Assembly: GCF_032854445.1 (NCBI RefSeq)
Contig: NC_088307.1
Location: 27,628,547-27,692,546, forward strand
Source of the DNA: Liolophura sinensis
Taxonomy: Eukaryota; Mollusca; Polyplacophora; Chitonida; Chitonidae
Direction: 5' to 3'
DNA length: 64,000 bases
The position numbers and the translations under genes were made by a program. The notes under the pieces were generated by a model. It was not told the origin of the DNA. It did no database searches and saw nothing but the letters and a program-made list of their open reading frames with translations. Below, one piece after another: positions 1 through 64,000 of this stretch (positions are counted from its first letter, which is position 1; each line of letters starts with the position of its first letter).

Positions 1-465
1 AACACCGTCACTTCTCTGGTACAAAAACAACATTGGAAATAATTAAAATGAGGAGAGCTGATTCCGAGTAAAGCCTGCAGTAACGGCAGGACTTTTGTGT
101 GTTCGTGTAAATTATGTAATTTGTGACGCTGCCGATGAATACCGTTATGTTGCAGAGTCTGCTAAATTACACTAAAAGTCCCTTTTCTGCCAAAACATTG
201 TTAAACTCAGCCCAGAATGTTTAAATTAAGAACATTTTTAAGTCCAAAAACATTGTACTTCAAAGTAAGATATCAAAATTTCTTACTATGGTTATGATTA
301 AAAGCGCCATTTAATTTCCACAAATGGTTCAATTGATCTGATGTCATGTTCTGAGCCTGAGTCGTAATAAACTTACATATACTTACCATCTTCGGTATCA
401 GGCCTCCTTAGAATCTTTTTCACTATATATTCTTACACTTTTAAATGTTAATACATATAACTTAC

Positions 466-1988
466 GTTCCAATGAGTTGAACTCCAGAAAACTTTAGCAT
501 CACAGTTTCCCAGGCGATGGCCATGCCTTTAGATATTTCTTTAATTTGCACAAGATTGAATTCGTGGCCTCGTGAAAGTAGTATTTTGTTCCGTTGGAAT
601 TGTTCCGGGGCAGAAAAAATAACAGGTATAATGGTCAGTAAAGCTGTTACATGCCTCAAAGGTATTCTATACCTGAATCAGTTCAGTACTATAGCCTGAA
701 AGCGAGTACAAAAGTCTATAATGGATCCCCGTAGGACACACCTGTTTATATCATAATAACACTTTCAGATTTCTAAAAGTCATCATTTGGCTGAAAATTA
801 GAGATCCTGGAACGTAAAATTTTACAAATGGTTATTTATCGATTTCTGAATACGGCCAAGGCGTCCTTTCTGTAACATCTGGGTGCTGCAAAGGCCCGAT
901 ATTAGGGCCACTTATGTTTATGTGATTTATTTATTTATTTAATTGGTGTTTTGCGCAGTATCTCCATTTGTTAAGTGTATTCACTACTCAACAAATGGAG
1001 ATAGCCTACTCAGCAGACACATTTGACGTCGTCTGCAGGATTCAAGAACATATCCGTATCCCACTTGACCGATGTTGTCCAATGAAAATCGGACTGTCTG
1101 AGGCGGGATCAATTTATTTATTTGATTGGTGTTTTACGCCGTACTCAAGAACATTTCACTTAAACGACGGCTAGCATTATGACAGAGCCCGGGGGAAACC
1201 TCCGACTATTCGTATGTTGTTGCAAGACCTTCCCATGTAAGGTCGGAGAGCAACTCACAGCGATCGCATTGGTAAGGGGCCACTGGGTCATTCAGCTGCG
1301 CTGGGATGCTAACCACGGGGACCAGGGAATGATGAGAAGTGTATTAATATAAAACCAATGAGCGTAAATTACATTTAATAACCTGTTACGTGAATAAAGA
1401 TTCAAAAATGTATAAAGATCATTGAACGCCTTAGCGGCTTTTTGAATTATTTGAATGTGTCGTATGCTACATTAATGATCATATTGTAACCTCTGTCATT
1501 CTTATTGGTGGAGTTCATATGAATAATAATGATCATAGCCATTAATTTCAGGTACAGAAAGTCAATATATGCAAAGATAACTACTAGGTTTACATTAAAA
1601 CTTAGATTGTTATCTTCCTGTTCAATATTTCGTTGCTAAAAAATAAGCCTTGGCATAGGCTCCAATAGTATTGCCGCTGCTAAGTAAACTTGAGATTATA
1701 ATCAACTACATGTGCACATAAGTGCCCGAGGTTTGCTTATATTAGAAAGTCTTATCTTTAGGATAAATTAACAGCCTCACCAAGTATAACTCATGTAAAT
1801 GTGCATGAATGTGTTAATATGTGATAATGATATAGCTAAAAACGTTATCCATATTTTCATTTTCATTTTCTGTCGTCGTATATTTGACACGCAGGTAAAG
1901 AAATGGAAATGAAAAGCACAAACTTACCAATGGCGCCCGCTTCCAGTAACCCGACCAAGCAAAGTGCTAACAATATCTTCCTCAACAT
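466..1988 (-). CDS. 5' part of an unidentified secreted-protein gene
   Basis: Two exons are proposed. Exon 1 (1928-1988) starts with ATG and encodes a typical signal peptide (MLRKILLALCLVGLLEAGAI), ending in phase 1 at a GTAAGT donor. Exon 2 (466-643) follows an AACAG acceptor. In the required phase it is open for its full 178 nt, including the segments FSAPEQFQRNK and KGMAIAWETVML, and ends at another GTAAGT donor in phase 2. The gene therefore continues toward or past the left edge. I do not recognise the family. The intron holds a SINE (1112-1323). Signal peptide, matching phases and good donors support it; the lack of a recognised domain is the weak point. Confidence 0.5.
1112..1323 (-). 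repeat. tRNA-derived SINE, nearly full, minus orientation
   Basis: Starts at the A/T-rich 3' tail (TTTATTTATTTGATTGGTG) and runs through the body to the tRNA-like head, where the reverse of the B box (ACTCACAGCGATCGCATTGG) is visible. It is the common SINE of this window. A shorter tail-like piece lies just upstream at about 926-965. Confidence 0.75.
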
Positions 1989-2249
1989 GTTGGATGCAGG
2001 CGTGAGGATGGCTGGAATTACAATCATTAATAGCAAAGGTGTATAGAATAAAACATATTTGTGTCAAGTCAATTGATGACAAATTTATAAATCAGCTATA
2101 CTATAATACAACTATTATACTATAATATAATAATGGTGACAGGATATTGATGAATGGTTGCCCATAAACAATTCCCAGTGCATGCTTTTCATCTGTGTAA
2201 CTCTGCCGCTACTCTACTTGTAGTGCCGACTGATATAAGTTCACCCTAT

Positions 2250-2595
2250 TCTGTGCGCCCAGGAAAATGTGGTTTTCCAAACACTGTTTTTTCATATGTT
2301 AAACGAGAACAACATTTAGGCTCATTTATAACCAAATATAACCACGCACTTTTCTGTAAACCCAGAAAAGTCTGCTCTTGCAAACATTGTTTTATCATAT
2401 GTTAAACCAGAACAACATTTAAACTTATTTATAGCTAACTGTAACCACACCCTGCTCTGTGAGGCAAGACAAGTGTCTTCTTGCAAACATTTTTTTTTCA
2501 TATGTTAAACCAGAACAGCTCTTAATCTCATTTTTAACCAAATAAAACCACACCCGGTTTTTTGAGAAAAATAACTTCTTGAAAACATTGCCTTT
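2250..2595. repeat. Tandem repeat, about 104 bp x 3
   Basis: The word CATATGTTAAA recurs near 2293, 2396 and 2500 within three diverged copies that share AAACATTG, ACCAGAACA and AACCACAC segments. No gene is seen between 1990 and 3050 apart from this array. Confidence 0.6.
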
Positions 2596-3049
2596 TTTAT
2601 TTGGTAACTCATTTCACCTTGTGTGTTCAAAAATTTTCAACTGAATGCAAACATGTACATTCAAGGAAACATTAAGCAAAGGAAAAGTGCATAAAACAAA
2701 CTAATGAAAAATGCTAGCAGTCGGTAATATCATACCTACACAAAAGTATAAACACAAGCAAATTCACACATTACCTTGTTGTCTTATTTCACCGTCCAGG
2801 TAAACACTTTTTTGAACAGAAGCTTTGGAATACGCAGGTATGAACAAGTGGCTTCTTTTCTGCAGCATATCTCTATCCAAACAAATTTATATTAAAGCTG
2901 GTTCCATAATCTTGCTGAAATCTAAAATTAAAAACATAATTTCATGACATCCGTTAGAATTGGAATAACGGGAAGGCCATTTGCTGCTGATAATTTAAAT
3001 ATCAAGAAAAGCATCTGCAGGTTTATGGTTTTTTAAAGTAAATCAACTT

Positions 3050-5490
3050 GCTTTGAGTAAATACTTCACAAACATGGCAACTCCATGGGGCAATGGTGGT
3101 TGTGGAGGATTGTGTTGTGTTACGTTTTGTAAGGGAGGCAATGGTGGTTGCAGAGGACTCTGTGGTGTTAAATTTTGTAAGGGAGACGTGGTGGTTGCGG
3201 AGGATTGTGTTGTGTTAAGTTTTGTAAGGGAGGCGTGATGGTTATGGAGGATTGTGTTGTGTTAAGTTTAGTGAGAGAGGCAATGGTGGTTGCGGAGAAC
3301 TGTGTGGTGTTAAATTGTGTAAGGGAGTCAGTGGTTGTTGCGGAGGATTGTGTAATGTTAAGTTTTGTAAGGGAGATGTGGTGGTTGCGGAGGATAGTGT
3401 TGTATTAGGTTTTGTAAGGGAGACGTAGTGGTTGTGGAGGATTCTGTTGTGTTAAGTTTTGTAACGGAGAAAATAGTGGTTGTGGTGGGCTTGTGTTGTG
3501 TGCAGTGCGGTCAGGGGGACAATGGTGGTTGTGGGTGCCTGTGCTGTGTAAAGCGTTGTCATGGAGACAGTGTTGACTATGGGCGCTTCTTTTGTGTGAA
3601 GTTTTTTGTGTAAGGTCGCTAGGACAATGGCGGTGTTGTGTAAAGTATTGTCACGGAGGTAATGGTGGTTTTAGGTGCTTGTGTTGTGAGAAGTTTTTGT
3701 CAGAGAGACAATCTTGGTTCCGTGAGCTTGTTTTTTGTGTTAAGTGCTGTCATGCAGACAATGGTAATTTCAGGGTTAGTGCTGAGTGAAGTGTTGTCAG
3801 CGAGACAACGGTGATTGTGGGTGATTGTGTTGTGTGGAGTTTGGTAAGAAGACAATTGTAGTTATGCGCGCTTATGCTATGTAAAGTGTTGTCAGGGAGA
3901 CAATTTTGGTTGTGGGCGGTTTATGGTGTGTGAAGTGCGGTCTGCGAGACAATGGTGGTTGTGGTTGCTTGTGTTGTGTGGAGTTTGGTAAGAGGACAAT
4001 GGTAGTTATGGGCGCTTGTGTTGTGTGGAGTTTGGTAAGAGGACAATGGTAGTTATGGGCGCGTATGTTATGTAAAGTGTTTTCGGGGAGACAATGCACT
4101 GTTCCTCAGCCACCACTGTCTCCATTTCAGCTCTTCAAACAACCCAAGCCTCCTCCCCCCCCCCCCCCCCAACACCCACCTTTGTCTTCCTGAGAACACT
4201 TCACACACCACAAGCCCCCAAAATCACCATTATCTCCCTGACAAAACTTTACACATCACACAACAAGACAATGGTGGTTGTGCGTGCTTGTGTTGTGTGA
4301 AGTGTTCTCAAGGAGACAATGGTGGTTGTGGAGACTATTGTTGTGTGAAGTGTTGCTCTGAAGATAATGGTGGTTGTAAAGGCTTGTGTTGTGTGAAGTG
4401 TTGTCATTAAGACAACAATGGTTTTGTGGGTTTGTGCTGTTTGAAGTGTTGTCAGGAAGAAAATGATGGTTGTACGGGTTTGTGTTGTGTGAAGTGCAGT
4501 CAGAAAGACAATGATGGTTGTGTGGGTTTGTGTTGTTTGAAGTGTTGTCAGGAAGACAACAATGGTTGTGTAGGTTTGTTTTGTTTGAAGTGCTGTCAAG
4601 AAGGCAATGATGATTGTGTGGGTTTGTGTTGTGTGAAGTGCTGTCAGGAAGACAATGATGGTTGTGTGGCTTTGCGTTGTGTGAAGTGCAGTCAGGAAGA
4701 CAATGATGATTATGAGGGTTTGTGTTGTGTGAAGTGCTGTCAGGAAGAAAACAATGGTTGTGTGGGTTTATGTTGTGTGAAGTGCTGTCAGGTAGACATT
4801 GGTTTTTGTGTGGGTTTGTGTTGTGTGAAGTGCTGACAACAAGACAATGATGGTTGTGTGGGTTTGTGTTGTGTGAAGTGCTGTTAAGAAGACTATGATG
4901 GTTGCGTGGGTTTGTGTTGTGTAAAATGTTGACGGGAAGACAACAATTGTTGTATGGGTTTGTGTTGTGTGAAGTGCTGTTACTAAGACGTTGTTGGCTG
5001 TGTGGGTTTGTGTTTTGTAAAGTGCTGTCAGGAAGACGTTGGTGGTTGTGGGTGCTTGTGTTGTGTGAAGTGCTGTCAGGAAGACGTTGGTGGTTGTGTG
5101 GGTTTGTGTTGTGTGACTTGCTGTCAGGAAGACATTGGTGGTTGTGGGTGCTTGTGTTGTGTGAAGTGCTGTCAGGAAGACGTTGGTTTGTGTTGGTTTG
5201 TATTGTGTGACTTGCTGTCAGGAAGACATTGGTGGTTTTGGTTGCCTGTGTTGTGTGAACTGCTGTCAGGAAGACGTTGGTGGTTGTGCGGGTTTGTGTT
5301 GTGTGACTTGCTGTCAGGAAGACATTGGTGGTTGTGTGGGATTGTGTTGTGTGAAGTGCTGTCAGGAAGACGTTGGTGGTTGTGTGGGTTTGTATTGTGT
5401 GACTTGCTGTCAGGAAGACATTGGTGGTTGTGTGGGTTTGTGTTGTGTGAAGAGCTGTCAGGAAGACATTGGTGGTTGTGGGTGTTTCCT
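3050..5490 (+). repeat. 48-bp minisatellite with coding-like CCxxCCQ units
   Basis: About 50 imperfect G/T-rich units of 48 bp. Because 48 is a multiple of 3, long stretches stay open and read as 16-residue repeats of the type GLCCVKCCQEDxxGCV, for example 4426-4836 (136 codons) and 5183-5551. Stops occur at about 4834, 4884 and 4930, and a partial unit near 5180 shifts the frame. No signal peptide or splice pattern was found, so I treat it as a minisatellite rather than a gene. The left part (3080-4090) is more diverged. The segment 4100-4265 is inverted relative to the rest and carries a C run at about 4146-4170. The unit resembles the exon end at 7685-7715. Confidence 0.8.
4100..4265 (-). 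repeat. Inverted segment inside the 48-bp array
   Basis: Here the array sequence appears in reverse complement (CACTTCACACACCACAAGCC, then CCTGACAAAACTTTACACA), then the plus orientation resumes at AGACAATGGTGGTTGTG. A poly-C tract lies inside it. This marks an internal inversion or a template-switch scar. Confidence 0.65.
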
Positions 5491-5559
5491 CATCATGATA
5501 ATATCATCCATGTTCAAAGGCTCCAAATTGAGACTATTAAATCGTGTTTAGAATTAATC

Positions 5560-7140
5560 CTACCGGTAATTTAAAGCTGATAAAAATACCAAAGAACTTT
5601 AAGATATATTAAATGAGTTGAGTTGTAGGTGGCTGCAAAAACGAATATTCTGATGAATTTGTACCTATATGCGTCACAAAGCCACAATTACCAATTTTGG
5701 GATTCTGTACAATCTAGTGAACCGTCTTCAAAATTTAAATATCGATCTTTAGATGACTCAAATTAACTTTGTAAAAAATGTGGTGAGATGTTGCACTGAG
5801 TTGTTTTCATGCATCGTGCGCACCAAAATCTGGTTGGGAGTCTTCTTACAGTCCTGAAATTCCAGCTTTGTAGATAAACTAATATCACACCTGCGTATTT
5901 TACCCCAAATGTCCATTTGTCCTCTGCCTTTGAGATATTTTTACGTTAAGTGGCGGTTCACGAAGTCTTTTGTTTTCATACCAAACCGTTTCTCTGCCCC
6001 CTGGTGAAATTCCTTTCACTGAAGTTTCAATCTCTTGTAACAGTACCAACCCACGTGCTGGTGAACAATGCGGAAACATATCAGAAGCAACATCGGGCAG
6101 GAGAAATGCTAAGTTGTTTATCAAAATCGAAAAAGAGCAGGGACATTGTGAATAATAGTGATACTAAGTGGTGTTATGTATGACTATTTAACGTTTTCAT
6201 GTACTGTTAGTCTGCGGACATTTGTGAAAGCATAACAGGCCCTGTTATATGTGTACAGCGCGGACCAGATCGAAAGCACCTTGTCCAATGCTTCGTTTAT
6301 TTCGTTGGCTGTTAATTCTGTGTTTAAGAATAGTTGAATCCACTGGGAGCCAGGAGAGTGTGCGACGCTCTCGTATCGAGTCCATTATATTGATATGAGC
6401 TGGTGATGCCAGTTTCGTTTGGGAGGACAGATCTCTATGCCGGCACCTTTTGTGTACCACAGTTGTACTGATGTCTGGTTTAAGTGAATTTCTGCGGAAG
6501 TCACGTTTATTGGTGTTCGGAACTTTATTATGATTATACAGTGTTGGCTGTGTAATTTGTTTAACACGCTGACCTCACCTGACCGACAAGGTCGTCACGG
6601 ACTCTAAGCTGAAGTTTTCAGTTTTGCAAAGGACGTTCGTTCAGCCACAAGGTGACATTACTCGATGTCTCTGAACGGCTCGTTTGTGAGTTACTGCGGG
6701 AGCTGTGACTGTTCTAAAGTGGATTATGCCTTTAAGCCTGGATTTACCCTGTGTTGTGGCGTCATTCAAAGGCTTGACTGTTCCAGTTCTGTGTAACCTG
6801 TGTACTGTGTTCGCGTTCGCTAACCTAGCGAAGTACCTGACTGGCACAATTTGTGACTTGTGTGAATTGTGTGTTTATCCCATGGTTTGTATGTTGGATT
6901 TCCTGGAATACGTTCCTTGGGATGCAAAGGTGAACTGGAAACTTTTAAAGACCGGTAATACTGATGTGTATGTTTTTTATGTTGTTGTTGTTGAACTGTC
7001 TGTAAAACTGTACGTCTCATTTTATATATAAAGCATTGTTTACATTGTAATATTGAGTCACTGAGTCTGTTTTCTGTTGCTGTTTTCAACACCGTAACAG
7101 TGGGTAGACAAAGATATCCACTAAGTCAACAATGGCCAGA
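5560..7140. other. No supported gene
   Basis: Only short open frames occur, the longest 108 codons at 6705-7031, without splice support or recognisable motifs. The end of this stretch (about 7000-7110) has a polyadenylation-like TATAAAGCATTG, and the region 6243-7100 begins TGTTAT and ends GTAACA. A solo LTR was considered but no target duplication was seen. Confidence 0.4.
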
Positions 7141-7166
7141 AAACCATATGGTGCATTCCGATGGTG

Positions 7167-7173
7167 TATAAAT
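7167..7173 (+). promoter_or_regulatory. TATA box of the 7229 gene
   Basis: TATAAAT lies 62 nt upstream of the ATG at 7229, leaving room for a start site near 7197 and a 5' UTR of about 30 nt. Its position in front of a signal-peptide ATG makes it credible. Confidence 0.45.
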
Positions 7174-7228
7174 GCCACAGGTATTTCCACCGACAAATCA
7201 TTCTCGTAGAGAACATCACAGAATCAAG

Positions 7229-7715
7229 ATGGTTTCCGGACTGCTCTTCTGTTGCCTTCTAGCCATTACGGCGGGTAAGTTTACCTTTTCAAATTGCTGT
7301 AGTAATTTGTCTATTCCGTTGACGTTTCACCTTGTAGCGGCATTCGGGATCATGTCTGTAACCAGAGTTTTGTCGAGGAAATCAAATGGTGTTTAGGGCA
7401 AACCCATGTGGCTTGATAGATGTATGACTAACTCACATCATCTAGACAATGCGCTGCAGTGATCGCCCTGGTTGCGCTGATCAGCATAGCTCCGCAAACG
7501 GCGTAGCCAGGTATTTGCAGGGAGAGAATGGAGTTAAAAAATCCGTACTGGGAATCAAACCCATTAACGATGTCCTGAACGCCGTGAATCTGGTAAGGCG
7601 CTGTGTCATTATCCAGACGGACGGGGTTAGCTGTGAAGACAAAATGAAAGTCATGTACAGTATTGTCTCAGTGAGTGATGGTTGTGGAGTCTTGTGTTGT
7701 AACAAGTGTTGCCAG
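7229..7715 (+). pseudogene. Possible secreted Cys-rich peptide gene, frames in conflict
   Basis: Exon 1 (7229-7274) encodes a signal-peptide start (MVSGLLFCCLLAITA) and ends at GTAAGT in phase 1. A CTGCAG acceptor at 7459 continues in phase with more signal-like sequence (VIALVALISIAPQTA), then meets TAG at 7504. From 7507 to 7715 another frame is open and coding-like: it contains GENGVKKSVLGIKP, SCEDKMKV and GCGVLCCNKCCQ, and ends at a strong donor CAG/GTAAGG. Either the gene is broken by a frameshift (or a sequence error), or a poor acceptor at 7506 is used. Further exons would lie to the right; none was identified. The C-terminal CC-NK-CC motif matches the translated units of the array at 3.05-5.49 kb. 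I cannot name the family. Confidence 0.4.
7338..7433 (-). repeat. Inverted copy of the repeat at 8700-8798
   Basis: About 96 bp, nearly identical to the reverse complement of 8700-8798 (shared words include CGGCATTCGGGATCATG and GGTGTTTAGGGCAAACCC). It sits in intron 1 of the 7229 gene. The 8.7 kb copy belongs to a SINE-like unit. Confidence 0.8.
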
Positions 7716-7879
7716 GTAAGGAAGCTGCTCATTTTCCATGTATGGTATCGAGCCGAATGTGACTAAATAAAGCATTCGACCCATGAACACCGAGACTCAC
7801 GTCAGTTGTTAAATTGTTCGAGACACAAAAAGGGTTAGATATGAAAAAAATATAATATATAAGACAACAACACAGAGAG

Positions 7880-8340
7880 TAAAACCAGAGCATTGACAAC
7901 AGTGTGATTGTTGGCAAATGGTCACACGTGATAGTGGTGAAATACGGTCTCCTGTCAATTTATCTCAGTTAGAGTTTTATTCTAACTGTTCATGTATATG
8001 CTTAAAGAGCAGCAACGTAAACAGCCCCTAGAAATATGCCCTAGGGAAATTAGATAAAACAACAGACATTGATGTTAGTTGCAATTAGAGGTCACTGGAC
8101 TAGAATTACTCAAATTGTTGTATTCTAATAAATTTTAATATACAATGGCATTCAAGTATAAAAGAATACAGCATAAAAACAAGAGAAGCGACGACAATGT
8201 GACCCATGGCAAATGGTCACATGTATTACGGGTGAAATACAGCCTTCTGTATATTTTCTTCAGTTAGGATTTTGTTCTAACAGTTCATGTAAATGTGATG
8301 GTAGCAAATTACACACTTCCTAACACTCTGTCTATACAGA
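7880..8340. repeat. Two diverged tandem copies of a dispersed repeat
   Basis: 7880-8050 and 8180-8340 share GGCAAATGGTCACA, GGTGAAATAC and the segment around TTTTATTCTAACTGTTCATG. A third piece lies in intron 1 of gene D at about 13090-13190. No gene is seen between 7780 and 8600. Confidence 0.6.
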
Positions 8341-8589
8341 ACAAGTGGAATAAATGGAACAAGATATGTTTCCACATTGTAACCAAAACATTGCCTTTTT
8401 AATGTTTTTGGCATAAAATTAACAAACAATAATTAAGTTGTTAAAAAGTGTTCTAAAAAGGATCTCGAAAAACAAATATACAGAAAACAAGCACACATTT
8501 GCAACAGAAGCGGTATCTAGGAAGAAATTCAAAGTCCTCTTGCACTCAGACCCCTCGAGCAATAAATGAACCGTTTTAAATTATAGATT

Positions 8590-8800
8590 GATCAGAAAAG
8601 ATACTGTATGGGCTCAGTGTGGATCGTCCAGTACTTGATGAAGGAGGTCCCGGGTTCGAAACTCCAGTCAGCTGGTTTAGTCTATGATTTTTGTGCCACA
8701 AGGTTAGTCATACATCTTTTAAGCCACATGGGTTTGCCCTAAACACCATTTGATTTCCTCGACAAAATTCTGGTTACAGACATGATCCCGAATGCCGTAT
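8590..8800 (+). repeat. Second SINE-like unit with B-box motif
   Basis: A tRNA-like head contains GGGTTCGAAACTCC (B-box-like) at about 8650, followed by the body that is repeated in inverted form at 7338-7433. This differs from the main SINE of the window. Confidence 0.45.
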
Positions 8801-8928
8801 GATTCGTACTCCAATGGAGGTGTGTTAATATAACTGGTGACCCGTCAAGTTGACCAAATCGTCATTCTGGTGAAATTTGACAATCGTTCAAAAAAAAAGC
8901 AAAGCAAATGTCAACCAGAACTGCATGG

Positions 8929-9029
8929 TCACAAAGGTAGTTCACATCGCATATGTAGGCACGCGACTGTCAGTTCGTCCAGGCGTGGAGGTCCCTGCAG
9001 TCCCGGGTCAACTGCTCTCTTCTCAACAG
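8929..9029 (-). other. Terminal cargo exon of gene D
   Basis: Acceptor CTGGCAG, then 101 nt to TGA. The exon completes an Ala codon, gives VEKR, then the mature peptide starting AVDPGL and ending CELPL. It is the same length as the terminal exon of gene C but unrelated in sequence after the dibasic site, and it aligns codon for codon with gene B at its start. Confidence 0.75.
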
Positions 9030-12000
9030 CTGCCAGGGTAGAATGAAAATACGTAGGGATAAAGACTAGTTAATTGACAGATTTATTGATTGATTGACTG
9101 ATTGATTGGTTGATTGATTCATTCGTTAATTGGTAGGTTAGATTGTTGGGTGGTTTGTTCATCGACTGATTAATCCATTGATTGTGGATTAGTTTCTGTG
9201 TTGTTTAGTTGGAGGGCTGGTTGCTTGAATGATTTACTGATTGTGTAGATCAGTTGGGATTGATTCATCGGTGTTTGAGTAAAAAAGCAACAATTGTGCT
9301 TGTTGTAACTGACTTTTTGAACTACACATGAAACTATATATGAAACTTTTTGAAACTTAACGGAAAGAAAAAGCGAACAAAGCTTATGTAGAAAAAACAT
9401 TTAAAGCTGTATCTGAAACACCCTTTACTGTTTAGTTAGATTTCTTCACTGAAGTAAGTGCAAGCAGATATTTTGGTTGTAAGGTGGGTATTATGGGCAA
9501 TACGGATAAAGTCGACAATAACATCACACCGACTTTTTTTCTGGCTCTGAAACATGCATGCCAGATTCAGTTTCATGTACAAGAACACATTTTAGAAGTA
9601 AAGTTAACGAAAAGTTAACTAAAGTTAGTTATTTTCGTTATAAGTAAAGTTAGCGGAAAGTTAATTATTCATCATTATATGCTGGGCAGATGTTATGTGA
9701 CGTAGCTGACAGCAGATGACAATCAAACTATTTGACTTCATTTAATCTAGTGAAAACAGAATCTACACAATATGCTTACAGATATTTAGATGCAGATTTG
9801 TTGTTCTTTCTACGGGTACCTACCTGTTTTATATGTATATTACATGACAAGGGACGTAAATGACTTTACCACACTACATGAAACATTTCAGAGACTGTTA
9901 ATACGATGGGTAAACATTTCAGCAACTGTTGCACAGACTCTTACATATTTTGGAAAAAGCAATCAGAGATCGTGAAGCACACAACAAATCGTGGAACGAA
10001 CCTAAGTACAAAAGTCAGTTAATTATGAAAACGACTCACCCGTCTCCTTGACATCGAACCAATGAGCTGGAACTCCGTCGCAAAACTTGCTCAAAATGGG
10101 CCCCAATTCTGATGACGTCATATTGCGGAGCTGTGCTTCACCTTGCTTTAATGGTTGAAGGTCGAGTGTTTTGCCCTAACAGAGATGAAATGCATGTAGT
10201 AAAGACTCTTCCTACTGCTTAGTTGATTATGCGTATACTCAAATTAAAAGAAAAATAAAAAAAAAATTTTAGCGTGCCACAATAGCAAGTTTGTAAATCA
10301 TAATATGTCTCACTTTGCTAATTAGACATGTCACATTTTAATCGCCGTTATTACTGTAGTCTTTCATTTGTCTCAATTTGCAGTTTCGCGTGATCTTGTG
10401 TTATAAGTTTACAATACGTATTCTGACCCTAAGCTATTCACTACTACGATAAAACAACAAGTTTATTGTTAAGAAAAAGCAAAGTTGAGATATTTTTTCT
10501 GACTATCGTCTGTTTTACGTCGTGCTCACTTGTACACCGGCGACCAGCTTTATGGTTGGGGGAAACGCATGGCCTTTCCACGTACGACCTAAGAGGAAGC
10601 CAGCATGAGCTGGGCTTGCACTCACAGAGACCGCATTGGTGAGAGGCTTTTAGTCATTGAACTGCGCTAGCACGCTAAACTCCTCGGCCACGAAGACCCA
10701 AATTTCTTGCACGCAACGCAACATTGCAGAAGTAAATAAATCGATTATACTATACTTAGTCCTCAATGTTTGGCAAAATAGACCCTGAAGATAGAGGCCA
10801 ATAGGCTGACATACTCGTCTGTCTTCCAACATCTGCTTGACGGACCGGAAATCCGGGATTTTCACCTTGGTAACCAAGCACATGCCCCTTCCAAAGTCTC
10901 TCAGCGCCACGTAACCCTAGTTGGACAGAAAACGCACCACCTTATATCAGAGCTAAGCCGTAAACACGGCCCCGAAAGTAAGAGGTCATATTTTATACAT
11001 ATGTACTGGTTGAAGGATTTCACTATTTACGTAAATCACACCAGGATTCGAACTCAAGTGTCAGAAGCCGAAGTACAGCGCTCTGTCAAGTGAGCTAAAA
11101 GGGAATTTCCACAAGCTGCTGGTAGTATAAGCACAAACAAGCTGCTCCCGTTACATATATTCCGTTACTTATTATATAGGCCTACTCCCGTTACTTATTC
11201 ACGTTAAATGACATTCTTTTCTGTTCACTATAAAAATTCATATTTAGCCCATACATGCGTCATTCATATAACCGTTCAACTTTTAGCTGAGTCATTATAC
11301 GGCGTCGCCCGATGTGATAAAGGGTTTCTGACCATCAGCCTGCGCACTAATTCAGCTTGGCAGGGTTTAAATTTCATATACCCCTTGTGGGCATGGCCTG
11401 CAGCTCTGACAAGTGTTATGTTCACATTTTAACCTGCCTGATCAGTGTATATGTAGGTATGTGGCTGTAGGAAGCTGGACACTAAGCCGATATATCATTT
11501 TTGTGCTGCCTCAGAGAAAGGCCATACCAAAGACGTCAGACACTAAACACAGTATATACTGAATCCAGATGGAACCAGACGATTGCAGATGTTAAAAACT
11601 GGTAAATGCCCCAATATGGTATTGAACGCTTGTTTCCAGCGGGAGCGTTGATGAAGCGGCTAACACAGTGCAGTGAATATTGTGTGCGGTGAATACTGTG
11701 TGCGGTGAATGTTAATACAGGTACTCACAAGTTTGAAGTCGTGAAGGGCCATAGAGTTCTCCTCGTGAATCCTGTAAGCCTCCGCCGACACCATGAGAAT
11801 CGTTTTTTCTTTGTCATTAATCAAAACCGACTCGTGGATGTCCACATCTCCGGCATTACGGACCCAAGATATCCACTGAGATATATGGAGTTCATGAAAA
11901 CGATTTCTAAACGTCATTTTTCAACTTTGTTACATTTTAAGTAGAACATTAAATTCAATCTTCATTTACAAATTCTGTGAAACTAATTATGAAAATATTG

Positions 12001-13346
12001 CGTTACAGCGCCATAGAAAGTTTTCTTGCGATATTTGAACTGGAACGTCCATTTTGGTTAACGGCTGATATATGAATGTTTGGTTTGAGGCAAAGCACAA
12101 AAATATTACACTGATTTGCGAGGTAGATAAAAAAAATACACCGGAATTATACATTAACATCATTTACGAACACAAAATATTCAACATCGTTTTCTTACCT
12201 CGGGTTTCTCTGCTTTGTTTTGTTGAAGGTAGAATATGACACCAAAGACGATGGAGCCAAGGACCAGTGCCGTGGAGAGTGAAGCAATCGCGGCTATAAG
12301 CACTGGACGCCTTCTCTCTCCTCTACTGGGTAGGTTTCCTTCCGGATATGTCTGGAAGAATAGTATGTTGTTCGTGCTTTACTATTTGTTTTATTTTGTC
12401 ATATTCTTCTTTTGGCACTTAATACTGCATGGATGGAGAGTTGAAAATTTGACACCAAATCCTAAGAAAAAGTCCAAAAGGTACACCTTATTGCAAACTA
12501 CATAACATCCAGGAATCCATTATGAACAATCCCTTCCTCTCCGGGCGAACGCGGGAAGGTCTGACAGCAGCTTGTGGATGGTTGTAGATTTCCCCCGGAT
12601 TCTGCCCTGTTTCCTCCCACCATACTGCTGGTCGTCGTCGTATAATTGAAATTTTTGTTTAGTAACCTTTTAATCATCAAACAAATAAATAAATAACTTA
12701 GCCATTACAATGACATGCGCTCTGTGCTTCCCACGCGCTGTATACTGAGGCCTAGTTTTACAGCATATCTATTGTTGCGATACCATCTCTGACGTGGAAG
12801 CAAAACTTCATGTCAAAAAGAGGGAAAATGGAAAATGAAACATTGCGTTCAACAGCATTAAGTTAAAACTCAAATGATATACACAAAAAACTAAATAAAT
12901 GTTAATGCCAACAGTTTAGAAAGTCTCTCCACGTATTGATTGTTTGCAGCCTGTAAAATAATTTTAGATTAAAACATTTTAAATGTTTCTGTTGTGGAAT
13001 ACAACACCATCAATGTTGATTTGACATACATGTAAGATAAACTAGTCAGATGACATCATTTTGTAAACATTTGTAACGTGGTAAATTTGTAAGAATATGA
13101 TCTTAGCTCAGGTTTTATTCTAACTGTTCAAGTAGAAGATGAAATGGTAGCAACTCACACATCCCAATTTATCAGATGTCACTAGAGTACAATCCCGCAA
13201 AATGCTATGTTTTTATCATACTTACAAACAATTACATTACAAAAAAACACTACAAAGGGACCAAGCACGCGGACTCTTTATCCGCCAATAGGGAAACTTA
13301 CCAATTTACAGAAATCGGACTCTTGTGCCATTTTCGTTCCGGTCAT
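8929..13346 (-). CDS. BRICHOS gene D: membrane precursor with C-terminal cargo peptide
   Basis: Six exons: 13302-13346, 12199-12351, 11729-11875, 10815-10916, 10040-10175 and 8929-9029, joined at GT/AG sites in phases 0,0,0,0,1. The product is 227 aa. Residues about 32-57 form a signal-anchor helix after GERRRP, so the rest should face the lumen or outside. The BRICHOS domain spans about residues 108-195: the conserved Asp is in LHDF, the first Cys in GMCLV and the second in FCDGVPAHWF. The last exon gives EKR (197-199), then a 28-residue peptide with two Cys (VACLHMRC) and a stop. In the family, BRICHOS acts as an intramolecular chaperone for a beta-prone C-terminal segment released by proprotein cleavage. 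Role of the peptide: unknown; host defence is an inference from polychaete homologues. Introns hold SINE pieces at 10508-10690 and 12520-12695. Closest relative in the window: gene B. Confidence 0.85.
9082..9130. repeat. (ATTG)n simple repeat
   Basis: Imperfect tetranucleotide run in intron 5 of gene D. The rest of that intron (9130-10039) shows no feature beyond short AAAGTTAA repeats near 9600-9670. Confidence 0.7.
10508..10690 (-). repeat. SINE, minus orientation, in an intron of gene D
   Basis: Body and head of the main SINE (TTTTACGTCGTGCTCA, then CCAGCATGAGCTGGGCTTG, then GACCGCATTGGTGAGAGGC), in intron 4. Confidence 0.7.
12520..12695 (+). repeat. SINE 3' part in intron 1 of gene D
   Basis: GGGAAGGTCTGACAGCAGC, CCCACCATACTGCTGG and a tail of AAATAAATAAAT. 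The tRNA-like head is missing. Confidence 0.65.
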
Positions 13347-13442
13347 GTTGACGAATATAAAGCAGCTGCCGGTTTATTTAGCTGAGAGGAAGTTTAGGCA
13401 GGTTGGACATCGGTGCAGAACTGGCTAATAGAACACATTCCG

Positions 13443-13450
13443 TTTTTATA
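13443..13450 (-). promoter_or_regulatory. TATA box of gene D
   Basis: TATAAAAA on the minus strand, 97 nt upstream of the gene D ATG. Gene C has TATAAAA 81 nt before its ATG in a similar setting, which supports both as core promoters. Confidence 0.5.
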
Positions 13451-13479
13451 CAAGTCCTCATGTTGTGTGTAATTGAGTT

Positions 13480-13860
13480 TGTTTATCAGCCAGTAGAAAT
13501 GGCGTCAACAAGGATGTAGGTTCCGATTGGTTCAGCACCGACCAGTGAGGAAGATCTGATCTCGGAGAAGTCATATATCGAATTTCGGCTTATTTGCAGT
13601 AAAATGTTAATTCTCGCATAAATGTGTCCACTTAAAAAAAGAGAAAAGTAGCTGTTTTCTGAACTGATCAACTTAGTAAGACCATAGAAGACGAGGACGT
13701 GCTCCTTGAGCCGTTGTAATGGAAAGACTGTGTAAACTGAAGGTGTTAAAAAGCGTTCTTTCACAGGGACCTGCACCGCCTGAGCCCGCATCCTTCAAAG
13801 CTAGTGTCACATTACACTGTTTACTGTCTGCACAGGCGACAGATTTCCTCATACAATGAC
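13480..13860. other. Upstream flank of gene D, duplicated at gene B
   Basis: This stretch shares GTCACATTACACTGTTTACTG and nearby words with 35690-35890. It shows that the promoter-side flank was carried in the D/B duplication. No coding exon was found in it. Confidence 0.6.
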
Positions 13861-14114
13861 CCGGATCTTGATGTTTGACATGTTATCATGTCAGGCCTAT
13901 CCCAGGAAATGAGGCGAGGAAAAACGAAATGTGCCCAAGACTGACGCACAAAAGAGAGAGAATTACAAGCATCATAATGATGGTCGTCCTCCTGTAGGTA
14001 AACAATGCAAAATACAAACATATAAATGTGTCTGATTTAATTTCATAATATATGATTTTATTGTACACAAGACCCACCCCTTCTATCAGCACACGGTCAA
14101 AACCATCCTAATAC

Positions 14115-14370
14115 GGTGGGTGAGACTTTTAACTTTGTTATTTGTGATGTTGTAACTTCGTTGTAACTTTGTTAATTGTGATGTTGTAACTTTGTTAATT
14201 GTGAAGTTGCAACTTTCTTATTTCTAATTCTGTAACTTCGTTAATTGTGATGTTGTAACTTTCTTATTTGTGACTCTGTAACTTCGTTAATTGTGACGTT
14301 GTAACTTCGTTAATTGTGATGTTGTAACTTCGTTATTTGTGATGTTGTAACTTCGTTAATTGTGACCTTG
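14115..14370. repeat. 23-bp minisatellite
   Basis: About eleven imperfect copies of GTTGTAACTTCGTTAATTG plus TGAT. Confidence 0.85.
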
Positions 14371-15236
14371 ATTGATGGTCCAGTATGCGAGAGCAGACAC
14401 ATATACATATACAAAAGCACATGGTCGATTATGTCTATACGGTGTAAGTGTAACTCCGATGAAATTCAACATAAATTAATTTCCTCGTTAGGCAATACAG
14501 GGTATATTTCATATAACAAGGCATTTATACACAAACACAAGTTGAGCAAAGTTGTGTTATGTTAAGTTAGCCAGTGGAACCAATAATTTTTGCATATATG
14601 GTACAACAATAGACACTTAAGGAACAGCCTAGACATCAGATGAATTTGAATTTTTTATCAGTACATTTCTAAATTTCGAGTTTAAACTAAGCTCGAGCCG
14701 ATGTAAAATCTTAGATGTCTGCTAGATTGTCTCCAGCTCGATCCCGTCGTATGACAGAAACACCAGATAAATGCACAAAAAGTAATAAATATAATACACG
14801 AATGTTGAATTGTGTGTGACGGCCGAAGGTTGCAAAACGATAACACAGTCACGTGGGTTGTTTGTCAGGCTGCAAGGAAATCCTAGAAGGCGACCCAGAA
14901 TTTGGTATTATGTTATGTAGCTAGCCCTATAGCATTAGCCATGAATCATCATTTGTAGGCCTACAGATCGTTGCCTTCATAGAGTGGTGGGGAGAGCCAC
15001 GTGAAGACGTCTGTTGCGTCTGTAATGATCACTTGACGTGTTCTACGCTGGGAATAGTGGTGCATGTTCCCAGGGCCAGTCAATAAATGATTCCTTTGAA
15101 CTAAGACCCATTTCCAGCCAAATACCGGATATATCTGAGAACATTAAAAATGGTATTTGTACCAAACCGTGTTCTATCCAACTGAAGGATTGTTTGACAC
15201 TGAATTCCCCAAACAAACATTTAACTATTTCCGAAT

Positions 15237-15710
15237 GTGGACATACCAATTGTCTTACACGTCCATCATTTGACACTTTTCTCACTGACTGGTAAATGTT
15301 ATTTTGTTAATTCCTACGTTAACTTATGTTGTATTGCGTACAACCGTATTTACTTGGTAACATGCAAGAAGTGTGGTCAGCAGTATGTTGGGAAGACCAC
15401 CCAGAAACTACATCTACGGGTGAACGGGCACCGTAAGTCCGTGCGCAAGAAACAATTGCTAATAGGCAAATATTTCTCTGCCTCCGACCATGACTGGGAC
15501 CATCTCAGCATTCAGATAATAAAATCGATTTATCCATCAGCAGTTGAGACAGATGTCGAATCTGAACGTAAAATCCGTGACGGTGAGCTATTCTGGATGC
15601 TAGAGATTGGTTCAGTCTTCCCGTATGTGTTGAATGATAACCATATGGGAATCGGCAATGTAACATCTAGCCAACCAAATGACTCCATCATAACAAATTT
15701 ATTCAAATAG
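15237..15710 (+). pseudogene. GIY-YIG endonuclease-like ORF of the Penelope-like element
   Basis: The motif IYLVTCKKCGQQYVGKT carries the GIY-YIG signature in degenerate form, with a CxxC pair, followed by LHLRVNGHRKSV and the Glu-containing ERKIRDGELFWMLEIGS. An upstream Cys/His-rich piece in another frame (15140-15290, with CGHTNC) probably belonged to the same domain. A single TAG (15708-15710) separates it from the RT part in the same frame. Confidence 0.75.
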
Positions 15711-15797
15711 CATAAACGCAGACCCCACAGTCATGGTAGGAGGAAGTTCAACAGAAACACGATTCACAAACACGTTACAGTTAGCTATTTAGTAGGA

Positions 15798-17930
15798 TTG
15801 TCGTGTGACACCAATAGCATGCATGCTCTACGCACAGTATTATATGCACTGCCATTGAACTTGCTAAAACAGGTAGTTCAAGACGTATCCAATAACATAC
15901 ACAATTTTAATGTTCCACCTCACATTGTACGTCTGTGTCAAGACATATCGTATTTTCAATTGTATCGCCCTGTAACTACAACTGAAACTCAACACGATCG
16001 ACTCTTTCTGAAGATAAAGTATTTAGACAGTGACCTTGATTTAATTAACCTACCACGCATCTTTAATGAACCTGATGTTCGTAGTGCTGGGCCTAATTAT
16101 TTTAATATCCAAGAGCCACCTTGCATATCCCATGAGTATACAAAGCCTATCGCTTCCAAAATTTTCAATTATTACCATGCCATCAAGGAGTCCGATTTGG
16201 CAACGTATACTTCTGGCGGCTATAACTGTGATTGTGAATTCTCAGTTTTCACCTACGACAAATGTAAACATGTCCTGACTGGTGACCTTAATATTATTAA
16301 GAATCATGATTTAAAGAATCTCTTTGTGAGGGGTCTTAAGTATTGAGAACATTCGATGAAACGAAAAAAACTATCATCTCGGCACTTGAGGAGTATGCTA
16401 AAATATGGTCAAAACGGGAGAAAGTGGATTTTTCGGTACTTAACGATTGGCTTGAGATTGTCAAAAAGAAGGTTAGTTTAACTATACGCCGTCTAGACAT
16501 TGATGCTCTGCCTAAAGTTAAACAGGTTCTGAAAAATCCCACTGTGCAAGAAACACTCTCTGACCTTCATAGTAAATTTGTCATCACTGTAGCAGACAAG
16601 GCTCCTAATAATGTCATCTTTATTTGCAAGAATTATCATTCTTGTTCAAGAGCCATGTGCATCTACAACGACATCCACGTATTCTGCTACTACATGTATT
16701 CTGGAGGAACTATTTAACAAACACAAAACCTTTCTTAAAGAAAGGCGCATAAATATACCTACCCGTCATACAGAAATACCACAACTTTACTGGATTCATA
16801 AAATGCATAAATCCCCATACAAGGCTCCAGTTATTGCGGGTTCAAGAAGCTGTACCACCAAACTCTTGTCAACCCTACTTACGAGAGCGTTACAAGAAGT
16901 CGAGTCATTTTGGAATAAGTATTGTTGTGCCATAACAAAAAACAGGTGTCAACTTCATGTGGATTCTTAACAACTCCAAACGTTTTACAGAAGAACTTGG
17001 TGCTCATATACATATACCGTACAAAGGTGTATCCACATGGGATTTCTCTACTCTCTATACCACGATTCCTCACAAAAATCTTATTGAAAGAATATCGTCG
17101 TTAATTGTTTCGGTATTTACTAAAACAGGTCACCGTTACATTGATGTCAGAAGCGATAAGGCTTTCTTCAGTTCCACTCTTTATAAAGCTTACCACTTAT
17201 TGGATGTTACATTATTTACTGAATTACTTGTATTTCTCATTAATAACATCTATGTGAAATTCGGAGACATTACTTACCAACAGTGTATAGGTATTCAAAT
17301 GGGTACCAATTGTGCGCCTGTTTTGGCAGACCTATACCTGTTTTCATATGAATACGACTATATGCAGAAATTACTTAAAAGTAATATCTTTAAAGCTCGA
17401 TCCTTTCATTTACCAAGCGGTATATTGATGATCTACTGGCGTTAAATAATCCCCATACTGCTGAAGCGGTGAAGGAAATCTATCCGCCTTCATTGGATTT
17501 AAATCAGACAACAGATGGTCCTGGTGGTACATCTTATTTGGATCTATATCTGTACAAAGACGAACAAGGTCTCCTTTCACGCCGCCTTTACGATAAGAGG
17601 GATAATTTCAATTTTGATTTTGTAAATTATCCTTATTTAGATAGCAATATAGCAAAATGTCCTGCATATGGCGTTTACATATCTCGCCTTGTAGCATTTG
17701 TCAGATCTTGCGTTAACTGTGATGACTTTAATCTGCGTCACAAGTTGCTAGTTCAAAAACTAGTTTGTCAAGGATACTCCATCAAACGCCTTCATTCTAA
17801 GTTTCTCAAACTTTACAATGAATATAACACTGTCGTTGGCATGTATAGACAGAGCATTGTGATCAACCACATAGACGGCGCTGTTATCCCTATGCACATA
17901 ATATCACGTACATGGTATTTAACAACATAG
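15798..17930 (+). pseudogene. Reverse transcriptase region of the Penelope-like element
   Basis: Six overlapping frames cover the RT. Visible motifs in order: VITVADKAPNNVIFICK (16580-16630), QLYWIHKMHKSPYKAPVIA (about 16787-16840), WDFSTLYTTIPHKNL (about 17039-17083), QMGTNCAPVLADLYLF (about 17297-17345) and the catalytic YIDDLL at 17421. YIDD is one frame off from the preceding block. The C-terminal part reads YDKRDNFNFDFVNYPYLD and YGVYISRLVAFVR. Confidence 0.85.
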
Positions 17931-17999
17931 ATGGCGCTGGTTGCCCAGTGTAACCGTCTATCTTGTATGTCATGTGTAACATCATAGATGGCGCCTCTT

Positions 18000-19290
18000 G
18001 TAGCATGAAATCTTTTCATTATAACGGGAAAGACGTAATCGTCCGTTACTTTTGAATCATAATCTGATCGGTTAGGGTGTGTAACGCTCGTCATTTTCAA
18101 ACTGTATCTAATATCGCTTAACCTGGGGCTAGGTGCCGTAAAGGTAGCCATGCTCATTACATCTGCATGATGCCTTTATGAACAGTTGCAATTAAAGCGT
18201 GACTGAGATACTTGTTTAATTGTTATCTGACATGGAACTCATTCACGGACTACGAATTTGAACTTTGATATGGAATTCATGCCTGGAATGTTCATTGTCT
18301 GCCCGACATCATTGAAAACTGATGACCGCTTCTCTCTTGTGTGTTACCGGCTTTATTTCTTATTTGTATAATTTCTTACATACCTTTGTCTTTGGGAGAT
18401 AGTGTTAAACGTTGTTTTGGAAATGGATCTTGCGATTATCGACTTGGAAAGCCCTTTACGGACTACGAATGGTATATGAATGTCGGACTTGACGCTTATA
18501 TTTACTTTTCACTCTACATCCTGCTCCTCTAAAGCTTACTTCAGAAGTCAAAACCTCTCCCGTCAGGACGTGCATGGAAATACGAACACACAGACACACA
18601 AAGGGAAACAACGCTACAGTCGATTTACCCATCTGTCTATGACATCCCATAGAAGCCATCTGATACAAAGTTTTGACAGCACTCCTCTGGCACTACTTTG
18701 AACCCAATGGCCTTGCTTGTGTCCTCTACTGGGGAAACTCCTAAACTGTATAAATTGTGACGTGCAACATCGGGATAACAAAAAAAGTCACCGGCCATCC
18801 TGTAAATTGTTTCCAAGGTGAAATTTCACAGTCACGGATACAGTTGTTGAAAACTCCAATAATTGTATTCTTTATTCAAGCCAGTTCAGTTCCACTTTGA
18901 CATTTGATTTGTTCCTCCTGCTGTAAACCACACATTTACCTTGAACATGTAAGGTTGTTCACTTTGTTGAATAAAGAGGTGTGTGATAAACAAATCCCCG
19001 CCACTGTGTGTGTTCCGCGAAGTTGTATCAACATCTTGCTGCCTGAGGTCGCATCAGCCTCTCCCGATACGCCAGGCCGACCTCAAACAACCCGACGTTG
19101 ATACATTATCGCGGATCACACAGTGTCATGATGGTCTCTATATATCCTACTGACAGGTACAATGTGTATCAAAGGTTATCATTAACAAGAATTTCAGTTG
19201 ACAACCATATTCCAGTTTCAGTTTTGTGTGTGTGTTAAGTACTGTTTGTTTTTGGATACCTTTTCGTCATCGAGCACCTATAATCTATGC
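18000..19290. other. No supported gene; flank shared with 38.1 kb
   Basis: Only short chance frames are present. At 19120-19260, words such as AACAAGAATTTCA and TGACAACC match 38130-38260, marking the outer end of the D/B segmental duplication. Confidence 0.45.
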
Positions 19291-19299
19291 ATGTAACGA

Positions 19300-19690
19300 T
19301 TCCCTACCGAAGGCCGAGTTTGAACTCTCAACTCATGTGGACATACCGTTGAAAGTTCAATACTTCTAATCTACCATAAAGTCCTAATAATCCAGAAAAA
19401 ATAGCCCCTGACATGCTCTCCAAACCTAACATTAAAGTCATGTCGAAATGTGCACAGGATCTGACAAAACTACAAGAAATGAAAATTATTTCACATTTGG
19501 TTGTATGGTGTATACCTGAGCATAACACTCAATGAATTCAAGCCATGTAGCAAGGATCGTCAACAAACAACTGTGAGTTATGCTTAAAAATGTTTCATTT
19601 ATTCTTTTTCCACAAAGATAGGTAAAGGTAACATATGTGCGGGCTGATTCAGATGTCTAAAGTACTAGCTCGCTGATACCATCAAGCCAT
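19300..19690. repeat. Dispersed repeat, second copy at 26740-27055
   Basis: The copies share AACCTAACA, GAAATGAAAATTATT, TCAACAAACAACTG, GCTTAAAAATGTTTCATTT and TCTAAAGTACTA in the same order. A G-run follows at about 19700-19716. Confidence 0.7.
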
Positions 19691-20012
19691 TGAACAATTG
19701 GGGGGGGGGGGGGGGGATGTTTGATGCCGGCTGTTGTGAGTGCGGATTTGAACTGTAATATGATTTCAATGGTGGGCACTTTACACCGGGGACTCCGATT
19801 TTCCACCACTTAAAAACCAGACCGACACCATATATTAAAAGGTCTTGAGCACTTCGTAAAATTAATCACTCAATTCACATTAAATAACAAAAAAACACTA
19901 TTTTGAGATTGTAAAGCTACTAGTACTGTTGACGTCATGTTATATTTTGTTACAACGCACCACTTGAGTCATGGGGAGCTAATGAGTTTTGAGTATGATA
20001 GAGTAATAATCT

Positions 20013-21345
20013 CTATATCGGTGTATATAATCTATACACAAGTGGCGTGTTTCCTATATCAGTGTATATAATCTATACACCAGAGGCGTGTTTCCTATAT
20101 CAGTGTATATAATCTATACACAAGTGGCGTGTTTCCTATATCAGTGTATATAATCTATACACAAGTGGCGTGTTTCCTATATCAGTGTATATAATCTATA
20201 CACAAGTGGCGTGTTTCCTATATCAGTGTATATAATCTATACACAAGTGGCGTGTTTCCTATATCAGTGTATATAATTTATACACCTATGACGTGCTGCC
20301 TATATCAGTGTATATAATCTATACACCAGTGACGTGTTGCCTATATCAGCGTATATAATCTATACACCAGAGGCGTGTTTCCTATATCAGTGTATATAAT
20401 CTATACACCAGAGGCGTGTTTCCTATATCAGTGTATATAATCCATACACCAGAGGCGTGTTTCCTATATCAGTGTATGTAATCTATACACCAGTGACGTG
20501 TTGCCTATATCAGCGTATATAATCTATACACACGTGGCGTGTTGCCTATATCAGTGTATATAATCTATACACCTGAGGCGAGTTTCCTATATCAGTGTAT
20601 ATGATCTATACACAAGTGGCATGTTTCCTATATCAGTGTATATAATCTATACACCAGTGACGTGTTTCCTATATCAGTGTATATAATCTATACACCAGAG
20701 GCGTGTTTTCTATATCAGTGTATATAATCTATACACAAGTGACGTGTTGCCTATACCAGTGTATAGAATCTATACACCAGAGGCGTGTTTCCTATATCAG
20801 TGTATATAATCTATACACAAGTGGCGTGTTTCCTATATCAGTGTATATGATCTATACACAAGTGGCATGTTTCCTATATCAGTGTATATAATCTATACAC
20901 CAGTGACGTGTTTCCTATATCAGTGTATATAATCTATACACCAGAGGCGTGTTTTCTATATCAGTGTATATAATCTATACACAAGTGACGTGTTGCCTAT
21001 ACCAGTGTATAGAATCTATACACCAGAGGCGTGTTGCCTATATCAGTGTATATAATCTATACACAAGTGGCGTGTTTCCTATATCAGTGTATATAATCTA
21101 TACACAAGTGACGTGTTGCCTACATCAGTGAATATAATCTATACACCAGAGGCGTGTTTCCTATATCAGTGTATATAATCTATACACCACAGGCGTGTTT
21201 CCTATATCAGTGTATATAATCTATACACCACAGGCGTGTTTCCTATATCAGTGTATATAATCTGTACACCAGTGGCGTGTTTCCTATATCAGTGTATATA
21301 ATCTATTCACCAGTGGCGAGTTTCCTATATCAGTGTATATAATCT
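20013..21345. repeat. 41-bp satellite, about 32 copies
   Basis: Unit CCTATATCAGTGTATATAAT plus CTATACACAAGTGGCGTGTTT. Each unit holds the inverted repeat GTGTATA-taatc-TATACAC. Variant units (TATATGATC, TTTTCTATATC, CTATACCAGTGTATAG) recur at a spacing of 246 bp, or six units, between about 20600 and 21060, so part of the array was amplified as a higher-order repeat. Confidence 0.95.
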
Positions 21346-21895
21346 ATACACCAAAAGCACTTCAAGCGAGGGTCCAAGGGGCCGCAAACGAGTCGGAAGG
21401 TCTGCAACTCTACTAGACCGTAAACAAGATTTCAACCATTTTGGGGCAACCAGAGAAGGGGTGTGAAGAGCATAGAGGCGTAAAAGTGACATGTTGAAGA
21501 TTATAGGGTTTTGAAAGTTTACTCCAACATACTGGGCGAGGGTCAGAATGAAAAGATTAGAAGTTAGTGCACAGGGTGTAGAAGTAGTGTTTTCGAGTAT
21601 AACATTGAGGTTGAACGTGTTTTCTACGACACATACAGACGAGCGTCTTAGACGATTTTTTTCTCACTAAGTCAAAAGCTTCGTAAAACAGCCTCATCTG
21701 TTTGAAAGGAAATTAAGAATTTCAAAGAAACACTTGTTCTTATCAGAAGGAACTGAAATTTTTCAACGAGGCGCCAAGTATATACTTTGAATTTCCAGCA
21801 CCAAATTCTCCCTAGCAAGTTTAAAATGTTTGTGGGTTGTGGGGGTAAGGAGGGGGTAGGTTAAGCATATCTAACCACGCAACACTTGAAAAATA

Positions 21896-22080
21896 TTTCA
21901 CTTACACGGTGGTGACCAGCTTCATAGTGGGATTAAACCAGGGTGAGCCCGGTGGAAACCCAAGACCAACCGTATGTTGCTGCTACACCTTCAAAACGCG
22001 CTGTTGGAAAAAAAACCAGCATGAGCTGGTCTTGATCTTACAACGAACGCATTGTTAAGAGGCTCCTGTGTCAGTAGACT
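21896..22080 (-). repeat. SINE, minus orientation
   Basis: TTCACTTACACGGTGGTGACC, CCAGCATGAGCTGGTCTTGA and AACGCATTGTTAAGAGGCTCC; diverged copy of the main SINE without its 3' tail. Confidence 0.65.
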
Positions 22081-22158
22081 GACAGATGTAGTAGACTAAT
22101 ATGTGTAACTGTAATAGGCGGGTAGGCGCAAATGTAGTGGACCGCAAGGTGTAATTAT

Positions 22159-22382
22159 ATTTTTATTTGATTTATTTGATTGATGTTTTACGCCGTACTC
22201 AAGAATATTTCACTTATACAATGGCGGCCAGATATATGGTGGGTGGAAACCGGACAGAGGCCTGGCGAAATCCACGACCATCCGCAGGTTGCTGGAAGAC
22301 AACGTACAGAATGAGCAGCATGAGCTGAACTTGAACTCAAAGCTACCCCACTAGAGCGCTAATCAACTAGGGCACGGAGGCC
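22159..22382 (-). repeat. SINE, full length, minus orientation
   Basis: Runs from TTTATTTGATTGATGTTTTAC to GGGCACGGAGGCCC, covering tail, body and tRNA-like head. Confidence 0.8.
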
Positions 22383-23050
22383 CATGAGTAAATGTAGTAG
22401 ACAGTTAGTTGCGAATGTAGTAGACGGGTGGGTGCAACTGTAGTAGACAGGTAGGTGTAAATGTATATGTCTAATAAATGTGGGTGCAAATGTAGTAGCT
22501 GCAAGGTGTAAATGCAGTAGACTGTTAGGTGCAAATGTAGTACTCGGTTAGGTGCAAATGTAGTGGACAGGTAGGTGTAAATGTAGTAGACGGATAGGTG
22601 CAAATTTAGTAGACGAATAGGTGCAAATATAGCAGACAGGCAGGTGTAAATGAAAATGACTAATAAATGTAGGTGCAAATTTAGTGGTCTAGTAGGTGTA
22701 GATGTAGAGGACTTGTACATGTAGTTGTTAATGTAGTAAACTAGTAGATGTAGATGTAGTTGACAGGCAAATCTAGCAGGCGGGTAGGTGTAAATGTAGT
22801 GGAATGGTAGGTGTAAGTATACAGGAGTAGTACATGTAGGTATAAATGTAGTGTACTAGTAGGTGTAGAAGTAGTTGACAGGCAAATGTAGCAGGCGGGA
22901 ATGTGTAGTTGTAGTTGACAGGTCGGTGTAAATGTAGTAGACGGTAGGTGTAAATCTAGTAGGCTGGTATGTGAAAATGTAGCAAATGCGTAGGTGTAAA
23001 TGCAGTAGACTGCTAGCTGTAAATTAATAGGCTGGTAGGTGAAAATGTAA
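22375..23050. repeat. About 22-bp minisatellite
   Basis: Many diverged copies of GTAGGTGTAAATGTAGTAGAC. The open minus frame of 117 codons over it is an artefact of the repeat. Confidence 0.85.
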
Positions 23051-23275
23051 TGGGCTTGTGCATTATCTCTAGCTTAGGATAAAGCCATCAGCATTGTCTC
23101 TAGCCTAGTCTAAAGTCATCAGCATTATCTCTAGCCTAGGCTAAAGTCATCAGCATTATCTCTAGCCTAGGCTAAAGTCATCAGCATTGTCTCTAGCTTA
23201 GGCTAAAGTCATCAGCATTGTCTCTAGCTTAGGATAAAGTCATCAGCATTGTCTCTAGCTTTGGACAAACTCATC
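23045..23275. repeat. 31-bp minisatellite
   Basis: About seven copies of CATTATCTCTAGCCTAGGCT plus AAAGTCATCAG. Confidence 0.9.
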
Positions 23276-23907
23276 AGTTTTGCGTCAGGACAAGATCGGT
23301 ATCAAGATATATTTATCTCTTAAATGCTATGTTCCAGCATGTCTCCTTACAGGGCTGTGGTCATTTTCATGGGTGTGCATTTCCACTCTGTTCCCGTGAT
23401 AAACGACCGACCTTGGGCAAGTGACTGACGAACTCTCAATGACAAGCTCTGCACTTATTTTAGTTTGATCCTTGCTTAACAATGTACTCAAGAATGTTTT
23501 GTTTGATGGTGGTTAATGCTTTGATGGAAGAAACGACCAAACTTGTGGAAGTTGAACTGACATTTCATTGGCAACTTTGCCACTTCTTATTTACAGATAT
23601 ACTCATCATATAGGTGCAACAAAAGTAGCCTTCAATGACCGCTAGACTGTGCAAATACAGGCATCGTCCTCCGCTTTTAGCCACTTATGTGGCAAGAACA
23701 GATATAGTGGCAAAATCTTCATACTCCCCGCCCAAGGTCAGGATTGAAACCACATCTCGTCTAAAACGCATCTGACTGAGTGGAAACACTGACTACCCGG
23801 CCGCAACACGTTCCCCCATATTAAGATTTAGACCTATCAATTAATAGCATATTTCTGACTGTCTAAGTAAAAGAGTAAAACTGAACTGTCCATAAGCGTT
23901 TATATTT

Positions 23908-23913
23908 TTTATT
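23908..23913 (-). terminator. Candidate poly(A) signal of gene C
   Basis: AATAAA on the minus strand, 295 nt past the gene C stop. The paralogous position at 63197-63202 also reads AATAAA after the gene G exon. Confidence 0.4.
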
Positions 23914-24207
23914 TACGTTGCGCCTCAAGGCGGTGCATGTTGTTTACATGGCGACTGCCATGTCAGTATTATGGCCGATATACAATATACAGCCTGGAGC
24001 CTTAGAGGCAAAAAAAGAAAAGAAAAAGAAAACCATCATGATCTTGAAATAATATAGGACATACACACACCTGATGTGTATGTAAACTTTCTTTACGTTT
24101 TAGATGTATCTTTCACAAAATCATTTTGCCTGTATCCGTTGGCGTGTTGTATAACTAGGAGCTTATGTGGACGCCTCTCATTTTGCTCTGTTGGTTTTGA
24201 AATATCA

Positions 24208-27200
24208 TTAATCAACTGAACTGTCCCAGAAAGGTAGATCAATCTCATAATACACGCAGTTGAGTCTCTCATGGCTTTGTTGGTCGTCAGCACGCCTCTT
24301 TGTAATTCCTGTCGTGGCAAAGAAAAAGAGAATGATATTTTTGGTCATTTTTTGGTTTTTTATTCGATGAGTATTTCTTTATGGCCGTTCACAAACCTCA
24401 GATAATGAAAATGTGACAAATAGCTTTACAAAACAGAAGTAGGTGAAGCGTAAGAAGGGTTCGAACACTTGACCTCACTTGGAGAGGCAGCATAGACCAT
24501 TATCAAAGACCACGGCCTGTAACAGCAACCTTACTAGAAACAGGTGTCCCGTAACGGCAGTGTACACCATCACCAAAGGCCACAGCCTATAAGCGCGACC
24601 CCATTGGCCAACAGGTGTCCCATAACGGCAGCGTAGATCATTATCAAAGGCCACAGCCTATAAGCGCGACCCCAATGGCCAACAGTTGTCCCGTGACGGC
24701 AGCGTAAATCATTATCAAAGGTCACAGCCTATAAGCGCGAACTCACTTGCCAACAGGTATCACGTAACGGCAGCGTAGATCATTATCAAAGGCCACAGCC
24801 TATGAACGCGACCCCATTGGTCAATAGGTGACCCGTAACGGCAGCGTAGATCATTATCAAAGGCCTATAAACGCGCACTCACTGACAATAGGTGTCCCAC
24901 AACGGTAATGTAGATCATCATCAAAGGCCACAGCCTATAAGCGCGAACTCACTGGCCAACAGGTATCCCGTAACGGCAGCGTAGACCATTGTCAAAGGCC
25001 ACAGCCTTTAAGTGAGAGGCTTCGAAAACTCTACCAGACATCGAATATCATGAAATCTTTTAGATAATGTATTCAATATTTTCCTAAATATTTTACTTAT
25101 AAGAGAGAAATATTCGGTTAAATAACAAAACAATCTCAGAGGCTTTTTTCTTTCATTTAGATCCAAAAGCTATAATAAGTCGAAGTTTCAACTGCCGACA
25201 TCTTTCTCGTTGAAGTATCGATCTTAATTATTGAAGTACCACTTAAACACTGTAAGATTAAAATTGTGTCATACGCTAACCTGTGTCATCGGTAAGATCA
25301 AACCAGACAGCGGGCACGCCGGCGCAGAATTGGCTCAGTGTGGGGCCTAACTCTGATGACGTCATATTCCCAGGCCGGAGTCTGGCGAGTTTCACTTTCT
25401 GTGGAGCCAGATCTCGTCCCTTTAAAACAAAAATCACATTTTACCACTATTTTAGACACAAATCGATATCAACCTACATAAAACAGAAATGCGGACATTA
25501 AGCTATATCTGGCATTTAACAAGATGTCCCACCACAATTTATTCTCTGATACAATCGGTTGTTTACTCTGAGCACTTTTCATTAATTTCATAGAAAATTA
25601 TTATGACACGCAGTGACTGAGCCAGGAAATTACAATCATGCGTCGGTATTAGCTGCATGCTGTGAATCGAAACATGTGAGGCACGTCACCACGCCTAATG
25701 CCAGGGAATTCGGTGCAAAATTTAGCTCAACTGGAGTAACAGAGAGTTATACATAGACTATTCTCTGTTTTGAAAGAAAGGAGTTATTGGGAACAACCAA
25801 TTACACTGTATATGTACCAGCTGCTCAGACTAAAGGAGAAAAAAACAAAAAATGAGCAAAGGGTGTGAACAATTATTTGTAAATATGATCTTAAATATTT
25901 GTTCAATTTTTGATGGGAAAAAGGACATTTAAAATAATGTTTGTATTGTGGTTATTTGGGACCACTTCTTGCTATTTGTCTTTGAAATGTCTTTCTTTTC
26001 TTAAAGAAAAATGAGTGAAATATTGATGATCATATTTATAAATTTCTTTTCCCATTATTTAATCTGAATTTTACTCCAGTTTGTCGCTTTCTCCAACTTT
26101 AAGATTACGTAGACGCGAGACACTCACCTGTCTCGCTTCGACGGTAGTTTTAACAGCCTCAAAATCCGGATGTGAAACTTTAGTCACGAAACAACGGTTC
26201 CTTTTGAATTCTCTCAGGGCAACATAACCCTACCGAAAGAATAAAAAACAGCACTCACCTAAACGTCATTATTAAGAACTATTTACATACTAGGTTCTAT
26301 CCAAGTGACTTTTCTTGACGGATCCCCCCCACCCCCAGCCTGTTTTGTGTACCCGAACTACCCAGGTGTCATATCAATTCTTGTAAAGCAATATGTTACA
26401 AAATTTTTCGATGCATTTCATTTGAGAGTTGCCTAACTCCAGTCTTAAGATTTATTGTCACATATTTGATGTCGGGGAGATTCTTGGCTGGAGGGAATCG
26501 GATTCCCCGTGAGTGCCCAGGGAGTGCACAGGAAAAAGCATGTTACTGAAAAACTTTACCACACATTGTTGGGAGATATGTGGTCTCCCTGGATCGTTAG
26601 ACTGCTCAGACGACAGCTTATTGTCACCAAGGCCACACATGTCCAGCACTAAGGGCGGGAAATCCACTCGTAACAATTCTTTGTTAAGGCAGGATTTGAA
26701 CCCTCGACCCATGTTTTAAGTTAAGATTTAGAGGTAAGTACTTCAAACCTACTCTAAACCTCGAATAACTGAAAAAAGTTATCCCGAAATAAAGGCTATC
26801 AAAACCTAACACTAAAGGGATAACTATGCACAGAATCGCACAAAATACAATGAATGAAAATTATTCCACATTTTGTTGCATGGAGTTTACATGGGCTGTA
26901 GAATGAAAGAATGCAAGCAATGAAACAAGGCTCATCAACAAACAACTGAAAGTAGTGCTTAAAAATGTTTCATTTTTTATAGATGCATGTAGTTAAAGGC
27001 GGCTGGAGGTCCCCTGGATCATATGGCTAAAGTACTGACTAGCTGTTACCCTAATATTAGTTACATGGTTACTCAGTTCCAAATATCTAAGGTGTTTGGT
27101 AATTTCTTTCATTCATGCTATCTCCTTTCAAGTAGCTGCCAATGCGCATGCGTTTCCAGTTCACATGATCTGGAAGGTGGCGGTTCACAGAGACTTGATG

Positions 27201-30193
27201 GCATAGGTTATATTAGAAGATAAGTTGGTTGAATTATAACCAAACTATCCCTTTTTATATGATGTTCTCTCCTCAAGTTTCAAAGATAAACTGGTTATGT
27301 TTGCATTTCTATATTCATTACACAGAGATGACCGCTTTGATCTGCCGTCTCCTATTGTCATGTCGTTGTGAACCGCCATCTTGCAGGTCATGTGACCCGG
27401 AAACGCATACGTTTTGGCGACTATTTTAAAAGAGATAACTTGCATTCGCCAAACGCACAGTGCATGAATAAACCAAATTTTCAAACATGTTATATATTTG
27501 GCGCAGCTCCACTAAAGACAAAAGCTTTCAGAAAAGGTCACAGTGCGAGAGTTACATGCTTAAGGCAAATGCCAAGAATGATTTTTTGCTAAGCACATAG
27601 ATGTTGTGTGCTCCGGGCGTTTACAACGAACACTTCAATTTCTCTTCATTCAAAAACCTGATCGACGCCATATAGGTGAAACTTCTTCGAAGACGTCGTA
27701 AACACAACTAAAAAAATAAATAAGGCACTATCCTGGAAATTTTCACAAAGATCACGAGGCCAATACATATTGCTAAAGTCATATCATGTTTTGCCATAAC
27801 GCACCACTTTGAAGTCATGCAGGGCCAGAGAGTTTTGAGCGTTGAGTCTGTAAGCCTCGGCCGACACCATCAGTATGGTCCGTTCCTTCACGTTGATGAC
27901 AACCGACTCGTGAGTCGCTATGTTGCCATGGAGACGCTTCCACGAAATCCACTGAAACAAAACAGAACAGCAAAACCAACGTTTGTACAGATAACGAGTT
28001 TCATGGAAAGTACCGATAAAAAGAAGCTAACAAGGAGAAATTGCTAACCTCCTCCAAAACTATCGATGGCAGAAAAGTAAACAGTATAACGATGATAATT
28101 ATCCGGCAAAATACTTGGCATTTAGAAATTGAGAAGCCATATCACTCATCTGGAAGCGGTTTGGAACTTACACCGGAAATGCCATATAGGTGGTAAATTC
28201 AATGTGTTTTTTATTAGTCAAAACGACAAACTGTTTTGAATGGAAATTCCGAAAATGATAAATTCGGCTATTATTTATCGAGCTGGTTGACGGCCTGACA
28301 TTGTGCGAATCGGGCTGTAGTCCTCTTTGATACTAGTGGATGGCGCGTCAAAAACGGCAAGGATTCATCAGAAAGCCTTTCAATCTTCAGCCAGTTTCAT
28401 CACGTGATACAAATAGGAGACTTGTAATTGCATGTATTACTACTGTTCCGAGTAGATCAGCTAATAAAGTAGTCCCCTCAGGAAAAAGGCCTCAGTACGT
28501 AACGTAAAATATGTATACCCGTCATTGTTTTTTTTTTCTGTTTTTTTTTGGCTACTTTCCGTTATAATTCCCTCATTATGCAATATCACAGACCACGCCT
28601 TTAAACACAGTAACTAGAAGAAAGGTAAAAGAAAATTCTTTTCATATCTGTTGTTACATAGTTATTGCCACCTGTGTACTGCTTAAGTGACGTGCGCTGT
28701 TTGTTAACAATTTAAACATACCTCTTGATTTGCGGAACTTTTCTCGGCTTGGAGATGGAATATTACCCCAGCAAAAACGGCACCAAGAACCAAAGCGGTG
28801 GAGAGTGCAGCAATCAGGGCGAATGCAGAGCGTTTGTGTTCTCCTCTAGCTGGAGTACAATCCTCTTGGTTATACTGTGAAAACATTGTGAATCCACGTA
28901 CGCAAAATTTTAAACAACACAACTAAACGATATTCATAAACAAACATAAAATCAATGGTGCACCCAGAGCTTTGTAGAACACATTACAAATGTGAAATCA
29001 ACTTGTGAATGCTAATGTATATCTGTATCAATGCTGGAAGTTTTACCTTGCATTTAACCAACCAGATGACAACGAGCTGTACTTAGGAGTGTCTACACAT
29101 ACTGTGTCTTCTTGTGGTGCGGCGAGTTCATGCCGCCGAAGTGCTGCCGGCAGTGAAGTATTGTGCCAAAGAGACCTGGCACCACACCCGGTCACATTAT
29201 TTTACATGTGGCCTACCAGTCCTGTTTCCCTGCTCCAACCTTTCAATGCTAAGCAAAAAAACAAAACAGGAAAAAAGCACCTTTCTCTGTGTTACCATTG
29301 GACTGGGCTTTGATCACAGATCTTCCCGAATTTGAGGTGTACGCTCTAACCACTACACAAGAGATAGGATTGATCAAGGCTACTAAATCTAATTACACCT
29401 TTGCTTAGTCACGCCGCTGTTGTCTGGCCAAAACGCGGATATGGAGACGCCATTTTTTTCAAAACAAGATCTCGTTTGTATGTAACTTGGGATTTTCGGA
29501 ATCTACATTTATTTCGCTATCAGCATGCCGCATGCACGATTTTATCAGCAATTTCTTAGGAAACAGTCGATGACGAAATTAGGTTTAAAGGTTGTTCCGT
29601 AAAAGCCGTCGTAATTACCGCATGCAGCAATTAGGAGCTCACGTTTTTTGGCTGTGTTACAAGGCACGAGAGACAGTACGTGGGTAAGGGGAAGTAACTC
29701 TCCCCGCAATCTGCCCAACTTCTTCCACCTATGAACCCGACCGATAATATACAAAATTTAATTTTCCTAAGTACGGCGTTAAACCACATGTACTACTTAT
29801 AATAGGTCGGTTATACACTTGTTGATAGACACAAGTCTGTGCTTTACACTCTGTACTATGTGACATCAAGGGGCCTCCGTGAGCGGGGCAAATGTTTAGT
29901 TTGCCAGAGAGGCACAATAACCCAGGAACCTCACACCAATGCGGGCGTTGTGAGTTCTAGTCCAGTTCATGCAGGTTTCCTCCCTCTTGGTAGCAGTGAT
30001 GAGAAATATGTTCATTTAGCTTCTTTATCTAAGGGAATGTGTTCACAAGTCCATGTATGGATTAATCTATGTCAGCAGTGTGAAATATGAAAAAAAAACG
30101 AAAATAAAAAAGGACAAAAAAAATGCCTGATCTAAAATATTTACTTACCACTTTGTCCAATTTTATCTTATCTGCCATTTTTAGTCCCGTCAT
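24208..30193 (-). CDS. BRICHOS gene C: membrane precursor with acidic C-terminal peptide
   Basis: Six exons: 30149-30193, 28722-28874, 27805-27951, 26128-26229, 25281-25419 and 24208-24308, phases 0,0,0,0,1, total 228 aa, every junction GT/AG. Exon 2 carries the signal-anchor helix (about residues 30-56, FALIAALSTALVLGAVFAGV). The BRICHOS region has the Asp of LHDF (end of exon 3), the first Cys in NRCFVTK (exon 4) and the second Cys in FCAGVPAVWF (exon 5). Exon 6 follows the polypyrimidine acceptor CTTTGCCACGACAG and gives ITKRR, then a 27-residue peptide (ADDQQSHERLNCVYYEIDLP and more) with one Cys and net negative charge. An acidic single-Cys peptide differs from known cationic BRICHOS antimicrobial peptides; dimerisation through Cys or a non-antimicrobial role is possible. 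A close copy of exon 6 lies at 63577-63689. Confidence 0.85.
24480..25015. repeat. About 71-bp tandem repeat in intron 5 of gene C
   Basis: About eight copies of a unit containing CGTAACGGCAGCGTAGATCA, TTATCAAAGGCCACAGCC and TATAAGCGCGACC. The same array is found at 63690-64000 beside the paralogous terminal exon. Confidence 0.9.
26480..26760 (-). repeat. SINE-like element, second family
   Basis: GGATTTGAACCCTCGACCC at about 26690 is the reverse of a B-box-like sequence, and the unit lies beside the dispersed repeat 26740-27055. It is in intron 3 of gene C. Confidence 0.4.
27115..27440. mobile_element. Foldback element (MITE-like) in intron 3 of gene C
   Basis: The left arm 27115-27187 (with CGCATGCGTTTCC and GGTGGCGGTTCAC) is the approximate reverse complement of 27363-27440 (GTGAACCGCCATCTTGC, GGAAACGCATACG). 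The inner 175 bp have no coding content. Confidence 0.6.
29060..29360 (-). repeat. tRNA-derived SINE of a second family
   Basis: On the minus strand it begins near 29360 with GTGTAGTGGTTAGAGCG, a good A-box-like head, followed by TTCGGGAAGATCTGTGATC. It lies in intron 1 of gene C. Confidence 0.5.
29869..30000 (+). repeat. SINE head fragment in intron 1 of gene C
   Basis: GGGGCCTCCGTGAGC, then CCAGGAACCTCACACCAATG and TGAGTTCTAGTCCAGTTCATG match the tRNA-like head of the main SINE; the body is missing. Confidence 0.65.
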
Positions 30194-30273
30194 TTTGTAC
30201 AAATATGTGCTGACTTTTGCAGACATGTGAACAGTGTTCCGAGTTAACTAGAAACTGACAAAGCAAGGTCACG

Positions 30274-30280
30274 TTTTATA
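30274..30280 (-). promoter_or_regulatory. TATA box of gene C
   Basis: TATAAAA on the minus strand, 81 nt upstream of the ATG at 30193, comparable with gene D. Confidence 0.5.
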
Positions 30281-30839
30281 TCGCCAAGGCCATGTGTTTT
30301 CATGCAAGGGACAAGGCTAGATAGATTCGGCCAATCAGGTACGATTAGGCTTGAAGTAGACACCTGATTGGTGCTTCGTAAGATGACTGATTGGTGGATT
30401 TTAAAGGTGCACTCATGTATGAATGGTGCTATTGTTTGCCCACACAAAGGTGCGCTGTATTCTTTACTGTGCTTATCATTGCCCTCTATAACACCAGCGT
30501 CGTATGTGTTACAAGAAGGCGCGGAGAAATGTCAAAAAATTTGCCATGTTATAAACCTCAAAAATTCAGAGTACCAAGAATTCCTAGCCAGTTTCTTGAA
30601 CCACAGACAGTTAAGACTTTTATACATAAATCTTTATACAATCTATTTTAAGTTTGTCTTAAATGTATGCAGCAATATAAACATTTGCTCACACAAAGGG
30701 TCAGTGCCATAAGTGAATGTATATTACTCTCAGTAAGTACATTTGTACTTGAAAACATAACATTTTTATGTAATCTAAAAGAAGGTGCCTGCAGTGTAAA
30801 ACATATTTATGTTAGATAAATTACATATACAAGAACCTA

Positions 30840-31302
30840 TAAAATATACAACTAACCTATATATACAACTACCTATCAATACACACTTCACCTATATATA
30901 CAACTACCTATAAATATACAAATCACCCATATATACAACTACCCACAAATATACAACTAACCTATACATACAACTACCTATAAATATACAACTCACCTAT
31001 ATATACAACTACCTATAAATATACAACTCACCTATATATACAACTACCTATCAATACACAAATCATCTATACATACAACTATTTATGAATATACAACTCA
31101 TCTATACATACAACTACCTATAAATATACAACTCACACATATATACAACTACCTATAAATATACAACTCACCTATATATTCAACTACCTATAAATATACA
31201 ACTCACATATATACAACTACATATAAATATACAAATCATCTATACATACAGCTACTTATAAATATACAACTCATCTATATACACAACTACCTATAAATAT
31301 AC

Positions 31303-31349
<47 letters not shown>

Positions 31350-31590
31350 ACTGCGTATCAATATACAAATCATCTATACATACAACTACTTATAAATATA
31401 CAACTCATCTATACATACAACTATCTATAAATATACAACTCACCTATACATACAACTACCTAAAAACTTACAACTCACCTATATATAGAACTACCTATCA
31501 ATACCCAAATCATCTATACATACAACTACTTATAAATATACAACTCATCTATATACACAACTACCTATCAATATAAAGCTCATCTATAGC
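30840..31590. repeat. About 35-bp minisatellite with an (AT)n core
   Basis: Repeats of ACCTATAAATATACAACTCA plus CCTATATATACAACT. A pure AT run lies at about 31305-31347. Confidence 0.9.
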
Positions 31591-32089
31591 CATTCCTTTC
31601 GTTTCACATACGTTCACATATGGCAGTGTAGCTATTATATCTCCATCGCCAAAGTGAAGTACACTATTTAGTGGAAGTTTTTTCAGGGCCAGCTACATTT
31701 GATGTGGTGGTCTTCGTAGCCAACATGTAGCTAGGTTAAAGCATTAAAACTCTCGGCAATTACACCCATTTGAGCAAGTTTCGTGCATTCTATAATAGTC
31801 TTCGTGACAACAGCAGCTTTAAATGGGTGCAAACATAGTTTCAAGTTGAAATGAGACACAAATACACATACAAATCAGACGGCTGAATATTTGGCATTTG
31901 TCCAGGTCTGTAATGTTGTAGCGTAGGCATAAATGATCCCGAAGTGCTTTTGTTTATCCCACGTATGACTCACGGGACACTGATGCACTAATTGAAACAG
32001 CTGTCGAGCTTATTGGAGATAGTGCAGCTATCTACACAGGTATTACCGTACGATTGGTCAGTAATTTCCTGTAACATGTCACTGTCACT

Positions 32090-33200
32090 GTCTACTCTAC
32101 TACAGATGTACTGCAGAGGTACAGTGTAGGCCATACTGTTGCACACTTCACTGACGCCACATGTAACACGTGTGGAACAGCACGTATAAGCTATCCTGTA
32201 TGTTGCGCACGTCACTTATGCCACAAGTAACACATGTGGAACAACACCTATAAGCTACCCTGTAAGTTGCTGACGTCACTAGCGTCCCATGTAACGGATG
32301 GAATAGTTTCTATAAGCCGTTGCGTTGTACACGCCAATGGCGTCGCATTTAACACAGAGTAAAATTGACCCATAGCATAGTGTGTTGTACAGGTCACAGG
32401 CACCGCATGTAACACGTGTGGAATAACACGTATGAGCTATCCTTTATGTCGTTCATGTCACTAGCGTCGCATGTAACGGATGAAATAGCTTCTATAAGCT
32501 GTTGCGTTGTACACGCCAATGGCGTCGCGTTTAATACAGAGTGAAAATGCCCCATAACCTGGTGTCCTGTACAGGTCATTGGCGTCACGTGTAACACGTG
32601 TGGAACAACACGTATAAGCTATACTCTATGTTGTTCACGTCACTAGCTTCGCATGTAACGGATGGAATAGCTTCTATAAGCTGTTACTTTGTGCACGTCA
32701 GTGGCGTCGCATTTAACAGTTAATATCTCCCATGAGATGGTGTGTTGTACATGTCACTAGCCCTGCATGTAGCACGGGTTGAATAGTACCTATAATCTGT
32801 CCAGTGTGCCTTTGTGGCCCTGTAGTCAGAGTGCTAGTCAAGAACAATGACCCAGGAACCACTCATCAAAGGGGTTGCCTTCGAAGGTATTCCACTAGGC
32901 TGCGGAAAGTCGTGAGCTTCCCCCGGACAGAGAGCCCGCTTTTTTCTCACCATAATACTTGCCGCCGTCGTGTAAGTGAAATATTCTTGAGTACGGCGTA
33001 AAACATCAGTCAAATGATTAAATACAAAAAATGTATATGTAACGCGGCTGGAACAACACCTAGAGGTTGATATGTTATGCACGTCACTGACGTCGCATTT
33101 ATCACTTTTAATCTAAAATTTATAGTAAGGTAATCTGTTTCACGCGTCGCTGGCGTCGCATGTCACACCGTGGGAATAGTATCAATAAGCTCTTATAAAC
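32090..33200. repeat. About 60-bp repeats in a 180-bp higher-order array
   Basis: Units contain GTCACTAGCGTCGCATGTAAC and ACACGTGTGGAACAACACGT. The variant ATGTAACGGATGGAATAG recurs near 32290, 32470 and 32650, so three units form a 180-bp block. A SINE interrupts the array at 32806-33027. Confidence 0.8.
32806..33027 (+). repeat. SINE, nearly full, inserted in the tandem array
   Basis: Runs from GCCTTTGTGGCCCTGTAGTC through CCGCCGTCGTGTAAGTGAAA to the tail TACGGCGTAAAACATCAGTC. Confidence 0.75.
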
Positions 33201-33671
33201 AGACATGAGAACGTAACAGAGATATTGATACTTTGATATTTTTGGCTTCATTTATTCTAAAATTCACCATAAACAAAATAAATATAACTTTTTTCCGAGT
33301 CAGTGATAGAACATAGCGATATGGTCATGTCACAAATATACTCGTCATGGAGATGCCTACGGTATATGACGCAATTTTAAAATATAAAAAAATGGCCAAT
33401 GGGAATACTTTGTGAAAACTTTTAGTTAATTCCAAGTGCTTCGTCACATTAAGCTAATATCCAGTAGAAGGATTCCATTGTTTGCGACTACTTAACATGC
33501 GACTGGTCTCTCGCCTATAGGCTTACCCCCTTTAATGTCGCCATGGATCAATAAATCAATTTGTCTCTTCCCAATTACTCAGGGGTTAAACTAAAAACAC
33601 TCTTGGATGAAGCTGAATGGATTGACTGGTTCACTATAAACAATTAAATTTGTTTGCTACATTGCATTAGG

Positions 33672-35285
33672 TTAAAAACTAATGGAAAGTTCGCAAGACA
33701 AACGAGCTTGTAAACACGCTACTGGTCTGTCTCCCACGGGTGGTATCCTTTCCAGTTCAGCCCCGAGCTTCACTTCAACTTGCCTTTTCACCATTCCTCC
33801 AGAGGTAGAATGAGAATACATTGGGATAAAGACTGGTTGATTTACTGAGTGACCGATTGGATAAATGACTGTTCAGTGTACAGCACTTTAACACACGAGT
33901 TAGATTTTTGACGGTAAACCTTCATGTAACAATTCACAAAACGCCATTCTACAAAAAATTAAACGTATAATAATAAACCAAGCTAAACACAAAAGGCAAT
34001 CAGTCACGTAAATGGCGCACCTGTCTCTGTAATATCGAACCAATGAGCTGGAACTCCGTCACAAAACTGGTTCAACTTGGGCCCCAATTCTGATGACGTC
34101 ATATTGCGGAGCTCTCCTTTGCCCTGCTTCAATGGCTGAAGGTCGAGCCTTTTACCCTGAAAGAGATGGAATGCATATGTAAAAAATACACTTATCTATT
34201 TAGTTGACTAATACAGCATTTATAATCAAAGTATTTTTTTCATTAAGAATAAAATGAGAAAGATGATTAGCATTTGAAACTTCAAATCTTTATGTTTTCT
34301 TTCATTTTATATGTGAACATTGTGTAAATCCCGAAGCTGTTTGCCACTGCGATAAAACAGAAAGTTTATTGTCACAAGAAAATAACTGAAATCCTTACAA
34401 TCTCTACAAAAGGTAACACGTTTGCATAATTTGATCTATATACTAAGAATAATAATCAAGGTATATATATTTTTAAGTGTATAGTTGAATAGGTCTCTGC
34501 AACACAGAGATCCAAAAGTATATATGGGGCTGACTTACTCGTCTGTCTTCCAACATCTGCTTGACGGACCAGAAATCGGGGATTTTCACATTGGTAACCA
34601 AGCACATGTCCCGGCCAAAGTCTCTCAGCGCCACGTAACCCTAGTTGGACAGAAACCACACCAAATCATATCAGCACATCGCTGTACGCACGCCCCACAA
34701 ACCAAGACTACAGAGACTTACAGCTGTTACTGAGGAAGGCTTTGTGATTCATTATGAACTCATATTTATCCCAAGCATGTAACAATCACGACTGGAGACT
34801 ATGACCAACAAGCTTAGCCACCTATGTTTCTGCGGGTTTTAGCTTTGCCTTCACTATGAAGCTGATGGTACCATAACGCTATCTCCTTGTAACAGACCGG
34901 TGTCAATATTTCTAGTGCTGTCTCACTGGAATATCAAGTTGAAGACACCACACATAGTCAGAGTATAAAGACAATGGGTGAGTCCGAAAAGAGGAAATGT
35001 TAAATAATTTCAATCCTTTAGTATGATCTAATATAAGATGTGTGTCTATACATTGGATGTGCTCACGACTCAGATAGCTCAGTGCAGAGTATGTTATATT
35101 ATAATACTGTTTGGATATCTATAGACATTTCTACTCACTAATTTAAAGTCATGAAGGACCATGGAGTTTTCCTCGCTAATCTTGTACGCCTCCGCCGACA
35201 CCATGAGAATCGTTTCTTCTTTGTCATCAGTTAAAACCGACCCGTGTATGTCCACATCTCCGGCTTTACGGATCCACGATACCCA
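33672..35285 (-). CDS. BRICHOS gene B: 5'-truncated paralogue with intact 3' exons
   Basis: Four exons: 35139-35285, 34539-34640, 34021-34156 and 33672-33796, homologous to exons 3-6 of gene D, with GT/AG junctions in the same phases and no stop. Together they encode about 169 residues. BRICHOS landmarks: LHDF, DMCLV and FCDGVPAHWF. The last exon gives MVKR, then a 36-residue peptide with two Cys (VACLQARLSC) ending SISF. Its acceptor is TCTGGAG, a GAG rather than YAG site. No equivalent of exon 1 or of the transmembrane exon 2 was found between 35286 and 38300. The upstream flank of gene D is matched right next to it (35690-35890), pointing to a deletion of exons 1-2. It may be a pseudogene, or may use unrelated 5' exons. 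Confidence 0.7.
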
Positions 35286-35689
35286 CTGAGAAGACAGAAA
35301 TACCGACAACAAATCAGAAGACAGGATTTGGAACATCGAAAGAATACATTTTTTTACTTATCTGATTGGTGTTTCACGCCAAGGACCAACAGTTTGTTGT
35401 CAGCCATTCCAAAGTGCGACCGGAGAGAAATCCAGCATGAGATGGACGAACTCAAAGCGATCACACAAGACAAGCATACATTGACTGCAAACGATTTATT
35501 GATATATTTTAGGAATTTTTTCATGTTCACTCGTGGAACTTCAAAAGGCAATCTACATTTGGGAATTCTTGAACCTTAAAGCTGAAAATGTATGTTCATG
35601 TCTGAGACCGAATTTGGCTTGTTTGCAAACAATCTAAAGAGAGAATTTCCACAACTCCATTTGCATACAAACAAAAAAAACTTTTTTCT

Positions 35690-38300
35690 GAATTCATCAA
35701 ATCTTGAATGAGCAGAAGATAAAGGAGGACGTGAGCCTAAAGCAGGTGGAATTAGAAGTGTACACGTGTAAACTAAAGGCAGTAAACAGCACGGGTGCCT
35801 TGACTGTGATTGTCACTGACTGGGCCCGAGAACATATCCACTGTAGCCTGCGTGTGTGTCACATTACACTGTTTACTGTCTGCACGGAACCCCGATTAAT
35901 GTCTGCGAAAAAGAATACGTGTTCAGGGAAGGCACACAAATTAGAAACTCCTGGTCCACTAGAGAAACTTTTAAAGAAATAAAAAGAACAGGAAAGAATA
36001 GTTTTAAATCTGTTATTGTCTACTGAGTGACGTGCTTACATTATGTGTTGAATATATATGTATTTGTAAAATGAATGGTGGAGTTTCTGACCACTCTGCT
36101 TGGAGCACTCTGCATGTGTATTTCTGCCTTAGGTATCAAAAACCTACAAACCCTTCGTCATAATGATTAACTGTTGGTAATAAAAGTTGAAATTTTGCAG
36201 AGTTCATTTAAGATCCCATTTATGAAGAGATAAATATTTTCATTCATTGAACTTTAAAACTGTATATCAAATTCTGACTTCAGTCAGCAATGGTTTTGTA
36301 CAATTGAAGCCTTATTTACAAGCTTCAATTTATTTATTGTTTTTTATTAATTTTGCATTTATACGATTTACGCTGGGGAAACCCATTTTACACATTTAAC
36401 ACTGGGGAAAGCCAGGACCATGCACAAGTTGCTGGCAGACCTTCCCACGTCTGCCCGTGGGGGAATCCAAACTTGTATGCTTAAGGAATAAACAAAAGTA
36501 AATACCTCACAATTAAAGTATTAAATATTGGACAAACAAGTATAAACTGTAGCTTATCCTCCAGAGGTCGGTGGTTCGAAACCGTCCTAAGACTTGATTC
36601 TAGACTTAACTTTAAACCAAGTCTTCAGTTTTGATTTTTGCACAACTGTATTAGTCGCTAGGTTTTGCAAAAAATCGTAGATATATAATGTGATTTAGTA
36701 CCGGTATTAGACAGAACATTTTTAACAACCTGGCCCAGTATATCACAGCCTACACAATGTCTGTCTTCTACAGGAGTTTTCCGTATGACACCTATGCCCA
36801 CCTGCAATTCTACAAGCGTAGAAGCCAGCATGATCTGGGTATGAACTTACAGCGACCGCATTGTTGAGAGACTCTTGGGTCATTGCGTCATGCAGGCACG
36901 CTAATCACCCCGGCCTCGGAGGCGTCCTCCCGTTCTTTATGCCTCTTATTCTCACCCGCATTTGTACAGTACAAGTGTTTTGTACTTGATGCCACTTATT
37001 ACCCATCCATACTTGCAATCAGCTGATTGGGAAAATGAAAAAGAACTAACCAATTAACCAATATTAATCACCAATAACAGTGGGTGTCATGCAGCAACTG
37101 TGCATAGATTGTACACTTTTAGTGGGCTCCCGGTGGTTTTTAAGCATAAAACCTGTGAATGAAATGCAGTGAGCATAACAGCTGTATCCATCAGTATGCA
37201 TGCACAGAACGGGTCATACAGGGAATATAGAAAAGCACACCGTCATTTATGCTTAGCCCACAACCTTACCTATCTTGGGTGATTATGTCTCCTTTTAAGA
37301 TTTTGACCTCAAACTATGCTCGAATGCGTGTATAGTCTCAGATGTCGACGACGCGTACAAAGGGCACTGAATTGCGTGTGAAGACAAATTGCAATACTTT
37401 AACATACATGTAGCCACTTGGGTTTGTTTGTGCCTCAGTGAAGAAATCTCGGTCAAGCGTACTGGTCCCAGCTATGTACACTCAACAAAATATTAACACA
37501 CGAAGCAATTTTATATTGCCTTCCATCTGAATTAACTGACATGTTAACTCAACATGTAGGATAAATATCCATTATCAATTCTGGCCTCAACTGCCACCAG
37601 ATTTTTACATTTTAGAGCAATAATCCATGAGCCATGGCAAGGCGAAAGCAGCATGGTCGCTAAATCACAGTTCACAGCATTCAGTGCCGAGACTGTCCAC
37701 CGTTAGCATCACGAACAGAGCGAACTGTGATTACTCACCTTTCTGTTTTCTCGCTGCCATAGCTCCTGTATTATTGACCTGAAATATGAAAATTTGGTGG
37801 AAACTGAAGCCACAATTGATAATGTACATTTATCCTAATTGTCGAGTAAACAATATAAAATTGCTTGGCGCGTTCATATTTTTGTTGGGTGTAGCTCATA
37901 GAGCACACCTCGTAACTTGATCGTGTGTAGAGATTGTAGCCTTGCAGAGAGCGAGGGGAGGGCCAAAGTAACAGACAGGCTGTTACATCTGTAATGATCA
38001 CGTGGCATACTCTAACTCTATTTACCACTCTACATCAGGGTTACGTGTAACGACGGAAGTCAAACAGCTAGTCAGAAAAATAGACAAACAAAATAATACC
38101 GAAGGTAATAGCAACATTTTCTGTACATAATCTACAGACATGGACACATGGGATCAAATTGATGTTATGATCAACAAGAATTTCACCTGACAACCCCGTA
38201 TCAGTTTCTTCATGAGCTGTGCTTGCATTAACCCCTGTTTGTTACATCTGGTGTTTTTTTTGGTCTAGTGGTACATGTACTATGATTTATCTTTCTATTT
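35690..38300. other. Duplicated flank of gene B; no supported gene
   Basis: Matches to 13480-19260 occur in order: 35860-35890, 37290-37350 (against about 14640-14720), 37870-38010 (against about 14900-15050, sharing TCTGTAATGATCAC) and 38130-38260. The Penelope-like element is not present here. A SINE fragment is at 36771-36915 and a related piece at 36360-36480. Confidence 0.55.
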
Positions 38301-38535
38301 ATTTGGTTCTTGTTTTACGCCGTACTCAAGAATATTTCCCTGATACGACACAGCCAGCAATACGCTGGAAGGAAACCCGGCACAGCCCGTCAGAAACCCA
38401 CAATTATTTTGCAGATTGCTTGCAGAGAATCCCACGTACGACCAGAGAGGAAACCGGCATGAGCTGGACTTGAACTCTCAGCTACCAAATTGGGGAGAGG
38501 CTCCGCCATTCTGGCGTGCTTACCCCTCGGTCTCT
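38291..38535 (-). repeat. SINE, full length, minus orientation
   Basis: ATTTGGTTCTTGTTTTACGCC, ACTCAAGAATATTTCCCTGA, GCATGAGCTGGACTTGAACTC and GCTTACCCCTCGG mark tail, body and head. Confidence 0.75.
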
Positions 38536-39343
38536 ACATTTACTAAACACATGTACGTTACGTTATGTTTCATCGGGTTTCACATGTTAGTGTACATGCA
38601 GCATCTGCTTTATTTTGTTTTATTCTTCATACTATTGGTAACCATGATTCAGACTTGTGGTAAGTGACTCGGAGATGACATTCCAAACGGTCTATACGAC
38701 TTCGTGTTGTGGTGGTAAGAAATTGATAGTCGTGTAGATATATTACTTTATTAACCTGTACCAAAACAAACAAAATATAGATACATAAATTAGGTATTCA
38801 GTTAAATAATTGTTATTGCCAATGTTATTACCAAAGTGTTATTACCAGGGTGGGGGGGAGATAAATTTGAAATGGCGTGTACCCACCCTAATTGGACAAT
38901 TTACGCCAATGCCTACTTTTTACAACGAGGTCGAGAAGATATTTGTAAACTACAAAAAATGGTTAAATCTGGTTAATACCGATTACAGCTGGTAAGAAAA
39001 TTTGCCACAGCTTGGAACACTTTATTGTATGTGGCAATGCTGTGGCAGATGGGTGGTCGAGTCTTCTACGTGACACTCTTCGAACAAACCCATTTTAGAG
39101 TGTCGTGCTTAACGAAGAGATACAAATACAAATTTGTGGGTAGGTGCCCGGATACAATTCGAAAGACTTCGTATTAATCGAGGGATTGGTCAAGTAGAAA
39201 AATCTACCCTTGCTTGAATTATTCCAGTCCTGCTGAAAAGTATCAACGAGTTTGGGTTTGCTAAGTACATTTGCTAAGTGCTTCTTGGATTGATAAGGGA
39301 ATAGTGTGGGAGAAAGAAAGAAAGAACCTGTTTTGCTAAGGAG

Positions 39344-40690
39344 TCAGTTCATTGTCAGGGACACTGATATGGGCTGGTACACATTCAAATGAGATATCAA
39401 CCCCTTGAAAGTTAAACATAGTACACAAGTGTCGTATTTCTTTCTCCACATGCAGTTAAACACCGCCTGTAGCGAGGACAAAGATTCCGTGAAAACAGCA
39501 AAATGGGCAGGTTTTAACTCGAACAGAAATTTCATTGTACATATAATGGCAGTGAGTTCAGCAGTAAACACAAAAACGAGATTGGACAGTCTGAAGGATC
39601 GGTTATATTTCATTTCAGGGACAAAATGAGGCACCTACACAATTACTCTCTGGGCATTCAGACGCATCTATGTATACATGTAAGTTCTCAGACCAGCTAG
39701 ACTTATTATGATCTTTAATACACAGCGACGGAGGGGGTCGTCAGCCTTCTTAATTTTGCTATGTAAGTCATGTGTAAATAGAGGTAGGATACAATTTCCA
39801 TGGCGGGAAGTCAGGGACAAAGGAGGGGTGAATGTTTAAGTCATTACATCGTAAAGATGATGAGATCGCTTTGTACCCCAAGCTGAATGGCAGTGCATGG
39901 TTATCTTTACCTTCATATAACTAATCTTAACAGGAAGGTTTGATTGCGCTAGATGCCTAGGTATGTTCATCAGATTGTAACCTAAATAAGCATTTGAGGG
40001 TGCGCAGGCGCCGCCGGAGATACAAAGGCCACTCATTACAAAAGACCGGCATAGTTATAAGTGGTGTGGATCGCAAACCTCCTGTACACACCCGTAGTGG
40101 ACTGGATGGAATCGAACTTCTCCTTAAGGGTATTGCACAATAGTCAAACGTAGAACGGATCAGAGAACGATATAACAGAAGCATACAATCCCTATCCGCC
40201 CACCGAGATTTCTCAGAAATAGTCCTCATCAGGTTCAAAACTTTCTGGCACTTAGAGATGACATACTCAATATGGTTTGCCCAAGTTAGACGCTTATCAA
40301 AGATAACACCGAGGTAACGAAGGGCTTAGATAATTTGACAGAGGCGTTATTGAGCGCTATAACTACGGCATTAGCAGCTCTACGAGTGAAAATAACGGCT
40401 TCAGGTTTAGCTGAGGAAAATTTATACCCCAAGACAAATTCCATTTCACAATGTCATCTAAAAACCTGTTGTATATATGGAGTTTATAATTTATGGCTTC
40501 GGGATTGAAACTACATGCCCCTATCATCTGCAAATAACGAGCACTTTAGCTGAGGAGAGATAGCCTTCGGCAAATCATTAATTGGCATATTAAATAAGGT
40601 GGGAGATAGTACACGACCCAGGGGGAACCCATTCTCGACAGGGACAAACCGTGAGTAGTCTCTACCTACCCGAAACCTTAAGCATGTATC
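39344..40690 (-). mobile_element. Relic of a non-LTR retrotransposon (RT and RNase H)
   Basis: On the minus strand, an RT piece reads ENGFPLGRVLSPTLF then CSLFADD (FADD at 40523-40534). A thumb/C-terminal piece reads SAKPEAVIFTRR and ADRDCMLLLYRSLIRSTFDY (39957-40238). An RNase H piece reads FTAELTAIICTMKF and FTESLSSLQAVF (39344-39634). This order is typical of Jockey-superfamily elements. Several stops and frameshifts make it inactive; the 5' end is missing. Confidence 0.75.
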
Positions 40691-41004
40691 AACATCAAGT
40701 TATTTACGCTATATGATAATATTAACATAAAACATTTACTATCTCGCAGTGTTTGTATCCAAGCATCATTGATGGGAGCAATTTATTCATTTAAAACGAT
40801 TCATTAACATTGTGTATGTAGAACTGTCAATTCAGGAAGGATCTTTGCTCGGTTTCTCACTGGGCAAAGAATACTCTATACTCCAAAAATAATGTGTTAA
40901 TTTGAACAGAAACTCTGATTAAAACTATCATAACATAATACTGTATCACATTCAGCGTTATGTCCTGTCAGCTTTCATTCATGTTCATTCATGTTTATTT
41001 TGAC

Positions 41005-41088
41005 GGGGCCTCCGTGACTCAGTTGGTTAGCGCACTAGCGCAGCGTATTGACCCAGCATAATGCTGACCGCTGTCGTAAAGCATTTGT
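41005..41088 (+). repeat. SINE head with deleted body
   Basis: GGGGCCTCCGTGACTCAGTT and GGTTAGCGCACTAGCGCAGC are a well-preserved A-box head, joined directly to CATAATGCTGACCGCTGTCG from the body. Confidence 0.7.
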
Positions 41089-41520
41089 GTTTTATTTAAG
41101 AGAATATCCTGCTGCAATATCATTATAATAATTCAACAAGTAGCATCGCTCAGACAATCTGACTGATAATTTTTTAGAGTATGAACAGTTACTGAAAACA
41201 CCACATAGAGTTATTGCCGAATGAAATAAATACTGGATCGTGATTCTGTACAGACGTTGACGGCCCATGGTCGTAACTCTAAGCAGTTCCATTCGGAGTC
41301 TCATCTAGACTGATTTAGCTGACCTTTTTGATTTCACCAAAAGATTACAACATGCTCATGAAACGTGGCAGTTTGCATGGAAAGGGAGAATAAAACCACT
41401 CGTGGTTTGTTCCAGGGGTGTCTGAATTCTAATAATAAGATTTAAAGGAGCAAAATTGTAGATAAAGATGAAAGAGAAACAAAATATTACAATATACATA
41501 CGCCTGCATAATAATATTAG

Positions 41521-41644
41521 TTACGCGGTTACTCAGTGATAGAATACACAAATATATGATGGCAATAATCCCCATACGCCTCGACCAATACGAGGATTAT
41601 TGACACCATATATTTGCACATCCTATTACTGAGTAACCACGTAA
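41521..41644. mobile_element. Foldback MITE
   Basis: The arms TTACGCGGTTACTCAGTGAT... and ...ATTACTGAGTAACCACGTAA are inverted over about 50 bp with a short centre. A related copy is at 43812-43941. No coding content. Confidence 0.75.
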
Positions 41645-42489
41645 TGAAATTGTCTCATCAATCCATTAGAGAAGACTGTGACGATTATATTGAACTGTCA
41701 ACTGAAGTATTAGCTAATTCATAATTAGGCAATTCGTAATTCCACAGCCATTTTAACCAACTAAAATTAATTGATTTGATTGGTGTTTTACGCCGTACTT
41801 AACAAAAAATTAAGTAAATAAAATGTTCATCATGTGTTGTAAGTATTTAGACAGACTCTGAAAACAGCATGTAAAGAATGTTAAATATGATGTCAGCTTT
41901 GTTAAAAACTAAGTACACAACCAAATTAGTATTGAAATGACGCACCTTTCTTTGTGACATTGAACCAGTGATCCGGCTGTCAGTCGCAAAACTGGCTCAG
42001 TATGGGTTCCAATTCCGATGACGTCATATTGCAAAGCTGAGCCTTACCTTCCTTCAGTGGCTGGAGATCGAATATTTTGTTCTACAAGAGATGAAATGAG
42101 AAGTTTTGGGTTAATGGAAATGCAGGAGTGCTACTACTTATCAGATGGAAAAAAAAAAAACAGTTTTACTCAAAAGGTAACAAAGGAGAAAACTGCGTAA
42201 ATACAACTCCTAACCATTCACTGGCACTGATCGTATCACCTTTTAAGCATCTGTAGAATATAGCATTGCCTTTATTTGGGGTAATGCTACATGGCGTCAC
42301 CTATACATTAATAAGTCTACCAGTGCGATAAAACAAATAAAACTTTCACTTTATAAAAAATTGTCAAAATCTAAAAAAAAAACACCTTTAACATACCTGG
42401 AAAAACGATAGAAAATCATTTGCTCAGAATCGAAGTGGGTGCTACACCAGCCTTATAACCTGCTTATAGCTCATCTTTCTAGGACTTGT

Positions 42490-42665
42490 TGATTCACTTG
42501 TTTGGTGTTTTACACCGTACTCACCAATATTTCACTTATTAGGTTGCCGCAAGACCTTTCCATGTACGACCGGACAGGAACCCCAGCATAAGCTGGACCG
42601 CATTGGTGAGAGGCTCCTGGGTCATTGCGCCGTGCTGGCGTGTTTATCCCATCGGCCAAGGAAGT
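42490..42665 (-). repeat. SINE, minus orientation
   Basis: TTGTTTGGTGTTTTACACCG, CCCAGCATAAGCTGGACCGC and CATTGGTGAGAGGCTCCTGG; internally shortened. Confidence 0.7.
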
Positions 42666-43224
42666 CCCGCATCGTTTTAAGACCTTAAGATAAAGACAGC
42701 GGATTGGCAAGTGGCACAGTCAGTTGTAATGCATGTAACTATTATTGTACACTCATTATTATCGTAATACAACTAAAACACGTTAGAAGATCAAGACTTT
42801 TTATTATTTGACCAATCCACCGCAGAGAGTTAACACAGCTCTCAGCCAATAAAACCCCCTTCCATAGGCTAGTAAGCCACGCCCACAGAATAGTAAACCA
42901 CGTCCACACAAAACAAGGCTCATGTTATGTCTGACACCAAATGTGCCATTGTAGTAGGCACACTCAGATTACAAGAACTACCAGATATATTTTTTCCGTT
43001 GTTTCTACCCTAACGCTATACCGAGAGACGATTACTGCTAGATAACACTTTTCACTTGTTTTTACTCTAACGCTTTACCGAAACGGTGTTCGTCAAGAGG
43101 TTTTTACATGTAAGAATTACTTTTGCTGATACCAAGAAATATATTGCGTTCACAGCACACAATATAAACTTGTTAGCTATGCAGTAATCTAGGTGTGTTT
43201 CATGATTGATCCCAGTTTTGTTTG

Positions 43225-43620
43225 TTTTCTGTTTGTGTTTCACTTAATACATGTTCTGTTTATGTTTCACTTCATATTTGTTCCCTGAGTACGGCGTAAA
43301 ACACCAATCAAATAAATAAATCAATAAATCATATTTGTTCTGTTTGTATTTCACTTAATACTTGTTCTTTGTGTGTTTCACTCAATACTGGTTCTGTGTG
43401 TATTTCACTCAATACTTGTTCTGTGTGTGTTTCAGTCAATACTTGTTCTGTGTGTATTTCACTCAATACTTGTTCTGTTTGTGTTTCACTCAATACTTGT
43501 TCTGTTTGTGTTTCACTCAGTACTTGTTCTGTGTGTGTTTCGCTTAATACATGTTCTCTTTGTATTTCACTTAATACCTCTATTTGTTCTGTTCGTGTTT
43601 CACCTTATACTTGTTTTGTT
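43225..43620. repeat. 27-bp minisatellite interrupted by a SINE tail
   Basis: About 12 copies of TGTTCTGTTTGTGTTTCACT plus CAATACT. A SINE 3' end (GAGTACGGCGTAAAACACCA, then ATCAAATAAATAAATC) sits at 43284-43332 within it. All three frames are open over much of it, an effect of the 27-bp period. Confidence 0.9.
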
Positions 43621-43811
43621 TAGCGCTTACAGTCATGTGTTACCTGTGACGTTTTAATTGACTTTATACACATGTAGTGAAACAATATATACATCAATGC
43701 ATTCCTATCAACACATGGTAAAAAAAACTAGCAAATCTGAATATATTCGGTTTAGAATCCTGTATATGTAACTGTATATACGAGCAAAAGGTACAAATAT
43801 GCACTTTATTA

Positions 43812-43941
43812 GTTGCATGGTGACTTAGTGATACGATACGCAAAACGTGTATAGTGTCAATAATCCTCATATCACGCCTCGCCCAATATGAAGATTATTG
43901 ACGCCATATATTTGCGTATCCTATCACTGGGTCACCAGGTA
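43812..43941. mobile_element. Second foldback MITE
   Basis: TGCATGGTGACTTAGTGATA and CCTATCACTGGGTCACCAGG form the inverted ends, with GTCAATAATCC and GATTATTGACGCC inside, as in the copy at 41521-41644. Confidence 0.7.
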
Positions 43942-46299
43942 AAGACTTTATCCTAAAGACCCAGTTCAGTGCAGAAGACCGATGTATAGGTGAATGGCCT
44001 CAGCGGGGTGAAAATCGCTGGAACCCAACAAAGGGAGATAACCTTCACAGCAGAAGCATTTGAAGTCGTCTGCAGGATTCGAAAATATACCTGTACCCAT
44101 GTGACCGTACTTGTCCAATGAAAAGCGGTGTATTTAGTCGGAATCGCGATAATTAGTTTTATCTCCCTCTCCCATTCGCCACGTTCAAATACAGACCACC
44201 GGGTACAAATCGCAGGACTGACACACAATCTTAGTTTTATGTACCTTTCCACACTCCCGCCCGCTTCAGGGCCTATGTTAAATGCTACACCACGGATTAA
44301 CCGGAAGTCTAAGCAGCTGATACCGGAAGGCGAAAGAGAGAAGGTAATGTCGCTCTTTCGTGTTTTTGACCTTTTGAAAAAAGGCGAAAAAAGGTTAATT
44401 TCGCATTCTTGATCTTGAAATATAGTCAAAAAACCTAAAGTAAAAAGAGAAAAACAAAGAAGAAAAAAAGTTGATGCAACTACGTACTTTCAGTCTTTCT
44501 CCTTGCATTTTCTTGCTTTCACCTTGCACTTTCGTGTTTTCTATCTCCGCAGTTTCGAATTTTCGTTCTTTGCCTTTTCGTATTCTCGTTTTTTCGTGTT
44601 TGCGCGTTTTAATCAAAACATGGATGCTCTTGGCTTTCCACGGTACTCTGCGCAGTTTCCTCCCATCATAATGATCGCAGCCGTCTTGAGTACTGCATGA
44701 AACACCAATAACTAAATAAGTATATAAATAAATAAATAAACAAGCACGAACCAACTTTTTTTAAAATTACTGACTTGTCTGGCTTCCACCATTTGTTTGA
44801 CGGACGAGAAACCTGTTCAGAAAGCATTTGTTCAGTTTAAAGTCGCTCGTAGCCCTATGTAAACAGACAGCATACTACGGATAATATCATCCTGCAGTAG
44901 GTAAAGTCCCATAACTAAAGAAAGTGTAAATATCAGATACATATTTTGTGCTACCAAACTGACCAAGTATGACCAAATTTAAAGTTATTCCCAAATGATT
45001 GCAACATTCTGTTGACCATGCGTCGGTTAATCTCACCGACGTTTTAGCCATTCCGAAAGGTTTTTATTTCGGGCTTTACCATTACTGTGACAAAGCCTGA
45101 CGCCCCATAAAGTCAAGCCCCAGAGACAAGATTCAATGCCCCATAGTCATGTCACGCACAAGTCATGTACAAAGCATGTCATGTACAAGGCCCAATGCCC
45201 CATACACACATTCCATCGACATGCCCTGGAAGCCTGTAAACTCATAGAATCTGAGAATCGTCTCCTTTTGTTATCAATCAAGGCCAACTCCTGTATATCC
45301 ACATTTCCGGTTTTCCGGAAAAACATTGTCGAACAAAGACCTGGCTTAAAAGCCTGATTGGCAATGTGAAAACAAGGTAAGAATAAAGTACATGTAGTAT
45401 ACAGTTACGTAATAAATGACTCAGAACACCGTTTTAAACACAAAAACACAAACTAACAAAAAGCCGAATAACTTGCTACTTTACATCGGGTTTCTCGTCA
45501 GCTTTCTTTTCTTGAAGGTTGACAATGACACCGAAGGAAAGCAAACCTAGCACCAGTGTAGTGGAGAGTGAAGCAACCACAGTATAAGCACTGGACACCT
45601 CTTTTGTCCTCTTCTGGATTGGTGTATTTCTGGTGTTGTCTGAAACAAAAAATAATTTTTCAGCTATTTAAAAGGTGTTTTTTTATGGTGAGAGGAAAAC
45701 AGGCATGAGACTTGATCTCAAAACCCTAAAAAACGAAATAAAAATAAAACAATAATAATAATAATAATACATTTTCATTTGTTACAGTTTTGACTGTTTT
45801 TTGTTTGTTTGTTTTTATTATTTATTGATTTGTTACGATTTATTACTATTTTTGTTCTGCCTTTTTATTTACTGATTTTCCAACTTCGTGTTTTCCAAAA
45901 AAAGCAAAGGATAGGAGATATAAAGTGTCTAGCTCAAAAAGAAAACAAAAATTTAAAAAAAAATGCGCGGAAAGAAAGATTGAACTGCTAATAAGATTAT
46001 TTACCATCTGTTAGTTCAGTATTTTAGAACATGAAAGCCTACCAAGTCAAAATATTTCGACTTGTCTGCCATTTTCGGTCCAGCCATGCTTTTTAATTAC
46101 AACCACCGTTTCAAGAACCTATCTAAACGCCCTCCAGTTTGAGGATTGGAACGTCTAGCAGCTTTGTTTCTGGAGCAGGCAGAGACCACTGTGAGTGCTA
46201 TTAACATGATCAGCTTTTAACTGTACAGAGAAACCAGCACATACGTGTAGAAGAGAACAACATCAGCTCTCCAAGGTACAAAATAGAGTACAATAGAAT

Positions 46300-48130
46300 G
46301 GGATAGCTTTGATACAAGAATCTATTTTCAGTATCATTATTTCATCGTTTGTTCATCAACCAATGAAAATAATGTAAACAGGAAGAGGTTTCTGATTGGT
46401 TTAAGAGCATCGAATGAAATCGCTTTTTAACTGTATAAAGGCCTACATAGGTGCAGAAAGTTAAATAACCAGTTAGGTTATTGTCAGTTTTCTCAAGTGT
46501 AAAATAAAAAAGAACCGATTGGTGGGGGAGTGGTACCATCACTACTGGTACATAATGGATTTGAACGTAATGTAATCAGGGTCATCTGTGGGTCAAGGGA
46601 AAAAATTTGTGTTTGAACAAAGAGACACGATATGCCTGAAATATAGGTCACAAGCTTTCTCCGGTAATAAGATGAACTGATTGATGGTGGAGATATACAA
46701 TCTTGCTGTGAGCCCTTCAGCCCCCGCCTATCTCATCACAACACACAGACTTTTACACATACAAAATACCACTTATAAAGCCTATCAAAGGGCCATGGTG
46801 CGCATGAGTTATCAAAGGCCAGTCATGAATCAGGGTTATCTTGAATATAGGCCGAATAAATAAAGCTATGGCAGTACTGAGACTCAATGGGAGTGTTTCA
46901 AAGCACTGTCATTTTGATACATTTTCTCTGTAATTAATAACAGGTTTTAATATATTGTATTTAGACAGTGGACTAAGGCAGGGTCATTGTGCAAGGTTCA
47001 TACAGATCTAAAACCCATGCACGACATTTGTGTAACTCTCGCAAAACAGAATGAGACTTTCCAAGTCAATAGTCCTAAGACCCATCTACAAAACAACGTA
47101 AGATACCAGTTCCCAAAGAAACATGTAAGAAATAACATGCAAACAGTAAATAAAGCCGGTAACATGTAAGAGAAGGAGATGTCTGTAGTTTTTCCTGATG
47201 CATAGAAGACAGTCGATATTCTAGGCGTTACATCTAGTTCAAGTTTCAAACTTGAATATAGTCCTGTATCTAATAAATGCACTTCCAGTACGTTGGACAC
47301 TTTGTTAGACGTGTGTTCAATTCCATTTTGCTATATTTTTGTACCCATGAGGCCAGATGAACAAATGCATTTTTATCTGAGACAGCTAACATCAGTAAAC
47401 TTATCTGAAAGAGTCGCAGCTACGAACTGATGATGTTTGTTTGGTATGGACCACACTTTATATAATCAACGGAAGTAATATCATTGGTCATTGCTGATAC
47501 AATCAGAATCCTATTTCCTGTTGACACTATTTCCATTGTTTGGTGAAATAACCGTGAAACAAGACAATGAGTCGATGCGAAAGCACATCGGCTAGTAAGA
47601 TATACCATATTAAGATACACCGGTTAACATGATAGTACTCAAGTTTAGATGAAACTACTAGCAACATACTAATATTTTTATATTTTTAGTTTTTTTATAG
47701 TTGATGCCATGGATACCCATCAAAGAAAAGGTATTTATTTGTCACACTCCAGCATATATAATTCAGTACAACGGCAGCAATGAGCATTATATTGTGAGAG
47801 AGAATATATGAACATCTGTGTGTAGACTGCCAAGAACATATATAATTTGGAGGATGGGAAACGAAACGAGGCCCATAAGTGGTTTTGACATGAATCTTTA
47901 CAGATGCCCCATAGAAACATGTTATAGACAACATCCATGGCCCATCTTTATTTTGAGACCGTCAATCATGGTTTAAATCATATAAATGTAACAGTTTTTA
48001 TACAGTCGTGGACAGGCGAATTAACCAGGGCCACTTTGACGTCACGACGTTTATAAATCCATGAGGAATCAATCGTATAATTTTACACCCCATTGTACCC
48101 ATTGTACACTGTCCGAATTCGAGCGGCTTA
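46300..48130. other. No supported gene
   Basis: Short frames only. A weak resemblance to a decayed reverse transcriptase thumb (DILGVTSSSSFKL on the plus strand near 47216-47260) was noted but is not enough for a call. Confidence 0.35.
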
Positions 48131-48136
48131 CTTATA

Positions 48137-48395
48137 GTCAGTGGCTCAGTTGGTTAGCCCGCTAGCCCAGAAGTCTCTCACCAATGCAGTTGCTGTTAGT
48201 TCATGTCCAGCACATGCTGTCGTCCTCTCCGGCCGTTTGTGGTATGGTCTGCCAGCAGCCTGCGGATGGTTGTGTGTTTCCTCTAGGCTCTGTCCGGTTT
48301 CCTCCTATCATAATGCTGGCCGCCGTCGTATAAATGAAATATTAATATATATTAATATTAATATTCCTAAAATCACCAATCAAAAAAATAAAACA
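48137..48395 (+). repeat. SINE, full length
   Basis: GTGGCTCAGTTGGTTAGCCC (A box), GTTAGTTCATGTCCAGC (B-box region), CATAATGCTGGCCGCCGTCG and an A-rich tail. Confidence 0.8.
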
Positions 48396-48754
48396 AATAA
48401 ATACTACTAATGACACATGAACATCAAACTGCATGAATTGTATATAAACAATATAAAAAACGCGACGCAGTCATTATCATGCAGTATCTCTCATATTACC
48501 TTTCACTTACAGGCCACAAGCCTTTGCAATTCACCTTTACGGCACTGTTGATCGCTATCGGCGATCTCATACTTAATAGCGTAGCCCTATCCAATGTGTT
48601 AAGATTTACATTAAACATTTAGATCTAGTACCCAGTGCTGTCTTGCATTCGATTAAGTGCATGACACTGCATGGATAAACTGGTAAGTGACTTTAAGATG
48701 ATCTAGTTTATACAGGTATTAGATGTCTATCTACTGATTGCCGACTTCTTCAGT

Positions 48755-49095
48755 ATGTGGTTACTTATATTGCTGGATGATCGTGTGCTAGTATGTGGGT
48801 ATCTATATTGCTGAATGATTGTGTGTCAGTGTGTTGGTATCCATATTGCTGAATGATTGTGTGTCAGTATGTTGGTATTTATATTGCTGGATGATTGTGT
48901 GTTAGTATTTTGATAATTATATTGCTGGATGATTGTGTGTCAGTATCTGGGTATTTATATTGCTGGATGATTGTGTGTTAGTATGTGGGTATTTATATTG
49001 TTGGATGCTTGTGTGTTAGTATGTGGGTATTCATATTGTTGGATGACTGTGTGTTAGTATGTGGGTATTTATATTGCTGAAGATTGTGTGTGTTG
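48755..49095. repeat. 38-bp minisatellite
   Basis: About nine copies of TGCTGGATGATTGTGTGTTA plus GTATGTGGGTATTTATAT. Confidence 0.9.
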
Positions 49096-49136
49096 GTGTT
49101 TATATTACTGCCATTAACGCATCTTTATTTAGCTTT

Positions 49137-49352
49137 TTATTTATTTGATGGGTGTTTTACGCCTGCACACACGAATATTACTTATTCGACGGCGGCCAGC
49201 ATTATGGTGGGCGGAAACCGGATATATCTCGGAGGAAACCCCAAAACCATCGACAGAATGCTGCACACCTTCCCACGCACGGCCGAGTGGACGCTACCGT
49301 GAGCTGGACCTGACTAGTGCTGGCGTACTAATCCCTGCGGCCACGGAGGACC
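49137..49352 (-). repeat. SINE, full length, minus orientation
   Basis: TTATTTATTTGATGGGTGTTTT through GGCGGCCAGCATTATGGTGG to GCGGCCACGGAGG. Confidence 0.8.
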
Positions 49353-49834
49353 CCGCATCTTTAAATCTTTTTCATATGAAAAGAGAGTAAGTATAGAAAA
49401 GGTAAATTTAACGGGCAAAGCTATGATGTCATTGTATTTGAATTCTCTAACTTTTAAAGCATAGACGCTCTTGTTATCTCTCTGTTATGTCGTGTAAAAC
49501 GGGTAAAACATGAAAAGGCAAAAATAAAAAATTCGCCAGTTAGGCGTAAGTGGGATTTGAACCATTGAACCAGAAGAGTGGGAGTGCAGCGTACATATAT
49601 GTCTTTACCACTTAGAAAAAGGGCACTTAATGATCAAGGAAGACATTTTTTTGCCGTGTTATGTTCTAGAAACGTGCTTTTCCCAAAGAAGCCAGACCTG
49701 TTATGCTAAATATCTTGAATATGGTTGAATGCACATTAATAGATGACGTATCGCCACATCTACAATGAATCGGATCCTTTTGTGGCGGAAAAGTTTAAAA
49801 GCCTCTGTAATGTGTCCGACGGCCATTCACGACC

Positions 49835-52800
49835 ATGACTGGGTTCCAGAACGTAGCAAAATCGGCAGAGCTGAAAGAGGTCAAATCTGAGGTAATACTG
49901 ACTATATACTTTTTTAGGTTCTTCGGTATTTTGTGTTAAGTGTTCTTTTGGGAATTGGCCTTACGATTATTGAACTTGAATGTCCATCTTTGCTTGACTG
50001 TTGGTATACGCATGTCTGTTTCGAGCTGAAAAAGTTTTCGTGTGAAAGATTTAACAAGATTCTTGGAACAAGAAGATTTATTTCTGGTATGATATCAAAG
50101 TGAATCTAAAGTCAGACAACAAATTTGAATTAATTCCAGTGGAAGGTTTGCATAGTTTAATAACGCTCATCAACAGAATAAATCGCAAAAAATCGGCATT
50201 ACATCGCCACTCCTATGGCAGCGCTATTTTGCTATGCTATCTAGACTGACGTCACATCACCTAGAATCTCTCCTGTTTAAGTATAATGGGTACTGAACAA
50301 TATAGGGTGGTTCTGAAATTAGGTCCACGTGACTGGGTCTAGACATAGAAGGTGTAAACAAAACGCGAGATACCCCGCTCAAGGGATTCAGTCGTGTTCT
50401 ATTTTCAAACGACAGAAGTTTGGGGTTAGGCAGTGAGGCAAGGCGAACTTTCAACAGTCCCTTTCGTTTTCGTCTCTGCCTACTTGGTTGTCAGCATCAG
50501 CTGCCTGTAGACATCCGCAAGTGCGGCAAACAGAACAGAGTTTTGTCTTTCGAAACAAATTCTTTTCTGTCTGTGTTGGCAAGGCGTATAAATCTCGTTT
50601 GAACATAGCCTTCTGTACAACGCGTCTGTAGGTTTTTATTCTGCACGTGACACGCGCCATGTTCACTCTAAAGTAGCTGAAAAATCAAATATATTTTAAA
50701 TAAATATAGGCTTGTATATATCCTACGGCATAATCAGATCACATTGCTAAGTTTCCACAGAAACCACTGCAGTAATTATGACCTACAATATTTGGATTCA
50801 AACTATCTTTGGTATATTGCTTTGCATGTATTTATATGTGCAAAAACGGCAGCAGTTTCCTTTTCAGCCGGTGTTACGACATCAATGACAGTTTCTTTTT
50901 TTAAGTTTGACATATGTTGTATTAATTCAACATAGATATTTTTTAGATTAACAGGATATCATGTTCAACATAACACAGCATTATGTCATAATAACACGAT
51001 ACTTTGTATTTACCCTGATATGGTGTTAAAATGAACTAGTTTTTTGAGTGATCTGATTAAATTCAGTTTTCTGCACCTTACCCTCATTATTCAAAGATAT
51101 TGACTGCATGTCGTACAATTTGTATGATTATAAATATGTCCTTACTTTATATAATCTGTGTCCTGCGATAATTCACCAAGAGCATGCATTATGACTGATT
51201 GGGTTGGTACGATTTATCAATATCAAAACTTGGACGAATTTGCATGTGGATATTTATACACAGCACATAAAATACGTAATGGTTTGAATATAAATGGAGA
51301 CCAAAGAAACGCACATTGGCAAATATTTTTATGGAAGAAAACTGAAGAATTCTCATAAATCTTGATGAACTTTTTATAGAAATATAGGAATCTAGCTTAA
51401 ACACTAAACACAAATATTGTTGGTCTTTCAATGAAGATTTATTTTTCTCTCCTTAATCATAATCGGTACGTGGATTTCAAAAGACAGACCAAAACACTGC
51501 AACATTGCTACATCTAAAAAGTGTAAGTCCGGGGTAAGAGGAGGGGGAGGGGGGCGTTGGGCCTCCGTGGATCACTTGGTTAGCGCGCTAGCGAAGAGTA
51601 ATGGCCCAGGAGCCTCTCACCAATGCGGTTGCTTTGAGTTCAAGTCCAGCTCACGCTGGGTTCCTTCCCGGCCGTACGTATGAATTTTATCTAGCAACCT
51701 GCGGAAGGTCGTGGGTTACCCCGGAGTTACGCTCCCACCATAATGCTGTATAAGTGAAATATTCTTGAGCACGGCGTAAAACACCAATCAAATAAGTCAA
51801 AAGTCAAATATAAAAAGTGTATGCTACCTGGTCACGCCTAACGAATCTAAGAAAGTATTCTCCACAGTTACTTTTGAATTACACAATTTTTACATGGTTA
51901 CGTTTTCCTTTATTGACAGACGGCAATGGAGATACAGAAGAACGCAAATAATAAACGTGCGATTCTAGCAGCTGTTGGAGCGAGTTTGCTGACGGCATTA
52001 ATTGTAATAGCCGTGGTTTTCTCCCTTTACTACGGTACTTACATATGTCAAGCCAGGAATACACCCAAAAACGAGGTAAGAGATGTTCTGATGGGATAAA
52101 TATTTTCAAAAGAAAAAGATAACACACTTTTTCCCCTATTAATAACAATAACATTTCGAGCTAGTTTAGCCAACCGTTACACCCTCGATTGACTAGCCTC
52201 TAGTCTTGGCTTCAGGTGCTTTCACCAAGGAAACTCCCTCATCAGCCTGGATTCCTTGTTACACACCAAGGAAACTCCTTCACCAGGAAGAATTTCCCAT
52301 TACAATCTTTCACAGACATCAAACTGTAGATAAAACGTACGTAGTATGTGTTTTATAAATCATTCAGGTACTAGGGCACAAAGACATTCCCTTTTTAAAT
52401 CCAGTGCAATGCCCGAGGTTACAGGACTAAACGTGTTATTTCAGACAGCAGTAGCTAGCGATAATCCCAAACTTCACATCAGTTTGATCCAGAAGCCTGT
52501 AGGACATTTCAAGTCGACAGGCTACAGTAAGTTGCTGGATAACGCTTTCAGCGAGGGTCGATACTTTTTCGATAATCAATGACGGATGTTATCACCTCCA
52601 TGTCTGCAGAATGTCTCCTGTCTAACGGCAAACAGGATCTTATAAGTTACAAAAGCAAAATTCATGGAACTGGGTCCAAGACTTGCTTCCAAACTGAAGA
52701 GTGAAGAGTATACCACAGAAGTTATAATTTCAGTCTAAAAATCGCCGACCGGTGCACTAATGAATTTGATTTCAATTATTTGTTTGCTAAACTATTTCAT

Positions 52801-54575
52801 TAAGATGATGACTACAGCAGAAACCGAAACCGGTTTCACACTTCTTTAATAAACAGCAGGATCAAAGGAATGGTTCCAGTTCCAGTTATTCACCGATATG
52901 TTTTAATACAGATTCTTCCATACGTCATATTAAGAGGATATTTTTTGTTCTATTTTACCAATTGTATAGATTCATTTACTTTCAGAAATTCTCCTTGATT
53001 ATCTCGGAGTCCCAATCCACGGGAAAGGTTGAGGTGAAGGACACAGAGCGGGTGATCATAACGGAAACCAGGACACCCAATCAGACACTCCATGACACCA
53101 TGACTTTCCAGGACTTCAACAGGGTAAAGTGTCTTGTAATACGAAGCATGTTCTCCCTAGTTCTCCTGAGTCAAATCAAGGCCCTCGTCGCTCGACTGTA
53201 GCTTGTTGGTAGGCTTGTTGGGTCTCTTTTGTAAGTGAATTAAACGAAGGTGATATTAACCGTCAGTTCAACATTTACCGCCATAATCCGTTAAAAAGGT
53301 ATGTTATAGGATGCACACCGGACGATTTCTTTACGGCCATACCAATGATTGCAAACTGTAACATCGAAACCACTATTAGTCCATGTTTAAGGATTGAATT
53401 TATTTGATTTTGTCGCCCAGAAAATACAAGCCATAAAAGACCTTAACAGGAACGAGTGTTTCATCTCCACTCTGGATATCCAGTTCGAGGAGGCTAAGGC
53501 AACGGCCCAGGGCAACCAAGTAAGTGTAAAAAAAATAAGATCTTGTGATATAAAAGAAATTACTTAAATATAAGCGTCAAGTTAGACATTCGAAAGGTGT
53601 TTGGAAAGCTAAACCGAGAGAAAAGTGTGTCAATGGCGGCGGTCAGTTATACTTGTAAGTAGCGAACGTGGAGAGCGGAACATACTCTGTCATGTCTATG
53701 GGTCGGGGGGTGGGGGGGGGGGTTAAAAAATCTGTACCACGCACATATGTATATTGGTTTGATTTGCAGACAACGTTTGACCTTGAAAACTACGACACTC
53801 GGACTAAAGTAAGATCAAAAGAGACTATCCCTTTTCAACTTGCGCAGCGAGCACTAGGTTCTCACGTGGTGGAGTTCTGCAGAAATCTGCCCATGTATTG
53901 GCTGAAGGACGCCAATGGCCCAGGTGCGTTTTCCACACTCATCGAATGCATGCAGGTCAATTGCTAGTACACATTTGACCCCTATGGCAAACCTGTGTAA
54001 AACAAATCCGAAAAAATTGTTCCGGTATGGATAAAAAAAAATACAAACAAAAAGTACATTTTAAAGAAACTAAAGACTACAGTCAAGAAAGTGTTTATTT
54101 TTTAGGACAAAGATAATCTCAACTATGGAACAGAAACACAATGTTCTGCCCTATGATTTCTTGGCTATTGCGACATCACAATAAAAGACCCGACCATCAC
54201 TCATGATTCTTTCATATAGATCATGACTTTAGTTTGTATCTTATTAGCTAGTTTTACTGGTTATCGTTATATAGACAGATGTCCACTGGATTTCTTCTCA
54301 TACATTATCACCCTTGTTCTTACCAACAAGCTGAATATAACCCATACAAATAAATATCTAAATAAATAACACGTGACATTCCCCAAATAATTTCAAGATT
54401 TTTCTGTACACAGTTTGAACGCAACCTACTAGCTGTAAATCACAACCACTGTTTGTAAGCCAAACCCATTGTTGTATTCTTCACAGACAACGTACAAGCA
54501 CGAGGAAGGCGAGATTATATCCGGATCAAAGGAAAGATATTTGGTGTGAGGTTTGTCATAACCATTGAATGGTGA
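49835..54575 (+). CDS. BRICHOS gene F: precursor of a cationic beta-strand-like peptide
   Basis: Six exons: 49835-49891, 51920-52075, 52986-53123, 53421-53519, 53770-53923 and 54487-54575; phases 0,0,0,0,1; 230 aa; all introns GT/AG. Residues about 34-60 form a signal anchor (AILAAVGASLLTALIVIAVV). BRICHOS landmarks: FQDF at the end of exon 3, first Cys in NECFIS, second Cys in FCRNLPMYWL. Exon 6 gives the furin-like site ARGRR (206-210), then a 20-residue C-terminal peptide (DYIRIKGKIF followed by GVRFVITIEW). The peptide alternates aromatic/aliphatic and basic residues around a central Gly, as in the beta-hairpin antimicrobial peptides cut from polychaete BRICHOS precursors (arenicin type), but has no Cys. 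Being diverged from C and D, it is the oldest paralogue here by eye. It is the only member on the plus strand, head-to-head with pseudogene A. Antimicrobial function is inferred. Confidence 0.87.
51559..51803 (+). repeat. SINE, full length, in intron 1 of gene F
   Basis: Complete copy from GGGCCTCCGTGGATCACTTG to the 3' end GCACGGCGTAAAACACCAAT plus CAAATAAG. Head, B-box region (GAGTTCAAGTCCAGCTCACG) and body are all present, so it serves as a reference for the family. Confidence 0.85.
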
Positions 54576-54729
54576 TTACCTTTGTTGATGCCAACGGAGA
54601 TGAACTGTCAACTGGCTTACCTGTAATAACCGAATTATGCGTCTACTTACCGAGCGAACAAACCCTAAAGGCTCAGATTTGAATTAATTCAAACTAACTT
54701 TTACCCTGTTTTGTATTCAACCAACGACA

Positions 54730-54735
54730 AATAAA
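54730..54735 (+). terminator. Poly(A) signal of gene F
   Basis: AATAAA 155 nt after the stop codon, in an A/T-rich 3' flank. Confidence 0.5.
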
Positions 54736-54834
54736 TATCAGCCATTGACGCATATCTTGTTATACAGTTGGTTCGTCTTTGTTGAGTGTGTAGACCTTGA
54801 TCAGTGTGCTCATACGCCTATTATAAGTCCTGGT

Positions 54835-54980
54835 TGATTATCACCTTCCCATAGGGATTACCCTTTGACGGATAATTATCTTCCCAAAGGAATTATCCTT
54901 CGGCGGATTATTACCCTCCCAAGGGATTAACCTTTCACGAATTGTTACCCTGCCAAAGGGATTATCCTTTGACGGATCAC
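54835..54980. repeat. About 35-bp tandem repeat
   Basis: Four to five copies of GGATTATCCTTTGACGGAT plus AATTATCTTCCCAAAG. Confidence 0.8.
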
Positions 54981-54989
54981 AAAGTTGAT

Positions 54990-57000
54990 ACAGCAGGGGA
55001 GAGCAGCTAAAGTGACACATTGGTGACCCTTGCTGTTTGCCTCCAATATGGCGTGCAAGTATATACTTTATACATAGGAGAGTTTGCTAGTTATTCACGA
55101 AAGGCAACTCATATGACTCCGGTCGCCTTAGGTTTTCTCCAGGCTCAAAACTGACCCGCCATGGTGTCTGCGAAAAATAAGTGATTAATGGAGTTATTGG
55201 TGTTTTACAGAAATGTCTCCAGTGGGGTATTAAATATGCACATACGTGTGTTCATGGTAACCTAATAAACTCATGTCTTTCATGACACAATGTCCATGGT
55301 AATAAAGTTCAGAAACGTCCCTGTTAAATAAATACCCATTCATCTCGCGTAAGATACAATTTGACGTCATTCGTTGTTCGCGGAGGCTTATGGAGACCTG
55401 AGAACTGCATTGCGAAAGTGATGCTCTTATCGGGTCTAGGTCTGTACATCAGTAGGGAAGCTTGTGAGTAAGTTGCCAAGGGTCGGTGGCTAACCCCGGG
55501 TACCTCGGTTTCGTTTACAAGTGAAACATATTTGAGTATAATGTTTAAAAAAAATTTAATAAATGCACTACAAACTTAATGTGATAAATCCACAACAAGC
55601 TGATCTCAGTTTATAAATCAATGATTTTTTAAAAAATAGATGTACTAACACTCAGCAAAAAAAATTATTTCTATCCAAAGCAAACAAGATAAGGATATAT
55701 TTTAATTAAGTGCAAGATAGTAGTAGATAATTCCATAGTGTGTCAACAATCCATTAAGTTTGTGTGGCATTATTATCCAGTCAGTGCCCCTTCGCTCGCC
55801 AGTTCGGGGGCAAATCTTGGATCTAAATGCACCAATTGCGTATGTGTAACCTCAAAGGTAATATCACTCAATATACCTATGTGGTATAAGGATGAACGGC
55901 ACAACAAAGATTGACGGCGAAGAAGAAAAATAGTCAAAGGAATTATTTTTTTGTATTTATTTGATTGATGATTAACGCCATTCTGAAGAACATTTTACTG
56001 ACGATGATACCTTGTTAGCGATCTTTACTATAACCTAAGCGGCTACAGTGTTTTTTGACATGATTGGTAACTCTGCAAATCATTATTTAATCAGTCTTAT
56101 GGGTCCGTGGGACGTGTCATGTTAACGGCACTAATATCACCATGCTGCGTCACTGGAACCCTAAGCTCTCCAGTCTGTATGGAAACTGATATCACCATGC
56201 CGCACCTCTGGAATCCTAAGCTCTTCAGTCTAGGTGGAAACTGATATCACCATGCCGCGTCTCTGGAGCCCTAAGCTCTTCAGTGTAGGTGGAAAAAGAA
56301 AACATTGCAGCACGTCACACCAGAAACAAGAGCCACATAGGGCTGTAGAAAAAAGTAGTCTGACTGGTTAAAATCGATAACATGGAGGATTTCCTTATGA
56401 TCTACGACTATCTATTTAAACCAAAAGAGCAATTTACCGTCCATAAATCTGTAAGAAAAAACATTTCTTTTACCTGTAATGCTAACACAGAGTAAGTTTA
56501 AGGCCGTAGCTACTAAATATATTTATGGCATAAGCCATACTTGTATCTGACTTGTTATCTGGCAAGAACAACCGTGAGTATCCATATTTTGATACAATAC
56601 ATTGTATGTTGAAATCCCGTGATCAAGAAGAAAATACATCAAGCTGTGTGTCATTGCCTTCACCCTTGTTTTCTATTTTTTTTTTTTTTTTTGGGGGGGG
56701 GGGGGGGGCCTTGGGTCAGTATTAAACGTATACGCCAATTATGTAATTTAGTTATAAATATAGACACTTTTTCTGGAATTTTTAAACATTTCCCGAGTTC
56801 AAGAAAGTCAGTGTAGAGTGTCGTAGACTTGTTTTTGCGAAAAGCACACACAAAATCATTTCCAAACGTTATTTTCCATGCCACGTGCAATGGTGCGTAT
56901 CTCATGTCTGTAAAGTAGACAGTTTTATTTTAATACACAAAAATGACACACTGTTCTTTCCCATTAACTTAACTTTAGTTAACTTTAGGTGGAATTTTAC
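54990..57000. other. No supported gene
   Basis: Contains a 55-bp repeat x3 at about 56130-56293 (ATATCACCATGCCGCG, CCTAAGCTCTTCAGT), a SINE tail fragment near 55960-56000, and a poly-T/poly-G tract at about 56675-56708. Confidence 0.6.
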
Positions 57001-57007
57001 TTACTGC

Positions 57008-57220
57008 TACTGATAAATTGCCGCCAAGCACTGTATACAAGAATGGTCTGTATATACTGGTACTGAGAGAAGTGTCGCCAAGTACGGTGTACAAGAATGG
57101 ATTGTATATACTGGTACTGATAGAAGTGCCGCCAAGTACGGTGTACAAAAATGGATTGTATATACTTGTACTGATAGAAGGGCCGCCAAACACGGTGTAC
57201 AAAAATGGCTTGTATAGAGA
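57008..57220. repeat. 54-bp tandem repeat, four copies
   Basis: Unit ACAAGAATGGATTGTATATA, CTGGTACTGATAGAAGTGCC, GCCAAGTACGGTGT. Open frames on both strands over it follow from the period being a multiple of 3. Confidence 0.9.
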
Positions 57221-57258
57221 AATGAACTCCTGCTCGACATGTATAACGGGAAAAGCCA

Positions 57259-57390
57259 CTTATTTATTTATTTATTTGATTGGTGTTTTACCCAGTTCCC
57301 TAAAACATTCCATTTATTCGACGGCGGTCAGCATTATGGTGAGAGGAGGCCAGCATCAGCTGGAATTGAACACATAGTGACCGCATTGGT
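57259..57390 (-). repeat. SINE, minus orientation, internally deleted
   Basis: TTATTTATTTATTTGATTGG, GACGGCGGTCAGCATTATGG, then CCAGCATCAGCTGGAATTG and GACCGCATTGGTGA. Confidence 0.7.
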
Positions 57391-58093
57391 GATACGTTAT
57401 TTACAAAAATAGTCAAAACATTAGTTGTTTTGGTTTGTGTACATCGACATTCAACTGATAGTTTAATTCCGACCAAGCCACGAGAAGCTCCGCACAAAAT
57501 TCAGGCAGAGTTTAAAAACACATATTATCCGAAGAATAATGTAGAACAATTCCATCTCTGAAGAATACAAAAGTCTTCTATCCATACATCTTTAGGAAAA
57601 TGGCTACATAAACGTCGGAGAATAATCAAAGTTATTGCCTTGATCACACGTTCGATAATCCCCATCAACAAAACTGTTCACAATTATTCATACACAACCA
57701 AGTGGCCTTTCCTCACTGACGTTATTATTTGCATTTAATGAATTTTTAAAGAAATAGACTACAGTTCTAAGAATCGTATACATAAGAAAGGCTGTGAAAG
57801 AAGTATACCGCGTATTCTTCAATGTCGGGTTGGTATAACATTTTAGTATGGGTGAAGGGATCCCTTGTATAGGCCTATACTAGATACGGCGGACAGGCAG
57901 TGGAGGTTTGATAAGACCACCGGGTTAGTATTACACTGCTGCTTGGTGAAGCAGAGAGACTTTCATGTCTCCGGCTTGGGTAAATAAAATGTCTTTTCCG
58001 TAAAAAGTATATATGTGCCGTGTAAACTTTATGCACACATAGACTGAGCTAGTTGAACTCGAATTTCTCACAAACAACATCGGTTTCTGGGCG

Positions 58094-58337
58094 AATATAT
58101 ACTGACGTCCAAAAGAAATTATACAAATGTCATTTTAACTTGTTTCATTTGGACACGCATGCATCTTTGTGTGAGTGTTCACGAAAATGTTTCTCTCATC
58201 ATGGAGTCTCATCTAGTTCTCACCATCATAAAACATCAGATATGAATACATATCTCTTGCATATGCCTCATGCTGTTGCCATTGTTCGGTCGTCTCTCAA
58301 AGCCTTAGTAAAGTTTCTTTTGGACGTCAGTATATTT
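58094..58337. mobile_element. Small TIR element (MITE, mariner-like ends)
   Basis: The left end TATATACTGACGTCCAAAAG plus AAA (58096-58118) is inverted at TTTCTTTTGGACGTCAGTAT plus ATTT (58314-58337). TA dinucleotides flank the inner ACTGACGTCC ends, as expected for Tc1/mariner-type insertion. The 101-codon frame inside (58053-58358) is not transposase-like. Confidence 0.6.
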
Positions 58338-58399
58338 AAATTCGTGTTCAGTGGTTAATGTAGTACACACAATGAACTTGTTTAAGTACTCCCCAGTTT

Positions 58400-61300
58400 T
58401 CATTGTGGCGATTTTGTACCCATGCGATTAATGTTCTTCTGCATTAAAAGAGATTATGATTGTAAAATGTGATTCGTTTTGAACCGTGTGACCCTTTGGC
58501 TAAGGAAAACGTCAAAATGACTGGAATCCTTGTGTTTGAATGATAGCACACATGGATTTCTATCATCACTGGTTTTGATATCAAACGATGGCTTTACAAG
58601 TATGGCTCTGGAATGAAAAGTGTTGAAGCAGTGGTGGAAATTACTCGGTAAAAACGCCATTTGGTATCTCAAATCATTATACTTCAGTATCAGGACTATC
58701 CGCCCTGAGCTTGGGTGACAGCCTAAACCTTTCTCAGATCACCTCTTCTGATACTCTGATGGGGAAAGTCGCTTCCAATCCTTGCGCTAGACAACTCCCA
58801 GTAGGGCCAGATTAGATACAGGTGGATTCCCTTTCTTGCACACGACCACTCTCACATGGACTGAAGGTTAACCTCGTTTAGCTCCGGTCTAAGTTACGGC
58901 GTGTAAATGTACATACTTGGATGGAAAGTTAAGCGTGCTTTGTTAACTCCTGTATGTTAGGCTTTCATGCAAGGACTGAATGTTAGGCCTTTTTTAACTT
59001 TCTAGTTTAAGATATGGTGTGTACATGGACATACTCAGATTGAAGTTAAACTTTTTTCGCTGATGTAAATTGGGCTGTTCAACGAAGTTGCGTGTTTACG
59101 GGAGTGGGGTGTATATTTGCATTCCCCTATCATTTTGGTGTGTCTAACACGATTCTGTTCTCGTTTCTCCTCCCACATTGCTACTCCAATTTTAATGAAG
59201 CCATCCATTTGGCCTATTTTCTGAACTTTTGTATGCTGAAGCTTTATAGCTATTGGGTAATTACTTTCATGATTACACCCATTTAAGACATTGAGTAATT
59301 CTGTTTTATCACGTATTCAGATTTTGTCCATGTAACAACTCCTAAAGAACTAACATTTCCATGAAACACAGGATACATCCTTTCTCTCATCTATTGTGTT
59401 TGCTTAAGTTTGATTACATTCGGGTAAATATTTTATTAATTATTTTAGTAATCACTCCCGTTCAGGTACTTAATGCAATAATGGGTCCCTGGAACTTTGT
59501 GTATATTTTTTACATCATTTAAATATCTAAGCCCTTAATAATAATGAGAGTTATCTATACTAATCTGTAAATAGACAAACAGGGCGTTTTTCTTCTCCAC
59601 CGCATCAGCAACGGCTCCGGACATAGTTTGCTGGAACGATGGCGTCATCCCTGGTACAGTTTTTCTTTCTACTTTAAAGGAAAATGGACAAATGAAAATA
59701 ATAAAATATGTTCAAAAGCAATGACAATGCCTTTTGATATTGTTCTGTTATGTGCTTTCATAGATGCACAAGGATTTGAGTTTTCTCTTGCCCTTTACTG
59801 TTATGAGTTCTTCCATACTAATCCAAGATCGTTACTAGTATTCCAAAAACATGTACGGCATTTAGATAATATCAGTATGCCGTATTTGGGCTTCCGTAGA
59901 TTTTTGCTACATGACATTTTGGAGGTATGAGTTTTATTTATTCCACAATAAATGCTATGTTTAAGAAATATTACTACTCTGCCAATAGAGATTGCTTCGC
60001 ATTGTGTGAAAAAAAATATTTTCTATCAAAGCAGCAAGTTATGATTGTTCCATTCAACATTCAGGCTTTGCAAAATTAACCCGCAGGACATGTGAAAAAG
60101 CAGGTAGATAGCTCGGTCTCTAAACTTACATCATCTGAAAATCTCCATTACTCATGACTTAAACTTGACACAAGAATCATCAAAAGACGTTCTACAATAT
60201 AACTCCACTTCATCAGCAACAGCTCCAGACATAGCTTGCTGGAGCGATGACGTCAACCCTGGTGTCTATTAAAATTAAGGGTTATACAATATTTATGGCA
60301 CGGACTAAAGTGAAAACACATATTCCGTTATTTACTGTGTTACTGTGCACCAGACATGACCGAACAATAATTGTCTGAAATGGCATGTCTGTTTTTGTGA
60401 TGGTTAGTCAGGGAGAATAAATCTAGGGGCGTAAACAGTCGGTTTAGAGTTAATTCCCCTGAACGGTTCAATCACTGTCTGTGCATATACTATACATCAC
60501 GGGGACAACATATGTTCTGTCCTCCCACAATTTTCTACGATGTCATGTCCAAAAAATACACCACCGTGAAAGACAATTGCTTTCTTCACTGTTTTGAATC
60601 GGATGTTAAATCATTTCGTTTAATTTGTAACGCAATGTAATTTTAGCCTCGAGGAAAAGCATTAATGTCGTCATTTCATCATGGTATTTGAAATGTTGAA
60701 TTTGCAGAATAGGTTAATGTAACTCGGCATTCGAGCGGACTGAAAGCTCACGTCTATTCCTTCCCCTGGAAGACCTTTTATTCTCCTCACAGCAGTATTA
60801 GCCCTATTTTATGTCATATTTTCAGCAAGGCGATAATACTTACAAACGATGCTTATGATTTATGAAGCCAGGTGTGCATATTTTCTATTACAAAGTACAT
60901 AAGAATATAAATATCAAGATTACCAAGGTTTTTATCATAATGCAATCGATTTTTTTGTGGATGCTTCTACCCAATGGTGCGTAGCTATTTGCATATAAAA
61001 GATCACTCAGCGAGGTGCTCGATGTTTCCAGGCGGAAGTATTTTTTTTCATTACGATAGCTGAGCATTTGCTCGGCCGTTCACAGGGTAGCAAATGCAAC
61101 CCATAGTACACGGATTGAGAATTTACTATTTGCATTTAAAGGACCACTGCCCACAATTTCATCTTTTCCCACCGCAACGATTTACCACTCTAAAACATAC
61201 AAAGTGTTTCCTCGCTAACCTTTATGCATCCAATAAACAGTCTATCCGTTACAGCATACCAATATTGGCCTGTTTTTGTTGACTTAATTGCTAGTTCTTA

Positions 61301-61840
61301 GCACTACATATTTTCAGACTAACATATGTGTATGATAATAGTGTTACTTTACTATATTTGGGTTCAGGTGTCAGCAATTGAGCGTATCACCTCACCTGAT
61401 CATTATAACGTAATGCGAACTGCTTGATCTGGCGTGGTACTGGTGTTCTCTGAGCGCTTTGTTTGAAGAGCAGTCATCTTAGGTTGTGTAGATACCCTTT
61501 ACAAGAAGATTGTGTTTGTGATATTCTCTCAGGGGATGGGTATGTAGTAAAACCGCCATTTGGTGTGTGAGGCAGGTGACTTTATATGTGGTGTGGTGTG
61601 CGTTTTGGTGCGTGAGGCAGGTGACTTTACATGCATTGGAGTGTACCTTTTAATCAATACATCATAGTCCACATGTATATATATGATGATCATAGAAATA
61701 CTTCTATCTAAAAACACAACTAAAAGAGAGAATGAAATGATCAGCTAAATAAATAATCCCTTGCCTGGTCCGTAATTGATGTGTCTTGCTGCAAACATTT
61801 AAGAAATATTTTCTTGTCTCAAATATTTACAAAATATATG
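58400..61840. other. No supported gene
   Basis: Short frames only. A direct repeat of about 55 bp occurs at 59597-59650 and 60207-60262 (CTCCGGACATAG / CTCCAGACATAG, GATGGCGTCA / GATGACGTCA). Two diverged copies of a 120-bp segment lie at 58890-59060. Confidence 0.5.
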
Positions 61841-61852
61841 ACTACATGGGAA

Positions 61853-61968
61853 GGTCTTGCTGCAATCTGCGAATGGTCGTTTTCCTCCCACCATAATGCT
61901 GGCCGTCGTCTTATAAGTGAAATATTCTTGAGCACGGCGTAAAACTCCAATCAAATAAATAAATCAAA
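61853..61968 (+). repeat. SINE 3' half
   Basis: GGGAAGGTCTTGCTGCAATC, CCACCATAATGCTGGCCGTC and tail GCACGGCGTAAAACTCCAAT. Confidence 0.75.
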
Positions 61969-62783
61969 TATACATCAGTGGCGTCGGCAGGAAATTGAAA
62001 ATGCGGTCTGGGTCAGCTATCACAGTACGACGAGGGTCCAGGGGGGCTCCATATGTTTCGTAAGGTCTGCAAATCTACATAGCCGTAAACAGTCTTCAAC
62101 CATCTTTGGGCAATCTTGGAGATGTTGTTCGAAGAGTGGTAAAAGTGACATGTTGAAGATTAAAAGTTTTAAGAGTTTACCCAAAAACACTGGACAGAGC
62201 CGAAACACACGACCATCCGCAAAATCCTGGAAGACCTTTAAAGCGTACGACCGGAAATAAAGCCAGCATGAACTGGGCTTGAACTTTACAGCTACCGCAT
62301 TGGTAAGAGGCTCCTGGACCATTACTCGAGCTGGCGTGTTAACCCCTCGGCCATGGAAGACACAGGTGCAAATGTAGTAGACTGATAGGTGTAACTGCAA
62401 AACACAGGTGTGGGTAAATGTAGTAGACGGATAGGCGTAACTGTATTATGGTATTGGTCAGATCCTTCTACCTGCCAGCCCGACATCAGGCCCAATGTGA
62501 TCAGCGGTAGCCCATTTGTTAAAGTACATGTATCAGCAGTTAAGCCAAGCATTATCTCTAGCCTAGGATAAGCTCATCAGTTTTGCATCAGGACAAGATT
62601 TATTTATTTATATGTATTTATTTTTTGAATGTTTAATGCTATGTTCCAGAATGTCTCCTTGCGAGTGTCCGCCACAGTTTATTGCCACTTAAGTAGCACG
62701 AAAAGCCAGAGCAGGGTAACCTACAAACTCCCTGGCCGAGACTGGAGTTGAACCCGCACCTCGTGTATACTGCCGACTGAATA

Positions 62784-63050
62784 TATTTAATTATTTATTT
62801 CATTGGTGTTTTACGCCGTACTCAAGAATATTTCACATATACGACGGCGCATAGCATTACCGTGGTAGGAAACCGGGCAGAGCTCGGGGCAAACCCACGA
62901 CCATCCGCAGGCTGCTGCAAGACCTTCTCACTTACGGTCGAAGAGTAAACCTGCATGAGCCGGACTTGAACTTATAGCGACCGCATTGCTGAGAGACTCC
63001 TGGGGCAATAGGCTGAGCTAGCGCGCTGACCAGCTGAGCCACGAAGGCCC
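62784..63050 (-). repeat. SINE, full length, minus orientation
   Basis: TTATTTATTTCATTGGTGTT through CACGACCATCCGCAGGCTGC to CAGCTGAGCCACGAAGGCCC. Not present at the paralogous position near 23800. Confidence 0.85.
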
Positions 63051-63576
63051 AGGAGAGTGAATGACAAGCCCTTTAACTACCCGGCCGAAATTAGTTGCCC
63101 ATGTTAAGATTTAGGCCTATTAATCAAGAGCAGATTTTTAGTGGTCTGGAAAAAGAGTCAAACTGAATTGTGCATAAGTGTTCTGATTTGTTCACCTTTA
63201 TTTTTTTTATTGACTTTGTGTCTCAAGAAGGTAAATTCTGTCTAAATGGTGATGGTCAGGTCTGTGTTATAGGAAGCATACAATACAAAATCTGGAACTC
63301 TGGTTGCTAAAAGATTGTGGATCAGAATATCCGGGTTCAATTTCCGGTTACAAGTTACAAGCGACGTGTACTGCCAAAGAGACATATAAGGACACCCGTG
63401 ATATCGAAGGCTGTCTAAAGTGGGACCCTTTATAAAAAAAAAGCCATTATGTTCTTGACATACTTTACGATTTAATATAAGATGCAACATTCTTCTTGTT
63501 TGACAAGTATTTTTACAAAGTAACTTTGCCTGTATCAATGGGCGTATGGTATAACGATGAGTTTTTCGTGTGCCTC

Positions 63577-63689
63577 TTATTTTTGCAGCGTGTCTTTTAA
63601 AATATCTTTTGAAGGTAGCTTAATCTCATAATACATGCAATCGAGTCTCTCATGGCTGTGTTGGTCGTCAGCACGCCTCTTTGTAATTC
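63577..63689 (-). CDS. Terminal cargo exon of BRICHOS gene G (gene continues past right edge)
   Basis: Nearly identical at its start to the terminal exon of gene C: acceptor GCCTAGACAG, then GA completing a codon, then ITKRR and ADDQHSHERLDCMYYEIKLP. After that the two diverge: gene C has about 22 extra bases and ends FWDSSVD, while this exon reads on to KDTLQK and stop, giving a 31-residue peptide after KRR. The other exons would lie to the right of 64000. It could also be an orphan exon carried by the segmental duplication. Confidence 0.6.
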
Positions 63690-64000
63690 CTGTCTAGGCA
63701 GCGTATACCATTCTCAAAGACAACAGCCTATAAGTGCGACCTCACTGGCTAACAGGTGTCCCATATCGGCAGCGTAGATCATTATCAAAGGCCACAGCCT
63801 ATAAGTGCAACCTCACTGGGACCAGGCGTCTCGCAACGGCAGTGTAGACCATTCTCAAAGGCCACAGCCTATATGCGCGACCTCACTGATCAACAGGTGT
63901 CCTGTGACGCCAGCGTATACTATTATCAAAGACCACAGCTTTTAAGCGCAACCTCAGTGACCAACATGTGTCCTTAGGTTGCAGCGTAGATCATTATCAA
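63690..64000. repeat. About 71-bp tandem repeat, running off the edge
   Basis: Same unit as 24480-25015 (CGGCAGCGTAGATCATTATC, AAAGGCCACAGCCTATAAG), at least four copies. In gene G it would lie in intron 5, as it does in gene C. Confidence 0.85.

What the first reader, a model, noticed from the sequence alone, without database searches (positions are those of the whole stretch)
8929..63689. A BRICHOS gene cluster with a one-exon, hypervariable cargo peptide
Three complete genes, one truncated gene, one pseudogene and one terminal exon share a single exon-phase plan (0,0,0,0,1). BRICHOS landmarks (Asp in HDF or QDF, two Cys, VPxxWF-type end) are conserved. The terminal exon always follows a phase-1 junction and carries a basic cleavage site (EKR, VKR, TKRR, RGRR), after which the peptides are unrelated in length, charge and Cys count. 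Seen: the exons and motifs. Known: polychaete antimicrobial peptides such as arenicin are released from the C-terminus of BRICHOS precursors. Inferred: this locus diversifies secreted peptides by changing the last exon while keeping the chaperone constant.
Basis: partly seen in the sequence, partly recalled or inferred. Interest (0 to 1): 0.92.

Follow-up and report, generated by a model that had tools for sequence, protein, structure and literature searches.

The report
Chiton BRICHOS peptide-precursor gene array
A chiton (a mollusc) carries a large family of neighbouring genes that each pair a conserved folding-helper domain with a small, fast-changing peptide at the end, a design so far described mainly in marine worms that make antibiotics this way.

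Summary
On the window three six-exon genes (A, B, E), a gene lacking exons 1-2 (C), a pseudogene (D) and a stranded last exon share the phase plan 0,0,0,0,1; spliced A, B, C and E pass Pfam BRICHOS. The genome is not a polychaete's: it matches the published chiton assembly now named Liolophura sinensis. The window is part of a family of 31 loci, 24 within about 367 kb. Precursors look like type II membrane proteins ending in a basic site plus a 15-45-residue peptide on its own exon. The cargos are not all unrelated: cargo type follows chaperone clade, so no cassette swapping is seen. But cargo evolves much faster than chaperone: BRICHOS dN/dS is 0.09-0.39 in 17 of 17 paralog pairs, and cargo dN is 1.6 to about 37 times BRICHOS dN. 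Only E-type last exons exceed their noncoding flanks. Two E-type genes with 92% identical BRICHOS regions carry cargos of charge +1 and +8 (KIKIKIKKDKIKIKVKF). The stranded exon is the tail of a deleted B-type gene. The design is known from polychaetes; I found no molluscan array in the papers searched. Peptide function is untested.

The parts
13302..13346 (-). Gene A exon 1 (MTGTKMAQESDFCKL), phase 0
   Evidence: conserved ATG exon upstream of A, F, P1 and B, with donor
12199..12351 (-). Gene A exon 2, predicted signal-anchor membrane segment
11729..11875 (-). Gene A exon 3, linker and start of BRICHOS (HDF)
10815..10916 (-). Gene A exon 4, BRICHOS first Cys
10040..10175 (-). Gene A exon 5, BRICHOS second Cys and VPAHWF; ends in phase 1
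8929..9029 (-). Gene A exon 6: AVEKR then cargo AVDPGLQGPPRLDELTVACLHMRCELPL
30149..30193 (-). Gene B exon 1 (MTGLKMADKIKLDKV)
28722..28874 (-). Gene B exon 2, predicted signal-anchor segment
27805..27951 (-). Gene B exon 3
26128..26229 (-). Gene B exon 4
25281..25419 (-). Gene B exon 5, phase 1 end
24208..24308 (-). Gene B exon 6: GITKRR then cargo ADDQQSHERLNCVYYEIDLPFWDSSVD
35139..35285 (-). Truncated gene C exon 3 (exons 1-2 not found)
34539..34640 (-). Gene C exon 4
34021..34156 (-). Gene C exon 5, phase 1 end
33672..33796 (-). Gene C exon 6: GMVKR then cargo QVEVKLGAELERIPPVGDRPVACLQARLSCELSISF
33492..33577 (-). Second, shorter last exon of C (VIGKR-QIDLLIHGDIKGGKPIGERPVAC), phase 1, weaker relative of C exon 6
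45485..45639 (-). Pseudogene D, exon 2 remnant (frame disturbed)
45261..45317 (-). Pseudogene D, exon 3 fragment
44775..44810 (-). Pseudogene D, exon 4 fragment
41944..42078 (-). Pseudogene D, exon 5 with in-frame TGA
49835..49891 (+). Gene E exon 1 (MTGFQNVAKSAELKEVKSE)
   Evidence: single prediction, weaker than A and B exon 1
51920..52075 (+). Gene E exon 2, predicted signal-anchor segment
52986..53123 (+). Gene E exon 3 (QDF)
53421..53519 (+). Gene E exon 4
53770..53923 (+). Gene E exon 5, phase 1 end
54487..54575 (+). Gene E exon 6: DNVQARGRR then cargo DYIRIKGKIFGVRFVITIEW
63577..63689 (-). Stranded B-type last exon (GITKRR-ADDQHSHERLDCMYYEIKLPSKDILKDTLQK); an exon 1 remnant of the same gene type lies about 1.3 kb away just outside the window; exons 2-5 were not found there

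Best explanation
This is part of a tandem array of peptide-precursor genes in the chiton Liolophura sinensis. Each intact gene is predicted to make a type II membrane protein: a short basic cytoplasmic tail, one membrane helix, a BRICHOS domain in the secretory lumen, a basic proprotein-convertase site, and a last-exon peptide. BRICHOS shields the aggregation-prone peptide during folding; a furin-like protease then releases it. The array grew by tandem and segmental duplication. The chaperone stayed under purifying selection, while the cargo drifted or was driven in charge, length and cysteine count, often around a conserved core. Shown: gene structure, BRICHOS membership, array, rates. Inferred: splicing, cleavage, release, chaperoning. 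A host-defence role is likeliest for the cationic cargos, less so for the acidic ones.
For: BRICHOS over the curated score in 7 of 8 spliced proteins tested (A; B, C, E, F, P1, E3; L019, made of exon 3-5 hits, scores 22.3, below 25). Invariant Asp and two Cys in 9 of 9 rows. Hydrophobic segment with net charge +2 to +3 in the ten residues before it in A, B, E. Same junction phases of exons 2-5 in 12 gene models, 45 of 46 acceptors AG. 31 loci, 20 with a last exon found, 18 of these supported by homology. BRICHOS dN/dS 0.09-0.39 in 17 of 17 pairs; cargo dN higher in 17 of 17. In four separate sister pairs pooled, changes S:N are 35:32 in BRICHOS and 13:39 in cargo, Fisher p = 0.003. E2 versus E3: leader NVRVRRQ shared, flanks 176/199 and 160/170 identical, exon 6 53/68 with 12 gap columns.
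Against: No transcripts or peptides seen. Exon 6 is not faster than its noncoding flanks in C/F and B/P3, and equals the intron side in E/E3, so much of the cargo change fits relaxed constraint. Of the four pairs only C/F is below p 0.05 singly. Beta-strand amphipathy beats shuffles at p < 0.05 in only 6 of 15 cargos, uncorrected. Cargos of A, B and C carry charges -2, -6 and -1. In 11 of 31 loci no convincing last exon was found.
Confidence: 0.66

Rival explanations
1. The genes are lineage-expanded relatives of the ITM2/Bri2 membrane proteins, and the released tail is a Bri23-like by-product or regulator, not a defence peptide. BRICHOS is the functional part and the tail matters little.
For: Type II layout with convertase site and short tail as in BRI2 (PMC9714404 passages). 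The only PDB match of the family profile, weak (E 0.72), is ITM2B. Cargo constraint is low.
Against: ITM2 tails are well conserved (PMC2751770 passages) while these are not. Here there are 31 loci with pseudogenes, which I recall as typical of effector families rather than of ITM2.
Confidence: 0.2
2. Relaxed constraint: last exons are decaying, and the apparent hypervariability is neutral drift in largely unused tails.
For: Exon 6 identity is above or near its flanks in C/F (111/122 versus 160/186 and 160/191) and B/P3 (72/97 versus 149/193 and 105/135). Second last exons of C, F and the C3 gene are short or carry stops.
Against: Within the A/C type the core around ACLHxR is recognisable in A, A', C, F, P1 and S; in E2/E3 Ile positions are shared while polar ones differ. 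The kept reading frame and basic site count for less, because the scan selected for them.
Confidence: 0.17
3. Cargos are structural or mineral-associated peptides (girdle, radula, shell plate).
For: Acidic cargos in A, B and C; chitons biomineralise heavily (general knowledge).
Against: No repetitive matrix-protein composition seen in the listed cargos; no tissue data either way.
Confidence: 0.07
4. Copy number is inflated by unmerged haplotypes.
For: A, B, C, D, E recur about 96-104 kb away at 94-99% identity; heterozygosity is 1.24%. P1 and L002 share an identical exon 5 (protein) and lie on either side of a 200-N gap, so that pair may well be an artefact.
Against: No N run from the window start to the end of A', about 109 kb; divergence of the copies often exceeds 1.24%; purge_dups was run.
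Confidence: 0.08

Closest known systems
Preproalvinellacin family (Alvinella, PMC5431198: passages and section 18 seen)
   Same: Five introns, AMP in the last exon, BRICHOS upstream of it, at least six genes, some in tandem.
   Different: In A. pompejana the AMP is monomorphic and BRICHOS has Ka/Ks near or above one between many paralog pairs; here BRICHOS is constrained and the cargo varies. Annelid; a signal peptide is described.
HfBRI peptides of Heteromastus filiformis (PMC10745061: first two of eight parts read)
   Same: 13 BRICHOS precursors with cargos of 18-91 residues in nine structural families; five are transmembrane precursors; HfBRI-20/-23 described as cysteine-free beta-hairpins; HfBRI-75/-91 not cationic.
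   Different: Annelid; transcriptome only. Sequences are in figures and were not compared.
Arenicins, capitellacin, nicomicins (PMC9756803, PMC11767717, PMC6265681: passages)
   Same: BRICHOS precursor, dibasic site, C-terminal peptide.
   Different: PMC9756803 (2022) calls BRICHOS-AMPs only found in polychaetes; this is a mollusc.
ITM2B/BRI2 (PMC9714404, PMC2751770: passages)
   Same: Type II membrane protein, BRICHOS, convertase cleavage, short tail.
   Different: Tail conserved in ITM2; no tandem array mentioned in the passages seen.

Membership tests
BRICHOS superfamily (PF04089) | Match above the curated score | tested here: met
   7 of 8 spliced proteins at 28.5-38.4 bits, cut-off 25; L019 (exons 3-5 only) 22.3
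BRICHOS superfamily (PF04089) | One Asp and two Cys conserved across the superfamily (PMC2751770 passage) | tested here: met
   D97, C113, C166 invariant in 9 of 9 rows
BRICHOS superfamily (PF04089) | Order hydrophobic - linker - BRICHOS - C-terminal region | tested here: met
   A, B, E full models
BRICHOS superfamily (PF04089) | Anti-aggregation chaperone activity | not testable with these tools
   needs protein
BRICHOS-related antimicrobial peptides | Basic convertase site followed by a C-terminal peptide | tested here: met
   last exon found in 20 of 31 loci, 18 supported by homology, 11 not found
BRICHOS-related antimicrobial peptides | Cationic cargo | tested here: inconclusive
   of 15 cargos: +1 to +8 in P1, S, E, E2, E3, L019, L025; 0 in F; -1 to -6 in A, A2, B, C, P3, P6, L010
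BRICHOS-related antimicrobial peptides | Antimicrobial activity | not testable with these tools
   none
BRICHOS-related antimicrobial peptides | AMP on the last of six exons (as in alvinellacin) | tested here: met
   A, B, E models; no RNA support
ITM2 family | Conserved C-terminal tail with two Cys (PMC2751770 passages) | tested here: not met
   cargos vary in length and have 0, 1 or 2 Cys
Cassette-swapping diversification | Cargo type independent of chaperone clade | tested here: not met
   6 A/C-type, 4 B-type and the E-type rows each form one side of a branch (support 90/94, 99/99, 100/100); L025 and L023 were labelled E-type by chaperone

The most novel reading that the evidence does not exclude
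BRICHOS-chaperoned defence peptides are not a polychaete speciality but an older lophotrochozoan arsenal, and in chitons the last exon is the evolvable part: a constrained chaperone tolerates almost any beta-prone client, so new peptides arise by last-exon duplication, charge change and six-base repeat slippage. The E3 cargo contains (AAGATC)3, and a six-base unit encodes the two-residue alternation of an amphipathic beta strand, so slippage makes beta strands directly. This is the reverse of the published Alvinella pattern.
Probability: 0.3. Interest if true: 0.75.

Novelty: new variant of a known kind. Interest (0 to 1): 0.6.

Why it matters
It carries a worm antibiotic architecture into molluscs at array scale, with intact genes, pseudogenes, partial duplications and very close sister pairs in one sequenced genome. 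That makes two questions directly testable: what range of clients a BRICHOS domain accepts, and whether chaperone or cargo is the part that diversifies, since the published Alvinella case shows the opposite. It also names short peptides that can be synthesised and assayed.

Tried and rejected
Polychaete origin: rejected. Mitochondrial contig C632 has cox1-3, nad2, nad3, atp6 on one strand and nad1, nad6, cob, nad4L, nad4, nad5 on the other, the order I recall for chitons; a tRNA scan with the bacterial code found none. Assembly statistics match PMC11068029, corrected to L. sinensis: 632 scaffolds, two scaffold lengths equal to C3 and C8; total length (609,464,459 versus 609,495,693) and C13 (30,099,635 versus scaffold_9 30,102,928) differ slightly.

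Whole-genome Pfam BRICHOS and haemoglobin-linker searches found nothing, which is uninformative for exon-split genes; protein-query searches worked. A plasmid search was pointless for animal DNA.

Cargo swapping between genes: not seen. Stranded last exon as an alternative exon of neighbour F: judged unlikely, because a B-type exon 1 remnant lies between them. Haplotype duplication as the whole explanation: unlikely, but possible for L001/L002. Positive selection over all cargos: not shown. The PDB profile search gave one weak hit. P3 has two candidate first exons, one without a donor, so it is not counted as support.

Rows dropped before counts: E' (exon 5 frame disturbed) and C' (bad exon 5 bounds in my model) were left out; B' was in that table but not paired. 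S (exon 4 acceptor AA) and I (stop in exon 4) were kept although probably pseudogenes. The 17 pairs are not independent. In one search two exon hits (L004 exon 5, L024 exon 3) end a few bases before the donor.
Full report
What is there. Six-frame self-comparison and hand reading of the minus strand show three homologous exons repeated at about 10-12 kb, 25-28 kb and 34-35 kb, plus remnants at 42-45.6 kb; a divergent set sits on the plus strand at 52-54.5 kb. Exon 2 is a membrane segment, exons 3-5 carry the BRICHOS domain, exon 6 a basic site and a short peptide. A conserved first exon was recovered by comparing upstream regions of A, F, P1 and B; E's first exon is a single prediction and P3's is ambiguous. 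Full models of A, B and E read through as 227, 228 and 230 residues. Junctions are phase 0,0,0,0,1; over exons 2-5 of 12 gene models (two of them exons 3-5 only) 45 of 46 acceptors are AG, the exception being exon 4 of the C3 gene.

Membership. Spliced A, B, C, E, F, P1 and E3 pass the Pfam BRICHOS cut-off at 28.5 to 38.4 bits; the second-array gene L019, tested on exon 3-5 hits, scores 22.3, below 25. Asp97, Cys113 and Cys166 are invariant in a nine-row alignment, matching the Asp and two Cys that PMC2751770 reports as completely conserved in the superfamily (passages). The strongest hydrophobic 19-mer lies within residues 32-53 in A, B and E, with net charge +2 to +3 in the ten residues before and 0 after, as expected for a type II signal anchor. 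This is a prediction.

Organism. The window is part of a 30.1-Mb contig in a 609-Mb, 632-contig assembly. The mitochondrial contig has two strand blocks, which I recall as the chiton-type order. PMC11068029 (passages) reports 609.5 Mb, 632 scaffolds, and scaffold lengths of 27,489,247 and 58,388,612, equal to contigs C3 and C8 here; the total and C13 differ by a few kilobases to tens of kilobases. A correction renames the species Liolophura sinensis (PMC12441733, whole text). So the finding lies in a mollusc. Literature: PMC9756803 (passages) states that BRICHOS-AMPs are only found in polychaetes. Searches for BRICHOS with mollusc terms listed 19 papers, of which I saw passages in five; a BRICHOS/chiton/oyster/gastropod search listed five of 1,743; antimicrobial peptide with chiton terms listed five, titles and abstract starts only. 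None of what I saw describes a molluscan BRICHOS-peptide gene family. These cover open-licence papers only. One lead: a BRICHOS protein tabulated among genes upregulated in mussel digestive gland (PMC4203926, one passage).

The array. Protein searches of the genome and exon mapping in fetched loci give 31 loci with exons of this family: 24 on C13 between about 27.456 and 27.823 Mb, five at 29.286-29.349 Mb, one on C3, one on C8. The search calls its counts lower bounds. A, B, C, D and E recur about 96-104 kb downstream at 94-99% DNA identity. The stretch from the window start to the end of A', about 109 kb, contains no N run, so this is more likely a true segmental duplication than two haplotypes, though read depth was not checked. 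Against this, L002 holds a 200-N gap, and L001 and L002 on either side have the same exon 5 protein and nearly the same cargo; that pair may be an assembly artefact. The duplicated homology of A ends just past its stop codon. Many copies are damaged: D (stop), I (stop in exon 4), E' (frame), S (acceptor), C and C' (no exons 1-2 found). The stranded last exon at 63.6 kb is 91% identical in DNA to B's; about 1.3 kb away is a B-type exon 1 in a stretch 89% identical to B's upstream region. It looks like the two ends of a B-type gene whose exons 2-5 are gone.

Cargo. Last exons were found in 20 of 31 loci; 18 are supported by homology to another gene's last exon or its flanks, two (L019, L025) by the splice and motif scan only; in 11 none was convincing. 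That kind of scan alone has a false rate of 216 in 2000 random stretches. The A/C type (A, A', C, C', F, P1, L002, S) shares a core like ACLHxR with 2, 1 or 0 Cys; the B type (B, B', P3, P6, L010, I) shares RLxCxY; the E type is cysteine-free. In the chaperone tree of 19 rows the A/C, B and E groups each form one side of a branch (support 90/94, 99/99, 100/100), so there is no sign of last-exon swapping between types. Tandem second last exons occur in C, C', F and S, but they are short or contain stops.

Rates. Over 17 paralog pairs (not independent; seven include S or I) BRICHOS dN/dS is 0.09-0.39 and cargo dN is 1.6 to about 37 times BRICHOS dN. In four separate sister pairs pooled (A/A', C/F, B/P3, E2/E3), BRICHOS has 35 synonymous and 32 nonsynonymous changes, cargo 13 and 39 (Fisher p = 0.003); singly only C/F is below 0.05. 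Against noncoding flanks, exon 6 is the more divergent part in E2/E3 and E/E2, equals the intron side in E/E3, lies between its flanks in A/A', and is no faster than flanks in C/F and B/P3; several flanks carry many gap columns (60 in the E2/E3 3' flank). The fair reading is weak constraint on cargo generally, with a case for diversifying selection in the E type. E2 and E3 have 92% identical BRICHOS regions and the same leader NVRVRRQ, yet the cargos are WHVKITISISITFQL (charge +1) and KIKIKIKKDKIKIKVKF (+8). Where E2 has Ser, Thr or Gln between Ile or other hydrophobic residues, E3 has Lys. The E3 cargo DNA holds three copies of AAGATC.

How it works, most likely. A type II precursor enters the secretory pathway; BRICHOS shields a strand-prone tail; a furin-like protease cuts at the basic site; the peptide is released. 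The basic site is seen in the sequence; cleavage, release and chaperoning are inferred from BRI2 and polychaete precursors (PMC9714404, PMC10745061, PMC6265681). Cationic cargos (P1, S, E, E2, E3) fit membrane-active defence peptides, and H. filiformis has transmembrane precursors with cysteine-free amphiphilic hairpins. A, B and C cargos are acidic, F's is neutral, and their role is open. Strand-like amphipathy exceeds shuffles at p < 0.05 in 6 of 15 cargos only (A, C, F, P1, S, E2).

Comparison. The gene plan matches preproalvinellacin (five introns, AMP last, some tandem paralogs). The evolutionary pattern is opposite: in A. pompejana the AMP is monomorphic and BRICHOS varies. So this is a new variant of a known kind, in a new phylum and at array scale.

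Noticed in passing
window 19890-21378, 4169-5570, 30753-31687, 48714-49131, 22078-23053: Several minisatellites with 41-, 48-, 35-, 38- and 23-base units between the BRICHOS genes; possible recombination points of the array.
   Followed up: no
window 15225-17930 (+): Run of adjacent open frames; the first has a sub-threshold GIY-YIG match (21.7 bits, cut-off 22.6), the other four tested none. Possibly a mobile element.
   Followed up: partly
window 40514-40699 (-): Sub-threshold reverse transcriptase match (RVT_1, 28.9 bits, cut-off 29.6), next to a repeat that recurs in L008 and L014.
   Followed up: partly
G000 contig C99: Seven mitochondrial cox1 matches about 15.5 kb apart in one contig, one of them slightly shorter: a mitochondrial concatemer left in the assembly.
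   Followed up: no
L018 3688-3764: Cargo KIKIKIKKDKIKIKVKF with (AAGATC)3: a natural peptide resembling designed lysine-rich beta-hairpins (resemblance recalled, not tested).
   Followed up: partly
L025 (C8:17.247-17.251 Mb): Single divergent E-type BRICHOS gene with scan-only candidate cargo GTIIIQYKNVLIVIRY, outside the arrays.
   Followed up: partly
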